64,000 nt of DNA, taken from Cyrtodaria siliqua (Eukaryota; Mollusca; Bivalvia; Adapedonta; Hiatellidae). The stretch is taken from NCBI GenBank assembly GCA_037043455.1, contig JAWPHD010007117.1:1-64000 (forward strand). Reading direction: 5' to 3'. The notes beneath the pieces are model-generated. The model saw only the letters and a list, made by a program, of their open reading frames with translations, did not search any database and was not told the origin of the DNA. Below are positions 1 to 64,000 of the stretch, one piece after another (within the stretch, counting starts at the first letter, position 1; each line of letters opens with the position of its first letter). Position numbers and translations under genes: made by a program.

Positions 1-3000
1 TGTTTAACGCCACCTTTAACCTGATGTAACACATAACTTGCTGTTGCACCACCTTTAACCTACTGTAACGCCACCTTTTACTTGCTGTAACACTACCTTT
101 AACCTGTTGTTTAACCACCCTTGCCCTGCTGTAACATCACCTTTAACCTGGTGTAACACCACCCTTAATTTGCTGTAACACGGTCACCACCTTTAACCTG
201 CTGTGACACTACCTTTAACCTGCTGTAACACCACCTTTAACCTGCTGTAACATTACCTTTAACCTGCTGTAACACCACCTTTAACCTGCTGTAACATTAC
301 CTTTAACCTGCTGTAACACTACCTTTAACCTGCTGAAACACCATCTTAACCTGCTGTTACCCAACCTTTAATCTACTGTAACACCACATTTAACCTGCTG
401 TAACACCACCTTTAACCTGCTGTAACACCAGCCTTAACCTGCTATAACACCACCTTTAGCCTAATGTAACACCACATTTAACCAGCTGTAACACCACTTT
501 AACCTGCTTGTAACACCACCTGTAAGCTGCTGTCACACCACCTTTAACCTACTGTAACACCACTTTTAAGCTGCTGTGACACCACCTTCCACCTGCTGTA
601 ACAACACCTTTAACCTGCTGTAACACCACATTTAACCTGCTGTAACAACACCTTTAACCTGCTGTAACACCACCTTTAACCTACTGTGACACCCCATTTA
701 ACCTGCTGTAACACCACCTTTAACTGCTGTAACACCACCTTTAACCTGCTGTGACACCACATTTAACCTGCTGTAACACCACCTTTAACCTGCTGTGACA
801 CCACCTTTAACCAATTGTGACACCACATTTAACCTGCTGTAACACCACCTTTAACCTGCTGTGACACCACCTTTGACCTACTGTAACAACACCTTTAATC
901 TGCTGTAACACCACCTTTGACCTACTGTGACACCACATTTAACCTGCTGTAACACCACCTTTAACCTGCTGTGACACCACCTTTAACCTACTGTGACACC
1001 ACATTTAACCTGCTGTAACACCACCTTTAACCTGCTGTGACACCTTCTTTAACTGCTGTAACACCACCTTTAACCTGCTGTAACAACACCTTTAACCTGC
1101 TGTAACACCACCTTTAACCTGCTGTAACAACACCTTTAACCTGCTGTAGCACCACCTTTTACCTGCTGTAACATGCTGTGACACCACCTTTAACCTGCTG
1201 TAACATGCTGTGACACCACCTTTAACCTACTGTAACAACACCTTTAACCTGCTGTAACACCACCTCTAACCTACTGTGACATCACCTTTAACCTGCTGTA
1301 ACACCACCTTTAACCTACTGTGACACCACCTTTAACCTGCTGTAACATGCTGTGACACCACCTTTAACCTACTGTAACAACACCTTTAACCTACTGTGAC
1401 AACACCTTTAACCTGCTGTAACAACACCTTTAACCTGCTGTAACACCACCTTTAACCTGATGTAACATGCTGTGACACCACCGTTAACCTACTGTAACAA
1501 CACCTTTAACCTACTGTGACAACACCTTTAACATGCTGTAACACCACCTTTAACCTACTGTAACAACACCTTTAACCTGCTGTAACACCACCTTTAACCT
1601 GCTGTAACATGCTGTGACACCACCTTTAACCTATTGTAACATGCTGTGACACCATCTTTAACCTGCTGTAACACCACCTTTAACCTGCTGTAACAACACC
1701 TTTAACCTGCTTTAACACCATCTTTAACCTTCTGTAACATGCTGTGACACCACCTTTAACATGCTGTAACACCACCTTTAACCTACTGTAACAACACCTT
1801 TAACCTGCTGTAACACCACCTTTAACCTGCTGTAACATGCTGTGACACCACCTTTAACCTATTGTAACATGCTGTGACACCACCTTTAACCTGCTGTAAC
1901 ACCACCTTTAACCTGCTGTAACAACACCTTTAACCTGCTTTAACACCATCTTTAACCTTCTGTAACATGCTGTGACACCACCTTTAACCTGCTGTAACAA
2001 CACCTTTAACCTGCTGTAACACCACATTTAACCTGATGTAACACACTGTAACAACACCTTTAACCTGCTGTTACACCACCTGTAACCTACTGTGACACCA
2101 CATTTAACCTGCTGTAGCAACAACTTTAACCTGCTGTAACACCACCTTTAACTGCTGTAACATCACCTTTAACCTGCTGTAACACCACCTTTAACCTGCT
2201 GTAACACCACCTCTAACCTGCTGTAACATGCTGTGACACCACCTTTAACCTGCTGTAACATGCTGTGACACCACTAACCTGCTGTAACAACACCTTTAAC
2301 CAGCTGTAACAACACCTTTAACCTTCTGTAACATCACGTTTAACCTTCTGTGACACCACCTTTAACCTGCTGTAACATGCTGTGACACCACCTTTAACCT
2401 GCTGTAACACCACCTTTAACCTGCTGTAACAACACCTTTAACCTGCTGTGACACCACCTTTAACCTTCTGTAACACTACGTTTAACCTGCTGTAACACCA
2501 CCTTAAACCTGCTGTAACCTACTGTGACACCATCTTTAACCTGCTGTAACACCACCTTTAACCTGCTGTAACAACACCTTTAACCTGCTGTAACAACACC
2601 ATTAACCTTCTGTAACACCACATTTAACCTTCTGTGACACCACCTTTAACCTGCTGTAACACCACCTTTAACCTGCTGTAACACACCTTTATCCTGCTGT
2701 AACACCATCTTTAACCTGCTGTGACACCACCTTTAACCTGCTGTGACACCACCTTTAACCTGCTGTAACACCACCTTTAGCCTGCTGTAACACCACCTTA
2801 AACCTGCTGTAACACCATCTTTAACCTGCTGTAACACCACCTTTGACCTACTGTAACACCAAATTTAACCTGCTGTAACCTACTGTGACACCACCTTTAA
2901 CCTGCTGTAACAACACCTTTAACCTGCTGTAACAACACCTTTAACCTTCTGTAACACCACGTTTAATCTTCTGTGACACCACCTTTAACCTGCTGTAACC

Positions 3001-6000
3001 TGCTGTGACACCACCTTTAACCTGCTGTAACACCATCTTTAACCTGCTGTGACACCACCTTTAACCTGCTGTGACACCACCTTTAACCTGCTGTAACACC
3101 ACCTTTAGCTGCTGTAACACCACCTTAAACCTGCTGTAACACCATCTTTAACCTGCTGTAACACCACCTTTGACCTACTGTAACACCACATTTAACCTGC
3201 TGTAACATACTGTGACACCACCTTTAACCTGCTGTGACACCACCTTTAACCTGCTGTGACACCACCTTTAACCTACTGTGACACCACATTTAACCTGCTG
3301 TGACACCACCTTTAACCTACTGTGACACCACCTTTAACCTACTGTAACACCACGTTTAATCTTCTGTGACACCACCTTTAACCTGCTGTGACACCACCTT
3401 TAACCTGCTGTAACACCATCTTTAACCTGCTGTACACCACCTTTAACCTGCTGTGACACCACCTTTAACCTGCTGTAACACCACCTTTAGCCTGCTGTAA
3501 CACCACCTTAAACCTGCTGTAACACCATCTTTAACCTGCTGTAACACCACCTTTGACCTACTGTAACACCACATTTAACCTGCTGTAACATACTGTGACA
3601 CCACCTTTAACCTGCTGTGACACCACCTTTAACCTGCTGTGACACCACATTTAACCTACTGTGACACCACCTTTAACCTACTGTGACACCACCTTTAACC
3701 TACTGTAACACCACATTTAACCTACTGTGACACCACATTTAACCTGCTGTAACACCATCTTTAACCTGCTGTGACACCACCTTTAACCTGCTGTGACACC
3801 ACCTTTAACCTGCTGTAACACCACCTTTAGCCTGCTGTAACACCACCTTAAACCTGCTGTAACACCATCTTTAACCTGCTGTAACACCACCTTTGACCTA
3901 CTGTAACACCACATTTAACCTGCTGTAACCTACTGTGACACCACCTTTAACCTGCTGTGACACCACCTTTAACCTGCTGTGACACCACCTTTAACCTACT
4001 GTAACACCACCTTTAGCCTGCTGTAACACCACCTTTAGCCTGCTGTAACACCACCTTAAACCTGCTGTAACACCATCTTTAACCTGCTGTAACACCACCT
4101 TTGACCTACTGTAACACCACATTTAACCTGCTGTAACCTACTGTGACACCACCTTTAACCTGCTGTGACACCACCTTTAACCTGCTGTGACACTACCTTT
4201 AACCTGCTGTGACACCACCTTTAACCTACTGTGACACCACCTTTAACCTACTGTAACACCACCTTTAACCTACTGTAACACCACCTTTAACCTACTGTGA
4301 CACCACCTTTAACCTGCTGTGACACCACCTTTAACCTACTGTAACACCACCTTTAACCTGCTGTGACACTACCTTTAACCTACTGTGACACCACCTTTAA
4401 CCTACTGTGACACCACCTTTAACCTACTGTGACACTACCTTTAACCTACTGTGACACTACCTTTAACCTACTGTGACACCACCTTTAACCTACTGTGACA
4501 CCACCTTTAACCTACTGTAACACCACCTTTAACCTACTGTGACACCACCTTTAACCTACTGTGACACTACCTTTAACCTACTGTGACACCACCTTTAACC
4601 TACTGTAACACCACCTTTAACCTACTGTAACACCACCTTTAACCTACTGTAACACCACCTTTAACCTACTGTGACACTACCTTTAACCTACTGTGACACC
4701 ACCTTTAACCTACTGTGACACCACCTTTAACCTACTGTGACACTACCTTTAACCTACTGTGACACCACCTTTAACCTACTGTAACACCACCTTTAACCTA
4801 CTGTAACACCACCTTTAACCTACTGTAACACCACCTTTAACCTACTGTGACACTACCTTTAACCTGCTGTAACACCATCTTTAACCTGCTGTGACACCAC
4901 CTTTAACCTGCTGTGACACCACCTTTAACCTGCTGTAACACCACCTTTAGCCTGCTGTAACACCACCTTAAACCTGCTGTAACACCATCTTTAACCTGCT
5001 GTAACACCACCTTTGACCTACTGTAACACCACATTTAACCTGCTGTAACCTACTGTGACACCACCTTTAACCTGCTGTGACACCACCTTTAACCTGCTGT
5101 GTGACACCACCTTTAACCTACTGTAACACCACCTTTAGCCTGCTGTAACACCACCTTTAGCCTGCTGTAACACCACCTTAAACCTGCTGTAACACCATCT
5201 TTAACCTGCTGTAACACCACCTTTGACCTACTGTAACACCACATTTAACCTGCTGTAACCTACTGTGACACCACCTTTAACCTGCTGTGACACCACCTTT
5301 AACCTGCTGTGACACTACCTTTAACCTGCTGTGACACCACCTTTAACCTACTGTGACACCACCTTTAACCTACTGTAACACCACCTTTAACCTACTGTGA
5401 CACTACCTTTAACCTACTGTGACACTACCTTTAACCTACTGTGACACTACCTTTAACCTACTGTGACACCACCTTTAACCTACTGTGACACCACCTTTAA
5501 CCTACTGTGACACCACCTTTAACCTACTGTGACACTACCTTTAACCTACTGTGACACCACCTTTAACCTACTGTAACACCACCTTTAACCTACTGTAACA
5601 CCACCTTTAACCTACTGTAACACCACCTTTAACCTACTGTGACACTACCTTTAACCTACTGTGACACCACCTTTAACCTACTGTAACACCACCTTTAACC
5701 TACTGTGACACCACCTTTAACCTACTGTGACACTACCTTTAACCTACTGTGACACCACCTTTAACCTACTGTAACACCACCTTTAACCTACTGTAACACC
5801 ACCTTTAACCTACTGTGACACTACCTTTAACCTACTGTGACACCACCTTTAACCTACTGTAACACCACCTTTAACCTACTGTGACACCACCTTTAACCTA
5901 CTGTGACACCACCTTTAACCTACTGTGACACTACCTTTAACCTACTGTGACACCACCTTTAACCTACTGTAACACCACCTTTAGCCTGCTGTAACACCAC

Positions 6001-7994
6001 CTTAAACCTGCTGTAACACCATCTTTAACCTGCTGTAACACCACCTTTGACCTACTGTAACACCACATTTAACCTGCTGTAACCTACTGTGACACCACCT
6101 TTAACCTGCTGTGACACCACCTTTAACCTGCTGTGACACTACCTTTAACCTGCTGTGACACCACCTTTAACCTACTGTGACACCACCTTTAACCTACTGT
6201 AACACCACCTTTAACCTACTGTGACACCACCTTTAACCTACTGTGACACTACCTTTAACCTACTGTGACACCACCTTTAACCTACTGTAACACCACCTTT
6301 AACCTACTGTAACACCACCTTTAACCTACTGTGACACTACCTTTAACCTACTGTGACACCACCTTTAACCTACTGTAACACCACCTTTAACCTACTGTGA
6401 CACCACCTTTAACCTACTGTGACACCACCTTTAACCTACTGTGACACTACCTTTAACCTACTGTGACACCACCTTTAACCTACTGTAACACCACCTTTAG
6501 CCTGCTGTAACACCACCTTAAACCTGCTGTAACACCATCTTTAACCTGCTGTAACACCACCTTTGACCTACTGTAACACCACATTTAACCTGCTGTAACC
6601 TACTGTGACACCACCTTTAACCTGCTGTGACACCACCTTTAACCTGCTGTGACACTACCTTTAACCTGCTGTGACACCACCTTTAACCTACTGTGACACC
6701 ACCTTTAACCTACTGTAACACCACCTTTAACCTACTGTAACACCACCTTTAACCTACTGTGACACCACCTTTAACCTGCTGTGACACCACCTTTAACCTA
6801 CTGTAACACCACCTTTAACCTGCTGTGACACTACCTTTAACCTACTGTAACACCACCTTTAACCTACTGTGACACCACCTTTAACCTGCTGTGACACTAC
6901 CTTTAACCTACTGTGACACTACCTTTAACCTACTGTGACACCACCTTTAACCTACTGTAACACCACCTTTAACCTACTGTAACACCACCTTTAACCTACT
7001 GTGACACTACCTTTAACCTACTGTGACACCACCTTTAACCTACTGTAACACCACCTTTAACCTACTGTGACACCACCTTTAACCTACTGTGACACCACCT
7101 TTAACCTACTGTGACACTACCTTTAACCTACTGTGACACCACCTTTAACCTACTGTAACACCACCTTTAGCCTGCTGTAACACCACCTTAAACCTGCTGT
7201 AACACCATCTTTAACCTGCTGTAACACCACCTTTGACCTACTGTAACACCACATTTAACCTGCTGTAACCTACTGTGACACCACCTTTAACCTGCTGTGA
7301 CACCACCTTTAACCTGCTGTGACACTACCTTTAACCTGCTGTGACACCACCTTTAACCTACTGTGACACCACCTTTAACCTACTGTAACACCACCTTTAA
7401 CCTACTGTAACACCACCTTTAACCTACTGTGACACCACCTTTAACCTGCTGTGACACCACCTTTAACCTACTGTAACACCACCTTTAACCTGCTGTGACA
7501 CTACCTTTAACCTACTGTAACACCACCTTTAACCTACTGTGACACCACCTTTAACCTGCTGTGACACTACCTTTAACCTACTGTGACACTACCTTTAACC
7601 TACTGTGACACCACCTTTAACCTACTGTGACACCACCTTTAACCTACTGTGACACCACCTTTAACCTACTGTGACACTACCTTTAACCTACTGTGACACC
7701 ACCTTTAACCTACTGTAACACCACCTTTAACCTGCTGTGACACCACCTTTAACCTACTGTAACACCACCTTTAACCTGCTGTGACACTACCTTTAACCTA
7801 CTGTGACACCACCTTTAACCTACTGTGACACCACCTTTAACCTACTGTGACACTACCTTTAACCTACTGTAACACCACCTTTAACCTACTGTGACACCAC
7901 CTTTAACCTACTGTGACACCACCTTTAACCTACTGTGACACCACCTTTAACCTACTGTAACACCACCTTTAACCTGCTGTGACACTACCTTTAA
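1..7994. repeat. 22-bp satellite array, about 363 units
   Basis: Continuous tandem array with unit CCTACTGTGACACCACCTTT followed by AA (22 bp). It is open at the left window edge and ends sharply at about 7994. Variation is concentrated at a few sites: CTG/CTA before CTGT, TAAC/TGAC, CACCACC/CACTACC/CACCATC and TTAA/TTAG/TTGA. From about 2.7 kb rightward, a characteristic block (TTTAG unit, CCTTAAA unit, CACCATC unit, TTTGACC unit, CACATTT unit, then a 10-bp partial unit CCTGCTGTAA) recurs near 2774, 3497, 3827, 4030, 4937, 5157, 5981, 6497 and 7167. That is a higher-order repeat; two consecutive blocks are 670 bp apart (30 units plus the 10-bp piece). The first 2.5 kb is more irregular. Stops occur in every frame because 22 is not divisible by three, so the array is non-coding. 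Confidence 0.98.
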
Positions 7995-8178
7995 CCACTC
8001 AGCTACCATTGCAACCCCAAATAAGTACATGGCTGTATAATATTTCCCCCTCTCCTATTAAATAAAACAGTTACATTTTTCAAGCAAAGCACTATTATAC
8101 TCATTAACAATTAATGTGTTTGTTTCTGCCTGTCATATTCCTCTTATCTTTGCAAGATGATCGTGTCATTCAAATATG

Positions 8179-8324
8179 TTAAAAACTGCTGAAGACCACA
8201 ATAAATCCACGGTCAGAGACCTCTTCAAGTAAGCCCATTATTAACACCTTCAAGTTTTTAATAAAGGTCGTATTTTTATGGGTGAAATGGATTTTTGATG
8301 ACCAAATAATGATGTATTTCCCAC
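8179..8324 (-). other. Weak candidate 3' terminal coding exon
   Basis: On the minus strand an AG at 8325-8326 is followed by 47 sense codons and a TAA stop. The reading includes GKYIIIWSSKIHF and GLLEEVSDRGFIVVFSSF. The composition looks protein-like, but an open run of this length is expected by chance in AT-rich DNA. The start phase (one base needed from the preceding exon) does not match the end phase of the exon-like segment at 9637-9817, so the two cannot join directly. No family recognised. The rest of 7995-9000 holds only AT-rich sequence and a fragment around 8386-8405 (TCCCAGATACCTG) that recurs near 13940. Confidence 0.15.
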
Positions 8325-8644
8325 CTTAATAACAAGAAGTGGTCTATAAAAATGTTCAGTAATGTGTTACTTTTACAACCTTTGTCCCAGATACCTGGGT
8401 GTGTGATATACTGAACTTGCAGAACCATTCTCTTAATAATACATTTTGATCATTATAGAGGTACAAATTTCAAAATAAATATTAGCATTAAATACAACTG
8501 GATCTTTTATTTAAAGGCATAAGTAACATTTGTGGGGTTTTATGTAAAATTTTATTCGCTAGTTACAGAATATGACAAATTTAAATATATTTTTTAATAT
8601 AAAAAGATTCGAAACCATTGCCAATCTGTACTATCGGTATATAC

Positions 8645-8698
8645 ACTTAGGCGTTTTGTATAACACCATATACTTAGGCGTTTTGTATAACACCATAT
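8645..8698 (+). repeat. 27-bp direct duplication
   Basis: Two adjacent copies of a 27-bp sequence beginning ACTTAGGCGTTTTGTATAAC, at 8645 and 8672. It is a simple tandem duplication in AT-rich DNA. Confidence 0.9.
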
Positions 8699-9007
8699 TT
8701 CGCAGAACAGTATTATGAGTTACGGCCCTTATTTCAAAATTCACTAAAAAAAAAGGTAAAAAAAAATAGGAGGTAAAACGGGTTTTATTTGGTTGAAATC
8801 ACACTGATCCACCAACTATACTCATCGCCACATTATTCATTTTAAAAAAAATGCCAAATTAAATTGATATACTATATATAAGCATCAATAATGATTCATT
8901 AGTAAAATGCAGACAAAAACATATACATTTAATTAGGTCACTGTATTGTCTGTTATTGCTGCTCAAATCCACACTCCACCAACCACCCCCCACCAATATT
9001 TAAAAAA

Positions 9008-9123
9008 AGTTGGGGGTGGGAATGAGGGTGGGAGTATGGGGTGTTGGTGTTGGGAGGGGTGGGGGAAGTTGGGGGAGGGGGCGGGGTATGGGAGTGTGGG
9101 GTGGTGGTGTTGGGAGGGTGGGA
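9008..9123 (+). other. G-quadruplex-prone G-rich tract
   Basis: About 115 bp with many runs of 3-5 G separated by 1-6 bases on the plus strand (for example GGGGGAGGGGGCGGGG near 9072), in DNA that is otherwise about 30% GC. It contains imperfect repeats of a GGGTGTTGGTGTTGGGAGGG-like unit. Open frames through it on both strands arise from low complexity and were not called as genes. Confidence 0.85.
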
Positions 9124-9636
9124 CTAAAACCAGAGATTTTCAGGCAGATACAAATATTTATATTTTTTGGCCACATTTTAAAAAAATGCAGCACCCCATG
9201 TGGCTGCAAATAGAGACCATTATGGAATATAAAGACCCATTACACTGTTTTCAACACCCTCACTATAAATTAATACAGTACAAAAGTGTGAATATGAAGT
9301 CAAAATGAAAAAGAACACTATAAGCATGAGGGGGTTTATCTACACTATTCTGTACATTTAAAGTGACAAAAAAAGACTGATTAAGTAAATAAGCCAAGAT
9401 CAAAAGGGAATTAAGACTTAATAGAGGATAATCCATGGGGAAAGTCAAAAGTAATCCATTCCGCTAGCTTGAATAAAATTATAAACTTTTATATTTGTGA
9501 CTATTTTAATAAATCCTAACACTATTGTGGGAATTATAGGGCCCAGACTTATCTGTACTTAATTATTAGGTGAATGTGTATAACATGTTTTTCCTTAAAT
9601 GGTCGACTATTTATTTTGGATGTCCACTCAACTTAC

Positions 9637-9817
9637 CTGTAAGTAAGTAGACTAAAGTAAAAGGCGTCTTCTAGGTCAGCGGCTGTCTCAAATGTTTGGC
9701 AGAACAATTTTCTTAATAAATGATTTATAAGCAAATAATTAAGCAAATAACAACCATCTGCAGATTCAAACATCTCTCCTAAATAAATCCTTAAATGAAA
9801 AAAGGGCCACAATTTCG
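9637..9817 (-). CDS. Candidate internal coding exon, product unrecognised
   Basis: A 181-nt segment bounded on the minus strand by an acceptor (TTTCATTTTAG, just above 9817) and a consensus donor CAG|GTAAGTTGAG (exon end 9637). One frame is open for 59 codons plus two bases. It starts KLWPFFHLRIYLGEMF, continues ESADGCYLLNYLLINHLLRK, and ends ETAADLEDAFYFSLLTY. The composition (Trp, Cys, an acidic patch, amphipathic leucine-rich stretches) looks like a helical globular domain rather than a translated repeat. It begins needing one base from an upstream exon and ends in phase 2. The segment at 11362-11402 is phase-compatible as its upstream neighbour. I do not recognise the family. It could be an exon of a degraded gene. 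It is the strongest coding signal in the window after the LINE. Confidence 0.5.
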
Positions 9818-9896
9818 CTAAAATGAAATACAGTTATGGAACTTGTGTGTCCGAGTGGCCTCGATGATACTGAAGACATGACTGAAGCTTGAAGCT

Positions 9897-10257
9897 TGAA
9901 GCAGCTATGCCGCCAACAACAGCCAAATTATACAACATATGTACTCCGTTTCTAAACCTACTGACAACAAGGTATATATATATATAACATACATTTTGAG
10001 AAGCCAAAGTCTATAGACACAATATAAACAACTTTAACCATTCAGACGAACCTCCAAAACTGGAGCGTCGAATAGAGTTACCAACTCATAATTCATTTTA
10101 CGCATATTAAATCACAAGTGTTTTAAGAAATCGTTAATTAACCTATATTCTTAATCGGCACATATACATTATTATATGACCGGAGCACCTGGATATAACT
10201 TTGAGATAAACTGTTTTGTAGTGTTAGTTTTGTTGTTATTTGGAAGTTAGTTTCTTT
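9897..10257 (+). repeat. Dispersed ~370-bp repeat, copy A
   Basis: Runs from GCAGCTATGCCGCCAACAAC to GTTAGTTTCTTTTAAAG. The same sequence, diverged but collinear, occurs at 12690-13055 (minus) and 16712-17095 (plus). Shared landmarks in order are TCTAAACCTACT, an AT-rich (TA)n stretch, ACACAATATAAA, CAACTYRTAATTCATTTT and CACCTGGAT. It is an unclassified interspersed element with no coding frame. Its right end abuts the MITE at 10257. Confidence 0.85.
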
Positions 10258-10588
10258 TAAAGGGACACATGGCAATCTTGAAGTGTTTGAAATGGGTGTC
10301 TCAATTTATATATAAAGTATCATTTTTACTTTTACCCTGGTTACATTTAAATAAATCAAATTTTAAGTATTCACTATTTCGTCTTATTATTCTATAAATT
10401 TTAATATATTATTGGTGCAATAATATCAAAAATTGACAATATGCAAAAACAAATTGCTTAATACTATTCTTATAATTATACTATTCTTATAATTAATATC
10501 AATGACTGAACAAATGCAAGTTATGCAGAAAAACTAGCGGGACGCCACGAGTTCCTAAAAAATAAAGATTGCCAAGTGTCCCTTTAAT
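10257..10588. mobile_element. MITE-like element with inverted ends
   Basis: The left end AAAGGGACACATGGCAATCT is matched in reverse complement at the right end (AAGATTGCCAAGTGTCCCTT, about 10568-10587). Both ends are flanked by TTAA. TTAA targets are typical of piggyBac-type non-autonomous elements, but that assignment is inference. The interior is AT-rich and non-coding. It contains one copy of the sequence (ATTGGTGCAATAATATCAA, around 10411) related to the unit expanded in the 47-bp minisatellite at 14546. Related ends occur at 14378 and 48390. Confidence 0.65.
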
Positions 10589-10799
10589 GAGTTTGAAGTA
10601 ACAATGTTGAAGATATTTAATAAATTGTGAAAAACGTTTAACATAAATGTTGCCATATGGAATGCATGTGTAGGCGAGACAAAACCTAGCCCGTATTGAT
10701 AAATGCACTGTACACTCAAATTGACACTCCTACTTGTCCTTTATCACAGCTCCCTCTGAAGTTGCCATATAACTAATATGTGTTAAAGGGACATGAAAC

Positions 10800-10975
10800 G
10801 CTACTTTATTTCATTTCATTGGTTCAGTGGACATCACCGCAGACGTGGAATCTGATGTCATCCTTTCAAACCTAACTGGCACCACTGGGTTTATCCGGTG
10901 TATCCATGGGCAAGACACCCAACACACAAAAAATGCCTAGTCCATCAGATGGGAATTGAGCTCGCCAAACAAAAT
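10800..10975 (-). mobile_element. SINE-like fragment
   Basis: On the minus strand a degenerate B-box-like stretch (GAGCTCAATTCCCATCTGAT, around 10945-10964) is followed by CTAGGCATTTTTTGTGTGTT and GTCTTGCCCATGG. This order resembles the 3' half of a tRNA head followed by a SINE body in molluscan genomes, from general familiarity only. No A box is evident, so the copy would be truncated. Confidence 0.35.
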
Positions 10976-11361
10976 GATAAGAGAAAGACATAGTTCTTTG
11001 CATCTTTTTCCTCTCTTTGTGGTGGCTCTAAATATCGTAAGATAATGTGTTTTTGAGCCGTTTAAAAAAAACTCAGTCAAACAAAGCTATTAGCATTTTT
11101 TAAACAGCGTTTTTTAAACTCTTGAGTATTTTTACAACTGGAAATCAGGCAAATAGACTATGAAATCATTTTTTTCTTTCAAAAATACCTTTCGAAATCA
11201 ATTAAACTATATTCTCAAAACATTTCTTAACCAATAAATTTCAAGAACCTGCTGTGATGTTCCTGAAAGCTGCAGATTTCAGTGATTTACCATGTCTGTG
11301 AATGTGCTTAGTGGTTAATTAGGAAGAAATTACCCATGTTACATCACTGAAGTGTGCTTAC

Positions 11362-11402
11362 ATGATAGTCTGGCTGCACTTCCTGAACCCTGATGGGTAA
11401 AT
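11362..11402 (-). other. Candidate 41-nt exon
   Basis: On the minus strand the acceptor GTTTTGCTCTGTCAGCAG precedes 41 nt followed by a donor-like AT|GTAAGC. All three frames are open. The frame reading FTHQGSGSAARLS ends with one leftover base, which is the phase needed by the exon-like segment at 9637-9817, giving a junction ...ARLS-S-KLWPFF. Local GC is higher than in the flanks. The segment is short and could be chance. The rest of 10976-12080 shows nothing else clear, apart from a repeat-like stretch at 11873 beginning CTTAAAGCTACACAATCTCT. Confidence 0.25.
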
Positions 11403-12090
11403 CTGCTGACAGAGCAAAACCCACGCAAACCACAACACAAAAACTTTATCAATGGGAGTTTTAAAGGCTCAATACTGATACCTATTTTTTCGATGGAAGA
11501 GAAAGAGTTTACAATTAATTATTTGTATTAAATACATATTGGCGAATTTATAGAATAGAAAACTTACTTATTTTAACATATGCATTCGACCATTACCAGA
11601 CCTTTAAGATTAATATTTAAAACTTGACATTTACATGCAAATTTGTAATTGATCGTTGTTTACAATTTCACTCATTGATCATTTTCTAGTTTAATTCAAT
11701 GCTCATCATCGATGTAAAACCGGTATTTAATAACTGCCATTTTGTACATGCTGAAAATACCAAAATATATCAATATTGTTGCCCACAGAACTGTAACTCA
11801 AACTGAATTATAATTTGTTTAATGTTTAACTTAAATGCCTCAAATCTTAAAGGACTACCGGTAATACTGATACTCTTAAAGCTACACAATCTCTATTTTA
11901 ACTGGTAATAACTCACGAATATAAATGAGTCACTTGTGAAGTAGTTTCAAATCGACGAACAGCCCAAAAGTCAGTATATTAGGCAGAAATCGATGCGTAA
12001 AAAACTATCACATTTTTATTTAGCCTTCGTACAGTACAGGTAACATCGATAAATATAGGGCTTCAGAATATATGTGATGAAGAAGTACTT

Positions 12091-12160
12091 GCCCGGAATG
12101 GGATTTGAACCACAGACATTGCGCATTTAAGTTTTGATGTAACCACTAGACCAAGGCTAT
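12091..12160 (-). mobile_element. tRNA-like head of a SINE or tRNA relic
   Basis: On the minus strand the sequence has an A-box TGGTCTAGTGG and a B-box GGTTCAAATCC about 35 bp apart, with partly complementary acceptor ends (GCCT near 12157 and GGGC near 12091). The anticodon arm is poorly formed, so it is not a functional tRNA gene. The most likely origin is a tRNA-derived SINE whose body runs toward lower coordinates. Confidence 0.6.
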
Positions 12161-12426
12161 TTATTGGTATGCTGCAGCATTTTTAACACTAAATAGGCAT
12201 TATGTAATAACTAGCGCACACACAAACGCATCAAGCGCTAAAAAACAAGTTGAGATATGGTTGTTTTGAGGCGGAATACTAGTTTCATATTGATAACATA
12301 GTATTACACAAGGCAATGTTAATTTACACATGCGACAATTTATAGATTCATCTTGAGTTGCATTCAAATAGGTTAAGTTAATTTGCCTCTAAATAAATGG
12401 TAGTTAGTAAACAATTTCTCAAGAAG

Positions 12427-12506
12427 CATTATAGCTCAGTGGATAGAGCATATGACTTGAAATCAGAAGGTCTTGTGTTCCTAGTCCCGAAAGAGGCAAT
12501 TTTTTT
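12427..12506 (+). pseudogene. tRNA-like sequence with T-run terminator
   Basis: GCATTATAGCTCAGTGGATA begins a tRNA-like sequence with a perfect A-box (TAGCTCAGTGG) and an anticodon-loop-like CTTGAAA (candidate anticodon UGA). The T-arm is degenerate (TGTTCCTAGTCCCG rather than GGTTCGAATCC). It is followed by TTTTTTT at 12500-12506, a possible RNA polymerase III stop. The acceptor stem does not pair, so this is a relic or SINE head rather than a working tRNA-Ser. Confidence 0.5.
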
Positions 12507-12689
12507 CTTCTGTAAATCATAATATTACCTTTGTACAGGTTCGATGAGCACTGGTCAATGTCTATACAATAAATGATGTCCTGCGTTATATTTGCTCGCT
12601 TAAATACCTGATTTTGACATGAGCCGGTGAAGATGAAGTCACAAATAAAGACATGCCTACAAAGAAGAAATCGATTGATACAGAGACTG

Positions 12690-13055
12690 TGTAGCTTTAA
12701 AGAAACTAACCCACCAAATAATGGCAAAATTACACTACAAAACCATGTCAAAACTCTATCCAGGTGTTCAGGTCTTATAATAATGTATATACATGTATGC
12801 CGATTACAACTAAAGGTTTATTCACAGGTTCTAAAAGTACCCGTGATTGAATATGCGTAAAATGAATTATGGGTTGGTAACTCTTAATTTGGCGCACTAG
12901 TATCGGGGTTTGGCCTGGCTGGTTAAAACTGTTTGTATTGTGTATATACAGAGTTTGGATTAAGTTATAAATATACCTCGTCGTCAGTAGGTTTAGAAAT
13001 GATGTACATATGATGTAAAAATTGGCTGTTGTTGTAGGCGGGATAGCTATTTGAA
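12690..13055 (-). repeat. Dispersed ~370-bp repeat, copy B
   Basis: Reverse-complement copy of the repeat at 9897-10257 with the same landmark order: ATAGCTATCCCGCCTACAAC at its 5' side and GTTAGTTTCTTTAAAG at its 3' side. Reading frames overlapping it on both strands are incidental. Confidence 0.85.
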
Positions 13056-13729
13056 CTATATATGTGATTAAAAATATAAAATAATACATTTTTGTAAAGC
13101 AGTGTCAACTTGCCAAAACAGAAAATTACGCTTTTATTTCAACGTTTTTTTTTAAGGAATTTTAGGGTATGACGATACTATTTGACATCAGAATGGGGCC
13201 GAATAAAGGGCCCAATAAACAGGTTTACTAATTTTCACATCATATTAACATTTTACCACAATTTACAGAGCATTCACACTCACTCACTCTGGCAACAGCT
13301 ATTTCAAAAAGAAGTTTTTTGCTGCATCTTCATAAATTATAATGTCCTATATATGAGGAGTTATGAAAGATTTGCAATTAATCTGATTGAAATCAGCATA
13401 TTTCCGGTTCCTTCTGCACATGTTTTGAAAGATATCAACTTCGCATATTTATTCAAGGGCTCAGGTTAAGTATTAATATTTGGTATGTGTGTTTTAAGAT
13501 TTCCAGAACCTGCCTCAATCTTAGGTCAGAGTAGCTGAAACAGTAAATTCTGAATTAAACGATGAGGGCAGAGGACAGTATGAGGAGAGCTACCAATATT
13601 GTATAACAATAAACCCTTGACAGTCAACCTGAGAACTGAAGTAAACTACTTCTACAGGAAATAATAATTGGAACTTATATTTTGTCTAGTATTTTACCAA
13701 AGAATTTACTGAATTAATCCAGAGGCATT
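13056..13729. other. No feature seen
   Basis: AT-rich sequence. A 95-codon plus-strand frame (13182-13469) has no recognisable domain and no flanking splice consensus that I could see, and it is not called. Confidence 0.5.
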
Positions 13730-13915
13730 CTAGAGTGATTAAATTATTAATTGATTGATTTGGTCCAGAAATCAATTAATTAATATTTTAATCACTCTAG
13801 AGTGATTAAAATATAGTGATTTAAATATTTATTAACTGATTTCTGAAAAGTATATAATATTTATTTGTTTTTTTGGTCCAGAAAATAATCAATTAATATT
13901 TTAATCAATCTAAGT
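13730..13915. repeat. AT-rich hairpin and inverted copies
   Basis: CTAGAGTGATTAAATTATTA (13730) pairs with its near-perfect reverse complement ending at 13800 (TTTTAATCACTCTAG), with a short loop TGGTCCAG. A further degenerate copy, including TTTGGTCCAGAAA and AATCAATTAATATTTTAATC, continues to about 13910. It behaves as a cruciform-prone foldback or MITE fragment. Confidence 0.8.
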
Positions 13916-14371
13916 CCATCTTTTAGTCTCCTAGCTCTGTCCCAGATGCCTGTGGATTAATCATGCATTGTACTCAGAATTGGGATTATATATGCCAAAA
14001 TATTACTTAAATTGTGAAGAAAAAACTAGATGAAGCTGCCAATGTTTAAGACTCACGATTGAAGCGTGTTCCTTTAATATTTGGCATTAATATTTGGAAA
14101 GCTGGCTGCTATAGTAGAACTAACAGATAGCTTAGTTTAGGTTGATTGATACCATCACTTGGTGCAGCTCATAATCTATTTATCATCGCCTATTTATCAA
14201 TTAAGTTATAAGAAATAGTTTCAGCCTATTAGCTGTCCATTGATGTGTTTTCCCAGCATGACTAACAGCCGGTGGAATATTAGAGATTGATGAATAGTAA
14301 TAAATATATATCAAGTCTACCCCAACATCCAACCCCGCCCCGTTCCCCCTACAGACAGTCCCACGGAATCT

Positions 14372-14545
14372 ACGATTTAAAGAGACACATGGCAATCTTG
14401 AAGAAGTTAGCAAGTATTAAAATTAGCACCTCAATTTATTTATCCCGAGTATCATTTCGACTTTAAATGTGCTTGCATATACATGTATATAATTAAATAA
14501 TATTTGGAATTTTAATTTTTCCTTCGTTATTCTTCCAAAGATTTA
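14372..14545 (+). mobile_element. MITE copy interrupted by a minisatellite
   Basis: Begins AAAGAGACACATGGCAATCT, matching the left end of the element at 10257. It stays collinear with it (CTCAATTTAT, GAGTATCATTT, TTCGTTATTCT, ATTATTGATGCAATATAATC) until it runs straight into the 47-bp array. Downstream of the array, ATATAAATTGAGGGCA at 15470 is the reverse complement of the internal CTCAATTTATAT motif, consistent with a remnant of the other arm. Confidence 0.6.
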
Positions 14546-15467
14546 AAAACTATTATTGATGCAATATAATCAACAGTAACTATAGTAGTGTATAAACTAT
14601 TATTGATGAACTATAATCAACAGTAACTATAGTAGTGTATAAACTATTATTGATGCAATATAATCGACAGTAACTATAGTAGTGTATAAACTATTATTGA
14701 TGCAATATAATCGACAGTAACTATAGTAGTGTATAAACTATTATTGATGCAATATAATCAACATTAACTATAGTAGTGTATAAACTATTATAGATGCAAT
14801 ATAATCAACATTAACTATAGTAGTGTATAAACTATTATTGATGCAATATAATCGACAGTAACTATAGTAGTGTATAAACTATTATTGATGCAATATAATC
14901 GACAGTAACTATAGTAGTGTATAAACTATTATTGATGCAATATAATCAACAGTAACTATAGTAGTGTATAAACTATTATTGATGCAATATAATCGACAGT
15001 AACTATAGTAGTGTATAAACTATTATTGATGCAATATAATCGACAGTAACTATAGTAGTGTATAAACTATTATTGATGCAATATAATCGACAGTAACTAT
15101 AGTAGTGTATAAACTATTATTGATGCAATATAATCGACAGTAACTATAGTAGTGTATAAACTATTATTGATGCAATATAATCGACAGTAACTATAGTAGT
15201 GTATAAACTATTATTGATGCAATATAATCGACAGTAACTATAGTAGTGTATAAACTATTATTGATGCAATATAATCAACATTAACTATAGCAGTGTATAA
15301 ACTATTATTGATGCAATATAATCAACATTAACTATAGTAGTGTATAAACTATCATTAACTATAGTAGTGTATAAACTATTATTGATGCAATATAATCAAC
15401 ATTAACTATAGTAGTGTATAAACTATTATTGATGCAATATAATCAACATTAACTATAGTAGTGTATC
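14546..15467 (+). repeat. 47-bp minisatellite, about 20 units
   Basis: Head-to-tail 47-bp unit starting AAACTATTATTGATGCAATA and ending AACTATAGTAGTGTAT. Two main variants alternate, TCGACAGT and TCAACATT; the TCAACATT form clusters at the edges and around 14760-14830. One unit near 15350 is truncated by a deletion. There is no open frame. Confidence 0.97.
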
Positions 15468-16711
15468 AATATAAATTGAGGGCACAACGCTGGGATCCAT
15501 CTGCCGCCTGTGTCGGAACTTGAAATGCAACCTTCTCCGGGATGTTTAGTGATTAAAAGGGTAACAAGTTTTGGCATTTTAGCACACTCACTCAGTATTA
15601 TATGGTCCGAGAGAAATTCCTTTAATATGGCATGTACATGTAATTAAAAACATTTTTCTGGTCGACTGGATCGCCCGGTTTGTGTTCTTTGGCAACCACT
15701 ATGAAAGTAGCTAGAGCAATCTTCAGATAATGTCATAACTCATTTTTGTTTAACTTGATAATTTATGCTGTCCATTCTTTCTTCTATGTATCCATCTATC
15801 ACCATATCTTTATACCATACAACTGTATCAGAAATAGCATTAAATGTGACACAATATTTATAGTGAAACCAAATACTGTCTGGCCATTTCCTATCTTTAA
15901 ATAGTATTAAGCTAGGGTAATGTGGGTTTGTAAATGGTTTTGATAAAATCAAGTCTTGTTACAGCATTATAAACTAGGCAACCCTGGCATGGCAGGGAAC
16001 CATCATCAAACAAGTACACAGACAGCCGGTACTCAAACAACTCTCATGGAGAATACAAATCTAATTTGGTGCTACAAAGTTAGGATCTGTTAGATCCAAG
16101 TTGAACTGAAACATGCAAGTTTACTTCTAAACTGGGATAAAAATATATCAATTTGCCTCAGAGCTTTTTTTCTAAAAATTGTGAAGACTAGTAATTTTGT
16201 GAAAAGAAAGCGATAACTGTCTGATTTGTAAAAAAAGTATTGAAAGGTTAATTGTTAAAAGCGATATTACTCCATACATGCATACATTGTTTTTGTGGGA
16301 GGAGGACACTATAAAACAAATGTACAATTATTCAGCATAATAGGGTACACTTTAGATAAACTTTCGAATGTAAATGTATCCAAAACAAAACAATATTGCA
16401 GAAAGTTTGATGGGGAAATGTTGTTTTTTTGTGTTTTTTTAATTGTGAAAAAAAATCGGCCACAGTTGTGAAAAAAAAATGACAAATTTTGAATTGTGAA
16501 GTATTTTGGCCACTGTTATAGAAGAAAAAAGCCCTGTGCCTAGACATCAATTGTTAGATTCCTGTTTGTTTCCCTACCTACCCATGAAAAAGGGTACTGC
16601 CTAAACTATTTAAAGTAAAGTTGTTTGACATTAATAATAGTTTTGCTATAGATCTTTATAATGTTTTTTTTAATTTCATGAGTTCTTTACTGCCCACTTT
16701 TTCCACAAATG
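15468..16711. other. No gene seen
   Basis: AT-rich sequence with homopolymer A/T runs (16420-16480). Short frames at 15740-15952 and 16332-16550 (both minus) have low-complexity or unremarkable translations and no splice context. No promoter or terminator signal could be supported. Confidence 0.5.
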
Positions 16712-17095
16712 TTAAAGTAGCTATCCTGCCAACTACAGCTAAATTTTACAACATACGTACACCATGTCTAAACCTACTTATGATCATGTATATATATACA
16801 GGTATATATATATAACTTACATGTTTTTGAGAATCCAAACTCTATCGACACAATATAAATGGCTTTAACCAGCCAGACCTTAGAATCATCAAAACTTGAG
16901 CGTCGAATTAAGATTTACCAACTTGTAATTCATTTTATGCATCTTCAACCACAGGTATTTTAAGAACACGTGAAAAAAATCAAACTTTAAATCGACAGAT
17001 ATACATAATTATATGACCTAAACACCTGGATCGAATTTTGATAAACGTTTTTGATATTTTGCAGTTATATGGCAGGTTTAGTTTCTTTAAGGGTG
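16712..17095 (+). repeat. Dispersed ~370-bp repeat, copy C
   Basis: Third copy of the repeat at 9897 and 12690: AGCTATCCTGCCAACTACAG at the left, TCTAAACCTACT, a (TA)n stretch, GAGCGTCGAATTAAGATTTA, ATATGACCTAAACACCTGGA, and GTTTAGTTTCTTTAAGG at the right. Its (TA)n segment is expanded relative to copies A and B. Confidence 0.85.
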
Positions 17096-17264
17096 GTACA
17101 ATATACTATATAGGCATCTAATCTTGGCAGGTACATGAAATGCTGGGACCTTTTAAACTTTTAAAACCAAGCAGTCCCTGTACTGGATTCATACTATCAC
17201 ATTGGCATCTAAAGATCAGGAGGTCTATTGATCCCAGATCTCTCCGTAGATCTCTCTCTATTCA

Positions 17265-17530
17265 ACTGCGTGGCTTAGTGGTAGAGCATCTGCCTTGCAC
17301 GCGGGAGGTCGTGGTTTCAATCCCTGGCCATGTCATACCAAAGATTTTATAAATGGTACAAGTAACTTCCTTGCTTGAAGTTCAGCATATAAAGGCTAGT
17401 CAAGTTCTAGGACTGGTAAGACCCGATCTCAGTATATTCTGACTGGATGGGGTATCATGTCTTGTGCCTACGGTATTCCACTGTGGCATCATTATAAAGC
17501 TGAGCATTGAACTCACTGCTACAAGATTGT
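17265..17530 (+). mobile_element. tRNA-derived SINE with tRNA-Ala-like head
   Basis: The head (17265-17337) has A-box TGGCTTAGTGG, an anticodon loop CTTGCAC (UGC, alanine) and B-box GGTTTCAATCC. The ~190-bp body contains GGTAAGACCCGATCTCAGTA, GGATGGGGTATCATGTCTTG and a terminal block GGCATCATTATAAAGCTGAG with ACTCACTGCTACAAG. This is the layout of molluscan tRNA-SINEs with a conserved domain near the 3' end. The exact superfamily (Nin, V or other) was not resolved. It is the best preserved SINE in the window. Confidence 0.8.
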
Positions 17531-18000
17531 TTAAAGCAATATGTTAAACTCTATACATACATTAGTCTTTATTTAACCTCTAATTTGATAATGTGTTGAT
17601 GAACCATTAAAAAGCAATTTAAATTGATGTAAATACAGGCCCATAGCTATGCTGAGGCACACTGAGGCAGTTGCCTAAAACTGGGGCAGTTGCCTTGGTA
17701 GAATTTTGAGAAAGTATCAAACACTGTATTGTAAGTACCAGTAGGCATTCTAATGGAATATCAAATAAATTCACTATAATAGACTTTTTTGTCTAACTTT
17801 AAACTGAAACTCTGGCTCGGGAATGCTCTAAAAAGCAGGAAATCACATGTAGAAATGAACAGTTTTTCTGGGGTTCATGTTCTCAGACCCCGCTAGGAAG
17901 GAAGTTGCCTCAGTTAAATTTCAGGGCTGCATGGCTACAGGCCTGAATTAAGATAATGTAAAAAGTCATTAATATTAGGATGAACTTTGAGCACTGAAAC

Positions 18001-18219
18001 AAGGTGTTACGATAAGAGGTAATTTGGAGCTTCTCCCACTGAGAGGGGACAGTAAGGTGTTACGGTAAGAAGTAATTTGGAACTTCTCCCATAGAGAGGG
18101 GGCAGCAAGGTGTTACGGTAAGAAGTAATTTGGAGCTTCTCCCATAGAGAGGGGGCAGTAAGGTCTTACAGTAAGAGGTAATTTGGAGCTTCTCCCATAG
18201 AGAGGGGGCAGTAAGGTCT
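18001..18219 (+). repeat. 53-bp tandem repeat, 4 units
   Basis: Unit AAGGTGTTACGGTAAGAAGT then AATTTGGAGCTTCTCCCATA and GAGAGGGGGCAGT (53 bp), four copies and a 7-bp partial. The minus-strand frame through it is repeat-derived, because the unit is not a multiple of three. Confidence 0.95.
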
Positions 18220-18328
18220 GTAATGGACAGTAAAAATCCTGAGTTGCACAACCTGGAGGAAAACTTTCCTTTAATCTGCTTCCCCAAATATTTTAATTTG
18301 CCGACATTCATTGCATTTAATTTCCAGA

Positions 18329-18445
18329 CGAGATCCCACCCACCATATTAATGTGTGGTGCAGGTAGCTGGAGTGAGATAAGTGAGTTATCTCCCTCACC
18401 AGATAACAATCAGCTGATCGGTCCCCTGCTTAAGATTATTCAGAT
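18329..18445 (+). other. Candidate coding exon with non-canonical donor
   Basis: Follows a good acceptor (ATTTAATTTCCAG at 18316-18328). One frame runs EIPPTILMCGAGSWSEISEL, SPSPDNNQLIGPLLKIIQ and stays open to 18572. Local GC is near 50% in a 30% GC neighbourhood. The natural end would be CAG|ATAAGG at 18445, which is a donor consensus except that position +1 is A instead of G. That end is in phase 0, matching the next plus-strand candidate at 19214. The reverse strand also has an acceptor-like tract here, so strand assignment is uncertain. No family recognised. The same stretch carries six GATA-type motifs. Confidence 0.35.
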
Positions 18446-19213
18446 AAGGCTGGGGATTAGTATATCTGTTTTATCTGTTTTGCCATATCATGGTCGTCTC
18501 CTAATCCAATTGAAATTGACACCCACTCATAGCCATCACCAAGAAGATACAAGTGTAACACACAAGAGATAACCCTGTCTTGACACTTGTATCATACCGT
18601 ATTGAGCCTTATTTCAGTGGGCATTGCATTAAAAAAAGGCAAAATTGTATTAAAAAAAACACACTTAAATAGTGGGTTGGAAAAAAAAGGTTAGCTTTAA
18701 ACTATTATATGTATAAGATGACTATTTTAAATTATATTTTTGTCCAATAAATTAAGGAAAGAGATATGTGTTTTTTTTCATTGTCTTTCTTTTCATTTTT
18801 CTTTAATTCTTCAAAATTATTCAATTCCAAAGAAGTTCTGAATTTCAACAAATCATATAATGTATATAATAAACATCAATGAATTAAAGTTGTGTTTGCA
18901 CAGATGATATCTGTGGCATTTTAAATTTAATATTTATTTATTATCAACCTTTACTTGCTACTCTGCCTTTCAACAAAGCTACATAGATCTGGGCAGTTGG
19001 AACATTAGGCTGCAGGAATTTAATCTCCAAAATACATAGATGCCCTATACAGACCATCTGAAGTTACTTATAAACTGGAGCATTAATAACAAGCCACTCC
19101 ATTCTCTAAATGTCCACCCAAACATTCTCTTGCCAGAATGAACAATTTGAATAGTGAAACACTGATGCAATTGATGATTTAGAATCGGGTTAAAAAGTTA
19201 AATATTTAATCAG

Positions 19214-19271
19214 AATCGTATTGGTGAAGGTGATGATCCTTCACATATCAATTATACATGTATAAGCTCTG
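19214..19271 (+). other. Candidate 58-nt exon
   Basis: Acceptor AAATATTTAATCAG, then 58 nt reading NRIGEGDDPSHINYTCISS, then donor CTG|GTGAGTCAC. It starts in phase 0 and ends in phase 1, compatible with the neighbours at 18445 and 21517. Sequence from about 19287 to 19430 (TGTCTGTCCGCCTGTCTG, TTGTGGCTAGTAACTTTC) and 20490-20600 (TTGTGGCTAATAACTTTT, GTACAACAATGAAACTTTGC) belongs to one repeat family. Confidence 0.25.
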
Positions 19272-19699
19272 GTGAGTCACACTTTTATATACCTTATAGG
19301 GATGTATTATGTTCTGGCGTTGTCTGTCCGCCTGTCTGTTAACTTACACCTGACAACTAATTGTGGCTAGTAACTTTCAAAGCCCTGCAACAATGAAACT
19401 GTATACACATTAATAGCCCATTTTACCGGTACTTCGGACAATGTTCAGAATTTCAGTCACATGGCACAAAGTCACACGACTTCAAGAACGAATCAGATGC
19501 TGGTAGTCAAAAAAGTATCAACAATCACAAATTAACCAGTTTCAATGTGCATATATTGAGTTATGGTATGCATAAACACCACAATCATTTGTAGTGATGT
19601 TATAAAACACCACATTCATTTGTAGATGTGCGCGTAAGTGTTACAATAGAAATATTCATTGTTTTCAGACGATCCTGTTTTTGATTCCATACGTTCAAG

Positions 19700-20265
19700 T
19701 TTGCTGATGGGGTCATTGTCATACCAGGTACTACAGAAAGCCACCCGGGGTACATTAATGTATACAGAAACATACCCGAAAATCATCGAAATCCAGAAAG
19801 GCACCCAAATGTACCCCGAGACAAAATATAATGTCGTAAAACGCGCCCGTAACTTCACGAAAACAAAACTTCCATTGTTTACAAAGTTTAATCGATTCAC
19901 TTTTTAAAAGCCTTAAAGGAATGCAGTTAGTCTAAATTTTTGACCAACTCTTCTTGAATGAGGAGCTGCATATTTGTTTAATTTTTTGCGCAGGTTTTGA
20001 TGATTTACAACTTCCGGTTTTACGACAATACGTTCAGTATTTTATTACTAACTACGGCAGCCTAAAAATGTTTTAAGAACAATAGCGCAATAATTAATGA
20101 TAAAAATATTGTTTAACAGTTGTTTTATCAAGTTCTAAATTGTTTCAATTCCGACAATGAGATCTTGTTTGTCCGGGTACATTTCTATATACTTGGGGGC
20201 CGTTCTGGAATTCAAAGATTTTCGGGTACCTTCCTGTAGTACCCGATACGACAATGATCAGCTCA
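19700..20265. repeat. Foldback element
   Basis: The left arm (about 19703-19825) includes GTCATTGTCATACCAGGTAC, ATACCCGAAAATCATCGAAA and CACCCAAATGTACCC. It is matched in reverse complement by the right arm (about 20165-20262), which includes GGGTACATTTCTATATACTT, CAAAGATTTTCGGGTACCTT and GTAGTACCCGATACGACAAT. The loop is about 340 bp. Open frames on both strands at 19616-19907 lie in the left arm and are incidental. Confidence 0.75.
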
Positions 20266-21313
20266 AGTTATAGCCTGACATTTAACAACATTTTTGAATT
20301 GTTTTTAATTCTCACATTGGGCACCGATACAATGAATATTTAATGTGCCTACCAGCATTTGATTGGTCGACCTATTTGCTACTCGTCAATTATTATCCGT
20401 GATCCTTTGGCAAATGTCGGGGTGAAATGGTCTATGAACACATCTGATAAAAGCCCATAACTCTCTGGTTAATATTTTTTAAATTAGGCATTTTGCAAAT
20501 GATTGTGGCTAATAACTTTTTAAGTTTGAGGTGTACAACAATGAAACTTTGCACACATCTTCAGCATGATCCAAGGAATACATCTGATAAAGGAACATAA
20601 CTAGATGATTTATATTTTGAATTATTCCCGTTTGAAAAAGGTTTAACCTGGAACTTAACCTTGCCAACAACGGGTGTATATGCCTGGCTAGGCAGTGCTC
20701 TTCTCTGTTTTTTATCACACCCAAATAAGGCAGAGCTTAGTCAGAATATATGCAGCTGCATAGTAAAGGTAATCATATCACAATTTTAAATACAATTTAT
20801 AATTTGTTATGTAGCATGGATTTTAGTATAAATGGAAACCAAATGTTGTAAAACAGCGTTTGGTTCAAGCTAAATCAATGTTCCTAGTTTTTACCTGGGT
20901 AGTTCAAACAAGTTTTACTTTTTAATCTTGTTACCTCATAAATCTAGTGTATCCCACAGATCTTTATCTTTTTATTGCTTTTTTGTTAACAAAGGCAAAC
21001 AGCTTTATAATCTGCCTTATAATATGGATATATAACAATATGTGCACATTTGATGTTTAACCTATTTATTGCTTAAGAGTCTTGTTTCCTGTTACCAGAT
21101 TGACCCCCTCCTTTTTGCCCCTCACCCCAACCATAGTATTTTAAATATGTTTGTAGTTGTGTATAAAAAGTGGAGCAACCAGTTTTCGAAACCCACATAT
21201 ACATTTTCATTTAAAACAAACAGAGTGGTGTACATGAAACTGTTGTAACTAAGAAGTTGGATGATGACCCCTCGAAATACAGTTGAAAAGATTCTTTAAA
21301 AAAAAAAGCTTAC

Positions 21314-21367
21314 CTACCAAATGATTTTGCATGCAGCCAGTTACAGGAAACAATTTTTTTTCCAGGC
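21314..21367 (-). other. Candidate 54-nt exon
   Basis: On the minus strand ATATTGCATTAG precedes 54 nt followed by GGTAG|GTAAGCTTTTT. Two frames are open; one reads PGKKIVSCNWLHAKSFG. It lies only 150 bp from a plus-strand candidate exon (21517-21548), so at least one of the two is probably spurious. Confidence 0.2.
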
Positions 21368-21516
21368 CTAATGCAATATTATACGTATATTTGAAAGCCG
21401 AGAAAAGTAAATCTCTTTAAAAAAACTCCCATTATGCCTCTTGAATGGTTTAAATTGCCTTCCACTTAAAAGTGATGATGCTAGAATCCAATTTACAGTA
21501 CGCTTTTTGTTTTCAG

Positions 21517-21548
21517 CAATTTTCAACTCAGTAAAGAGCAACTTGCAG
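21517..21548 (+). other. Candidate 32-nt microexon
   Basis: Pyrimidine-rich acceptor CGCTTTTTGTTTTCAG, 32 nt, then donor TTGCAG|GTAAGCCG. In the frame joining the neighbours it reads IFNSVKSNLQ. It begins with two bases completing a codon left by 19271 and ends in phase 0. Confidence 0.3.
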
Positions 21549-22340
21549 GTAAGCCGAGGTATTAACTACAAATGTGCCATAATCCCAGATTTTTCAGACA
21601 CAAAACCAGGATGATATCGGATTAAACAGATTATGTCATTCAGACTTATATACTCAAGACAAGGATTAAGAAATTAAATCCTCTAAAATAGATAAAATAA
21701 ATGGTTCATAGCACTTATATATATGGGTGCCTTGAAAGCAATCACTGACTGTTACTATATGCATAATTTATAACAATCTGAGCTACACCATGTGAAACCA
21801 TACCTTCTGGATAACTATGCAACAATTTTACAATGACGTAATCATTATTTTTTTATAAATCTGCTTCCAACTGACTGGAAAGGGATCCTCTTCAAATGTT
21901 TCAACCTAATTATGTCCCCTTGTATGTGGCAACACATCCATAAGTTCACGGTCTTGTAAAATGTACAGGGAAAATTGTCTCCAGAATTATTTAATTCCAA
22001 CAATTCGGCATTAATTTGTTTGTCAAAGTAGCAGTGCCCAATGAGAAATTAAAACAATTCACAAATGTTATTACATGTCAGACTATAACTTGAATGCATC
22101 AAGGCATATATTATTAATGTGTTTGGTACTGCAGAAATACATTAATTAAAGTGAGTTTGATGATAAACTTATTAAAAAAAATATTTAAAAATGAGGTTTT
22201 ATTTTTTGTTTGTAAACATTGCTGGGACCGCATTATTTACATTTCTGTTGCTCTTTAGAATAGAACATAACTAATTACTAGTCAGTTTCTAGTCAGATCC
22301 CTTTTGATAAACTTGTTTTTATGTCAAATAACATTTTCAG

Positions 22341-22405
22341 GATCTCTACTTTTCTCGAACTTCATGGCCATTATGTAGATGTTTTAAATTTGCATTGTTT
22401 GAAAG
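22341..22405 (+). other. Candidate 65-nt exon
   Basis: Acceptor AAATAACATTTTCAG, 65 nt, donor GAAAG|GTAAGCAA. The phase-0 frame reads DLYFSRTSWPLCRCFKFALF and ends in phase 2. Joined with 18329, 19214 and 21517 it gives one uninterrupted reading of about 80 residues that I cannot assign to a family. No downstream partner was found before the 42/43-bp array at 23 kb. Confidence 0.35.
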
Positions 22406-22808
22406 GTAAGCAATTTTTAATGACCTACATTCTTTGCATGCCCTATAACTCAGTGTGGTATAAATCATATAACACCTTATCTACATAAATGTTAATTCAT
22501 TTTTCTTTTTCTAAAAGTGACTGAACGTGACTGAATGCAAACTCATTATACAGCAAAATAACAAAAACATTTGGAATGGTTATAACTATGTGAAATATAT
22601 AAATAATTATGAAATAATAACCCTTTAAAGTATGTGATACATCCACTGCAGTAAGGCTTACATTGATCTGTCAACTTTGCTCATAACTCAACATTAAAAT
22701 GTTATCTGAGGTTAGCTTGAGACACATTGATAACAACAAATATGACACAGCAATAAACAAAATGCATTTGAGAAAATGCACATTTGCATAATATCGCAGA
22801 CATGCTAC

Positions 22809-22950
22809 CATATTTCCCCTAATAGTAGTCTTCGGGCTATGTAAAAAAAAGAAGAAGAAAAAAAGAGTTTATTTTTTACTGATTTAGAATTTTTTAGTAA
22901 GTGGAGTGGGGTTTCTATTAGGGGAGGCGGTCTTACTAGGTGAAATATAG
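22809..22950. repeat. Inverted-repeat fragment
   Basis: CCATATTTCCCCTAATAGTA at 22809 and CTATTAGGGG...AGGTGAAATATAGTAG at 22914-22953 are inverted relative to each other around an A-rich stretch (22842-22870). The short arms suggest a small MITE. Confidence 0.5.
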
Positions 22951-23016
22951 TAGGTCTTCAAAAAATATTATTGGAATTTATACGGATCCCGGGTAACCAG
23001 TTGAGGGGTTGCTCAG

Positions 23017-24212
23017 CATGGATTCAGATTTTTATTGTTGGAATATATTCAGTATGGATTCAGGTTTTATTGCTGGGAGATACTCAGTATACTGTTGGGA
23101 GATGAGGGAATACTCAGTATGGATCCAGGGTCACTGTTGGGAGATGAAGGAATACTCAGTATGGATCCAGGGTTACTGTTGGGAGTTGAGGGAATACTAA
23201 TTATGGATCCAGGGTTACTGTTGGGAGATGAAGGAATACTCAGTATGGATCCAGGGTTTACTGTTGGGAGATGAGGGAATACTCAGTATGGATCCAGGGT
23301 CACTGTTGGGAGATGAAGAAATACTCAGTATGGATCCAGGGTTTACTGTTGGGAGATGAGGGAATACTCAGTATGGATCCAGGGTCACTGTTGGGAGATG
23401 AAGGAATACTCAGTATGGATCCAGGGTTTACTGTTGGGAGATGAGGGAATACTCAGTTTGGATCCAGGGTCACTGTTGGGAGATGAAGGAATACTCAGTA
23501 TGGATCCAGGGTCACTGTTGGGAGATGAAGGAATACTCAGTATGGATCCAGGGTGTACTGTTGGGAGATGAAGGAATACTCAGTATGGATCCAGGGTTTA
23601 CTGTTGGGAGATGAGGGAATACTCAGTATGGATCCAGGGTCACTGTTGGGAGATGAAGGAATACTCAGTATGGATCCAGGGTTTACTGTTGGGAGATGAG
23701 GGAATACTCAGTATGGATAGGGTTTACTGTTGGGAGATGAGGGGATACTCAGTATGGATCCAGGGTTTACTGTTGGTAGATGAGGGAATACTCAGTATGG
23801 ATCCAGGGTTTACTGTTGGGAGATGAGGGAATACTCAGTACGGATCCAGGGTTACTGTTGGGAGATGAGGGAATACTCAGTATGGATCCAGGGTGTACTG
23901 TTGGGAGATGAGGGGATACTCAGTATGGATCCAGGGTTTACTGTTGGGAGATGAGGGAATACTCAGTATGGATCCGGGGTTTACTGTTGGGAGATGAGGG
24001 AATACTCAGTATGGATCCAGGGTTTACTGTAGGGAGATGAGGGGATACTCAGTATGGATCCAGGGTTTACTGTTGGGAGATGAGGGAATACTCAGTATGG
24101 ATCCAGGGTGTACTGTTGGGAGATGAGGGAATACTCAGTATGGATCCAGGGTTTACTGTTGGGAGATGAGGGGATACCCAGTATGGATCCAGGTTTTACT
24201 GTTGGGAGTTGA
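23017..24212 (+). repeat. 42/43-bp minisatellite, about 28 units
   Basis: Unit GGGAGATGAGGGAATACTCA then GTATGGATCCAGGGTTTACT and GTT (43 bp), alternating with a 42-bp form (GGGTCACTGTT). Each unit contains GGATCC. Runs of 42-bp units stay in frame and create several 60-80 codon frames (repeats of EYSVWIQG or GILSMDPG), but the 43-bp units break them. The left edge (23017-23090) and right edge (24180-24212) are degenerate. No gene is supported. Confidence 0.97.
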
Positions 24213-25094
24213 AAGGATGCCTTAGATTAGTTCAAGAGTCTGCACATTGTGTAGTTTTAATATTGGTAGCACATACAGAAAATAGTTTTCTATTTAGACT
24301 TGATTAATATATAATCATTAACAATTTCTTACATATTAACAAAATTTAATGTCTGACGCATTTGTAATTTGTATCTCAGCACTACATGTAGATGACTACA
24401 TGTACCACAAGTCCATAACATTCAACTATGTGTTACTGTACATTTTACATATATTTTACATACTACATACAGTGTAGTAGACACCTATATCTATGGCTTT
24501 CATCTTTTTTTCTGATATTATAAATTTAGTATTCATGAACTTAAATGCTTAAATGTTATAACACACACATGGTATAATACAGTATATATCTACTCATGGA
24601 AACTAAATAATTTAAATATAGGTTACAATGTCAATGTAGAACATAGAAAATCAATAAATATTTGACCAACGTTATTAAACTATTATCAGTAAAATTGACA
24701 GATCAAAGGATGTACAGCATTCTTAATTGCCCAGACAGGTGATTATGTAATTGTTGTTTGTAACGGACAAACACAGTTGGTCACTATAACGGGCTTCATC
24801 CTCTAAGTCATGTCTAAACATCCTGGGGGTAACAAATTCAATATTGTTTTTAAAACTTATCTTAAATTTGCATAAACAGCAGATGGCAATTTTAATTCTG
24901 TTCATCAAGTATTTCATTTACCGTAAAATGAAAGTAACCGCTTATAGCGCTATATTATAATGCTTGTAGATAATGCATGTACATCTGCGATTAAAATAGC
25001 AAATACCTGCTGATCGTGTGCGATCAAAAACTGCTGACAGCGACAGTCGAAAAGTGTCGTCTGAAATTATCTAATTTACACCTGTCACTCTTAC
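24213..25094. other. No firm feature; weak minus-strand frame
   Basis: AT-rich DNA with small palindromes such as CTACATGTAG (24385). A minus-strand frame of 64 codons (24723-24917) ends DQLCLSVTNNNYIITCLGN. A splice-acceptor-like GTTACCCCCAG lies inside it near 24827. Its phase does not match the candidate first exon at 25095-25161. It is unrecognised and could be chance. Confidence 0.2.
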
Positions 25095-25161
25095 CTGAAA
25101 CCGTCCCAGGTAAATATTCCAAAACCAAAACAATCAGCAGAGTTCTTTCAATAAATCCCAT
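25095..25161 (-). CDS. Candidate first coding exon encoding a signal peptide
   Basis: On the minus strand ATG at 25161 (context GAAAGATGG) opens 22 codons reading MGFIERTLLIVLVLEYLPGT then VS, followed by a perfect donor TTTCAG|GTAAGAG at 25094. It has a charged N-region, a hydrophobic core LLIVLVL and a small-residue end, as in a secretory signal peptide. It ends in phase 1. Phase-1 introns just after the signal peptide are common in animal secreted proteins. The 5' side (25162-25320) would be the untranslated leader. No definite second exon was found: the phase does not fit the frame at 24723-24917. The product is unknown. Confidence 0.4.
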
Positions 25162-25909
25162 CTTTCGCCTATCTTCTTCTATCTGTATCCATTAAAAACA
25201 ATCAGAAACACACAATCGTTCCCCTATAACAAATTAAAATACGGAAGACCGAATTTCCCGGCAGAGATCAAACAGCATGCGTTTGTTGATACTCTGTCTC
25301 TCAACAGGTGGCGCTCGGTTATAGTCTGTTTCGAGATTGTGGTTTTATTACATGCAGTGTAATTTATTAATGCAGTGTCATTTTGATTGCCTGTAATTAA
25401 ATAAAAAGTCATGACATTTGGAGTTTTTAATGTTACAAATACAATATAGTTACAGTAACTATATTATTGGTACAATTATATAGGCCTCTAATCAAGGACG
25501 TGGGGAAGGGTCCCGCCCCCATAATTGTTTTAATACTCTGTGGAGGCATTTCTGCATTTATTTAATTATACATATTTTGACACTGATATTGTTATGATTT
25601 AACCTGATTTGTTTTCAGTTCATGGAAAACTGAATAAGAAAATAAGTTCTTCCCACCTTTGTTTTATTGCAATGTTTAGGCAACGAGTACGCAGCTGCGT
25701 AATCTGCGTACAGGTAGATACGCCCACGGCGGCCTGTATACAGGTGTGAGTTACGTATCTGATACTATTTAAAAACAACGTGCTTTGTACTTTCAAGTTA
25801 TTATTAATATTATATATTTTTAAATATATAAGTTAATGTTGAGCGCATATGCACAGCATGAAACTGAAACACATTACAGGGGTTTTATTCCAATAAACTG
25901 ACTCAGTTA

Positions 25910-26400
25910 TGTTGAAGAGATGTCTAATTCAGCTGAAGAGAGGTTACATTACATTGAAGAGAGTCTAATCCAATTGAAGAGAGGTCTGTCTAATTCAGTA
26001 TTGGAATTGAACCAATCTTCAACTGAGCTACACATCTCTTTTATCGGATTAGACATCTATTCAACTGAATTGAACCTCCCTTCTGTTGAATTAGACGTCT
26101 ATTCAATCGAATTTAACCTCTTTTCAATTGAATTAGACCTCTTTTCAGTTAAATTAGGCCGAGGTTTAATTCAGTTGCAGTTGAAGAGAGGTATATTGCA
26201 AGTGAAGAGAGGTCTAATTCAGCTGAATGAGGTTTAATTCAATTGAAGAGATGTCTATTGCAAGTGAAGAGAGGTCTAACCCAATTGAATAGAGGTGTAG
26301 TTCAACTGAATTGGTTCAATTCAGTTGAATAGAGTTATAATTCCATACTGAATTAGACTTCGCTTCTATTAAATTAAACCTCTCTTCAAATAAGTAAAGA
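25910..26400. repeat. ~21-bp repeat array in both orientations
   Basis: A unit of the type AATTCAATTGAAGAGAGGTC (plus T) occurs forward (about 25910-26000), then inverted (TCAATTGAATTAGACCTCTT, about 26030-26150), then forward (26155-26300), then inverted again (26330-26390). The core AATTCAATTGAATT is self-complementary. Because 21 bp equals seven codons, one plus-strand frame (25920-26237, 105 codons) stays open with a seven-residue periodicity (LIQLKRG-like). There is no start context, splice signal or homology to support a gene. Confidence 0.85.
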
Positions 26401-27254
26401 GAAATTCAATTATGTGAGTTTTTGATAATAAACAAGTCCGTTCGCATACATCATATTATATGCAGCAGCTGTGTGTATGCGTCTGTGAAAGAGAATGAAA
26501 CACGTAAGATACACTTCCAAATTTGCCACAAATCATAGGATTCTTATATAGGCCTACTACCTATACTTATATAAAAGGAGTAGTATATGATTCTTATATA
26601 AATCTTTCGTATAAGTATTTTGAGAATCATATAAAAGTTGAAGGAAAAAAACACCACGAGATTCATACGAAAATGTGTGTGTTTTACAAAGGAAGCTTTT
26701 ATGAACTTATTCTCATATGTTAAAAATTATGACACTTCTGTTAAATGAATTATATGATAGGTGTTATATGATAATCATATGTGGCTCCTTGTATATAAGA
26801 ATCATATCAGAATGTCGTCGTAATATTACGTTTATTATATATGACAAAATTGCCTATGTACCTCAAGAAAAGAAAACAATGACTTGGTGTGGTTTGAGAA
26901 CAAAATAAGTACTTATGTTTTCCTTCATACACATAAGCTTTAGCTTTAGAATCATTTGAATTGTCTACATAAAAACGTTTTTTTTTTTTTTAAAGTTCTC
27001 TATTATAAAGGTTAGCAAACTGTGTCCATGAACTATTTGTTCGCTTAACATGCGACATGTTTTTAGTTTACGATTGTTAGTTTTTCAGAATAAAATGGCG
27101 ATAGTATGTAAAAGGTAAGACAAACTGCATCTTTAGTGACACGGAGTGCATGCATCTTTTCAAGAAAATAAAGCAATTCAAGGTATATTTTTTAGTTATT
27201 TTGTCCTCGTTGCGAACATGTCAAACTAAGTGTTTCCTAGGTTTCTCAATGATA
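26401..27254. other. No gene seen
   Basis: AT-rich. At 26530-26830 a short motif ATATGATTCTTATATA and its reverse complement (GAATCATAT) recur several times. A poly-T run lies at 26978-26990. An exon-like AATAAAATGGCGATAGTATG flanked by TTTTTCAG and GTAAGAC (27089-27114) is too short to call. Confidence 0.5.
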
Positions 27255-27445
27255 TCGTGTCTCCGTGGCCGAGGGGTTAAGGACGTTGCGTTGTAAACCT
27301 TATCGCCTCTCACCGCTGCGGGTTCGAATCACACTGGAAGTTCGACTTCTAAGTAAGGAAGTGTAAGTTCTTACGGATGGCGGGAGGTATACAGTACTGG
27401 TTATATCCAGAAAAAGTGAGTGGTCTGCCTCCACCCCCCAAAAAA
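27255..27445 (+). mobile_element. tRNA-derived SINE, plus copy
   Basis: The head has a Leu/Ser-type A-box TGGCCGAGGGG and B-box GGTTCGAATCA (27321), with TATCGCCTCTCACC just before the B-box region. The body includes CTAAGTAAGGAAGTGTAAGT, ACGGATGGCGGGAGGTATAC and GTGGTCTGCCTCC. After the body comes TCAACCGTCATATATAACCT, which also appears beside the third copy at 60.9 kb. An inverted copy lies at 28297-28475. Confidence 0.8.
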
Positions 27446-28084
27446 TCAACCGTCATATATAACCTTACATGTTGAAAACGATGCAAAGTACAATGAAATG
27501 ATCACTTCTGCATGCAAATGGTAAAAAGCTGCCCAACAGACGACAATGGTTTGTGTATTGAGTCACTACCCAACCCGAACAACAAATAAAAAATGTATAA
27601 TATTAAAGATGAATGGCCACCCTTTCTGTAGTATTATCAATTAACAAATCATATGCACATTTCCTGATAGTCTCGGAGAGAAACATATACTAAGTTGTAT
27701 GTAAAAATAAGTATTATTAAGTATTATTTGCATGACGTAGATACTACGTTTACCACTGCGTGACTGCACGGGGAAATGAGGTACATCTGAACTGTATAGC
27801 TGCAAAACTATTGCCAGATAATTGATAAATACATTTACCTATGGATTAATTTACCTGTTCAACATTTTCTACGTCATCAAATACAATCATTCTTATTCTC
27901 GCTTTTCACAAATATTGCAATATATGAATTGTAAAAAACTATTGTTGTGTATTGATTTCGATTTAAATAAACATAAACATGTTCATGAAACAAAACATGG
28001 CCGGAGAACATGATTACAAAGGGCAGTCAATAATTATTCTGAATGAGATATTGCGCTCCGCATTGCCTCCCATTGCTCCTCTAT
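27446..28084. other. No feature seen
   Basis: AT-rich sequence without recognisable repeats or coding signal. Confidence 0.5.
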
Positions 28085-28225
28085 CAGTGTGTCAAGTATC
28101 ATTCCAGTCCCATTAATAGTTTTCAAGTTTTGTTCTGGGCAAGATATGCGGACTGACGGAAGGACGGACAAAGCGCTGACTAAATGCTCCCCCGACACCC
28201 CCACACCCACCCCCACACACACCCG
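28085..28225 (+). mobile_element. Pearl-like element end with ACGG tract
   Basis: AAGTATCATTCCAGTCCCAT leads into CGGACTGACGGAAGGACGG and then a C/A-rich tract (CCCCCACACCCACCCCCACA). The ACGG-type tetranucleotide run following a 'consider the response/position' style repeat tail is a hallmark of bivalve pearl-type elements; only the end is present. Frames across the C/A tract on both strands are low complexity. Confidence 0.5.
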
Positions 28226-28296
28226 AGATCATTTTATGGTGTTTTTTTTTTATATCATTTTTAGCACATTTCAGGCCATATATAACGGTCTTTTTT

Positions 28297-28475
28297 GTGG
28301 TAGCGACAGACCACCTTATTCTTCGTTGGTTGAATTAGTACTATATCCCTCCCGCTATCCGAAGGGAATCGTCAGTTTCTCACTTGACAGGTCGAGCTCC
28401 AAGCGAAATTCGAACCCGCAGTGGTGAAAGGCGATACATTTTTTTACTATCCAGGTCACGGAGGTACTTTACAGG
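28297..28475 (-). mobile_element. tRNA-derived SINE, inverted copy
   Basis: On the minus strand TATCGCCTTTCACCACTGCG and GGTTCGAAT (B-box, about 28411) are followed by CGGATAGCGGGAGGGATATA and GTGGTCTGTCGCTACC. This is the same order as the plus copy at 27255-27445. The A-box is degenerate (TCCGTGACCTGGAT). The pair lies about 1 kb apart in opposite orientations. Confidence 0.75.
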
Positions 28476-28619
28476 AGAGCATATACACGTTTCTGTTGAT
28501 GACCACGGGTTTAGCTGTTCGTTAACATTAATATATTATAGTCTATTATAACTATATTATAGTCTATTTATATATCCAAGAATTACCACGAGTATATGTG
28601 CTTACTTTTGCTGTATCTA

Positions 28620-28966
28620 TCAACTCGAATTAAGCTGAATATCAATTGTAATTAAACTAAAACAAATAAAGTCGGATAGTAATGAACAATAGAACCTTTT
28701 TATCCTGCAAGGAATTAGAAATAAAGCAGGAAAACTCATATTTTTGCATTGTATCTGACATCTATCAGTACTTCCTGTACTTTGAGAAAAAAAGGTGGCC
28801 AATGAGTCTCGCTGGCTCATGGAGCAAAGGTTATACGTCCAACAGGAAGAGTAGCATTCACAGAATACAGTCACTCCAGCAAATATTACAACGCAAAGGC
28901 GATTTAAAAAAAAGTACATCACAAACGATCACAAACACAGTCAGTAAAATTCACATCACAAATTAA
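28620..28966. other. Overlapping unrecognised frames on both strands
   Basis: The plus strand has 94 codons (28682-28966, includes SLAGSWSKGYTSNRKSSIHR). The minus strand has 100 codons (28620-28922, starts MMYFFLNRLCVVIFAGVTVF, then cysteines in ECYSSCWTYNLC). The minus N-terminus is hydrophobic and could mimic a signal peptide. Neither frame has a recognisable domain, and at most one can be real. GC is slightly above the local background. Confidence 0.15.
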
Positions 28967-28976
28967 CATATAAGGG

Positions 28977-29099
28977 ATGACTGACAACAGGGGTACCGCC
29001 TTGGAACGGTCATTGGCAAAAGGGACCACCGGGGAGTTCAAACCGGTTCAATGGTGCACCAAGCCTCACTCTTACCCTGTCATCATCCCTAAACAAAAG
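28977..29099 (+). other. Left flank of the giant palindrome
   Basis: GC-richer stretch (GGAACGGTCATTGGCAAAAG, GGACCACCGGGGAGTTCAAA, CTGTCATCATCCCTAAACAA) directly abutting the terminal motif. It is open on the plus strand into the palindrome end. It resembles an interspersed repeat by composition, but there is no other copy in this window to prove it. Confidence 0.4.
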
Positions 29100-29118
29100 A
29101 TGAACGTGAAGTTGGCAG
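29100..29118 (+). repeat. Left terminal motif of the palindrome
   Basis: ATGAACGTGAAGTTGGCAG. Identical in reverse complement at 60336-60354, and also present in reverse complement at 46712-46730 inside the LINE remnant. The CAG/TAG tract starts directly from its GGCAG end. Confidence 0.9.
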
Positions 29119-29320
29119 TAGCAGTAGCAGCAGTAGCAGTAGCTACTGCTACTGCTACTGCTACTGCTGTTACTGCCAGCAGTAGCAGCAGTAGTAGTAG
29201 TTACTGCCAGCAGTAGCAGCAGTAGCAGTAGTTACTGTCAGCAGTAGTAGCAGTAGCAGTAGTTACTGCCAGCAGTAGCAGCAGTAGCAGCAGTAGCAGT
29301 AGTTACTGATAGCAGTAGAG
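29119..29320 (+). repeat. Outer CAG/TAG tract with perfect palindromes
   Basis: Alternating GCAGTA and TACTGC hexamers, interspersed with TACTGCCAGCAGTAGCAGCA units. GCAGTAGCAGTAGC directly adjoins GCTACTGCTACTGC, giving a perfect, cruciform-prone palindrome. Reading frames here give Ala/Val/Thr/Ser-rich peptides and are repeat-derived. Confidence 0.95.
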
Positions 29321-29929
29321 CACCATCTCAGTAGGTATATTCATCACAAGTGTTTTTCTTTGCGCATTATATTGTTTCTACTTTCCCACCATCATATTTA
29401 GCAGACAACCACTTTCGCATATTTCGCAACAATCATATGTTTCCTACTGCTATTGCTACTGCTACTGCTACTGCTAACTACTGCCAGCAATAGCAGCAGT
29501 AGCAGTAGCTACTGCCAGCAGTAGCAGCAGTAGAGTCAATAGTCATCTTAATTACGACGATATATGATCATCGATATAAGATATTTCTTTGCGCAAGTAT
29601 GTTGTTTCTACTCTCCCACTATCATGTTTAGCAGACAACCCCTTTCGCATCTTTCGCAACCATCATATGTTGGCGTCTGCTATTGCTACTGCTACTGCTA
29701 CTGCTAACTACTGCCAGCAGTAGCAGCAGTAGCAGTAGCTACTGCCAGCCGTAGCAGCAGTAGCAGTAGCTACTGCCAGCAGTAGCAGCAGTAGAGTCAA
29801 TATCATCTTAATTACGACGATATATGATCATCGGTTTTCTTTGCGCAAGTATGTTGTTTCTACTTTCCCACAATCATGTTTAAAGACAACCCCTTTCGCT
29901 ACTGCTATTGCTACTGCTACTGCTACTGC
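29321..29929 (+). repeat. Three subterminal modules separated by CAG/TAG tracts (left)
   Basis: The module core TTTCTTTGCGCAAGTATGTT, GTTTCTACTYTCCCACYATC, TTTAGCAGACAACC and TTTCGCAAC occurs at about 29330-29440, 29535-29675 and 29785-29900 (spacing about 230 and 252 bp). The second and third also carry CATCTTAATTACGACGATAT and ATGATCATCG. The separating tracts are TACTGC/GCAGTA palindromes. The last tract reads directly into the first monomer's TACTGCTGTATG. Confidence 0.95.
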
Positions 29930-32900
29930 TGTATGATTGAAAGTTCGAAAGTAGTAAAACACGTATGGTCGTCGGATAACGAGTGTTGCCTGCGAGCAGA
30001 TCAACATCATATACATGCTGGTGCAGAGTTTTTTTAAAAGCCTTTCGGTAGTGCTACTAAAATCACACCATTTCAGACCATTTATTACAATTTTGGTTCT
30101 ACTGCTGTATGATTGAAAGTTCGAAAGTAGTCAAAAACACGTCTGGTCGTCGGATGACGAGTGTTGCCGGCGGGCAGATCAACATCATAGACACGCTGGC
30201 GCAGTTTTATATAAAAGCCTTTTGGTAGTGCTACTAAAATCACACCATTTGAGATTGTTTATCGCAGTTTTTGTTCTACTGCTGTAGTACTGAATTCCCA
30301 TAACGATACATTTGAACGTGCGTTTTCTGTCAGATAACGAGTGTTGCCGGCGGGCAGATCAACATCATAGACATGCTGACGCAGTGTTTTTTTTTAAAGA
30401 CTTTTAGTAGTGCTACTAGAATTAACCTATTTGAAATTCGTTATCAACGTTTTAGTTCTACTGCTGTGTTACTGAAGTTTGCACTGAAATATACTCGAAA
30501 TGGCGTTTTTGTCGGGTTTCGGGTGTTGCCGGCGGGCAGATCAATATCATAGACACGCTGGCGCAGCCTTTTTTTTTAAAGCCTTTTGGTAGTGCTACTA
30601 AAATCTCACCATTTCATACCGTTTATCATAGTTTTGGTTCTACTGCTGTATGATTGAAAGTTCGAAAGTAGTCAAAAACACGTCTGGTCGTCGGATGACG
30701 CGTGTTGCAGGCGGGCAGATCAACATCATAGGCACGCTGGCGCAGTTTTACATAAAAGCCTTTTGGTAGTGCTACTAAAATCACACCATTTGAGATTGTT
30801 TATCGCAGTTTTTGTTCTACTGCTGTAGTACTGAATTCGAATAACGGTACATTTGAACGTGCATTTTCTGTCGGATAACGAGTGTTGCCGGCGGGCAGAT
30901 CAACATCATAGACATACTGGCGCAGTGTTTTTTTAAAGACTTTTGGTAGTGCTACTAGAATCAACCTATTTGAAATTCTTTATCAACGTTTTAGTTCTAC
31001 TGCTGTGTTACTGAAGTTTGCACTGAAATATACTCGAAATGGCGTTTTTGTCGGGTTTTGGGTGTTGCCGGCGGGCAGATCAATATCATAGACACGCTGG
31101 CGCAGTGTTTTTTTTAAAGCCTTTTGGTAGTGCTACTAGAATCACACCATTTCAGACCGTTTATCACAGTTTTGGTTCTACTGCTGTATGATTGAAAGTT
31201 CGAAAGTAGTCAAAAACACGTCTGGTCGTCGGATAACGAGTGTTGCCGGCGGGCAGATCAACATCATAGACACGCTTGCGCAGTTTTTTATGAAAGCCTT
31301 TTGGTAGTGCTACTAAAATCACACCATTTGAGATTGTTTATCGCAGATTTTGTTCTACTGCTGTAGTACTGAAGTCGAATAACGGTACATTTGAACGTGC
31401 GTTTTCTGCCGGATAACGAGTGTTGCCGGCGGGCAGATCAACATCATAGACACGCTGGCGCAGTTTTTTTATCAAAGCCTTTTGGTAGTGCTTCTAAAAT
31501 CACACCATTTGAGATTGTTTATCGCAGTTTTTGTTCTACTGCTGTAGTACTGAAGTCGAATAACGGTACATTTGAACGTGAGTTTTCTGCCGGATAACAA
31601 GTGTTGCCGTCGGGCAGATCAACATCATAGACATGCTGGCGCAGTGTTTTTTTTAAAGACTTTTGGTAGTACTACTAGAATAAACCTATTTGTAATTCTT
31701 TAATCAACGTTTTAGTTCTACTGCTGTGTTACTGAAGTTTGCAATGAAATAGACTCGAAATGGCGTTTTTGTCGGGTTTCGGGTGTTGCCGGCGGGCAGA
31801 TCAATATCATAGACACGCTGGCGCAGCGTTTTTTTAAAGTCTTTTGGTAGTGCTACTAAAATCTCACCATTTGAGACCGTTCATCACAGTTTTGGTTCTA
31901 CTGCTGTATGATTGAAAGTTCGAAAGTAGTCAAAAACACGTCTGGTCGTCGGATGACGAGTGTTGCCGGCGGGCAGATCAACATCATAGACACACTGGCG
32001 CAGTTTTTTATAAAAGCCTTTTGGTAGTGCTACTAAAATCACATAATTTGAGATTGTTTATCGCAGTTTTTGTTCTACTGCTGTAGTACTGAAGTCGAAT
32101 AACGGTACATTTGAACGTGCGTTTTCTGTCGGATAACGAGTGTTACCGGCGGGCAGATCAACATCATAGACATGCTGGCGCAGTGTTTTTTTTAAAGACT
32201 TTTGGTAGTGCTACTAGAATCAACCTATTTGAAATTCTTTATCAACGTTTTAGTTCTACTGCTGTGTTACTGAAGTTTGCACTGAAATAGACTCGAAATG
32301 GCGTTTTTGTCGGGTTTCGGGTGTTTCCGGCGGGCAGATCAATATCATAGACACGCTGGCGCAGTATTTTTTTAAAGCCTTTCGGTAGTGCTACTAAAAT
32401 CACACCATTCCAGACCGTTTATCACAGTTTTGGTTCTACTGCTGTATGATTGAAAGTTCAAAAGTAGTCAAAAACACGTCTGGTCGTCGGATAACGAGTG
32501 TTGCCGGCGGGCAGATCAACATTATAGACACGCTGGCGCAGTTTTTTTTATAAAAGCCTTTTGGTAGTGGTACTAAAATCACATCATTTGAGATTGTTTA
32601 TCGCAGTTTTTGTTCTATTGCTGTAGTACTGAAGTCGAATAACGGTACATTTGAACGTGCGTTTTCTGCCGGATAACGAGTGTTGCCGGCGGGGAGATCA
32701 ACATCATAGACATGCTGGCGCGTGTTTTTTAAAAGACCTTTGGTAGTGCTACTAGAATCAACCTATTTGAAATTCTTTATCAACGTTTTAGTTCTACTGC
32801 TGTGTTACTGAAGTTTGCACTGAAATAGACTCGAAATGGCGTTTTTGTCGGGTTTCGGGTGTTGCCGGCGGGCAGATCAATATCATAGACACGCTGGCGC

Positions 32901-35900
32901 AGTGTTTTTTTAAAGCCTTTTAGTAGTGCTACTAAAATCTCACCATGTGAGACCGTTCATCACAGTTTTGGTTCTACTGCTGTATGATTGAATGTTCGAA
33001 AGTAGTCAAAAACACGTCTGGTCGTCGGATAACGAGTGTTGCCGGCGGGCAGATCAACATCATAGACACGCTGGCGCAGTTATTTTTATAAAAGCCATTT
33101 GGTAGTGCTACTAAAATCACATCATTTGAGATTGTTTATCGCAGTTTTTGTTCTACTGCTGTAGTACTGAAGTCGAATAACGGTACATTTGAACGTGCGT
33201 TTTCTGTCGGATAACGAGTGTTGCCGGCGGGCAGATCAACATCATAGACATGCTGGCGCAGTGTTTTTTAAAAGACTTTTGGTAGTGCTACTAGAATCAA
33301 CCTATTTGAAATTCGTTATCAACGTTTTAGTTCTACTGCTGTGTTACTGAAGTTTGCACTGAAATATACTCGAAATGGCGTTTTTGTCGGGTTTCGGGTG
33401 TTGCCGGCGGGCAGATCAATATCATAGACACGCTGGCGCAGTGTTTTTTTAAAGCCTTTTGGTAGTGCTACTAAAATCACACCATTTCAGACCGTTTATC
33501 ACAGTTTTGGTTCTACTGCTGTATGATTGAAAGTTCGAAAGTAGTCAAAAACACGTCTGGTCGTCGGATAACGAGTGTTGCCGGCGGGCAGATCAACATC
33601 ATAGACACGCTGGCGCAGTTTTTTATAAAAGCCTTTTGGTAGTGCTACTAAAATCACACCATTTGAGATTGTTTATCGCAGTTTTTGTTCTACTGCTGTA
33701 GTACTGAAGTCGAATAACGGTACATTTGAACGTGCGTTTTCTGCCGGATAACGAGTGTTGCCGGCGGGAAGATCAACATCATAGACACGCTGGCGCAGTT
33801 TTTTATCAAAGCCTTTTGGTAGTGCTACTAAAATCACACCATTTGAGATTGTTTATCGCAGTTTTTTGTTCTACTGCTGTAGTACTGAAGTCGAATAACG
33901 GTACATTTGAACGTGAGTTTTCTGCCGGATAACAAGTGTTGCCGTCGGGCAGTTCAACATCATAGACATGCTGGCGCAGTGTTTTTTTTAAAGACTTTTT
34001 GTAGTACTACTACAATAAACCTATTTGTAATTTTTTAATCAACGTTTTAGTTCTACTGCTGTGTTACTGAAGTTTGCAATGAAATAGACTCGAAATGGCG
34101 TTTTTGTCGGGTTTCGGGTGTTGCCGGCGGGCAGATCAATATCATAGACACGCTGGCGTAGCGTTTTTTTTAAAGTCTTTTGGTAGTGCTACTAAAATCT
34201 CACCATTTGAGACCGTTCATCACAGTTTTGGTTCTACTGCTGTATGATTGAAAGTTCGAAAGTAGTCAAAAACACGTCTGGTCGTCGGATGACGAGTGTT
34301 GCCGGCGGGCAGATCAACATCATAGACACGCTGGCGCAGTTTTTTATAAAAGCCTTTTGGTAGTGCTACTTAAATCACATAATTTGAGATTGTTTATCGC
34401 AGTTTTTGTTCTACTTCTGTAGTACTGAAGTCGAATAACGGTACATTTGAACGTGCGTTTTCTGTCGGATAACGAGTGTTGCCGGCGGGCAGATCAACAT
34501 CATAGACATGCTGGCGCCGTGTTTTTTTAAAGACTTTTGGTAGTGCTACTAGAATCAACCTATTTGTAATTCTTTACCAACGTTTTAGTTCTACTGCTGT
34601 GTTACTACTGAAGTTTGCACTGAAATAGAATCGAAATGGCGTTTTTGTCGGGTTTCGGGTGTTGCCGGCGGGCAGATCAATATCATAGACACGCTGGCGC
34701 AGTGTTTTTTTTAAAGCCTTTTGGTAGTGCTACTAAAATCGCACCATTTCAGACCGTTTATCACAGTTTTGGATCTACTGCTGTATGACTGAAAGTTCGA
34801 AAGTAGTCAAAAACACGTCTGGTCGTCGGATGACGATTGTTGCCGGCGGGCAGATCAACATCATAAACACGCTAGCGCAGTTTTTTTATAAAAGCCTTTT
34901 GGTAGTGCTACTAAAATCACACCATTTGAGATTGTTTATCGCAGTTTCTGTTCTACTGCTGTAGTACTGAAGTCGAATAACATTATTTGAACGTGCGTTT
35001 TCTGTCGGATAACGAGTGTTGCCGGCGGGCAGATCAACATCATAGACATGCTGGCGCAGTGTTTTTTTTATAGACCTTTGGTAGTGCTACTAGAATCAAC
35101 CTATTTGAAATTCTTTATCAACGTTTTAGTTCTACTGCTGTGTTATTGAAGTTTGCATTGAAATAGATTCGTAATGGCGTGTTTGTCGGGTTTCGGGTGT
35201 TGCCGGCGGGCAGATCAATATCATAGACACGCTGGCGCAGTGTTTTTGTAAAGCCTTTTGGTAGTGCTACTAAAATTACACCATTTGAATCCGTTCATCA
35301 CAGTTTTGGTTCTATTGCTGTATGATTGAAAGTTCAAAAGTAGTCAAAAACACGTCTGGTCGTCGGATAACGATTGTTGCCGGCGGGCAGATCAACATCA
35401 TAAACACGCTGGCGCAGTTTTTTTATAAAAGCCTTTTGGTAGTGCTACTAAAATCACACCATTTGAGATTGTTTATCGCAGTTTCTGTTCTACTGCTGTA
35501 GTACTGAAGTCGAATAACATTATTTGAACGTGCGTTTTCTGTCGGATAACGAGTGTTGCCGGCGGGCAGATCAACATCATAGACATGCTGGCGCAGTGTT
35601 TTTTTTTATAGACCTTTGGTAGTGCTACTAGAATCAACCTATTTGAAATTCTTTATCAACGTTTTAGTTCTACTGCTGTGTTATTGAAGTTTGCATTGAA
35701 ATAGACTCGTAATGGCGTGTTTGTCGGGTTTCGGGTGTTGCCGGCGGGCAGATCAATATCATAGACACGCTGGCGCAGTGTTTTTGTAAAGCCTTTTGGT
35801 AGTGCTACTAAAATTACACCATTTGAATCCGTTCATCACAGTTTTGGTTCTATTGCTGTATGATTGAAAGTTCAAAAGTAGTCAAAAACACGTCTGGTCG

Positions 35901-38900
35901 TCGGATAACGAGTGTTGCCGGCGGGCAGATCAACATCATAGACACGCTGGCGCAGTTTTTTTATAAAAACCTTTTGGTAGTGCTACTAAAATCACACCAT
36001 TTGAGATTGTTTATCGCAGTTTTTGTTCTACTGCTGTAGTACTGAAGTCGAATAACGGTACATTTGAACGTGCGTTTTCTGTCGGATAACGAGTGTTGCT
36101 GGCGGGTAGATCAACATCATAGACATGCTGGCTCAGTGTTTTTGTAAAGACTTTTGGTAGTGTTACTAGAATCAACCTATTTGAAATTCTTTATCAACGT
36201 TTTAGTTCTACTGCTGTATTACTGAAGTTTGCACTGAAATAGACTCGAAATGGAGTTTTTGTCGGGTTTCGGGTGTTGCCGCCGGGCAGATCAATATCAT
36301 AGACACGCTTGCGCAGTGTTTTTTTTAAAGCCTTTTGGTAGTGCTACTAAAATCACACCATTCCAGACCGTTTATCACAGTTTTGGTTCTACTGCTGTAT
36401 GATTGAAAGTTCAAAATTAGTCAAAAACACGTCTGGTCGTCGGATAACGAGTGTTGCCGGCGGGCAGATCAACATCATAGACACGCTGGGTGCAGTTTTT
36501 TTTATAAAAGCCCTTTGGTAGTGCTACTAAAATCACATCATTTGAGATTGTTTATCGCAGTTTTTGTTCTACTGCTGTAGTACTGAATTCGAATAACGGT
36601 ACATTTGAACGTGCGTTTTCTGCCGGATAACGAGTGTTGCCGGCGGGCAGATCAACATGATAGACATGCTGGCGCGTGTTTGTTTAAAAGACCTTTGGTA
36701 GTACTACTAGAATCAACCTATTTGAAATTCTTTATTACCGTTTTAGTTCTACTGCTGTGTTACTGAAATTTGCACTGAAATAGACTCGAAATGGCGTTTT
36801 TGTCGGGTTTCGGGTGTTGCCGGCGGGCAGATCAATATCATAGACACGCTGGCGCAGTGTTTTTTTTAAAGCCTTTTGGTAGTGCTACTAAAATCTCACC
36901 ATTTGAGACCGTTCATCACAGTTTTGGTTCTACTGCTGTATGATTGAAAGTTCGAAAGTAGTCAAAAACACGTCTGGTCGTCGGATAACGAGTGTTGCCG
37001 GCGGGCAGATCAACATCATAGACACGCTGGCGCAGTTTTTTTATAAAAACCTTTTGGTAGTGCTACTAAAATCACACCATTTGAGATTGTTTATCGCAGT
37101 TTTTGTTCTACTGCTGTAGTACTGAAGTCGAATAACGGTACATTTGAACGTGCGTTTTCTGTCGGATAACGAGTGTTGCCGGCGGGTAGATCAACATCAT
37201 AGACATGCTGGCTCAGTGTTTTTGTAAAGACTTTTGGTAGTGTTACTAGAATCAACCTATTTGAAATTCTTTATCAACGTTTTAGTTCTACTGCTGTATT
37301 ACTGAAGTTTGCACTGAAATAGACTCGAAATGGAGTTTTTGTCGGGTTTCGGGTGTTGCCGCCGGGCAGATCAATATCATAGACACGCTTGCGCAGTGTT
37401 TTTTTAAAGCCTTTTGGTAGTGCTACTAAAATCACACCATTCCAGACCGTTTATCACAGTTTTGGTTCTACTGCTGTATGATTGAAAGTTCAAAATTAGT
37501 CAAAAACACGTCTGGTCGTCGGATAACGAGTGTTGCCGGCGGGCAGATCAACATCATAGACACGCTGGGTGCAGTTTTTTTTATAAAAGCCCTTTGGTAG
37601 TGCTACTAAAATCACATCATTTGAGATTGTTTATCGCAGTTTTTGTTCTACTGCTGTAGTACTGAATTCGAATAACGGTACATTTGAACGTGCGTTTTCT
37701 GCCGGATAACGAGTGTTGCCGGCGGGCAGATCAACATGATAGACATGCTGGCGCGTGTTTGTTTAAAAGACCTTTGGTAGTACTACTAGAATCAACCTAT
37801 TTGAAATTCTTTATTACCGTTTTAGTTCTACTGCTGTGTTACTGAAGTTTGCACTGAAATAGACTCGAAATGGCGTTTTTGTCGGGTTTCGGGTGTTGCC
37901 GGCGGGCAGATCAATATCATAGACACGCTGGCGTAGCGTTTTTTTTAAAGTCTTTTGGTAGTGCTACTAAAATCTCACCATTTGAGACCGTTCATCACAG
38001 TTTTGGTTCTACTGCTGTATGATTGAAAGTTCGAAAGTAGTCAAAAACACGTCTGGTCGTCGGATGACGAGTGTTGCCGGCGGGCAGATCAACATCATAG
38101 ACACGCTGGCGCAGTTTTTTATAAAAGCCTTTTGGTAGTGCTACTTAAATCACATAATTTGAGATTGTTTATCGCAGTTTTTGTTCTACTTCTGTAGTAC
38201 TGAAGTCGAATAACGGTACATTTGAACGTGCGTTTTCTGTCGGATAACGAGTGTTGCCGGCGGGCAGATCAACATCATAGACATGCTGGCGCCGTGTTTT
38301 TTTAAAGACTTTTGGTAGTGCTTCTAGAATCAACCTATTTGTAATTCTTTACCAACGTTTTAGTTCTACTGCTGTGTTACTACTGAAGTTTGCACTGAAA
38401 TAGAATCGAAATGGCGTTTTTGTCGGGTTTCGGGTGTTGCCGGCGGGCAGATCAATATCATAGACACGCTGGCGCAGTGTTTTTTTTAAAGCCTTTTGGT
38501 AGTGCTACTAAAATCGCACCATTTCAGACCGTTTATCACAGTTTTGGATCTACTGCTGTATGACTGAAAGTTCGAAAGTAGTCAAAAACACGTCTGGTCG
38601 TCGGATGACGATTGTTGCCGGCGGGCAGATCAACATCATAAACACGCTAGCGCAGTTTTTTTATAAAAGCCTTTTGGTAGTGCTACTAAAATCACACCAT
38701 TTGAGATTGTTTATCGCAGTTTCTGTTCTACTGCTGTAGTACTGAAGTCGAATAACATTATTTGAACGTGCGTTTTCTGTCGGATAACGAGTGTTGCCGG
38801 CGGGCAGATCAACATCATAGACATGCTGGCGCAGTGTTTTTTGTATAGACCTTTGGTAGTGCTACTAGAATCAACCTATTTGAAATTCTTTATCAACGTT

Positions 38901-41900
38901 TTAGTTCTACTGCTGTGTTATTGAAGTTTGCATTGAAATAGATTCGTAATGGCGTGTTTGTCGGGTTTCGGGTGTTGCCGGCGGGCAGATCAATATCATA
39001 GACACGCTGGCGCAGTGTTTTTGTAAAGCCTTTTGGTAGTGCTACTAAAATTACACCATTTGAATCCGTTCATCACAGTTTTGGTTCTATTGCTGTATGA
39101 TTGAAAGTTCAAAAGTAGTCAAAAACACGTCTGGTCGTCGGATAACGATTGTTGCCGGCGGGCAGATCAACATCATAAACACGCTGGCGCAGTTTTTTTA
39201 TAAAAGCCTTTTGGTAGTGCTACTAAAATCACACCATTTGAGATTGTTTATCGCAGTTTCTGTTCTACTGCTGTAGTACTGAAGTCGAATAACATTATTT
39301 GAACGTGCGTTTTCTGTCGGATAACGAGTGTTGCCGGCGGGCAGATCAACATCATAGACATGCTGGCGCAGTGTTTTTTTTTATAGACCTTTGGTAGTGC
39401 TACTAGAATCAACCTATTTGAAATTCTTTATCAACGTTTTAGTTCTACTGCTGTGTTATTGAAGTTTGCATTGAAATAGACTCGTAATGGCGTGTTTGTC
39501 GGGTTTCGGGTGTTGCCGGCGGGCAGATCAATATCATAGACACGCTGGCGCAGTGTTTTTGTAAAGCCTTTTGGTAGTGCTACTAAAATTACACCATTTG
39601 AATCCGTTCATCACAGTTTTGGTTCTATTGCTGTATGATTGAAAGTTCAAAAGTAGTCAAAAACACGTCTGGTCGTCGGATAACGAGTGTTGCCGGCGGG
39701 CAGATCAACATCATAGACACGCTGGCGCAGTTTTTTTATAAAAACCTTTTGGTAGTGCTACTAAAATCACACCATTTGAGATTGTTTATCGCAGTTTTTG
39801 TTCTACTGCTGTAGTACTGAAGTCGAATAACGGTACATTTGAACGTGCGTTTTCTGTCGGATAACGAGTGTTGCTGGCGGGTAGATCAACATCATAGACA
39901 TGCTGGCTCAGTGTTTTTGTAAAGACTTTTGGTAGTGTTACTAGAATCAACCTATTTGAAATTCTTTATCAACGTTTTAGTTCTACTGCTGTATTACTGA
40001 AGTTTGCACTGAAATAGACTCGAAATGGAGTTTTTGTCGGGTTTCGGGTGTTGCCGCCGGGCAGATCAATATCATAGACACGCTTGCGCAGTGTTTTTTT
40101 AAAGCCTTTTGGTAGTGCTACTAAAATCACACCATTCCAGACCGTTTATCACAGTTTTGGTTCTACTGCTGTATGATTGAAAGTTCAAAATTAGTCAAAA
40201 ACACGTCTGGTCGTCGGATAACGAGTGTTGCCGGCGGGCAGATCAACATCATAGACACGCTGGGTGCAGTTTTTTTTATAAAAGCCCTTTGGTAGTGCTA
40301 CTAAAATCACATCATTTGAGATTGTTTATCGCAGTTTTTGTTCTACTGCTGTAGTACTGAATTCGAATAACGGTACATTTGAACGTGCGTTTTCTGCCGG
40401 ATAACGAGTGTTGCCGGCGGGCAGATCAACATGATAGACATGCTGGCGCGTGTTTGTTTAAAAGACCTTTGGTAGTACTACTAGAATCAACCTATTTGAA
40501 ATTCTTTATTACCGTTTTAGTTCTACTGCTGTGTTACTGAAATTTGCACTGAAATAGACTCGAAATGGCGTTTTTGTCGGGTTTCGGGTGTTGCCGGCGG
40601 GCAGATCAATATCATAGACACGCTGGCGCAGTGTTTTTTTTAAAGCCTTTTGGTAGTGCTACTAAAATCTCACCATTTGAGACCGTTCATCACAGTTTTG
40701 GTTCTACTGCTGTATGATTGAAAGTTCGAAAGTAGTCAAAAACACGTCTGGTCGTCGGATAACGAGTGTTGCCGGCGGGCAGATCAACATCATAGACACG
40801 CTGGCGCAGTTTTTTTATAAAAACCTTTTGGTAGTGCTACTAAAATCACACCATTTGAGATTGTTTATCGCAGTTTTTGTTCTACTGCTGTAGTACTGAA
40901 GTCGAATAACGGTACATTTGAACGTGCGTTTTCTGTCGGATAACGAGTGTTGCCGGCGGGTAGATCAACATCATAGACATGCTGGCTCAGTGTTTTTGTA
41001 AAGACTTTTGGTAGTGTTACTAGAATCAACCTATTTGAAATTCTTTATCAACGTTTTAGTTCTACTGCTGTATTACTGAAGTTTGCACTGAAATAGACTC
41101 GAAATGGAGTTTTTGTCGGGTTTCGGGTGTTGCCGCCGGGCAGATCAATATCATAGACACGCTTGCGCAGTGTTTTTTTAAAGCCTTTTGGTAGTGCTAC
41201 TAAAATCACACCATTCCAGACCGTTTATCACAGTTTTGGTTCTACTGCTGTATGATTGAAAGTTCAAAATTAGTCAAAAACACGTCTGGTCGTCGGATAA
41301 CGAGTGTTGCCGGCGGGCAGATCAACATCATAGACACGCTGGGTGCAGTTTTTTTTATAAAAGCCCTTTGGTAGTGCTACTAAAATCACATCATTTGAGA
41401 TTGTTTATCGCAGTTTTTGTTCTACTGCTGTAGTACTGAATTCGAATAACGGTACATTTGAACGTGCGTTTTCTGCCGGATAACGAGTGTTGCCGGCGGG
41501 CAGATCAACATGATAGACATGCTGGCGCGTGTTTGTTTAAAAGACCTTTGGTAGTACTACTAGAATCAACCTATTTGAAATTCTTTATTACCGTTTTAGT
41601 TCTACTGCTGTGTTACTGAAGTTTGCACTGAAATAGACTCGAAATGGCGTTTTTGTCGGGTTTCGGGTGTTGCCGGCGGGCAGATCAATATCATAGACAC
41701 GCTGGCGCAGTGTTTTTTTAAAGCCTTTTGGTAGTGCTACTAAAATCTCACCATTTGAGACCGTTCATCACGGTTTTGGTTCTACTGCTGTATGATTGAA
41801 AGTTCGAAAGTAGTCAAAAACACGTCTGGTCGTCGGATAACGAGTGTTGCCGGCGGGCAGATCAACACCATAGACACGCTGGCGCAGTTTTTTTATCAAA

Positions 41901-44900
41901 GCCTTTTGGTAGTGCTACTGAAATCACATCATTTGAGATTGTTTATCGCAGTTTTTGTTCTACTGCTGTAGTACTGAAGTCGAATAACGGTACATTTGAA
42001 CGTGCGTTTTCTGTCGGATAACGAGTGTTGCCGGCGGGCAGATCAACATCATAGACATGCTGGCGCAGTGTTTTTTTAAAGACTTTTGGTAGTGCTACTA
42101 GAATCAACCTATTTGTAATTCTTTATCAACGTTATAGTTCTACTGCTGTGTTACTGAAGTTTGCACTGAAATATACTCGAAATGGCGTTTTTGTCGGGTT
42201 TCGGGTGTTGCCGGCGGGCAGATCAATATCATAGACACGCTGGCGCAGTGTTTTTTTAAAGCCTTTTGGTAGTGCTACTAAAATCTCACCATTTGAGACC
42301 GTTCATCACAGTTTTGGTTCTACTGCTGTATGATTGAAAGTTCGAAAGTAGTCAAAAATACGTCTGGTCGTCGGATAACGAGTGTTGCCGGCGGGCAGAT
42401 CAACACCATAGACACGCTGGCGCAGTTTTTTTATAAAAGCCTTTTGGTAGTGCTACTAAAATCACACCATTTGAGATTGTTTATCGCAGTTTCTGTTCTA
42501 CTGCTGTAGTACTGAAGTCGAATAACGGTACATTTGAACGTGCGTTTTCTGTCGGATAACGAGTGTTGCCGGCGGGCAGATCAACATCATAGACATGCTG
42601 GCGCAGTGTTTTTTTAAAGACTTTTGGTAGTGCTACTAGAATCAACCTATTTGAAATTCTTTATCAACGTTTTAGTTCTACTGCTGTGTTACTGAAGTTT
42701 GCACTGAAATAGACTCGAAATGGCGTTTTTGTCGGGTTTTGGGTGTTGCCGGCGGGCAGATCAATATCATAGACACGCTGGCGCAGTGTTTTTTTTAAAG
42801 CCTTTTGGTAGTGCTACTAAAATCACACCATTTCAGACCGTTTATCACAGTTTTGGTTCTACTGCTGTATGATTGAAAGTTCGAAAGTATGCAAAAACAC
42901 GTCTGGTCGTCGGATAACGAGTGTTGCCGGCGGGCAGATCAACATCATAGACACGCTGGCGCAGTTTTTTTTATAAAAGCCTTTTGGTAGTGCTACTAAA
43001 ATCACATCATTTGAGATTGTTTATCGCAGTTTTTGTTCTACTGCTGTAGTACTGAATTCGAATAACGGTACATTTGAACGTGCGTTTTCTGCCGGATAAC
43101 GAGTGTTGCCGGCGTGCAGATCAACATGATAGACATGCTGGCGCGTGTTTTTTTTAAAAGACCTTTGGTAGTACTACTAGAATCAACCTTTTTGAAATTC
43201 TTTATTACCGTTTTAGTTCTACTGCTGTGTTACTGAAATTTGCACTGAAATAGACTCGAAATGGCGTTTTTGTCGGGTTTCGGGTGTTGCCGGCGGGCAG
43301 ATCAATATCATAGACACGCTGGCGCAGTGTTTTTTTAAAGCTTTTTGGTAGTGCTACTAAAATCTCACCATTTGAGACCGTTCATCACAGTTTTGGTTCT
43401 ACTGCTGTATGATTGAAAGTTCGAAAGTAGTCAAAAATACGTCTGGTCGTCGGATAACGAGTGTTGCCGGCGGGCAGATCAACACCATAGACACGCTGGC
43501 GCAGTTTTTTTATAAAAGCCTTTTGGTAGTGCTACTGAAATCACATCATTTGAGATTGTTTATCGCAGTTTTTGTTCTACTGCTGTAGTACTGAAGTCGA
43601 ATAACGGTACATTTGAACGTGCGTTTTCTGTCGGATAACGAGTGTTGCCGGCGGGCAGATCAACATCATAGACATGCTGGCGCAGTGTTTTTTTAAAGAC
43701 TTTTGGTAGTGCTACTAGAATCAACCTATTTGTAATTCTTTATCAACGTTTTAGTTCTACTGCTGTGTTACTGAAGTTTGCACTGAAATATACTCGAAAT
43801 GGCGTTTTTGTCGGGTTTCGGGTGTTGCCGGCGGGCAGATCAATATCATACACACGCTGGCGCAGCGTTTTTTTCAAGTCTTTTGGTAGTGCTACTAAAA
43901 TCTCACCATTTGAGACCGTTCATCACAGTTTTGGTTCTACTGCTGTATGATTGAATGTTCGAAAGTAGTCAAAACACGTCTGGTCGTCGGATGACGAGTG
44001 TTGCCGGCGGGCAGATCAACATCATAGACACGCTGGCGCAGTTTTTTTATAAAAGCCTTTTGGTAGTGCTACTAAAATCACACCATTTGAGATTGTTTAT
44101 CGCAGTTTCTGTTCTACTGCTGTAGTACTGAAGTCGAATAACGGTACATTTGAACGTGCGTTTTCTGTCGGATAACGAGTGTTGCCGGCGGGCAGATCAA
44201 CATCATAGACATGCTGGCGTAGTGTTTTTTTTAAGACCTTTGGTAGTGCTACTAGAATCAACCTATTTGAAATTCTTTATCAACGTTTTAGTTCTACTGC
44301 TGTGTTACTGAAGTTTGCACTGAAATAGACTCGAAATGGCGTTTTTGTCGGGTTTCGGGTGTTGCCGGCGGGCAGATCAATATCATAGACATGCTGGCGC
44401 AGTGTTTTTTTAAAGCCTTTTGGTAGTGCTACTAAAATCACACCATTTCAGACCGTTTATCACAGTTTTGGTTCTACTGCTGTATGATTGAAAGTTCAAA
44501 AGTAGTCAAAAACACGTCTGGTCGTCGGATAACGAGTATTGCCGGCGGGCAGATCAACATCATAGACACGCTGGTGCAGTTTTTTTTATAAAAGCCTTTC
44601 GGTAGTGCTACTAAAATCACATCATTTGAGATTGTTTATCGCAGTTTTTGTTCTACTGCTGTAGTACTGAAGTCGAATAACGGTACATTTGAACGTGCGT
44701 TTTCTGTCGGATAACGAGTGTTGCCGGCGGGCAGGTCAACATCATAGACATGCTGGCGCAGTGTTTTTTTAAAGACCTTTAGTAGTGCTACTAGAATCAA
44801 CCTATTTGAAATTCTTTATCAACGTTTTAGTTCTACTGCTGTGTTACTGAAGTTTGCACTGAAATATACTCGAAATGGCGTTTTTGTCGGGTTTCGGGTG

Positions 44901-46188
44901 TTGCCGGCGGGCAGATCAATATCATAGACACGCTGTCGCAGTGTTTTTTTAAAGCCTTTTGGTAGTGCTACTAAAATCACACCATTTCAGACCGTTTATC
45001 ACAGTTTTGGTTCTACTGCTGTATGATTGAAAGTTCAAAAGTAGTCAAAAACACGTCTGGTCGTCGGATAACGAGTGTTGCCGGCGGGCAGATCAACATC
45101 ATAGACACGCTGGCGCAGTTTTTTTTATCAAAGCCTTTTGGTAGTGCTACTAAAATCACACCATTTGAGTAGTTTATCGCAGTTTTTGTTCTACTGCTGT
45201 AGTACTGAATTCGAATAACGGTACATTTGAACGTGCGTTTTCTGTCGGATAACGAGTGTTGCCGGCTGTTAGATCAACATCATAGACATGCTGGCGCAGT
45301 GTTTTTTATAAAAGCCTTTTGGTAGTGCTACTAAAATCACACCATTTGAGATTGTTTATCGCAGTTTTTGTTCTACTGCTGTAGTACTGAAGTCGAATAA
45401 CGGTACATTTGAACGTGCGTTTTCTGTCGGATAACGAGTGTTGCCGGCGGGCAGGTCAACATCATAGACATGCTGGCGCAGTGTTTTTTTAAAGACTTTT
45501 GGTAGTGATACTAGAATCAACCTATTTGAAATTCTTTATCAACGTTTTAGTTCTACTGCTGTGTTACTGAAATTTGCAATGAAATAGACTCGAAATGGCG
45601 TTTTTGTCGGGTTTCGGGTGTTGCCGGCGGGCAGATCAACATCATAGACACGCTGGCGCAGCGTTTTTTTAAAGCCTTTTGGTAGTGCTACTTAAATCAC
45701 ACCATTTCAGACCGTTTATCACAGTTTTGGTTCTACTGCTGTATGATTGGAAGTTCGAAAGTAGTCAAAAACACGACTGGTCGTCGGATAACGAGTGTTG
45801 TCGGCGGGCAGATCAACATCATAGACACGCTGGCGCAGTTTTTTTTATAAAAGCCTTTTGGTAGTGCTACTAAAATCACACCATTTGAGATTGTTTATCG
45901 CAGTTTTTGTTCTACTGCTGTAGTACTGAAGTCGAATAACGGTACATTTGAACGTGCGTTTTCTGTCGGATAACGAGTGTTGCCGGCGGGCAGATCAACA
46001 TCATAGACAGGCTGGCGCAGTGTTTTTTAAAGACGTTTGGTAGTGCTACTAGAATCAACCTATTTGAAATTCTTTATCAACGTTTTAGTTCTACTGCTGT
46101 GTTACTGAAGTTTGCACTGAAATAGACTCAAAATGGCGTTTTTGTCGGGTTTTGGGTGTTGCCGGCGGGCAGATCAACATCATAGCTT
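29930..46188 (+). repeat. Left monomer array: ~180-bp monomers in A-B-C order, about 90 copies
   Basis: Monomers start with TACTGCTGT. Type A continues ATGATTGAAAGTTC and GTCAAAAACACGTCTGGTCG. Type B continues AGTACTGAAGTCGAATAACG and CATTTGAACGTGCGTTTTCT. Type C continues GTTACTGAAGTTTGCACTGA and GGCGTTTTTGTCGGGTTTCG. All share the core GTGTTGCCGGCGGGCAGATC with ATCATAGACAYGCTGGCGCAG, then GGTAGTGCTACTA. A-B-C trimers repeat every ~538 bp, with occasional four-monomer blocks (for example around 31189-31909). The last copy is cut at 46188 by the LINE 3' end. No coding capacity. Confidence 0.97.
34100..41650 (+). repeat. Recent ~3.78-kb tandem segmental duplication inside the array
   Basis: About 34100-37880 and 37880-41655 are nearly identical over seven trimer units. 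Rare variants recur at a constant offset: GCTGGCGTAGCG at 34157 and 37932; CTGGCTCAGTGTTTTTGTAA at 36129, 37209, 39906 and 40986 (offset 3777); GAAATAGAATCG at about 34622 and 38399. Nested 1080-bp duplicates are also present (36129 against 37209). Confidence 0.85.
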
Positions 46189-47735
46189 AATTCTGTTTAT
46201 TTACGAAGATACTCCTCTTGTGTGTATCGTTGTCAGTGATCTTTGTAAAGAACATTACAATTATATTAATACTATTACACACATAAACAAAAGGCATTAC
46301 GCCCAACAGTTCACATGCAAATAGTGCATACATATATAAACATGTATATGAAATACAATCAACATTTCCAATTAATGACCATGTGTATGTTTTTTAAGTT
46401 TCAAGGCATATGTTTTTAGTTTAACAATATATTACAACAAATACTTATATTTTTGAAACGAATAGTCTTCAGTAATGGCAAAAGTACATTTATGTTTGTT
46501 GACAAAACACGTAGAAAGGTGATAGTTATTTATAAAATATGTCTCGTATGACTGAAAACTGACAGATTCTTTAATAAGTTCGTGCTTTCTGTTGTCATAA
46601 GTTCTATACATTTTGGTATGTTTAGCCGTTTCCTGAAATATGTGTTAACATATTCTTTGCTTATATCATGATTTTGTGGAAACTCCAATACAAAGTGGAA
46701 TTCTACTCCTTCTGCCAACTTCACGTTCATGACTAGAGAATCTAAGTTTTGTAAAAGAAAAGTCCTAAATTTATTTATATTGGAGTATGTCTAAATAATA
46801 TTTCAACCTGAAATCTGATCTTATTCTTTACGTACTAGCTCTAGTGGAAGCCAATAATTTGACATTCCAATTTTGTATAAACATATCCTTAACTGGTTGT
46901 TTAAATATATTAATGAAGTATGTTGTGTTTTCTGCTCATTTCTAACTCCAATAAATCCTGTTCGTTCATAATCCTTTAACTTGAGATGCGTATAATTTCT
47001 AACCAGAATCTTATGATATAAACCATACGTTGACTTTTTAAAGGGTCTCCCCCGAGTTCTCCATATGCGAAATTGTTTTGAGTTTGTGTCTTAACACATA
47101 AAAGCTGTTTTCAAAATTTAAGTTGTACTTTTTATAGCCTTTCCGCCTTTGAGAATCCGAATACCTCTGCGCTATAATTTAAAATAGGCAAAAATATGTC
47201 TAATGTATGGCTAACAGATAAGTCCGTAAATTGACTTATATATGATTTTATGTGAATAATAGATTTCTTTTTATCTGACCACCAAATTTTTAATAATAAC
47301 TGTGCAGTATATCTAATATATCTTGTGGCCCTTGTTCGGTATTCGAAAATATCACTATGTCATCAGCATATGGGAGTAGTATCGATACCTTTAAAACCAT
47401 GCAATGTTCTAAGTCATTCACATACATGGAAAATATGAAAGATAACAAACAATCCCATGGGTCTTTCCCAGAAAACAGCTAAAACTGCCACTAAGCTGGT
47501 TTTCATATGTAACTCTTGATTATAGTTGTATACAATGATTTAATAATATTTAGAATTTTTCCTCGGACTCCATATTGTATAAGTTTATGGAATATATTTT
47601 CTCTAACCAACAGGTCAAAGGCTTACTTTACATATATTGTTTTTCATTCAATATACGATGTATCAAACCATGCAGAACAAATAAGTTATCTAATATGTTG
47701 GTGCGGAGTCTAAATGCACGCCGTTATCATATGGG
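46189..47735 (-). pseudogene. 5'-truncated LINE reverse transcriptase remnant
   Basis: Minus-strand, frameshifted translation shows non-LTR retrotransposon motifs in order. AFDLLVRENIFHKLIQYG and VRGKILNIIKSLYTTI (47540-47625) are the RT fingers/palm A region. LLSFIFSMYVNDLEHC precedes LLPYADDIVIFSNTEQG, with the catalytic YADD at 47359-47370. SAEVFGFSKAERL and QNNFAYGELGGDPLKSQRM (about 47040-47180) are C-terminal to the RT. FHFVLEFP (46677-46700) matches the E-x-x-FHF-hLE-C-P motif that ends many of these proteins, with the usual Cys replaced by Phe. The endonuclease and N-terminus are absent. Many stops and shifts make it non-functional. The 3' end AATAAACAGAATTAAG abuts the satellite monomer at 46188/46189, so it probably inserted into, or formed the edge of, the array. 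The clade (Jockey/CR1-type or another) was not resolved. Confidence 0.85.
46712..46730 (-). repeat. Internal copy of the palindrome terminal motif
   Basis: On the minus strand ATGAACGTGAAGTTGGCAG, a 19-bp exact match to both palindrome ends. Here it sits in the LINE frame as MNVKLA directly before EGVEFHFVLE. Confidence 0.9.
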
Positions 47736-47860
47736 GAAGTCGTACACTAAGTTTGATTGAATCCCGTTCAGCAGTTCAGGAGAAGATATGGTAACGGACG
47801 GACGGAGGGATAGACGGATGGACGGATGGACAGAACAGACGGACAATCGGGGGAAATGTT
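47736..47860 (+). mobile_element. Pearl-like element end with ACGG/ATGG tract
   Basis: CTAAGTTTGATTGAATCCCG and TTCAGGAGAAGATATGGTAA lead into ACGGACGGACGGAGGGATAG and GACGGATGGACGGATGGACA. This is the same design as the tail of the element at 51616-52903. It marks the 5' truncation side of the LINE remnant. Confidence 0.6.
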
Positions 47861-48430
47861 AATATAGATCTACCCTGTTTTATTCAAAAGGTTGGTATAA
47901 TAATTGCGCGTTGTGTATATAAAATCAGCTTCTTCTTATTTACTTCTCCGGCGCAGTAACTCCATTGTTACAAGTTCAACAGAATACGACACTGCAACCA
48001 GTCGTCTGCTTTGATTGCCGTTTTTTGGAAGACCACGTGTTCCTGTCTGCTCCAGTACCAGCAGTGTTCTTTGGTTCCCGCCATAGAACTTGCGAATGAG
48101 TTACAGAGTTTAAGTTACCGTGTATCACTGGACGCGTAGTTTGATAAATAAGAAGAACATATTACAGAAATGTAGAATAATGTTTTTAGCTTTAAGTGCG
48201 AACTATACCCGTGGATCTAGTTTATCAATATTTTAACGGCAAAAAGGTGTTTGTCTTCCAAAATGTCATGATGCCATGAATATCTTTTAAAATAAATGAT
48301 TGTTTTGTAAACAACACATTTATTGTTTTATAAGTTATTCAAAATAAGGAAGCACATCCAAACAAACAAAATAACAATTTATTTAATTTCTTTGAGGGAC
48401 ACACGGCAATCTTTCACATTTTTGCATATC
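47861..48430. other. No gene seen
   Basis: Unremarkable sequence. At 48390 GAGGGACACACGGCAATCTT resembles the MITE end at 10257. Confidence 0.5.
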
Positions 48431-48436
48431 AATATT

Positions 48437-48992
48437 AAACGGAATGTAGCGACACAGCCAAACAGCTCTGTTATTGAGAGTTCTGAAAAACTTGGAAAAA
48501 GGTGAAAGAATTATCAAAATCGGATGATAAACCAAAAAGATATGACCATTTAAAGGTTGTTCTAAAACGAATATTGGAGTCGCCATTTTTAGAACTATGA
48601 CGTCATAGTTCCATATTACCATATATGGACTATTGATAAATATCATTTAAAATGAAGAAAATCACTGCAAATGAACAATTTTTTTTACTGGTCATATAAA
48701 GCATTATTGCCATTAAGTATTAAAATATTTTTCATACAGTTGCTGTCATTTTTTCCCCTATAAATCAGTAAATTTCATATTTATAAATATTCCATATATG
48801 GTCATTTAGAACCGTGATGTCATAGCTCTCAAAATGGCCGCTTCCATATCCGTTTCAACAGAAACTTCAAATGATCATATCTTCTTTGTTTATTATCCGA
48901 TTATGATAATTCTTTCACCTTTATTCAAATTTTTTCAGAACTCTCAATTATAAAGATGGTTTGTCTGTGGCGCTACATTTCCTTTAAGCAAA
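48437..48992. mobile_element. Large imperfect inverted repeat (foldback/MITE), ~200-bp arms
   Basis: The left arm (48437-48633) contains GAATGTAGCGACACAG, TTGAGAGTTCTGAAAAA, AAAGGTGAAAGAATTATCA, AGATATGACCATTTAAAGGT and ACTATGACGTCATAGTTC. The right arm (48789-48992) carries the reverse complement of each in mirrored order, for example TGATAATTCTTTCACCTTT and TTTTTTCAGAACTCTCAA. The ~155-bp loop is AT-rich. A transcript across it would form a long hairpin. Short frames on both strands overlap it and are not genes. Confidence 0.85.
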
Positions 48993-50318
48993 CGTCCATA
49001 AAAGGATATCATAAAAGGGTATTCTTTGATAAAAAAAATCTTAAAGTAGTGGTGTCCTCGTTCCGTTAGTTTGTTGAAGATTTCGCAAGAACAGCGACAT
49101 TAGTTTCTAAAAAGATTTGTTAAAGTGTCTCCTATATTTAAATTAAACATAAATCAGCCCTGTGATGGAGAAACACGTAACTCCAGGGCCATTGTAGATT
49201 AAAGCTCAGCACTATATGCAAAATGTGACTGTAGTCAAAACTGTTCTTTTGTCAAAATCGTGAAAAAGTAAAACGTGTAAACACGATAACATTTATCTTA
49301 GCCATTTTCTCTGTGTGTGTCTGTTAAATGTGAGTGGTGAAGTAAAAAAAACATTTTCATGAATATAGTAGAGTTGTATAACATTTGTCCCCAGGTCGTT
49401 TTCACATGTAAGTGTGTGTTGTTTTAACATTTGTGTAAGATTTACATTTAAAGTAACATTGCCTTACATTTGTGACAGTTTCACAAACCGTTTTCGCGTT
49501 CAAGCTTCCTACATGCAGATCCACAATCTTATTGCAATACCGATACATAACATAAAACTATGATAGCTATATTTGATTCTCCGGGCTTGGTACTTCATGA
49601 GATTAGAACCAAGTAGGCATTGTTAAGTCCTTTTAAAGCAAAACTGTTTAAGCAATGCATCTTCACCGAAACTGGTGATTTTTATAAACCATCCAGAGTA
49701 GTCTCATTTCTGCGTTTACGTATGGACACCGTGGTATGGAATACAAATTAAATTAGTATATGGGACTGGGGAGTGTCTTGGTCAATTAAGAATTGATTTT
49801 CATTTTTGCAGCGTTAATGCGGTTTGAAGCACTGGTCTTAAATGGCAAATTTGGCTAATTATTGTAAGTTTGTCATTCGCTACTACCGTTTAGAACCGCA
49901 TTACGCCTAAACAACGTGCGTCGTGGAACTTACCATTTACTATCCGCGTTTAAAACTGCATAAAAGCTAAACAATTAAGATCAATTATTATATAAACTGT
50001 ATTTGCCCGTCGCTATAGTACCAACAATAACGTGCCTTGAGAAAATAATAATGATAACAAAGGCAAGAGAGACAACTACCGTCAGGGTATTTTCAGACAG
50101 TGGAATACACTCTTTCTATTGAGACACATTCGATGCGCGCGCATTAGCTTCGATTCTTTGAAAAGTGAAGTTTACTCGAAATCGGACGCTTTTTTCAAAT
50201 GAATATAATAATTACTCAATACATTTTACTTTGCGGCTTATTTTCCTCGCACAAATGTACAGTCGAGTTTCAAATCGGAAAACAAGTACCAAGAATGTGT
50301 TGTTATCTTTAGGGCATA
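48993..50318. other. Spacer with a minor direct repeat, no gene seen
   Basis: AT-rich. At 49880-49990 two degenerate direct copies (CTACTACCGTTTAGAACCGC with CGCCTAAACAA, then TACTATCCGCGTTTAAAACT with AAGCTAAACAA) lie about 60 bp apart. Nothing else recognised. Confidence 0.5.
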
Positions 50319-50412
50319 GGGTTGTTACCCTTAGTGCAGGTCAAAATCGTGTTACCTTTAGTGCAGCAGTTGTTACCTTTAGTGCAAACATTTTTATTAC
50401 CTTTAGTGTAGT
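50319..50412 (+). repeat. GTTACCTTTAGTGCA short repeats, cluster 1
   Basis: Four irregularly spaced copies of TTACCYTTAGTGCAG-type sequence. A second cluster lies at 50945-51020. Confidence 0.85.
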
Positions 50413-50644
50413 TTTACAATTTCTTCACTTCAAAAGGTAGAAAGAAATATATAGTCCAATTCTATATTCTTTAACTTTATTTCTGCATGCTACCAACTAT
50501 AATGGTGAATTAATATTTACAACAGTTTACTAATAATGATAGTGTCTCTTTCACATAACTACTGATCTCTTGTTAGTCCAGGTAAAAACCACGGAAAAAG
50601 CCACGAAGAAAAAGCCACGAACAATGAAAACCCTCCCTTTTTAT

Positions 50645-50860
50645 AAGGTCTCTTCCAAATAAGGGGTTAGCATGGTCGTAAATATTAGCATGCTAACTCA
50701 TCAATCTTATAGCATCTACAAATAAGGAATGCTAACACATAAATCATGTAGCATTAGCATTAGCCTGGTTCATAGAGCATCTCCCAAATAAGGGATGCTA
50801 ACCCATAAATTATGATCATTATCATTAGCCTGTGTTAGCCCTGTAGAGAGATACACATCT
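50645..50860 (+). repeat. ~68-bp degenerate repeat, 3 units
   Basis: Units with CAAATAAGGRATGCTAAC and CATAAATYATGTAGCATTAG start near 50653, 50718 and 50786. The second and third are the best matched. Confidence 0.7.
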
Positions 50861-50944
50861 AGATTTATGGTGCTAACCGAAGACAGACATAATGTCCTCA
50901 GTAACCAGGCTTGAATACTGGTACGTGTACAAAATTACAACAGT

Positions 50945-51020
50945 AGGTTGTTACCTTTAGTCTCAAAAGTGTTACCTTTAGTGAAGTCTGTTACCTTTAG
51001 TGCAGTTGTTACCTTTAGCG
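50945..51020 (+). repeat. GTTACCTTTAGTGCA short repeats, cluster 2
   Basis: Four copies of GTTACCTTTAGTG-type sequence, related to 50319-50412. The two clusters bracket the 68-bp repeat block. Confidence 0.85.
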
Positions 51021-51094
51021 TTGCAACAGTCGTTAACCACTTGGACATGGCGACGGCACCCCACACTCATAAAACTTTAATTAGTTTTTCCTTG

Positions 51095-51362
51095 ATAAAT
51101 TGATGCACATATACATTTTGGGGCCATATGCATGCGTATACTGTTGACTTTTATGCAGTATGGGGTCAATGGGTTTAAGGTTAAGGTTACAATGACCTGA
51201 TAATTAAACACATTGTCCGCTCTATAACTCAAGACTGCTAGCCATATGCATTAAACGTTCTCGATAGACAGGCCATGGAGAAGGGATGAACCTATACATT
51301 TTGGGGTCAATAAGTGCAAGGTAAAGGTTACCATTACCTGATAATGAAATACCTCCTCCGTT
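51095..51362 (+). repeat. Two degenerate copies of a ~185-bp repeat
   Basis: ATACATTTTGGGGCCATATG with GGTTACAATGACCTGATAAT, and ATACATTTTGGGGTCAATAA with GGTTACCATTACCTGATAAT, are diverged copies just outside the right array edge. Confidence 0.65.
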
Positions 51363-51615
51363 CTATGACAGCAGTAGAAAGTAGAACAAAAACTGCTATA
51401 AACAATCTCAAGTGGGGTGGTATTAGTAGGCTTGAAATCCAGAGAGACTGCATATCTGTGATGTTGATCGTCCCGCCGGCAACACCCGAAACCCGATGAC
51501 CAGACGTGTTTTTGACTACTTTCGAACATTCAATCATACATAAGTAGAACAAAAACTGCGATAAACAATCTCAAATGGTGTGATTTTAGTAGCACTACCA
51601 AAAGGCTTTGATAAA
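51363..51615 (-). repeat. Inner edge of the right monomer array
   Basis: Reverse-complement monomers. The innermost one (51363-51500) is markedly diverged (CTGTGATGTTGATCGTCCCG, CGAAACCCGATGACCAGACG, a C-to-A type hybrid), as expected at a satellite edge. The next one is interrupted at 51615/51616 by the element below. Confidence 0.9.
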
Positions 51616-52903
51616 CAAGAGGTCAATGACCTTGAAGCTCTACTGATTGATTTTGATTTCAGGAAGTAGTCGCTACAAACTTGTTTTTTGAAAAAATATT
51701 TTTAGCCGTGGCGGCCATCTTGAATTTCCGGCCGACCTGAAATTTTGCTAGGATCAATTAGACATCAAGAGCAACATTCCTGTGAAGTTTCATAAAAATC
51801 CGTCAAGTAGTTTCAGAGGAGTAGTCGCTACAAGTTTACATTATATAACTCTATGTAGACAAAGATGGCCACTGGCAGCCATGTTTGACGTCGAATCAAA
51901 ATAATGTTCGACTCGGATAACCATCATGTCATGCTGATCATTTTAGAAAAAGTCCCATATCAATATCACTTATAGTTTTCAAGAAGTGGTCGCTACAAAC
52001 TAATTTTTTTAAAATCTATTTTTAGCTGTGGCGGCCATCTTGAATTTCTGGCCGATCTGAAATTTTCCTAGGATCAATTAAGACATTAAGAGCAACATTC
52101 CTGTAAAGATTCATGAAAATCCGCCAAGTAGTTTCAGAGGAGTAGTCGCTAAACGTTTTTAATTTATATCTCTATGTAAACAAAGATGGCCGCTGGCAGC
52201 CATGTTTAAAGTTGAATCAAAACGATTTTTGACAAGGACCAACATCATGTCATGCTGATAATTTTAGAAAAAGTCCCATATCAATATCACTTATAGTTTT
52301 CAAGAAGTAGTCGCTACAAACTTGTATTTTGAAAATATATTTTTAGCCGTGGCGGCCATCTTGAATTTCCGGCCGACCTGAAATTTTGCTAAGATCAATT
52401 AGACATCAAGAGCAACATTCCTGTGAAGTTTCACGAAAATCCGTCAAGTAGTTTCAGAGGAGTAGTCTCTAAAACTTTTCATTATATAAGTCTATGTAAA
52501 CAAAGATGGCCGCTGACAGCCATGATTTACGTCGAATAAAAACGATTTAAGGCAAGGCCAACATCATGTCATGCTGATCATTTTAGAAAAAGTCCCATAT
52601 CAATATCACTTAGAGTTTTCAAGAAGGAGTCGCTACAAACTTGTTTATTAAAAACATATTTTTAGATTTGGCGGCCATCTTGGATTTCACATCAACATGA
52701 ATTTTTGCTAGGATCAACTAGACTTCATGGGCAACATTTCTGTAAAGTTTCATGAAAATCCATTCCGTAGTTACAGAGGAGTAGTCGCTATAAAAAAAAG
52801 TTTACGGACGGACAGACAGACGGACAGACAGACAGACGGACAGACGGACGACGGACGCCGCACCACGGCATAAGCTCTGCTGATCTCTGATCAGTCGAGC
52901 TAA
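51616..52903 (+). mobile_element. Pearl/HINE-like element inserted in a monomer
   Basis: The monomer reads ...GGCTTTGATAAA, then foreign sequence CAAGAGGTCAATGACCTTGA..., then ...AACTGCGCCAGCGTG. Uninterrupted copies (for example 53441-53462) read GGCTTTGATAAAAAACTGCG, so the insertion is clean to within an A-run. The interior has about 3.5 tandem units of ~321 bp (starts near 51665, 51985, 52306 and 52626), each beginning AGTAGTCGCTACAAACTTG. It ends with an ACGG/ACAG tract (52803-52850) and a terminal hairpin GAGCT-type stretch before TAAAAA. This matches bivalve pearl-type elements and Helentron-associated (HINE) layouts. Mobility would need a helper in trans. No coding region. Confidence 0.75.
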
Positions 52904-55900
52904 AAACTGCGCCAGCGTGTCTATGATGTTGATCTGCCCGCCGGCAACACTCGTTATCCGACGACCAGACGTGTTTTTGACTACTTTCGAACTTTCAATC
53001 ATACAGCAGTAGAACCAAAACTGTGATGAACGGTCTGAAATGGTGTGATTTTAGTAGCACTACCAAACGGCTTTAAAAAAACACTGCGCCAGCGTGTCTA
53101 TGATATTGATCTGCCCGCCGGCAACACCCGAAACCCGACAAAAACGCCATTTCGAGTCTATTTCAGTGCAAACTTCAGTAACACAGCAGTAGAACTAAAA
53201 CGTTGATAAAGAATTTCAAATAGGTTGATTCTAGTAGCACTACCAAAGGTCTTTAAAAAAACACTGCGCCAGCATGTCTATGATGTTGACCTGCCCGCCG
53301 GCAACACTCGTTATCCGACAGAAAACGCTAGTTCAAATGTACCGTTATTCGATTTCAATACTACGGCAGTAGAACAAAAACTGCGATAAACTAACTCAAA
53401 TGGTGTGATTTTAGTAGCACTACCAAAAGGCTTTGATAAAAAACTGCGTCAGCGTGTCTATGATGTTGATCTGCCCGCCGGCAACACTCGTTATCCGACG
53501 ACCAGACGTGTTTTTGACTACTTTCGAACTTTCAATCATACAGCAGTAGAACCAAAACTGTGATGAACAGTCTCAAATGGTGAGATTTTAGTAGCACTAC
53601 CAAAAGGCTTTAAAAAAACTGCGTCAGCGTGTCTATGATGTTGATCTGCCCGCCTGCAACACCCGAAACCCGACAAAAACGCCATTTCGAGTCTATTTCA
53701 GTGCAAACTTCAGTAACACAGCAGTACAACTAAAACGATGATAAAGAATTTCAAATACGTTGATTCTAGTAGCACTACCAAAGGTCTTTTAAAAAACACT
53801 GCGCCAGCATATCTATGATGTTGATCTGCCCGCCGGCAACACTCGTTATCCGGCAGAAAACGCACGTTCAAATGTACCGTTATTCGACTTCAGTACTACA
53901 GCAGTAGAAAAAAACTGCGATAAACAATCTCAAATGGTGTGATTTTAGTAGCACTACCAAAAGGCTTTTATAAAAAACTGCGCCAGCGTGTCTATGATGT
54001 TGATCTGCACGCCGGCAACACTCGTTATCCGACGACCAGACGTGTTTTTGACTACTTTCGAACTTTCAATCATACAGCAGTAGAACCAAAACTGTGATAA
54101 ACGGTCTAAAATGATGTGATTTTAGTAGCACTACCAAAAGGCTTTAAAAAAACTGCGTCAGCGTGTCTATGATGTTGATCTGCCCGCCTGCAACACCCGA
54201 AACCCGACAAAAACGCCATTTCGAGTCTATTTCAGTGCAAACTTCAGTAACACAGCAGTAGAACTAAAACGATGATAAAGAATTTCAAATACGTTGATTC
54301 TAGTAGCACTACCAAAGGTCTTTTAAAAAACACTGCGCCAGCATATCTATGATGTTGATCTGCCCGCCGGCAACACTCGTTATCCGGCAGAAAACGCACG
54401 TTCAAATGTACCGTTATTCGACTTCAGTACTACAGCAGTAGAACAAAAACTGCGATAAACAATCTCAAATGGTGTGATTTTAGTAGCACTACCAAAAGGC
54501 TTTTATAAAAAACTGCGCCAGCGTGTCTATGATGTTGATCTGCCCGCCGGCAACACTCGTTATCCGACGACCAGACGTGTTTTTGACTACTTTCGAACTT
54601 CCAATCATACAGCTGTAGAACCAAAACTGTGATAAACGGTCTAAAATGGTGTGATTTTAGTACCACTACCAAAAGGCTTTAAAAAAACACTGCGCCAGCA
54701 TGTCTATGTATTGATCTGCCCGCCCGCAACACCCGAACCCCGACAAAAACGCCATTTCGAGTCTATTTCAGTGCAAATTTCAGTTACACAGCAGTAGAAC
54801 TAAAACGTTGATAAAGAATTTCAAATATATTGATTCTAGTAGCACTACCAAAGGTCTTTAAAATAACACTGCGCCAGCATGTCTATGATGTTGACCTGCC
54901 CGCCGGCAACACTCGTTATCTGACAGAAAACGCACGTTCAAATGTACCGTTATTCGACTTCAGTACTACAGCAGTAGAACAAAATCTGCGATAAACTATC
55001 TCAAATGGTATGATTTTAGTAGCACTACCAAAAGGCTTTTATAAAAAACTGCGCCAGCGTGTCTATGATGTTGATCTGCCTGCCGGCAACACTCGTTATC
55101 CGACGACCAGACGTGTTTTTGACTACTTTCGAACATTCAATCATACAGCAGTAGAACCAAAACTGTGATAAACGGTCTGAAATGGTGTGATTTTAGTAGC
55201 ACTACCAAAAGGCTTTAAAAAAACAATGCGCCAGTGTGTCTATGATATTGATATGCCCGCCGGCAACACCCGAAACCCGACAAAAATGCCATTTCGAGTA
55301 TATTTCATTGCAAACTTCAGTAACACAGCAGTAGAACTAAAACGTTGATAAAGAATTTCAAATAGGTTGATTCTAGTAACACTACCAAAATTCTTAAAAA
55401 AAAACACTGCGCCAGCATGTCTATGATGTTGATCTGCCCGCCGGCAACACTCGTTATCCGACAGAAAACGCACGTTCAAATGTACCGTTATTCTATTTCA
55501 GTACTACAGCAGTAGAACAAAAACTGCGATAAACAATCTCAAATGGTGTGATTGTAGTAGCACTACCAAAAGGCTTTTATAAAAAACTGCGTCAGCGTGT
55601 CTATGATGTTGATCTGCCCGCCGGCAACACTCGTTATCCGACGACCAGACGTGTTTTTGACTACTTTCGAACTTTCATTCATACAGCAGTAGAACCAAAA
55701 CTGTGATAAACGGTATGAAATGGTGTGATTTTAGTAGCACGACCAAAAGGCTTAAAAAAAACAATGCGCCAGCATGTCTATGGTATTGATCTGCCCGCCG
55801 GCAACACCCGACACGACAAAAACGCCATTTCGAGTCTATTTCAGTGCAAACTTCAGTAACTAAAACTAAAAGTAGAACTAAAACGTTGATAAAGAATTAG

Positions 55901-58900
55901 AAATAGGTTAATTCTAGTAGCACTACCAAAGTCATTAAAAAAACACTGCGCCAGCATGTCTATGATGTTGATCTGCCCGCCGGCAACACTCGTTATCCGA
56001 CAGAAAACGTACGTTCAAATGTACCGTTATTCGACTTCAGTACTACAGCAGTAGAACAAAAACTGCGATAAACAATCTCAAATGGTATGATTTTAGTAGC
56101 ACTACCAAAAGGCTTTTATAAAAAACTGCGCCAGCGTGTCTATGATGTTGATCTGCCTGCCGGCAACACTCGTTATCCGACGACCAGACGTGTTTTTGAC
56201 TATTTTCGAACATTCAATCATACAGCAGTAGAACCAAAACTGTGATAAACGGTTTGAAATGGTGTGATTTTAGTAGCACTACCAAAAGGCTTTAAAAAAA
56301 CACTGCGCCAGCGTGTCTATGATATTGATCTGCCCGCCGGCAACACCCGAAACCCGACAAAAACGCGATTTCGAGTCTATTTCAGTGCAAATTTCAGTAA
56401 CACAGCAGTAGAACTAAAACGTTGATGAAGAATTAGAAATAGGTTTATTCTAGTAGCACTACCAAAGTCATTAAAAAAACACTGCGCCAGCATGTCTATG
56501 ATGTTGATCTGCCCGCCGGCAACACTCGTTATCCGACGACCAGATGTGTTTTTGACTACTTTTGAACTTTCAATCATACAGCAGTAGAACCAAAACTTTG
56601 ATGAACGGTCTCAAATGGTGAAATTTTAATAGCACTACCAAAAGGCTTTAAAAAAAACTGCACCAGCGTGTCTATGATATTGATCTGCTCGCCTGCAACA
56701 CCCGAAACCCGACAAAAACGCCATTTCGAGTCTATTTCAGTGCAAACTTCAGTAACACAGCAGTAGAACTAAAACGATGATAAAGAATTTCAAATACGTT
56801 GATTCTAGTAGCACTACCAAAGGTCTTTTAAAAAACACTGCGCCAGCATATCTGTGATGTTGATCTGCCCGCCGGCAACACTCGTTATCCGACAGAAAAC
56901 GTACGTTCAAATGTACCGTTATTCGACTTCAGTACTACAGCAGTAAAACAAAAACTGCGATAAACTATCTCAAATAGTGTGATTTTAGTAGCACTACCAA
57001 AAGGCTTTTATAAAAAACTGCGCCAGCGTGTCTATGATGTTGATCTGCCCGCCGGCAACACTCGTTATCCGACGACCAGATGTGTTTTTGACTACTTTTG
57101 AACTTTCAATCATACAGCAGTAGAACCAAAACTGTGATGAACGGTCTCAAATGGTGAAATTTTAATAGCACTACCAAAAGGCTTTAAAAAAAACTGCACC
57201 AGCGTGTCTATGATATTGATCTGCGCGCCTGCAACACCCGAAACCCGACAAAAACGCCATTTCGAGTCTATTTCAGTGCAAACTTCAGTAACACAGCAGT
57301 AGAACTAAAACGATGATAAAGAATTACAAATACGTTGATTCTAGTAGCACTACCAAAGGTCTTTTAAAAAACACTGCGCCAGCATATCTATGATGTTGAT
57401 CTGCCCGCCGGCAACACTCGTTATCCGGCAGAAAACGCACGTTCAAATGTACCGTTATTCGACTTCAGTACTACAGCAGTAGAACAAAAACTGCGATAAA
57501 CAATCTCAAATGATGTGATTTTAGTAGCACTACCAAAAGGCTTTTATAAAAAACTGCGCTAGCGTGTCTATGATATTAATCTGCCCGCCGGCAACACTCG
57601 TTATCCGACGACCAGACGTGTTTTTGACTACTTTCGAACTTTCAATCATACAGCAGTAGAACCAAAACTGTGATAAACGGTCTAAAATGGTGTGATTTTA
57701 GTAGCACTACCTAAAGGCTTTAAAAAAACACTGCGCCAGCGTGTCTATGCATTGATCTGCCCGCCCGCAACACCCGAACCCCGACAAAAACGCCATTTCG
57801 AGTCTATTTCAGTGCAAATTTCAGTAACACAGCAGTAGAACTAAAACGTTGATAAAGAATTTCAAATAGATTGATTCTAGTAGCACTACCAAAGGTCTTT
57901 AAAAAAACACTGCGCCAGCATGTCTATGATGTTGATCTGCCCGCCGGCAACACTCGTTATCCGACAGAAAACGCACGTTCAAATGTACCGTTATTCGACT
58001 TCAGTACTACAGCAGTAGAACAAAAACTGCGATAAACAATCTCAAATGATGTGATTTTAGTAGCACTACCAAAAGGCTTTTATAAAAAACTGCGCTAGCG
58101 TGTCTATGATATTAATCTGCCCGCCGGCAACACTCGTTATCCGACGACCAGACGTGTTTTTGACTACTTTCGAACTTTCAATCATACAGCAGTAGAACCA
58201 AAACTGTGATAAACGGTCTAAAATGGTGTGATTTTAGTAGCACTACCTAAAGGCTTTAAAAAAACACTGCGCCAGCGTGTCTATGCATTGATCTGCCCGC
58301 CCGCAACACCCGAACCCCGACAAAAACGCCATTTCGAGTCTATTTCAGTGCAAATTTCAGTAACACAGCAGTAGAACTAAAACGTTGATAAAGAATTTCA
58401 AATAGATTGATTCTAGTAGCACTACCAAAGGTCTTTAAAAAAACACTGCGCCAGCATGTCTATGATGTTGATCTGCCCGCCGGCAACACTCGTTATCCGA
58501 CAGAAAACGCACGTTCAAATGTACCGTTATTCGACTTCAGTACTACAGCAGTAGAACAAAAACTGCGATAAACAATCTCAAATGGTATAATTTTAGTAGC
58601 ACTACCAAAAGGCTTTTATAAAAAACTGCGCCAGCGTGTCTATGATGTTGATCTGCCTGCCGGCAACACTCGTTATCCGACGACCAGACGTGTTTTTGAC
58701 TATTTTCGAACATTCAATCATACAGCAGTAGAACCAAAACTGTGATAAACGGTCTGAAATGGTGTGATATTAGTAGCACTACCAAAAGGCTTTTATAAAA
58801 AACTGCGCCAGCGTGTCTATGATGTTGATCTGCCCGCCGGCAACACTCGTTATCCGACGACCAGACGTGTTTTTGACTACTTTCGAACTTTCAATCATAC

Positions 58901-59600
58901 AGCAGTAGAACCAAAACTGTGATAAACGGTCTAAAATGGTATGATTTTAGTAGCACTACCAAAAGGCTTTAAAAAAACACTGCGCCAGCGTGTCTATGTA
59001 TTGATCTGCCCTCCGGCAACACCCGAACCCCGACAAAAACGCCATTTCGAGTCTATTTCAGTGCAAACTTCAGTAACACAGCAGTAGAACTAAAACGTTA
59101 ATAAAGAATTTCAAATATGTTGATTCTAGTAGCACTACTAAAAGTCTTTAAAAAAACACTGCGCCAGCATGTCTATGATGTTGATCTGCCCGCCGGCAAC
59201 ACTCGTTATCCGACAGAAAACGCATGTTCAAATGTACCGCTGTACAGACTTTAGTACTACAGCAGTAGAACAAAAACTGCGATAAACAATCTCAAATGGT
59301 GTGATTTTAGTAGCAATACCAAAAGGCTTTAAAAAAGCACTGCGCCAGCGTGTCTATGTGGTTGATCTGCCCGCCGGCAACACCCGAAACCCGACGACCA
59401 GACGTGTTTTTGACTACTTTCGAACTTTCAATCATACAGCAGTAGAACCAAAATTGTGATACACGGTCTGAAATGGTGTGATTTTAGTAGCACTACCAAA
59501 AGGCTTTTAAAAAACGCTGCGCCAGCGTGTCTATGATGTTGATCTGCCCGCCGGCGACACTCGTTATCCGACGACCAGACGTGTTTTAATACTTTCAATC
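52904..59600 (-). repeat. Right monomer array, inverted, about 37 copies
   Basis: Reverse complement of the left array: each monomer shows CTGCGCCAGCRTGTCTATGA, GATCTGCCCGCCGGCAACAC and TACAGCAGTAGAAC, with A, B and C types in the mirrored order. A recent one-trimer duplication is visible (CTGCGCTAGCGTGTCTATGA at 57553 and 58088). The outer edge (59560-59600) runs into the CAG/TAG tracts. Confidence 0.97.
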
Positions 59601-60335
59601 AAACAGCAGTAGCAGTAGCAATAGCAGTAGCAAACATATGACGGTTGCGAAAGGGGTTGTCTGTTAAACATGATTGTGGGAAAGTAGAAACAACATACTT
59701 GCGCAAAGAAAACCGATGATCATATATCGTCGTAATTAAGATGATTTTGACTCTACTGCTGCTACTGCTGGCAGTAGCTACTGCTACTGCTGCTACTGCT
59801 GGCAGTAGTTAGTAGTAGCAGTAGCAGTAGCAGTAGCAATAGCAGAAGCAAACATATGATGGTTGCGAAAGATGCGAAAGGGGTTGTCTGCTAAACATGA
59901 TGGTGGGAAATTAGAAACAACATAGTTGCGCAAAGAAATATCATATATAGATGATCATATATCGTCGTAATTAAGATGACTATTGACTCTACTACTGCTA
60001 CTGCTGGCAGTAGCTACTGCTACTGCTGCTACTGCTGGCAGTAGTTAGCAGTAGCAGTAGCAGTAGCAGTAGGAAACATATGAGTGTTGCGAAATATGCG
60101 AAAGGGGTTGTCTGCTAAATATGATGGTGGGAAAGTAGAAACAACATAATGCGCAAAGAAAACACTTGCGATGAATATACCTAGCAGTAATTACTGCTAC
60201 TGCTGCTACTGCTGGCAGTAACTACTGCTACTGCTGCTACTGCTGGCAGTAACTACTGCTACTGCTGTTACTACTGCTGGCAGTAACTACTGCTACTGCT
60301 GCTACTGCTGGCAGTAACAGCAGTAGCAGCAGCTA
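59601..60335 (-). repeat. Three subterminal modules and CAG/TAG tracts (right)
   Basis: Reverse-complement counterparts of 29119-29929. Module cores (GTGGGAAAGTAGAAACAACA, TTGCGCAAAGAAA) are at about 59640-59735, 59865-59975 and 60090-60175 (spacing about 227 and 224 bp). They are separated by GCAGTAGC/GCTACTGC palindromic tracts. The module nearest each end carries the same variant (GGTATATTCATCRCAAGTG), showing mirrored order. Confidence 0.95.
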
Positions 60336-60354
60336 CTGCCAACTTCACGTTCAT
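60336..60354 (-). repeat. Right terminal motif of the palindrome
   Basis: CTGCCAACTTCACGTTCAT, the exact reverse complement of 29100-29118. A 7-bp TAAACAA occurs at 60354-60360 and at 29090-29096, but it is not symmetric about the ends, so a target duplication is not established. Confidence 0.9.
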
Positions 60355-60432
60355 AAACAATGGTACAGTGTAAATAAAAATAATCCTCGCCGAGTTAAAT
60401 TGAGAAAGCGCAGATAGGCGTTAAGAATAAGG

Positions 60433-60625
60433 CTAGTTATAGAATGTCCAACGAGGTGTTACGAGCATATATCATGAAATATATCGAGGCGTAAGACGAG
60501 ATATTTTCATGATATATGCTTGTAACACCAAGTTGGATATCTATAACTGTTGTATCGCTAGCCACGCCCCATTGTATGATATCTGGTATTACGGCACCCT
60601 TTTTGAAAAGTGTGCCGTACCGTTA
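60433..60625. repeat. Two adjacent hairpins
   Basis: Hairpin 1: TTATAGAATGTCCAACGAGG with TGTTACGAGCATATATCATG (60434-60476) pairs with CATGATATATGCTTGTAACA and CCAAGTTGGATATCTATAAC (60508-60548). Hairpin 2: GGTATTACGGCACCCTTTT (60585) faces GAAAAGTGTGCCGTACC (60605). The region is palindromic MITE-like sequence just outside the right terminus. Confidence 0.8.
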
Positions 60626-60934
60626 TACGAAATATCAGTACACTTTCGTCTTTCCTGTATCGAATATATCATACGACTTTGGACAATAGAAAGTACTCTC
60701 AGGCATGAGATAATAAGAAAAAAATGCACATAAATATTCATGTACTATATAATATATAAAAAAATAAGTTAAACCTAAGAAGCTGTTCTCATATATGTAC
60801 CCGATCACTTGTCTGAAGTCAGAGCATCAAGGGGGAAAACGGAGTGAAGGACATATGTCGAACGGTTCCCGCCTTAAAGGATTTAGAAACACGTTGTCAT
60901 AGAGTCCATCGCCCGTCCGGAACAACGTAGTTTT

Positions 60935-61045
60935 GTTTGTTTGTATGTTGATTTTTTACGTAAGGTTGTATATGACGGTCAATAGTTTTGTGGTACAGGC
61001 AGACTACCCAATTTTCCTGGGTAGAACCAGTGACACTTCCTTAGC
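60935..61045 (-). mobile_element. Fragment of the 27.3-kb SINE family
   Basis: On the minus strand CTAAGGAAGTGTCACTGGTT, GGGTAGTCTGCCTGTACC and GACCGTCATATACAACCTTA match the body and downstream sequence of the SINE at 27255-27480. The tRNA head is missing. The rest of 60626-61817 shows nothing else clear. Confidence 0.6.
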
Positions 61046-61817
61046 AAACTAGAACACCCACCACCCAGCAGTGACAACCAAGAACACCATCGCACGCTGG
61101 CATGATACACGAGAAGGGAAGTCCTTGAGTAAATAGGACGTTTTCTTTATTTCGAGTTGCGTACCTTACTCCGCTACTAAGTTGTGTTGCGATGCAATTG
61201 TAGGCCGTTTTAACCCTACATATATATAATGGAACGGTCTGTCTTTGAACTAAGACCATTCCATTTATGTGACAAAGGCTTTTTTGGAGGAAATGACTGA
61301 TCAGCACCGGACATTGCAAACCCTGATCTTACTCGCAGGCTGATCTGGGTTTACAATGGACGCAAATGCTATTATAGTCGTGCTTAGCGGATTAAGGGTT
61401 AATCACTTTCTTATTCTTATCTGATCAATATTTCAGTTAAATTTGCAGTTATTTTAAATTGTTGTTTGTTCACTGGAAATAAATCCCAAACGTTACTCGT
61501 TAAGATTTGTTTCCTATATTGAGCCAGAAACTTTTAGTAGGAGTATGGAAATGCATGAGTATGGCTGCTAAACGATTGTCCCCAACCACTTCTCATTTTC
61601 TTAGACCATATGTATACATTTAACAACAATTCCTGAAATACTTGACCAATTCTCCATAACTACGACGCATTTTCTTAATAGGCTAAACATATAAATTTAA
61701 CAATTATTGTCTGAAAACAATATGTGTTTTAGGTAGTTCATATGTGAAAAACTACAATGAACATAACACTGGATGTCTCATGCTCTCCGTGGGTGTGTGT
61801 GGTTAGGGTTAGGTTTA

Positions 61818-62216
61818 AGTATAAGTGTACTCATCGCGGTACACGTGCACGCGTTGCTGTATAAGTGTACTCATCGCGGTACACGTGCACTCGTCGCTGT
61901 ATAAGTGTACTCATCGCGGTACAAGTGTACTCGTCGCTGTATAAGTGTACTCATCACGGTACTTGTGTACTCGTCGCTGTATAAGTGTACTCATCGCGGT
62001 ACAAAATTACTCGTCGCTATGTATAAGTGTACTCATCGCGGTACAAGTGAACTCGTCGCTGTATAAGTGTACTCATCGCGGTAAACGTGTACTCGTCGCT
62101 GTATAAGTGTACTCATCGCGGTACAAGTGTACTCGTCGCTGTATAAGTGTACTCATCGCGGTACACGTCTACTCGTCGCTGTATAAGTGTACTCATCGCG
62201 GTACACGTGTACTCAC
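61818..62216 (+). repeat. 40-bp minisatellite, about 10 units
   Basis: Unit GTATAAGTGTACTCATCGCG plus GTACACGTGTACTCGTCGCT (40 bp), itself two related 20-bp halves that each contain GTGTACTCRTCGC. The second half is variable (GTGCAC, CTTGTG, AAAATT, GTGAAC). Just upstream, GGTTAGGGTTAGGTTTAAG at 61801 is a tiny telomere-like string. Confidence 0.97.
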
Positions 62217-64000
62217 ACCGGATATGATCGTATTGCAGATTACGGAAGAGCGTTTATCATAGAAAAAATCCACCTAGAAAAACTTTTATCCCCTACGGAG
62301 AAACAGAGATGTGAGGATTTGTTTTATATTATATTTTACTTTTGATAATTTTTTTTCTGCTTCTGACGTTGTTTTGGCTAATTTGTTTTTGAGAGCTTTT
62401 AATTTTGCATCTGTGCTTATGATAAAAAAATGATCGGCTTGTTTGTTTCCTGGTGTTAAACTTCCTGTTTTTTTGTAGCCCTTGGAGCATTTCCTTCTGT
62501 TGGTTATGGTAAAGGCTTGGTTACTTTAGTCATACCGTAATATCTGACTTGACCAGTTTTCAAACATTCGTCTTCTATTCCGAGTTTTTCTTACCATAAG
62601 GCATTTTTTTAATTCCGAAATACACTCTAGACATTATACTAGTAGGTTAGATAATATTAATATTATTAAATTTTATTATAATGGAAATTCCAAAATTTAA
62701 AACTATGATATGAAGACAGAAAACGGTAATTTCACACAGATATGTAACTTTATGCCAGACTGTTGTTTTAGAATGCTTATATGTGGTAATTCAGGAGCTG
62801 TTAAAAAAATACATTAGTTCATATGTTGTTAAAACCTTTATTGTATTACGACAATATTTATTTATTTCCTAAAATTTAGAACAGTCCAAGTATAAGGTCT
62901 TGTCACAAAAACTTGAACAAATAGCAAAAAAGAATAAAAATCCAGTCGGAGACATACACTGAACACAATTTCTAAGTATCAACTTTGTATCTTAACTAAT
63001 TTTCTTATTTTAAATATTTTTAGAATAGATATGTGACAAGTATTTTGTTTTGACCCATAGTTTGTAAAACATTTGTTTTTTGTTTAAATTGTTACATCTT
63101 TTGAGAGTTACCCTTCCTTTATATGAAAACATGAAATGTGCTGATAAAACACATAACATGAGTCAAAGATCGCTTAAAGATATACAATTCTTAAAATAGG
63201 CATGAAATAATAGAAAAAAAGATAAACATTTGACCCATTTATCGCAGATTCTCCGTCTATAAAAAAAATGAAATATGGATAATCTTAAATTACCTCCCTT
63301 TAAGTTGAATATGTAATGCAGCGTTAACATTAAATATTTCGAAAATTTCTTTTGCAAACGCATTTGTAGTGGTAATTCTAGTAAAACATGATGTCAAAAT
63401 AATTTTAACTGGCATATTTTAGAATTAAGAACGTCGAAAGCTTCACTAATTCGAAGTACTTAATAAAATCCTATATACCCACTGTATAAGTATTATAACT
63501 TATTTCTAAGAAACCACATCGTCTTAAAAGTTTTAAAATATGTTCATGCAATCAGAGCAGACGATTTACACTCGTTATTTTGCAGTTTAACCGTATCTCT
63601 AATCAAGCTCAAAATACACATATTCTTATATTTGTACTTAGCAATTTGGTTTAGTATATTAGAATGTTCAAATGATGAAGTTATCCCTGTGAATGATTTG
63701 GACTCAGATACTTAAAAATAGTCATTTTTGTTGATCATGTAGTAATCAAAACGATATTATCAATTATTTTATCCAAGACAGGCATACGAATTTTTGCGTA
63801 ATTTATTTATTACTATCTTACTACAAAACTCCCAAAGACATTCGTTTAAACCGTTCTCATTTTTTTGTTTTCTTCGCAACTCCAGTTACTCGTGAGCTGT
63901 GTATGCTTTCCAATGAACACGATGTTAGCAAATATCCACAGGAACTGGTCACTTTTAATGTTTGCCCTCTATTATTATAATTGTCTATAAAGGAGATGAA
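62217..64000. other. AT-rich DNA, no gene seen
   Basis: Homopolymer-rich sequence. TTACCTCCCTTTAAG near 63291 resembles a common short interspersed motif. A 66-codon minus frame (63163-63363) has no recognisable features. No splice-bounded open segments of note. Confidence 0.5.

Follow-up and report, generated by a model that had tools for sequence, protein, structure and literature searches.

We identified a ~31-kb structure at positions 29100-60354 of a 64,000-nucleotide stretch of Cyrtodaria siliqua DNA (the window), which is flanked by identical inverted ends and whose arms are formed by satellite repeats. It is best explained as a giant, non-autonomous Foldback-like DNA element, a reading to which we give a probability of about 0.5; the Foldback-like layout holds in detail. 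Read inward from either side, a 19-bp end is followed by CAG/TAG tracts, then by three subterminal modules and then by an array of ~180-bp monomers of classes A, B and C. The locus has long terminal inverted repeats made of tandem repeats, as Foldback-like elements do, and it also has exact inverted ends without mirrored flanking DNA. The left arm measures 17.1 kb and the right arm 9.0 kb (51380-60354), the latter including a 1.3-kb nested insert. The first-pass annotation had described the component order as preserved over more than 9 kb on both sides; the order itself was recovered, but ~9.0 kb is reached on the right only if the nested insert is counted. The outer parts of the two arms are as follows.

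29100..29118, plus strand: left 19-bp end, exact inverse of 60336-60354
29119..29323, plus strand: left outer CAG/TAG tract, itself partly palindromic
29324..29900, plus strand: three left subterminal modules with CAG/TAG tracts between them, 95.7, 95.1 and 98.1% identical to their right counterparts
59588..60335, minus strand: three right subterminal modules and CAG/TAG tracts
60336..60354, minus strand: right 19-bp end, exact inverse of 29100-29118

The same annotation had claimed identical 19-bp ends in opposite orientation, mirrored CAG/TAG tracts and mirrored triplets of subterminal modules, and all three were found in the window. The 19-mer ATGAACGTGAAGTTGGCAG lies on the plus strand at the left end and its exact inverse on the minus strand at the right end. 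When up to three mismatches were allowed, ATGAACGTGAAGTTGGCAG matched the window at three places, all of them exact, compared with a mean of 0.01 in 100 shuffles. The exact inverted match between the ends extends to 23 bp, after which the CAG/TAG tracts diverge in arrangement. Outside the 19-bp ends, no contiguous similarity of the flanks was found, and the flanking DNA is not mirrored. Mirrored flanks were rejected on this ground; one inverted match between the flanks (73 bp, 78%, 27396-27468 versus 60960-61031) belongs to a dispersed repeat and lies at unequal distances from the ends. In the left flank, this repeat occupies 27301-27482 and 28254-28436, and a hairpin-like self-inverted sequence is present at 60435-60548, ~80 bp outside the right end. 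The exact inverted ends between flanks without contiguous similarity argue for a Foldback-like element. They also bear on a palindromic duplication, in which a satellite locus would have been copied in inverted orientation by a break, a fold-back or a template switch, without transposition. Homology between the arms extends exactly to the 19-bp end and breaks off there at an identical base left and right, so that such a duplication would need two coincident breakpoints; we consider this explanation possible but doubtful.

Tracts of CAG/TAG were present on both sides, with three modules per side. Corresponding modules were 95.7% (116 columns), 95.1% (142) and 98.1% (106) identical between the arms, whereas left modules were only 86-91% identical to non-corresponding right modules, which again argues for a Foldback-like element. 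Since each module is closest to its counterpart, either the tripling took place before the arms separated, or exchange between the arms has kept the counterparts alike; the one-to-one likeness could stem from such later exchange. It was also considered whether the modules are diverged satellite monomers, and this was rejected because only 7-12-base matches were found. As single-stranded DNA, both ends showed strong folding, with z values of -5.8 (29100-29245) and -6.6 (60209-60354); folding was weaker in a module tract (z = -3.0) and absent at the outer edge of the left array (z = 0.2). The pairing of modules touches on a further explanation, namely that two half-elements or solo arms were inserted separately, or were joined by ectopic recombination between copies, as in a Galileo-like chimera. 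One-to-one pairing at 95-98% speaks against this origin, which we hold to be improbable, but would fit two copies of one family equally well.

The satellite arrays were resolved into the following features.

29923..46185, plus strand: left satellite array, an A-B-C higher-order repeat of ~180-bp monomers with 91 core motifs
~34120..41660, plus strand: a 3.77-kb block of 21 monomers and its near-identical neighbour (L24-L44 and L45-L65)
51380..51618, minus strand: innermost right-arm array, decayed
52902..59587, minus strand: right satellite array of the same A-B-C monomers, with 38 core motifs

In total, 91 core motifs were counted in the left arm and 39 in the right (38 in the main right array), and 127 monomers (90 left, 37 right) could be classed. 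The three monomer classes are 22-26% apart and differ by 3-6% within a class, and their order is C-B-A, repeated, in both arms, which bears out the mirrored A-B-C arrays that had been read from the sequence before. As in satellite DNA, the monomers form a long homogeneous tandem array with higher-order structure. The order is broken at three points on the left (all BB) and at two on the right (CC and CA), and these irregularities differ in kind and position between the arms. That the arms are exact mirror copies along the array was rejected, as the irregular monomers have no correspondence.

In each arm, the array is entered at position 116 of a class C monomer, and its edge shows the same 2-base (CA) loss, which occurs in 0/43 class C monomers; at this site, 42 of the 43 read CAAAAA and the remaining one CAAAA. 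The common entry position and the shared loss show that the arms descend from one ancestral arm, which comprised a 19-bp end, a CAG/TAG tract, three modules and an A-B-C array, and the loss is the strongest single sign of this common ancestry. The arms later diverged in length and through local duplications. This shared edge argues for a Foldback-like element; it also counts against two half-elements, although two family copies would account for it equally well. Common descent from one arm is, in turn, what a palindromic duplication would give.

We then compared the monomers of the two arms. Across the three classes, 7 alignment columns have different majority states in the two arms, of which 1 is a base change and 6 are gaps. 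With recent-duplicate monomers dropped beforehand (21 left, 3 right), differentiation between the arms was small, with Fst values of 0.072, 0.044 and 0.031 and permutation p values of 0.003, 0.009 and 0.045, respectively. The near-equal array consensus in both arms (Fst 0.03-0.07) supports the Foldback-like reading, whereas the fact that the arms are measurably differentiated at all counts against it and would suit two half-elements. The slight but measurable differentiation suggests that recent exchange between the arms has been limited. Mean divergence of monomers from the consensus was 2.7% on the left and 3.1% on the right. The outermost monomers L01, R02 and R01 diverged by 7.5, 7.3 and 5.7% (ranks 1, 2 and 9 of 127), and the inner monomer R21 is as divergent as R02. 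Unequal arm lengths had been attributed to satellite expansion after the arms formed, and this proposal was supported by the common entry point and the near-equal consensus, and further by the differing copy numbers and the recent local duplications.

The two 3.77-kb blocks of the left array are nearly perfect repeats of each other: 19/21 monomer pairs are identical in their aligned bases, the other 2/21 differ by 0.5%, and an exact run of 1614 bp was found at an offset of 3774. This duplication can be a recent unequal exchange or an assembly effect. It is the observation that would favour an assembly join, or a collapse or expansion of satellite reads, as the source of the whole palindrome. 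Against such an artefact, the arms differ in modules, monomers and irregularities, and the nested insert is present in one arm only, indicating that the arms are not a single sequence assembled twice; we regard this explanation as very unlikely.

Between the arms lies a centre of 5.2 kb, with the nested insert beside it in the right arm.

~46186..51379: centre, consisting at least in part of remnants of old mobile elements
48435..48987: self-inverted (MITE-like) sequence, matching its own inverse at 75% across 576 columns
~51619..52901: insert nested within the right array, comprising a 321-bp repeat in 3.5 copies and an ACGG/ACAG tail

The left array ends at 46185 at monomer position 30, while the right array fades near 51380 at approximately position 120, and thus the inner arm edges are not mirrored. 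A palindromic duplication is disfavoured by this centre and by the out-of-phase inner edges; the differing edges would fit two half-elements. No stop-free stretch of 100 codons occurs in the 5.2-kb centre, and a Pfam scan of three centre ORFs returned no significant family; no MULE or THAP/P transposase was seen in these ORFs. That this partial protein search of the centre found no transposase counts against a Foldback-like element, and is in keeping with a palindromic duplication. A GTTACCTTTAGTG repeat forms two clusters in the centre (50320-50409 and 50946-51021), which are possibly the ends of another nested element. The ~1.28-kb nested insert interrupts the right array near monomer position 49, and the array continues beyond it from about that position, indicating that the insert arrived later.

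Two short sequences directly outside the ends were inspected for signs of movement.

29091..29099, plus strand: 9-mer AAACAAAAG next to the left end, a candidate for a decayed target-site duplication
60355..60363, plus strand: 9-mer AAACAATGG next to the right end, a candidate for a decayed target-site duplication

These 9-mers match at 7/9 positions, the best fraction among lengths 4-13, which argues for a Foldback-like element. Among random junction pairs drawn from non-array window DNA, 0.27% reached 7/9 at length 9, and among 29,916 background 9-mers, 0.45% matched the left 9-mer and 0.29% the right 9-mer this well. Conversely, the match is imperfect, and 3.1% of random pairs pass at any length of 7-11 with two mismatches, which weighs against the Foldback-like reading; the imperfect match also favours a palindromic duplication. 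The 9-mers are suggestive of an old 9-bp duplication, and transposition of the 31-kb structure as a unit is weakly supported. Of the giant Foldback-like element that the first-pass annotation had put forward, the layout stood and mobility is a weakly supported proposal, given that no transposase was found in the centre ORFs scanned and that the flanking 9-mers agree at only 7/9 positions. Searches for relatives in viral-contig and genome-contig collections, which are not meant for eukaryotic genomes, gave 0 loci, and six pieces of end and monomer had no match in the text of the literature collection searched.

The third exact match of the 19-mer, which was absent from the first-pass annotation, falls in the centre within a broken LINE.

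~46530..47640, minus strand: broken LINE, from the YADD region of the reverse transcriptase to a C-terminal motif
46712..46730, minus strand: the 19-bp end again, in a third exact copy that lies in frame at the SSH-x-ExGR motif of the LINE

A read-through of this LINE, assembled from pieces with X at the breaks, was used as the query. Of 684 candidates, 42 were relatives at E<=1e-3, the best at 9.1e-56, and 34 of these 42 had a precomputed reverse transcriptase domain (PF00078). The third copy sits at the SSH....ExGRW motif and is translated in the LINE frame as SSH-ER-EVGR-R; H followed by four residues and ExGRW is found at this site in 30/42 relatives, and the motif is absent in the other 12/42. 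Because the 19-mer lies on a conserved LINE motif, it is most likely native LINE sequence, and the 19-bp ends of the element were probably derived from LINE coding sequence. The reverse direction, in which the LINE sequence was altered to match the end of the element, is unlikely. The motif is shortened by 6 bp, which is no proof of direct descent, since the end starts two bases before the likely missing codons. The nine bases following the 19-mer were 7/9 alike when compared by eye, which may be a chance match in a CAG/TAG-like tract. A copy of the end within a central LINE is unexpected for an ordinary transposon end and, in this respect, speaks against a Foldback-like element. A fuller scenario, which we offer tentatively and think rather unlikely as a whole, is that a Foldback-like element took over coding sequence of a LINE, at SSH....ExGRW, as its 19-bp recognition sequence. 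It would later have brought a satellite of three monomer classes into its arms, which grew to 17 and 9 kb, and would be both birthplace and carrier of a higher-order satellite.

Among known systems, the Foldback (FB) element of Drosophila melanogaster likewise has long inverted repeats made of tandem repeats and makes a 9-bp target duplication, but it is far smaller, and its monomers are tens of bp rather than ~180 bp as here. The ends of Helitrons and Helentrons are not inverted repeats of each other, whereas the two ends of this element are perfect 19-bp inverted repeats. This stands against a pair of Helentron-like elements of the oyster type, with satellite repeats in the centre, which we judge extremely improbable. 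In the part of the oyster study drawn on here (PMC7492417), Helentrons have a short palindrome near the 3′ end, and a mobile element carries arrays of 140-180-bp monomers. The ~180-bp monomer is close to these, and this similarity favours such a pair; but the longest array in the clusters studied there has 29 monomers, compared with ~90 here, and the layout is one central array between two modules, with no long inverted repeats made of the array (PMC7492417).

The closest relative compared is Tetris, a foldback transposon of Drosophila virilis, for which we rely on part of the published account (PMC4079207). Like this locus, Tetris has a flanking domain, tandem repeats (~220 bp in Tetris) within its inverted repeats, a variable non-coding middle and a repeat number that is unequal between the arms, and its repeats have expanded to satellite arrays with as many as 66 copies (PMC4079207). 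Three complete copies of Tetris are described, besides others that are rearranged, with duplications of 8-10 bp, and its layout together with these duplications supports the Foldback-like reading here. In contrast, its inverted repeats reach at most 1,735 bp (PMC4079207), whereas the arms here measure 17.1 and 9.0 kb, exceeding those of Tetris five- to tenfold in length, and contain three monomer classes in a higher-order repeat, unlike those of Tetris as presented there. Similarly, the sections used on Tm1, the Mutator/Foldback elements of root-knot nematodes (PMC3169594), report composite inverted repeats with variable tandem-repeat numbers and unequal arms, as here, and 8-10 bp duplications, mostly of 9 bp, in 45/53 complete elements; these composite repeats and mostly 9-bp duplications are further support for a Foldback-like element. 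Unlike here, the Tm1 repeats are 13-15 bp in length, and a Mutator-like transposase is known, encoded by an element of 2,593 bp (PMC3169594). Galileo, of the P superfamily, also has long, internally repetitive inverted repeats, but these are ~0.3-1.2 kb, its transposase is known, and its flanking sequences are 7 bp, according to the portions of PMC3688188 and PMC3573991 covered. The tandem repeats of the Galileo inverted repeats were shown to contain extra transposase binding sites (PMC3688188, in part), and chimeric copies occur, bounded by different flanking 7-mers (PMC3573991, in part), which lends support to two half-elements as the origin of this locus. A foldback with arms this long was not named in the titles and abstract openings on foldbacks, satellites, bivalves and molluscs that were searched, a set with little coverage of subscription papers, and the parts of PMC5139131 and PMC6431247 consulted hold nothing on foldbacks of this size. 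In its size, its higher-order satellite in the arms and its LINE-like end, this is an unusual variant of the Foldback layout.

If the structure is a Foldback-like element, then, by analogy with Galileo and Tetris, a transposase from another copy would have bound the 19-bp ends and perhaps the subterminal modules as well, and the element would have inserted via a staggered cut of ~9 bp. Unequal exchange may afterwards have expanded the arm repeats into satellite arrays. Given its size and decay, the present copy has probably lost the ability to move and would now act as a satellite locus.

The window also holds several other repeats, and some of the repeats in it would seem molluscan in appearance. 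A 22-bp satellite, TAACACCACCTTTAACCTGCTG, with strong strand asymmetry occupies 1-7999 and extends to the left end of the window. A small palindrome at 25912-26398 has arms that are also tandem repeats (21-bp units in both orientations). Short tandem arrays lie at 14544-15469 (47-bp unit), 18001-18217 (53 bp), 23045-24218 (43 bp) and 61819-62215 (20/40 bp), and a dispersed repeat of ~380 bp is present in three copies (9896-10264, 12688-13048 and 16712-17093), which are 70-75% alike, with one inverted.

With regard to the origin and spread of satellites, the Tetris study, in the part drawn on, suggested that Foldback arms are able to seed satellites (PMC4079207). With satellite-length arms that carry a fixed higher-order repeat between intact inverted ends, a single locus may here display an intermediate stage of this process. 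Confirmation that the end is LINE-derived would reveal how transposons can acquire an end from another element. Finally, a 31-kb palindrome is likely to be a hotspot for inversion and breakage.
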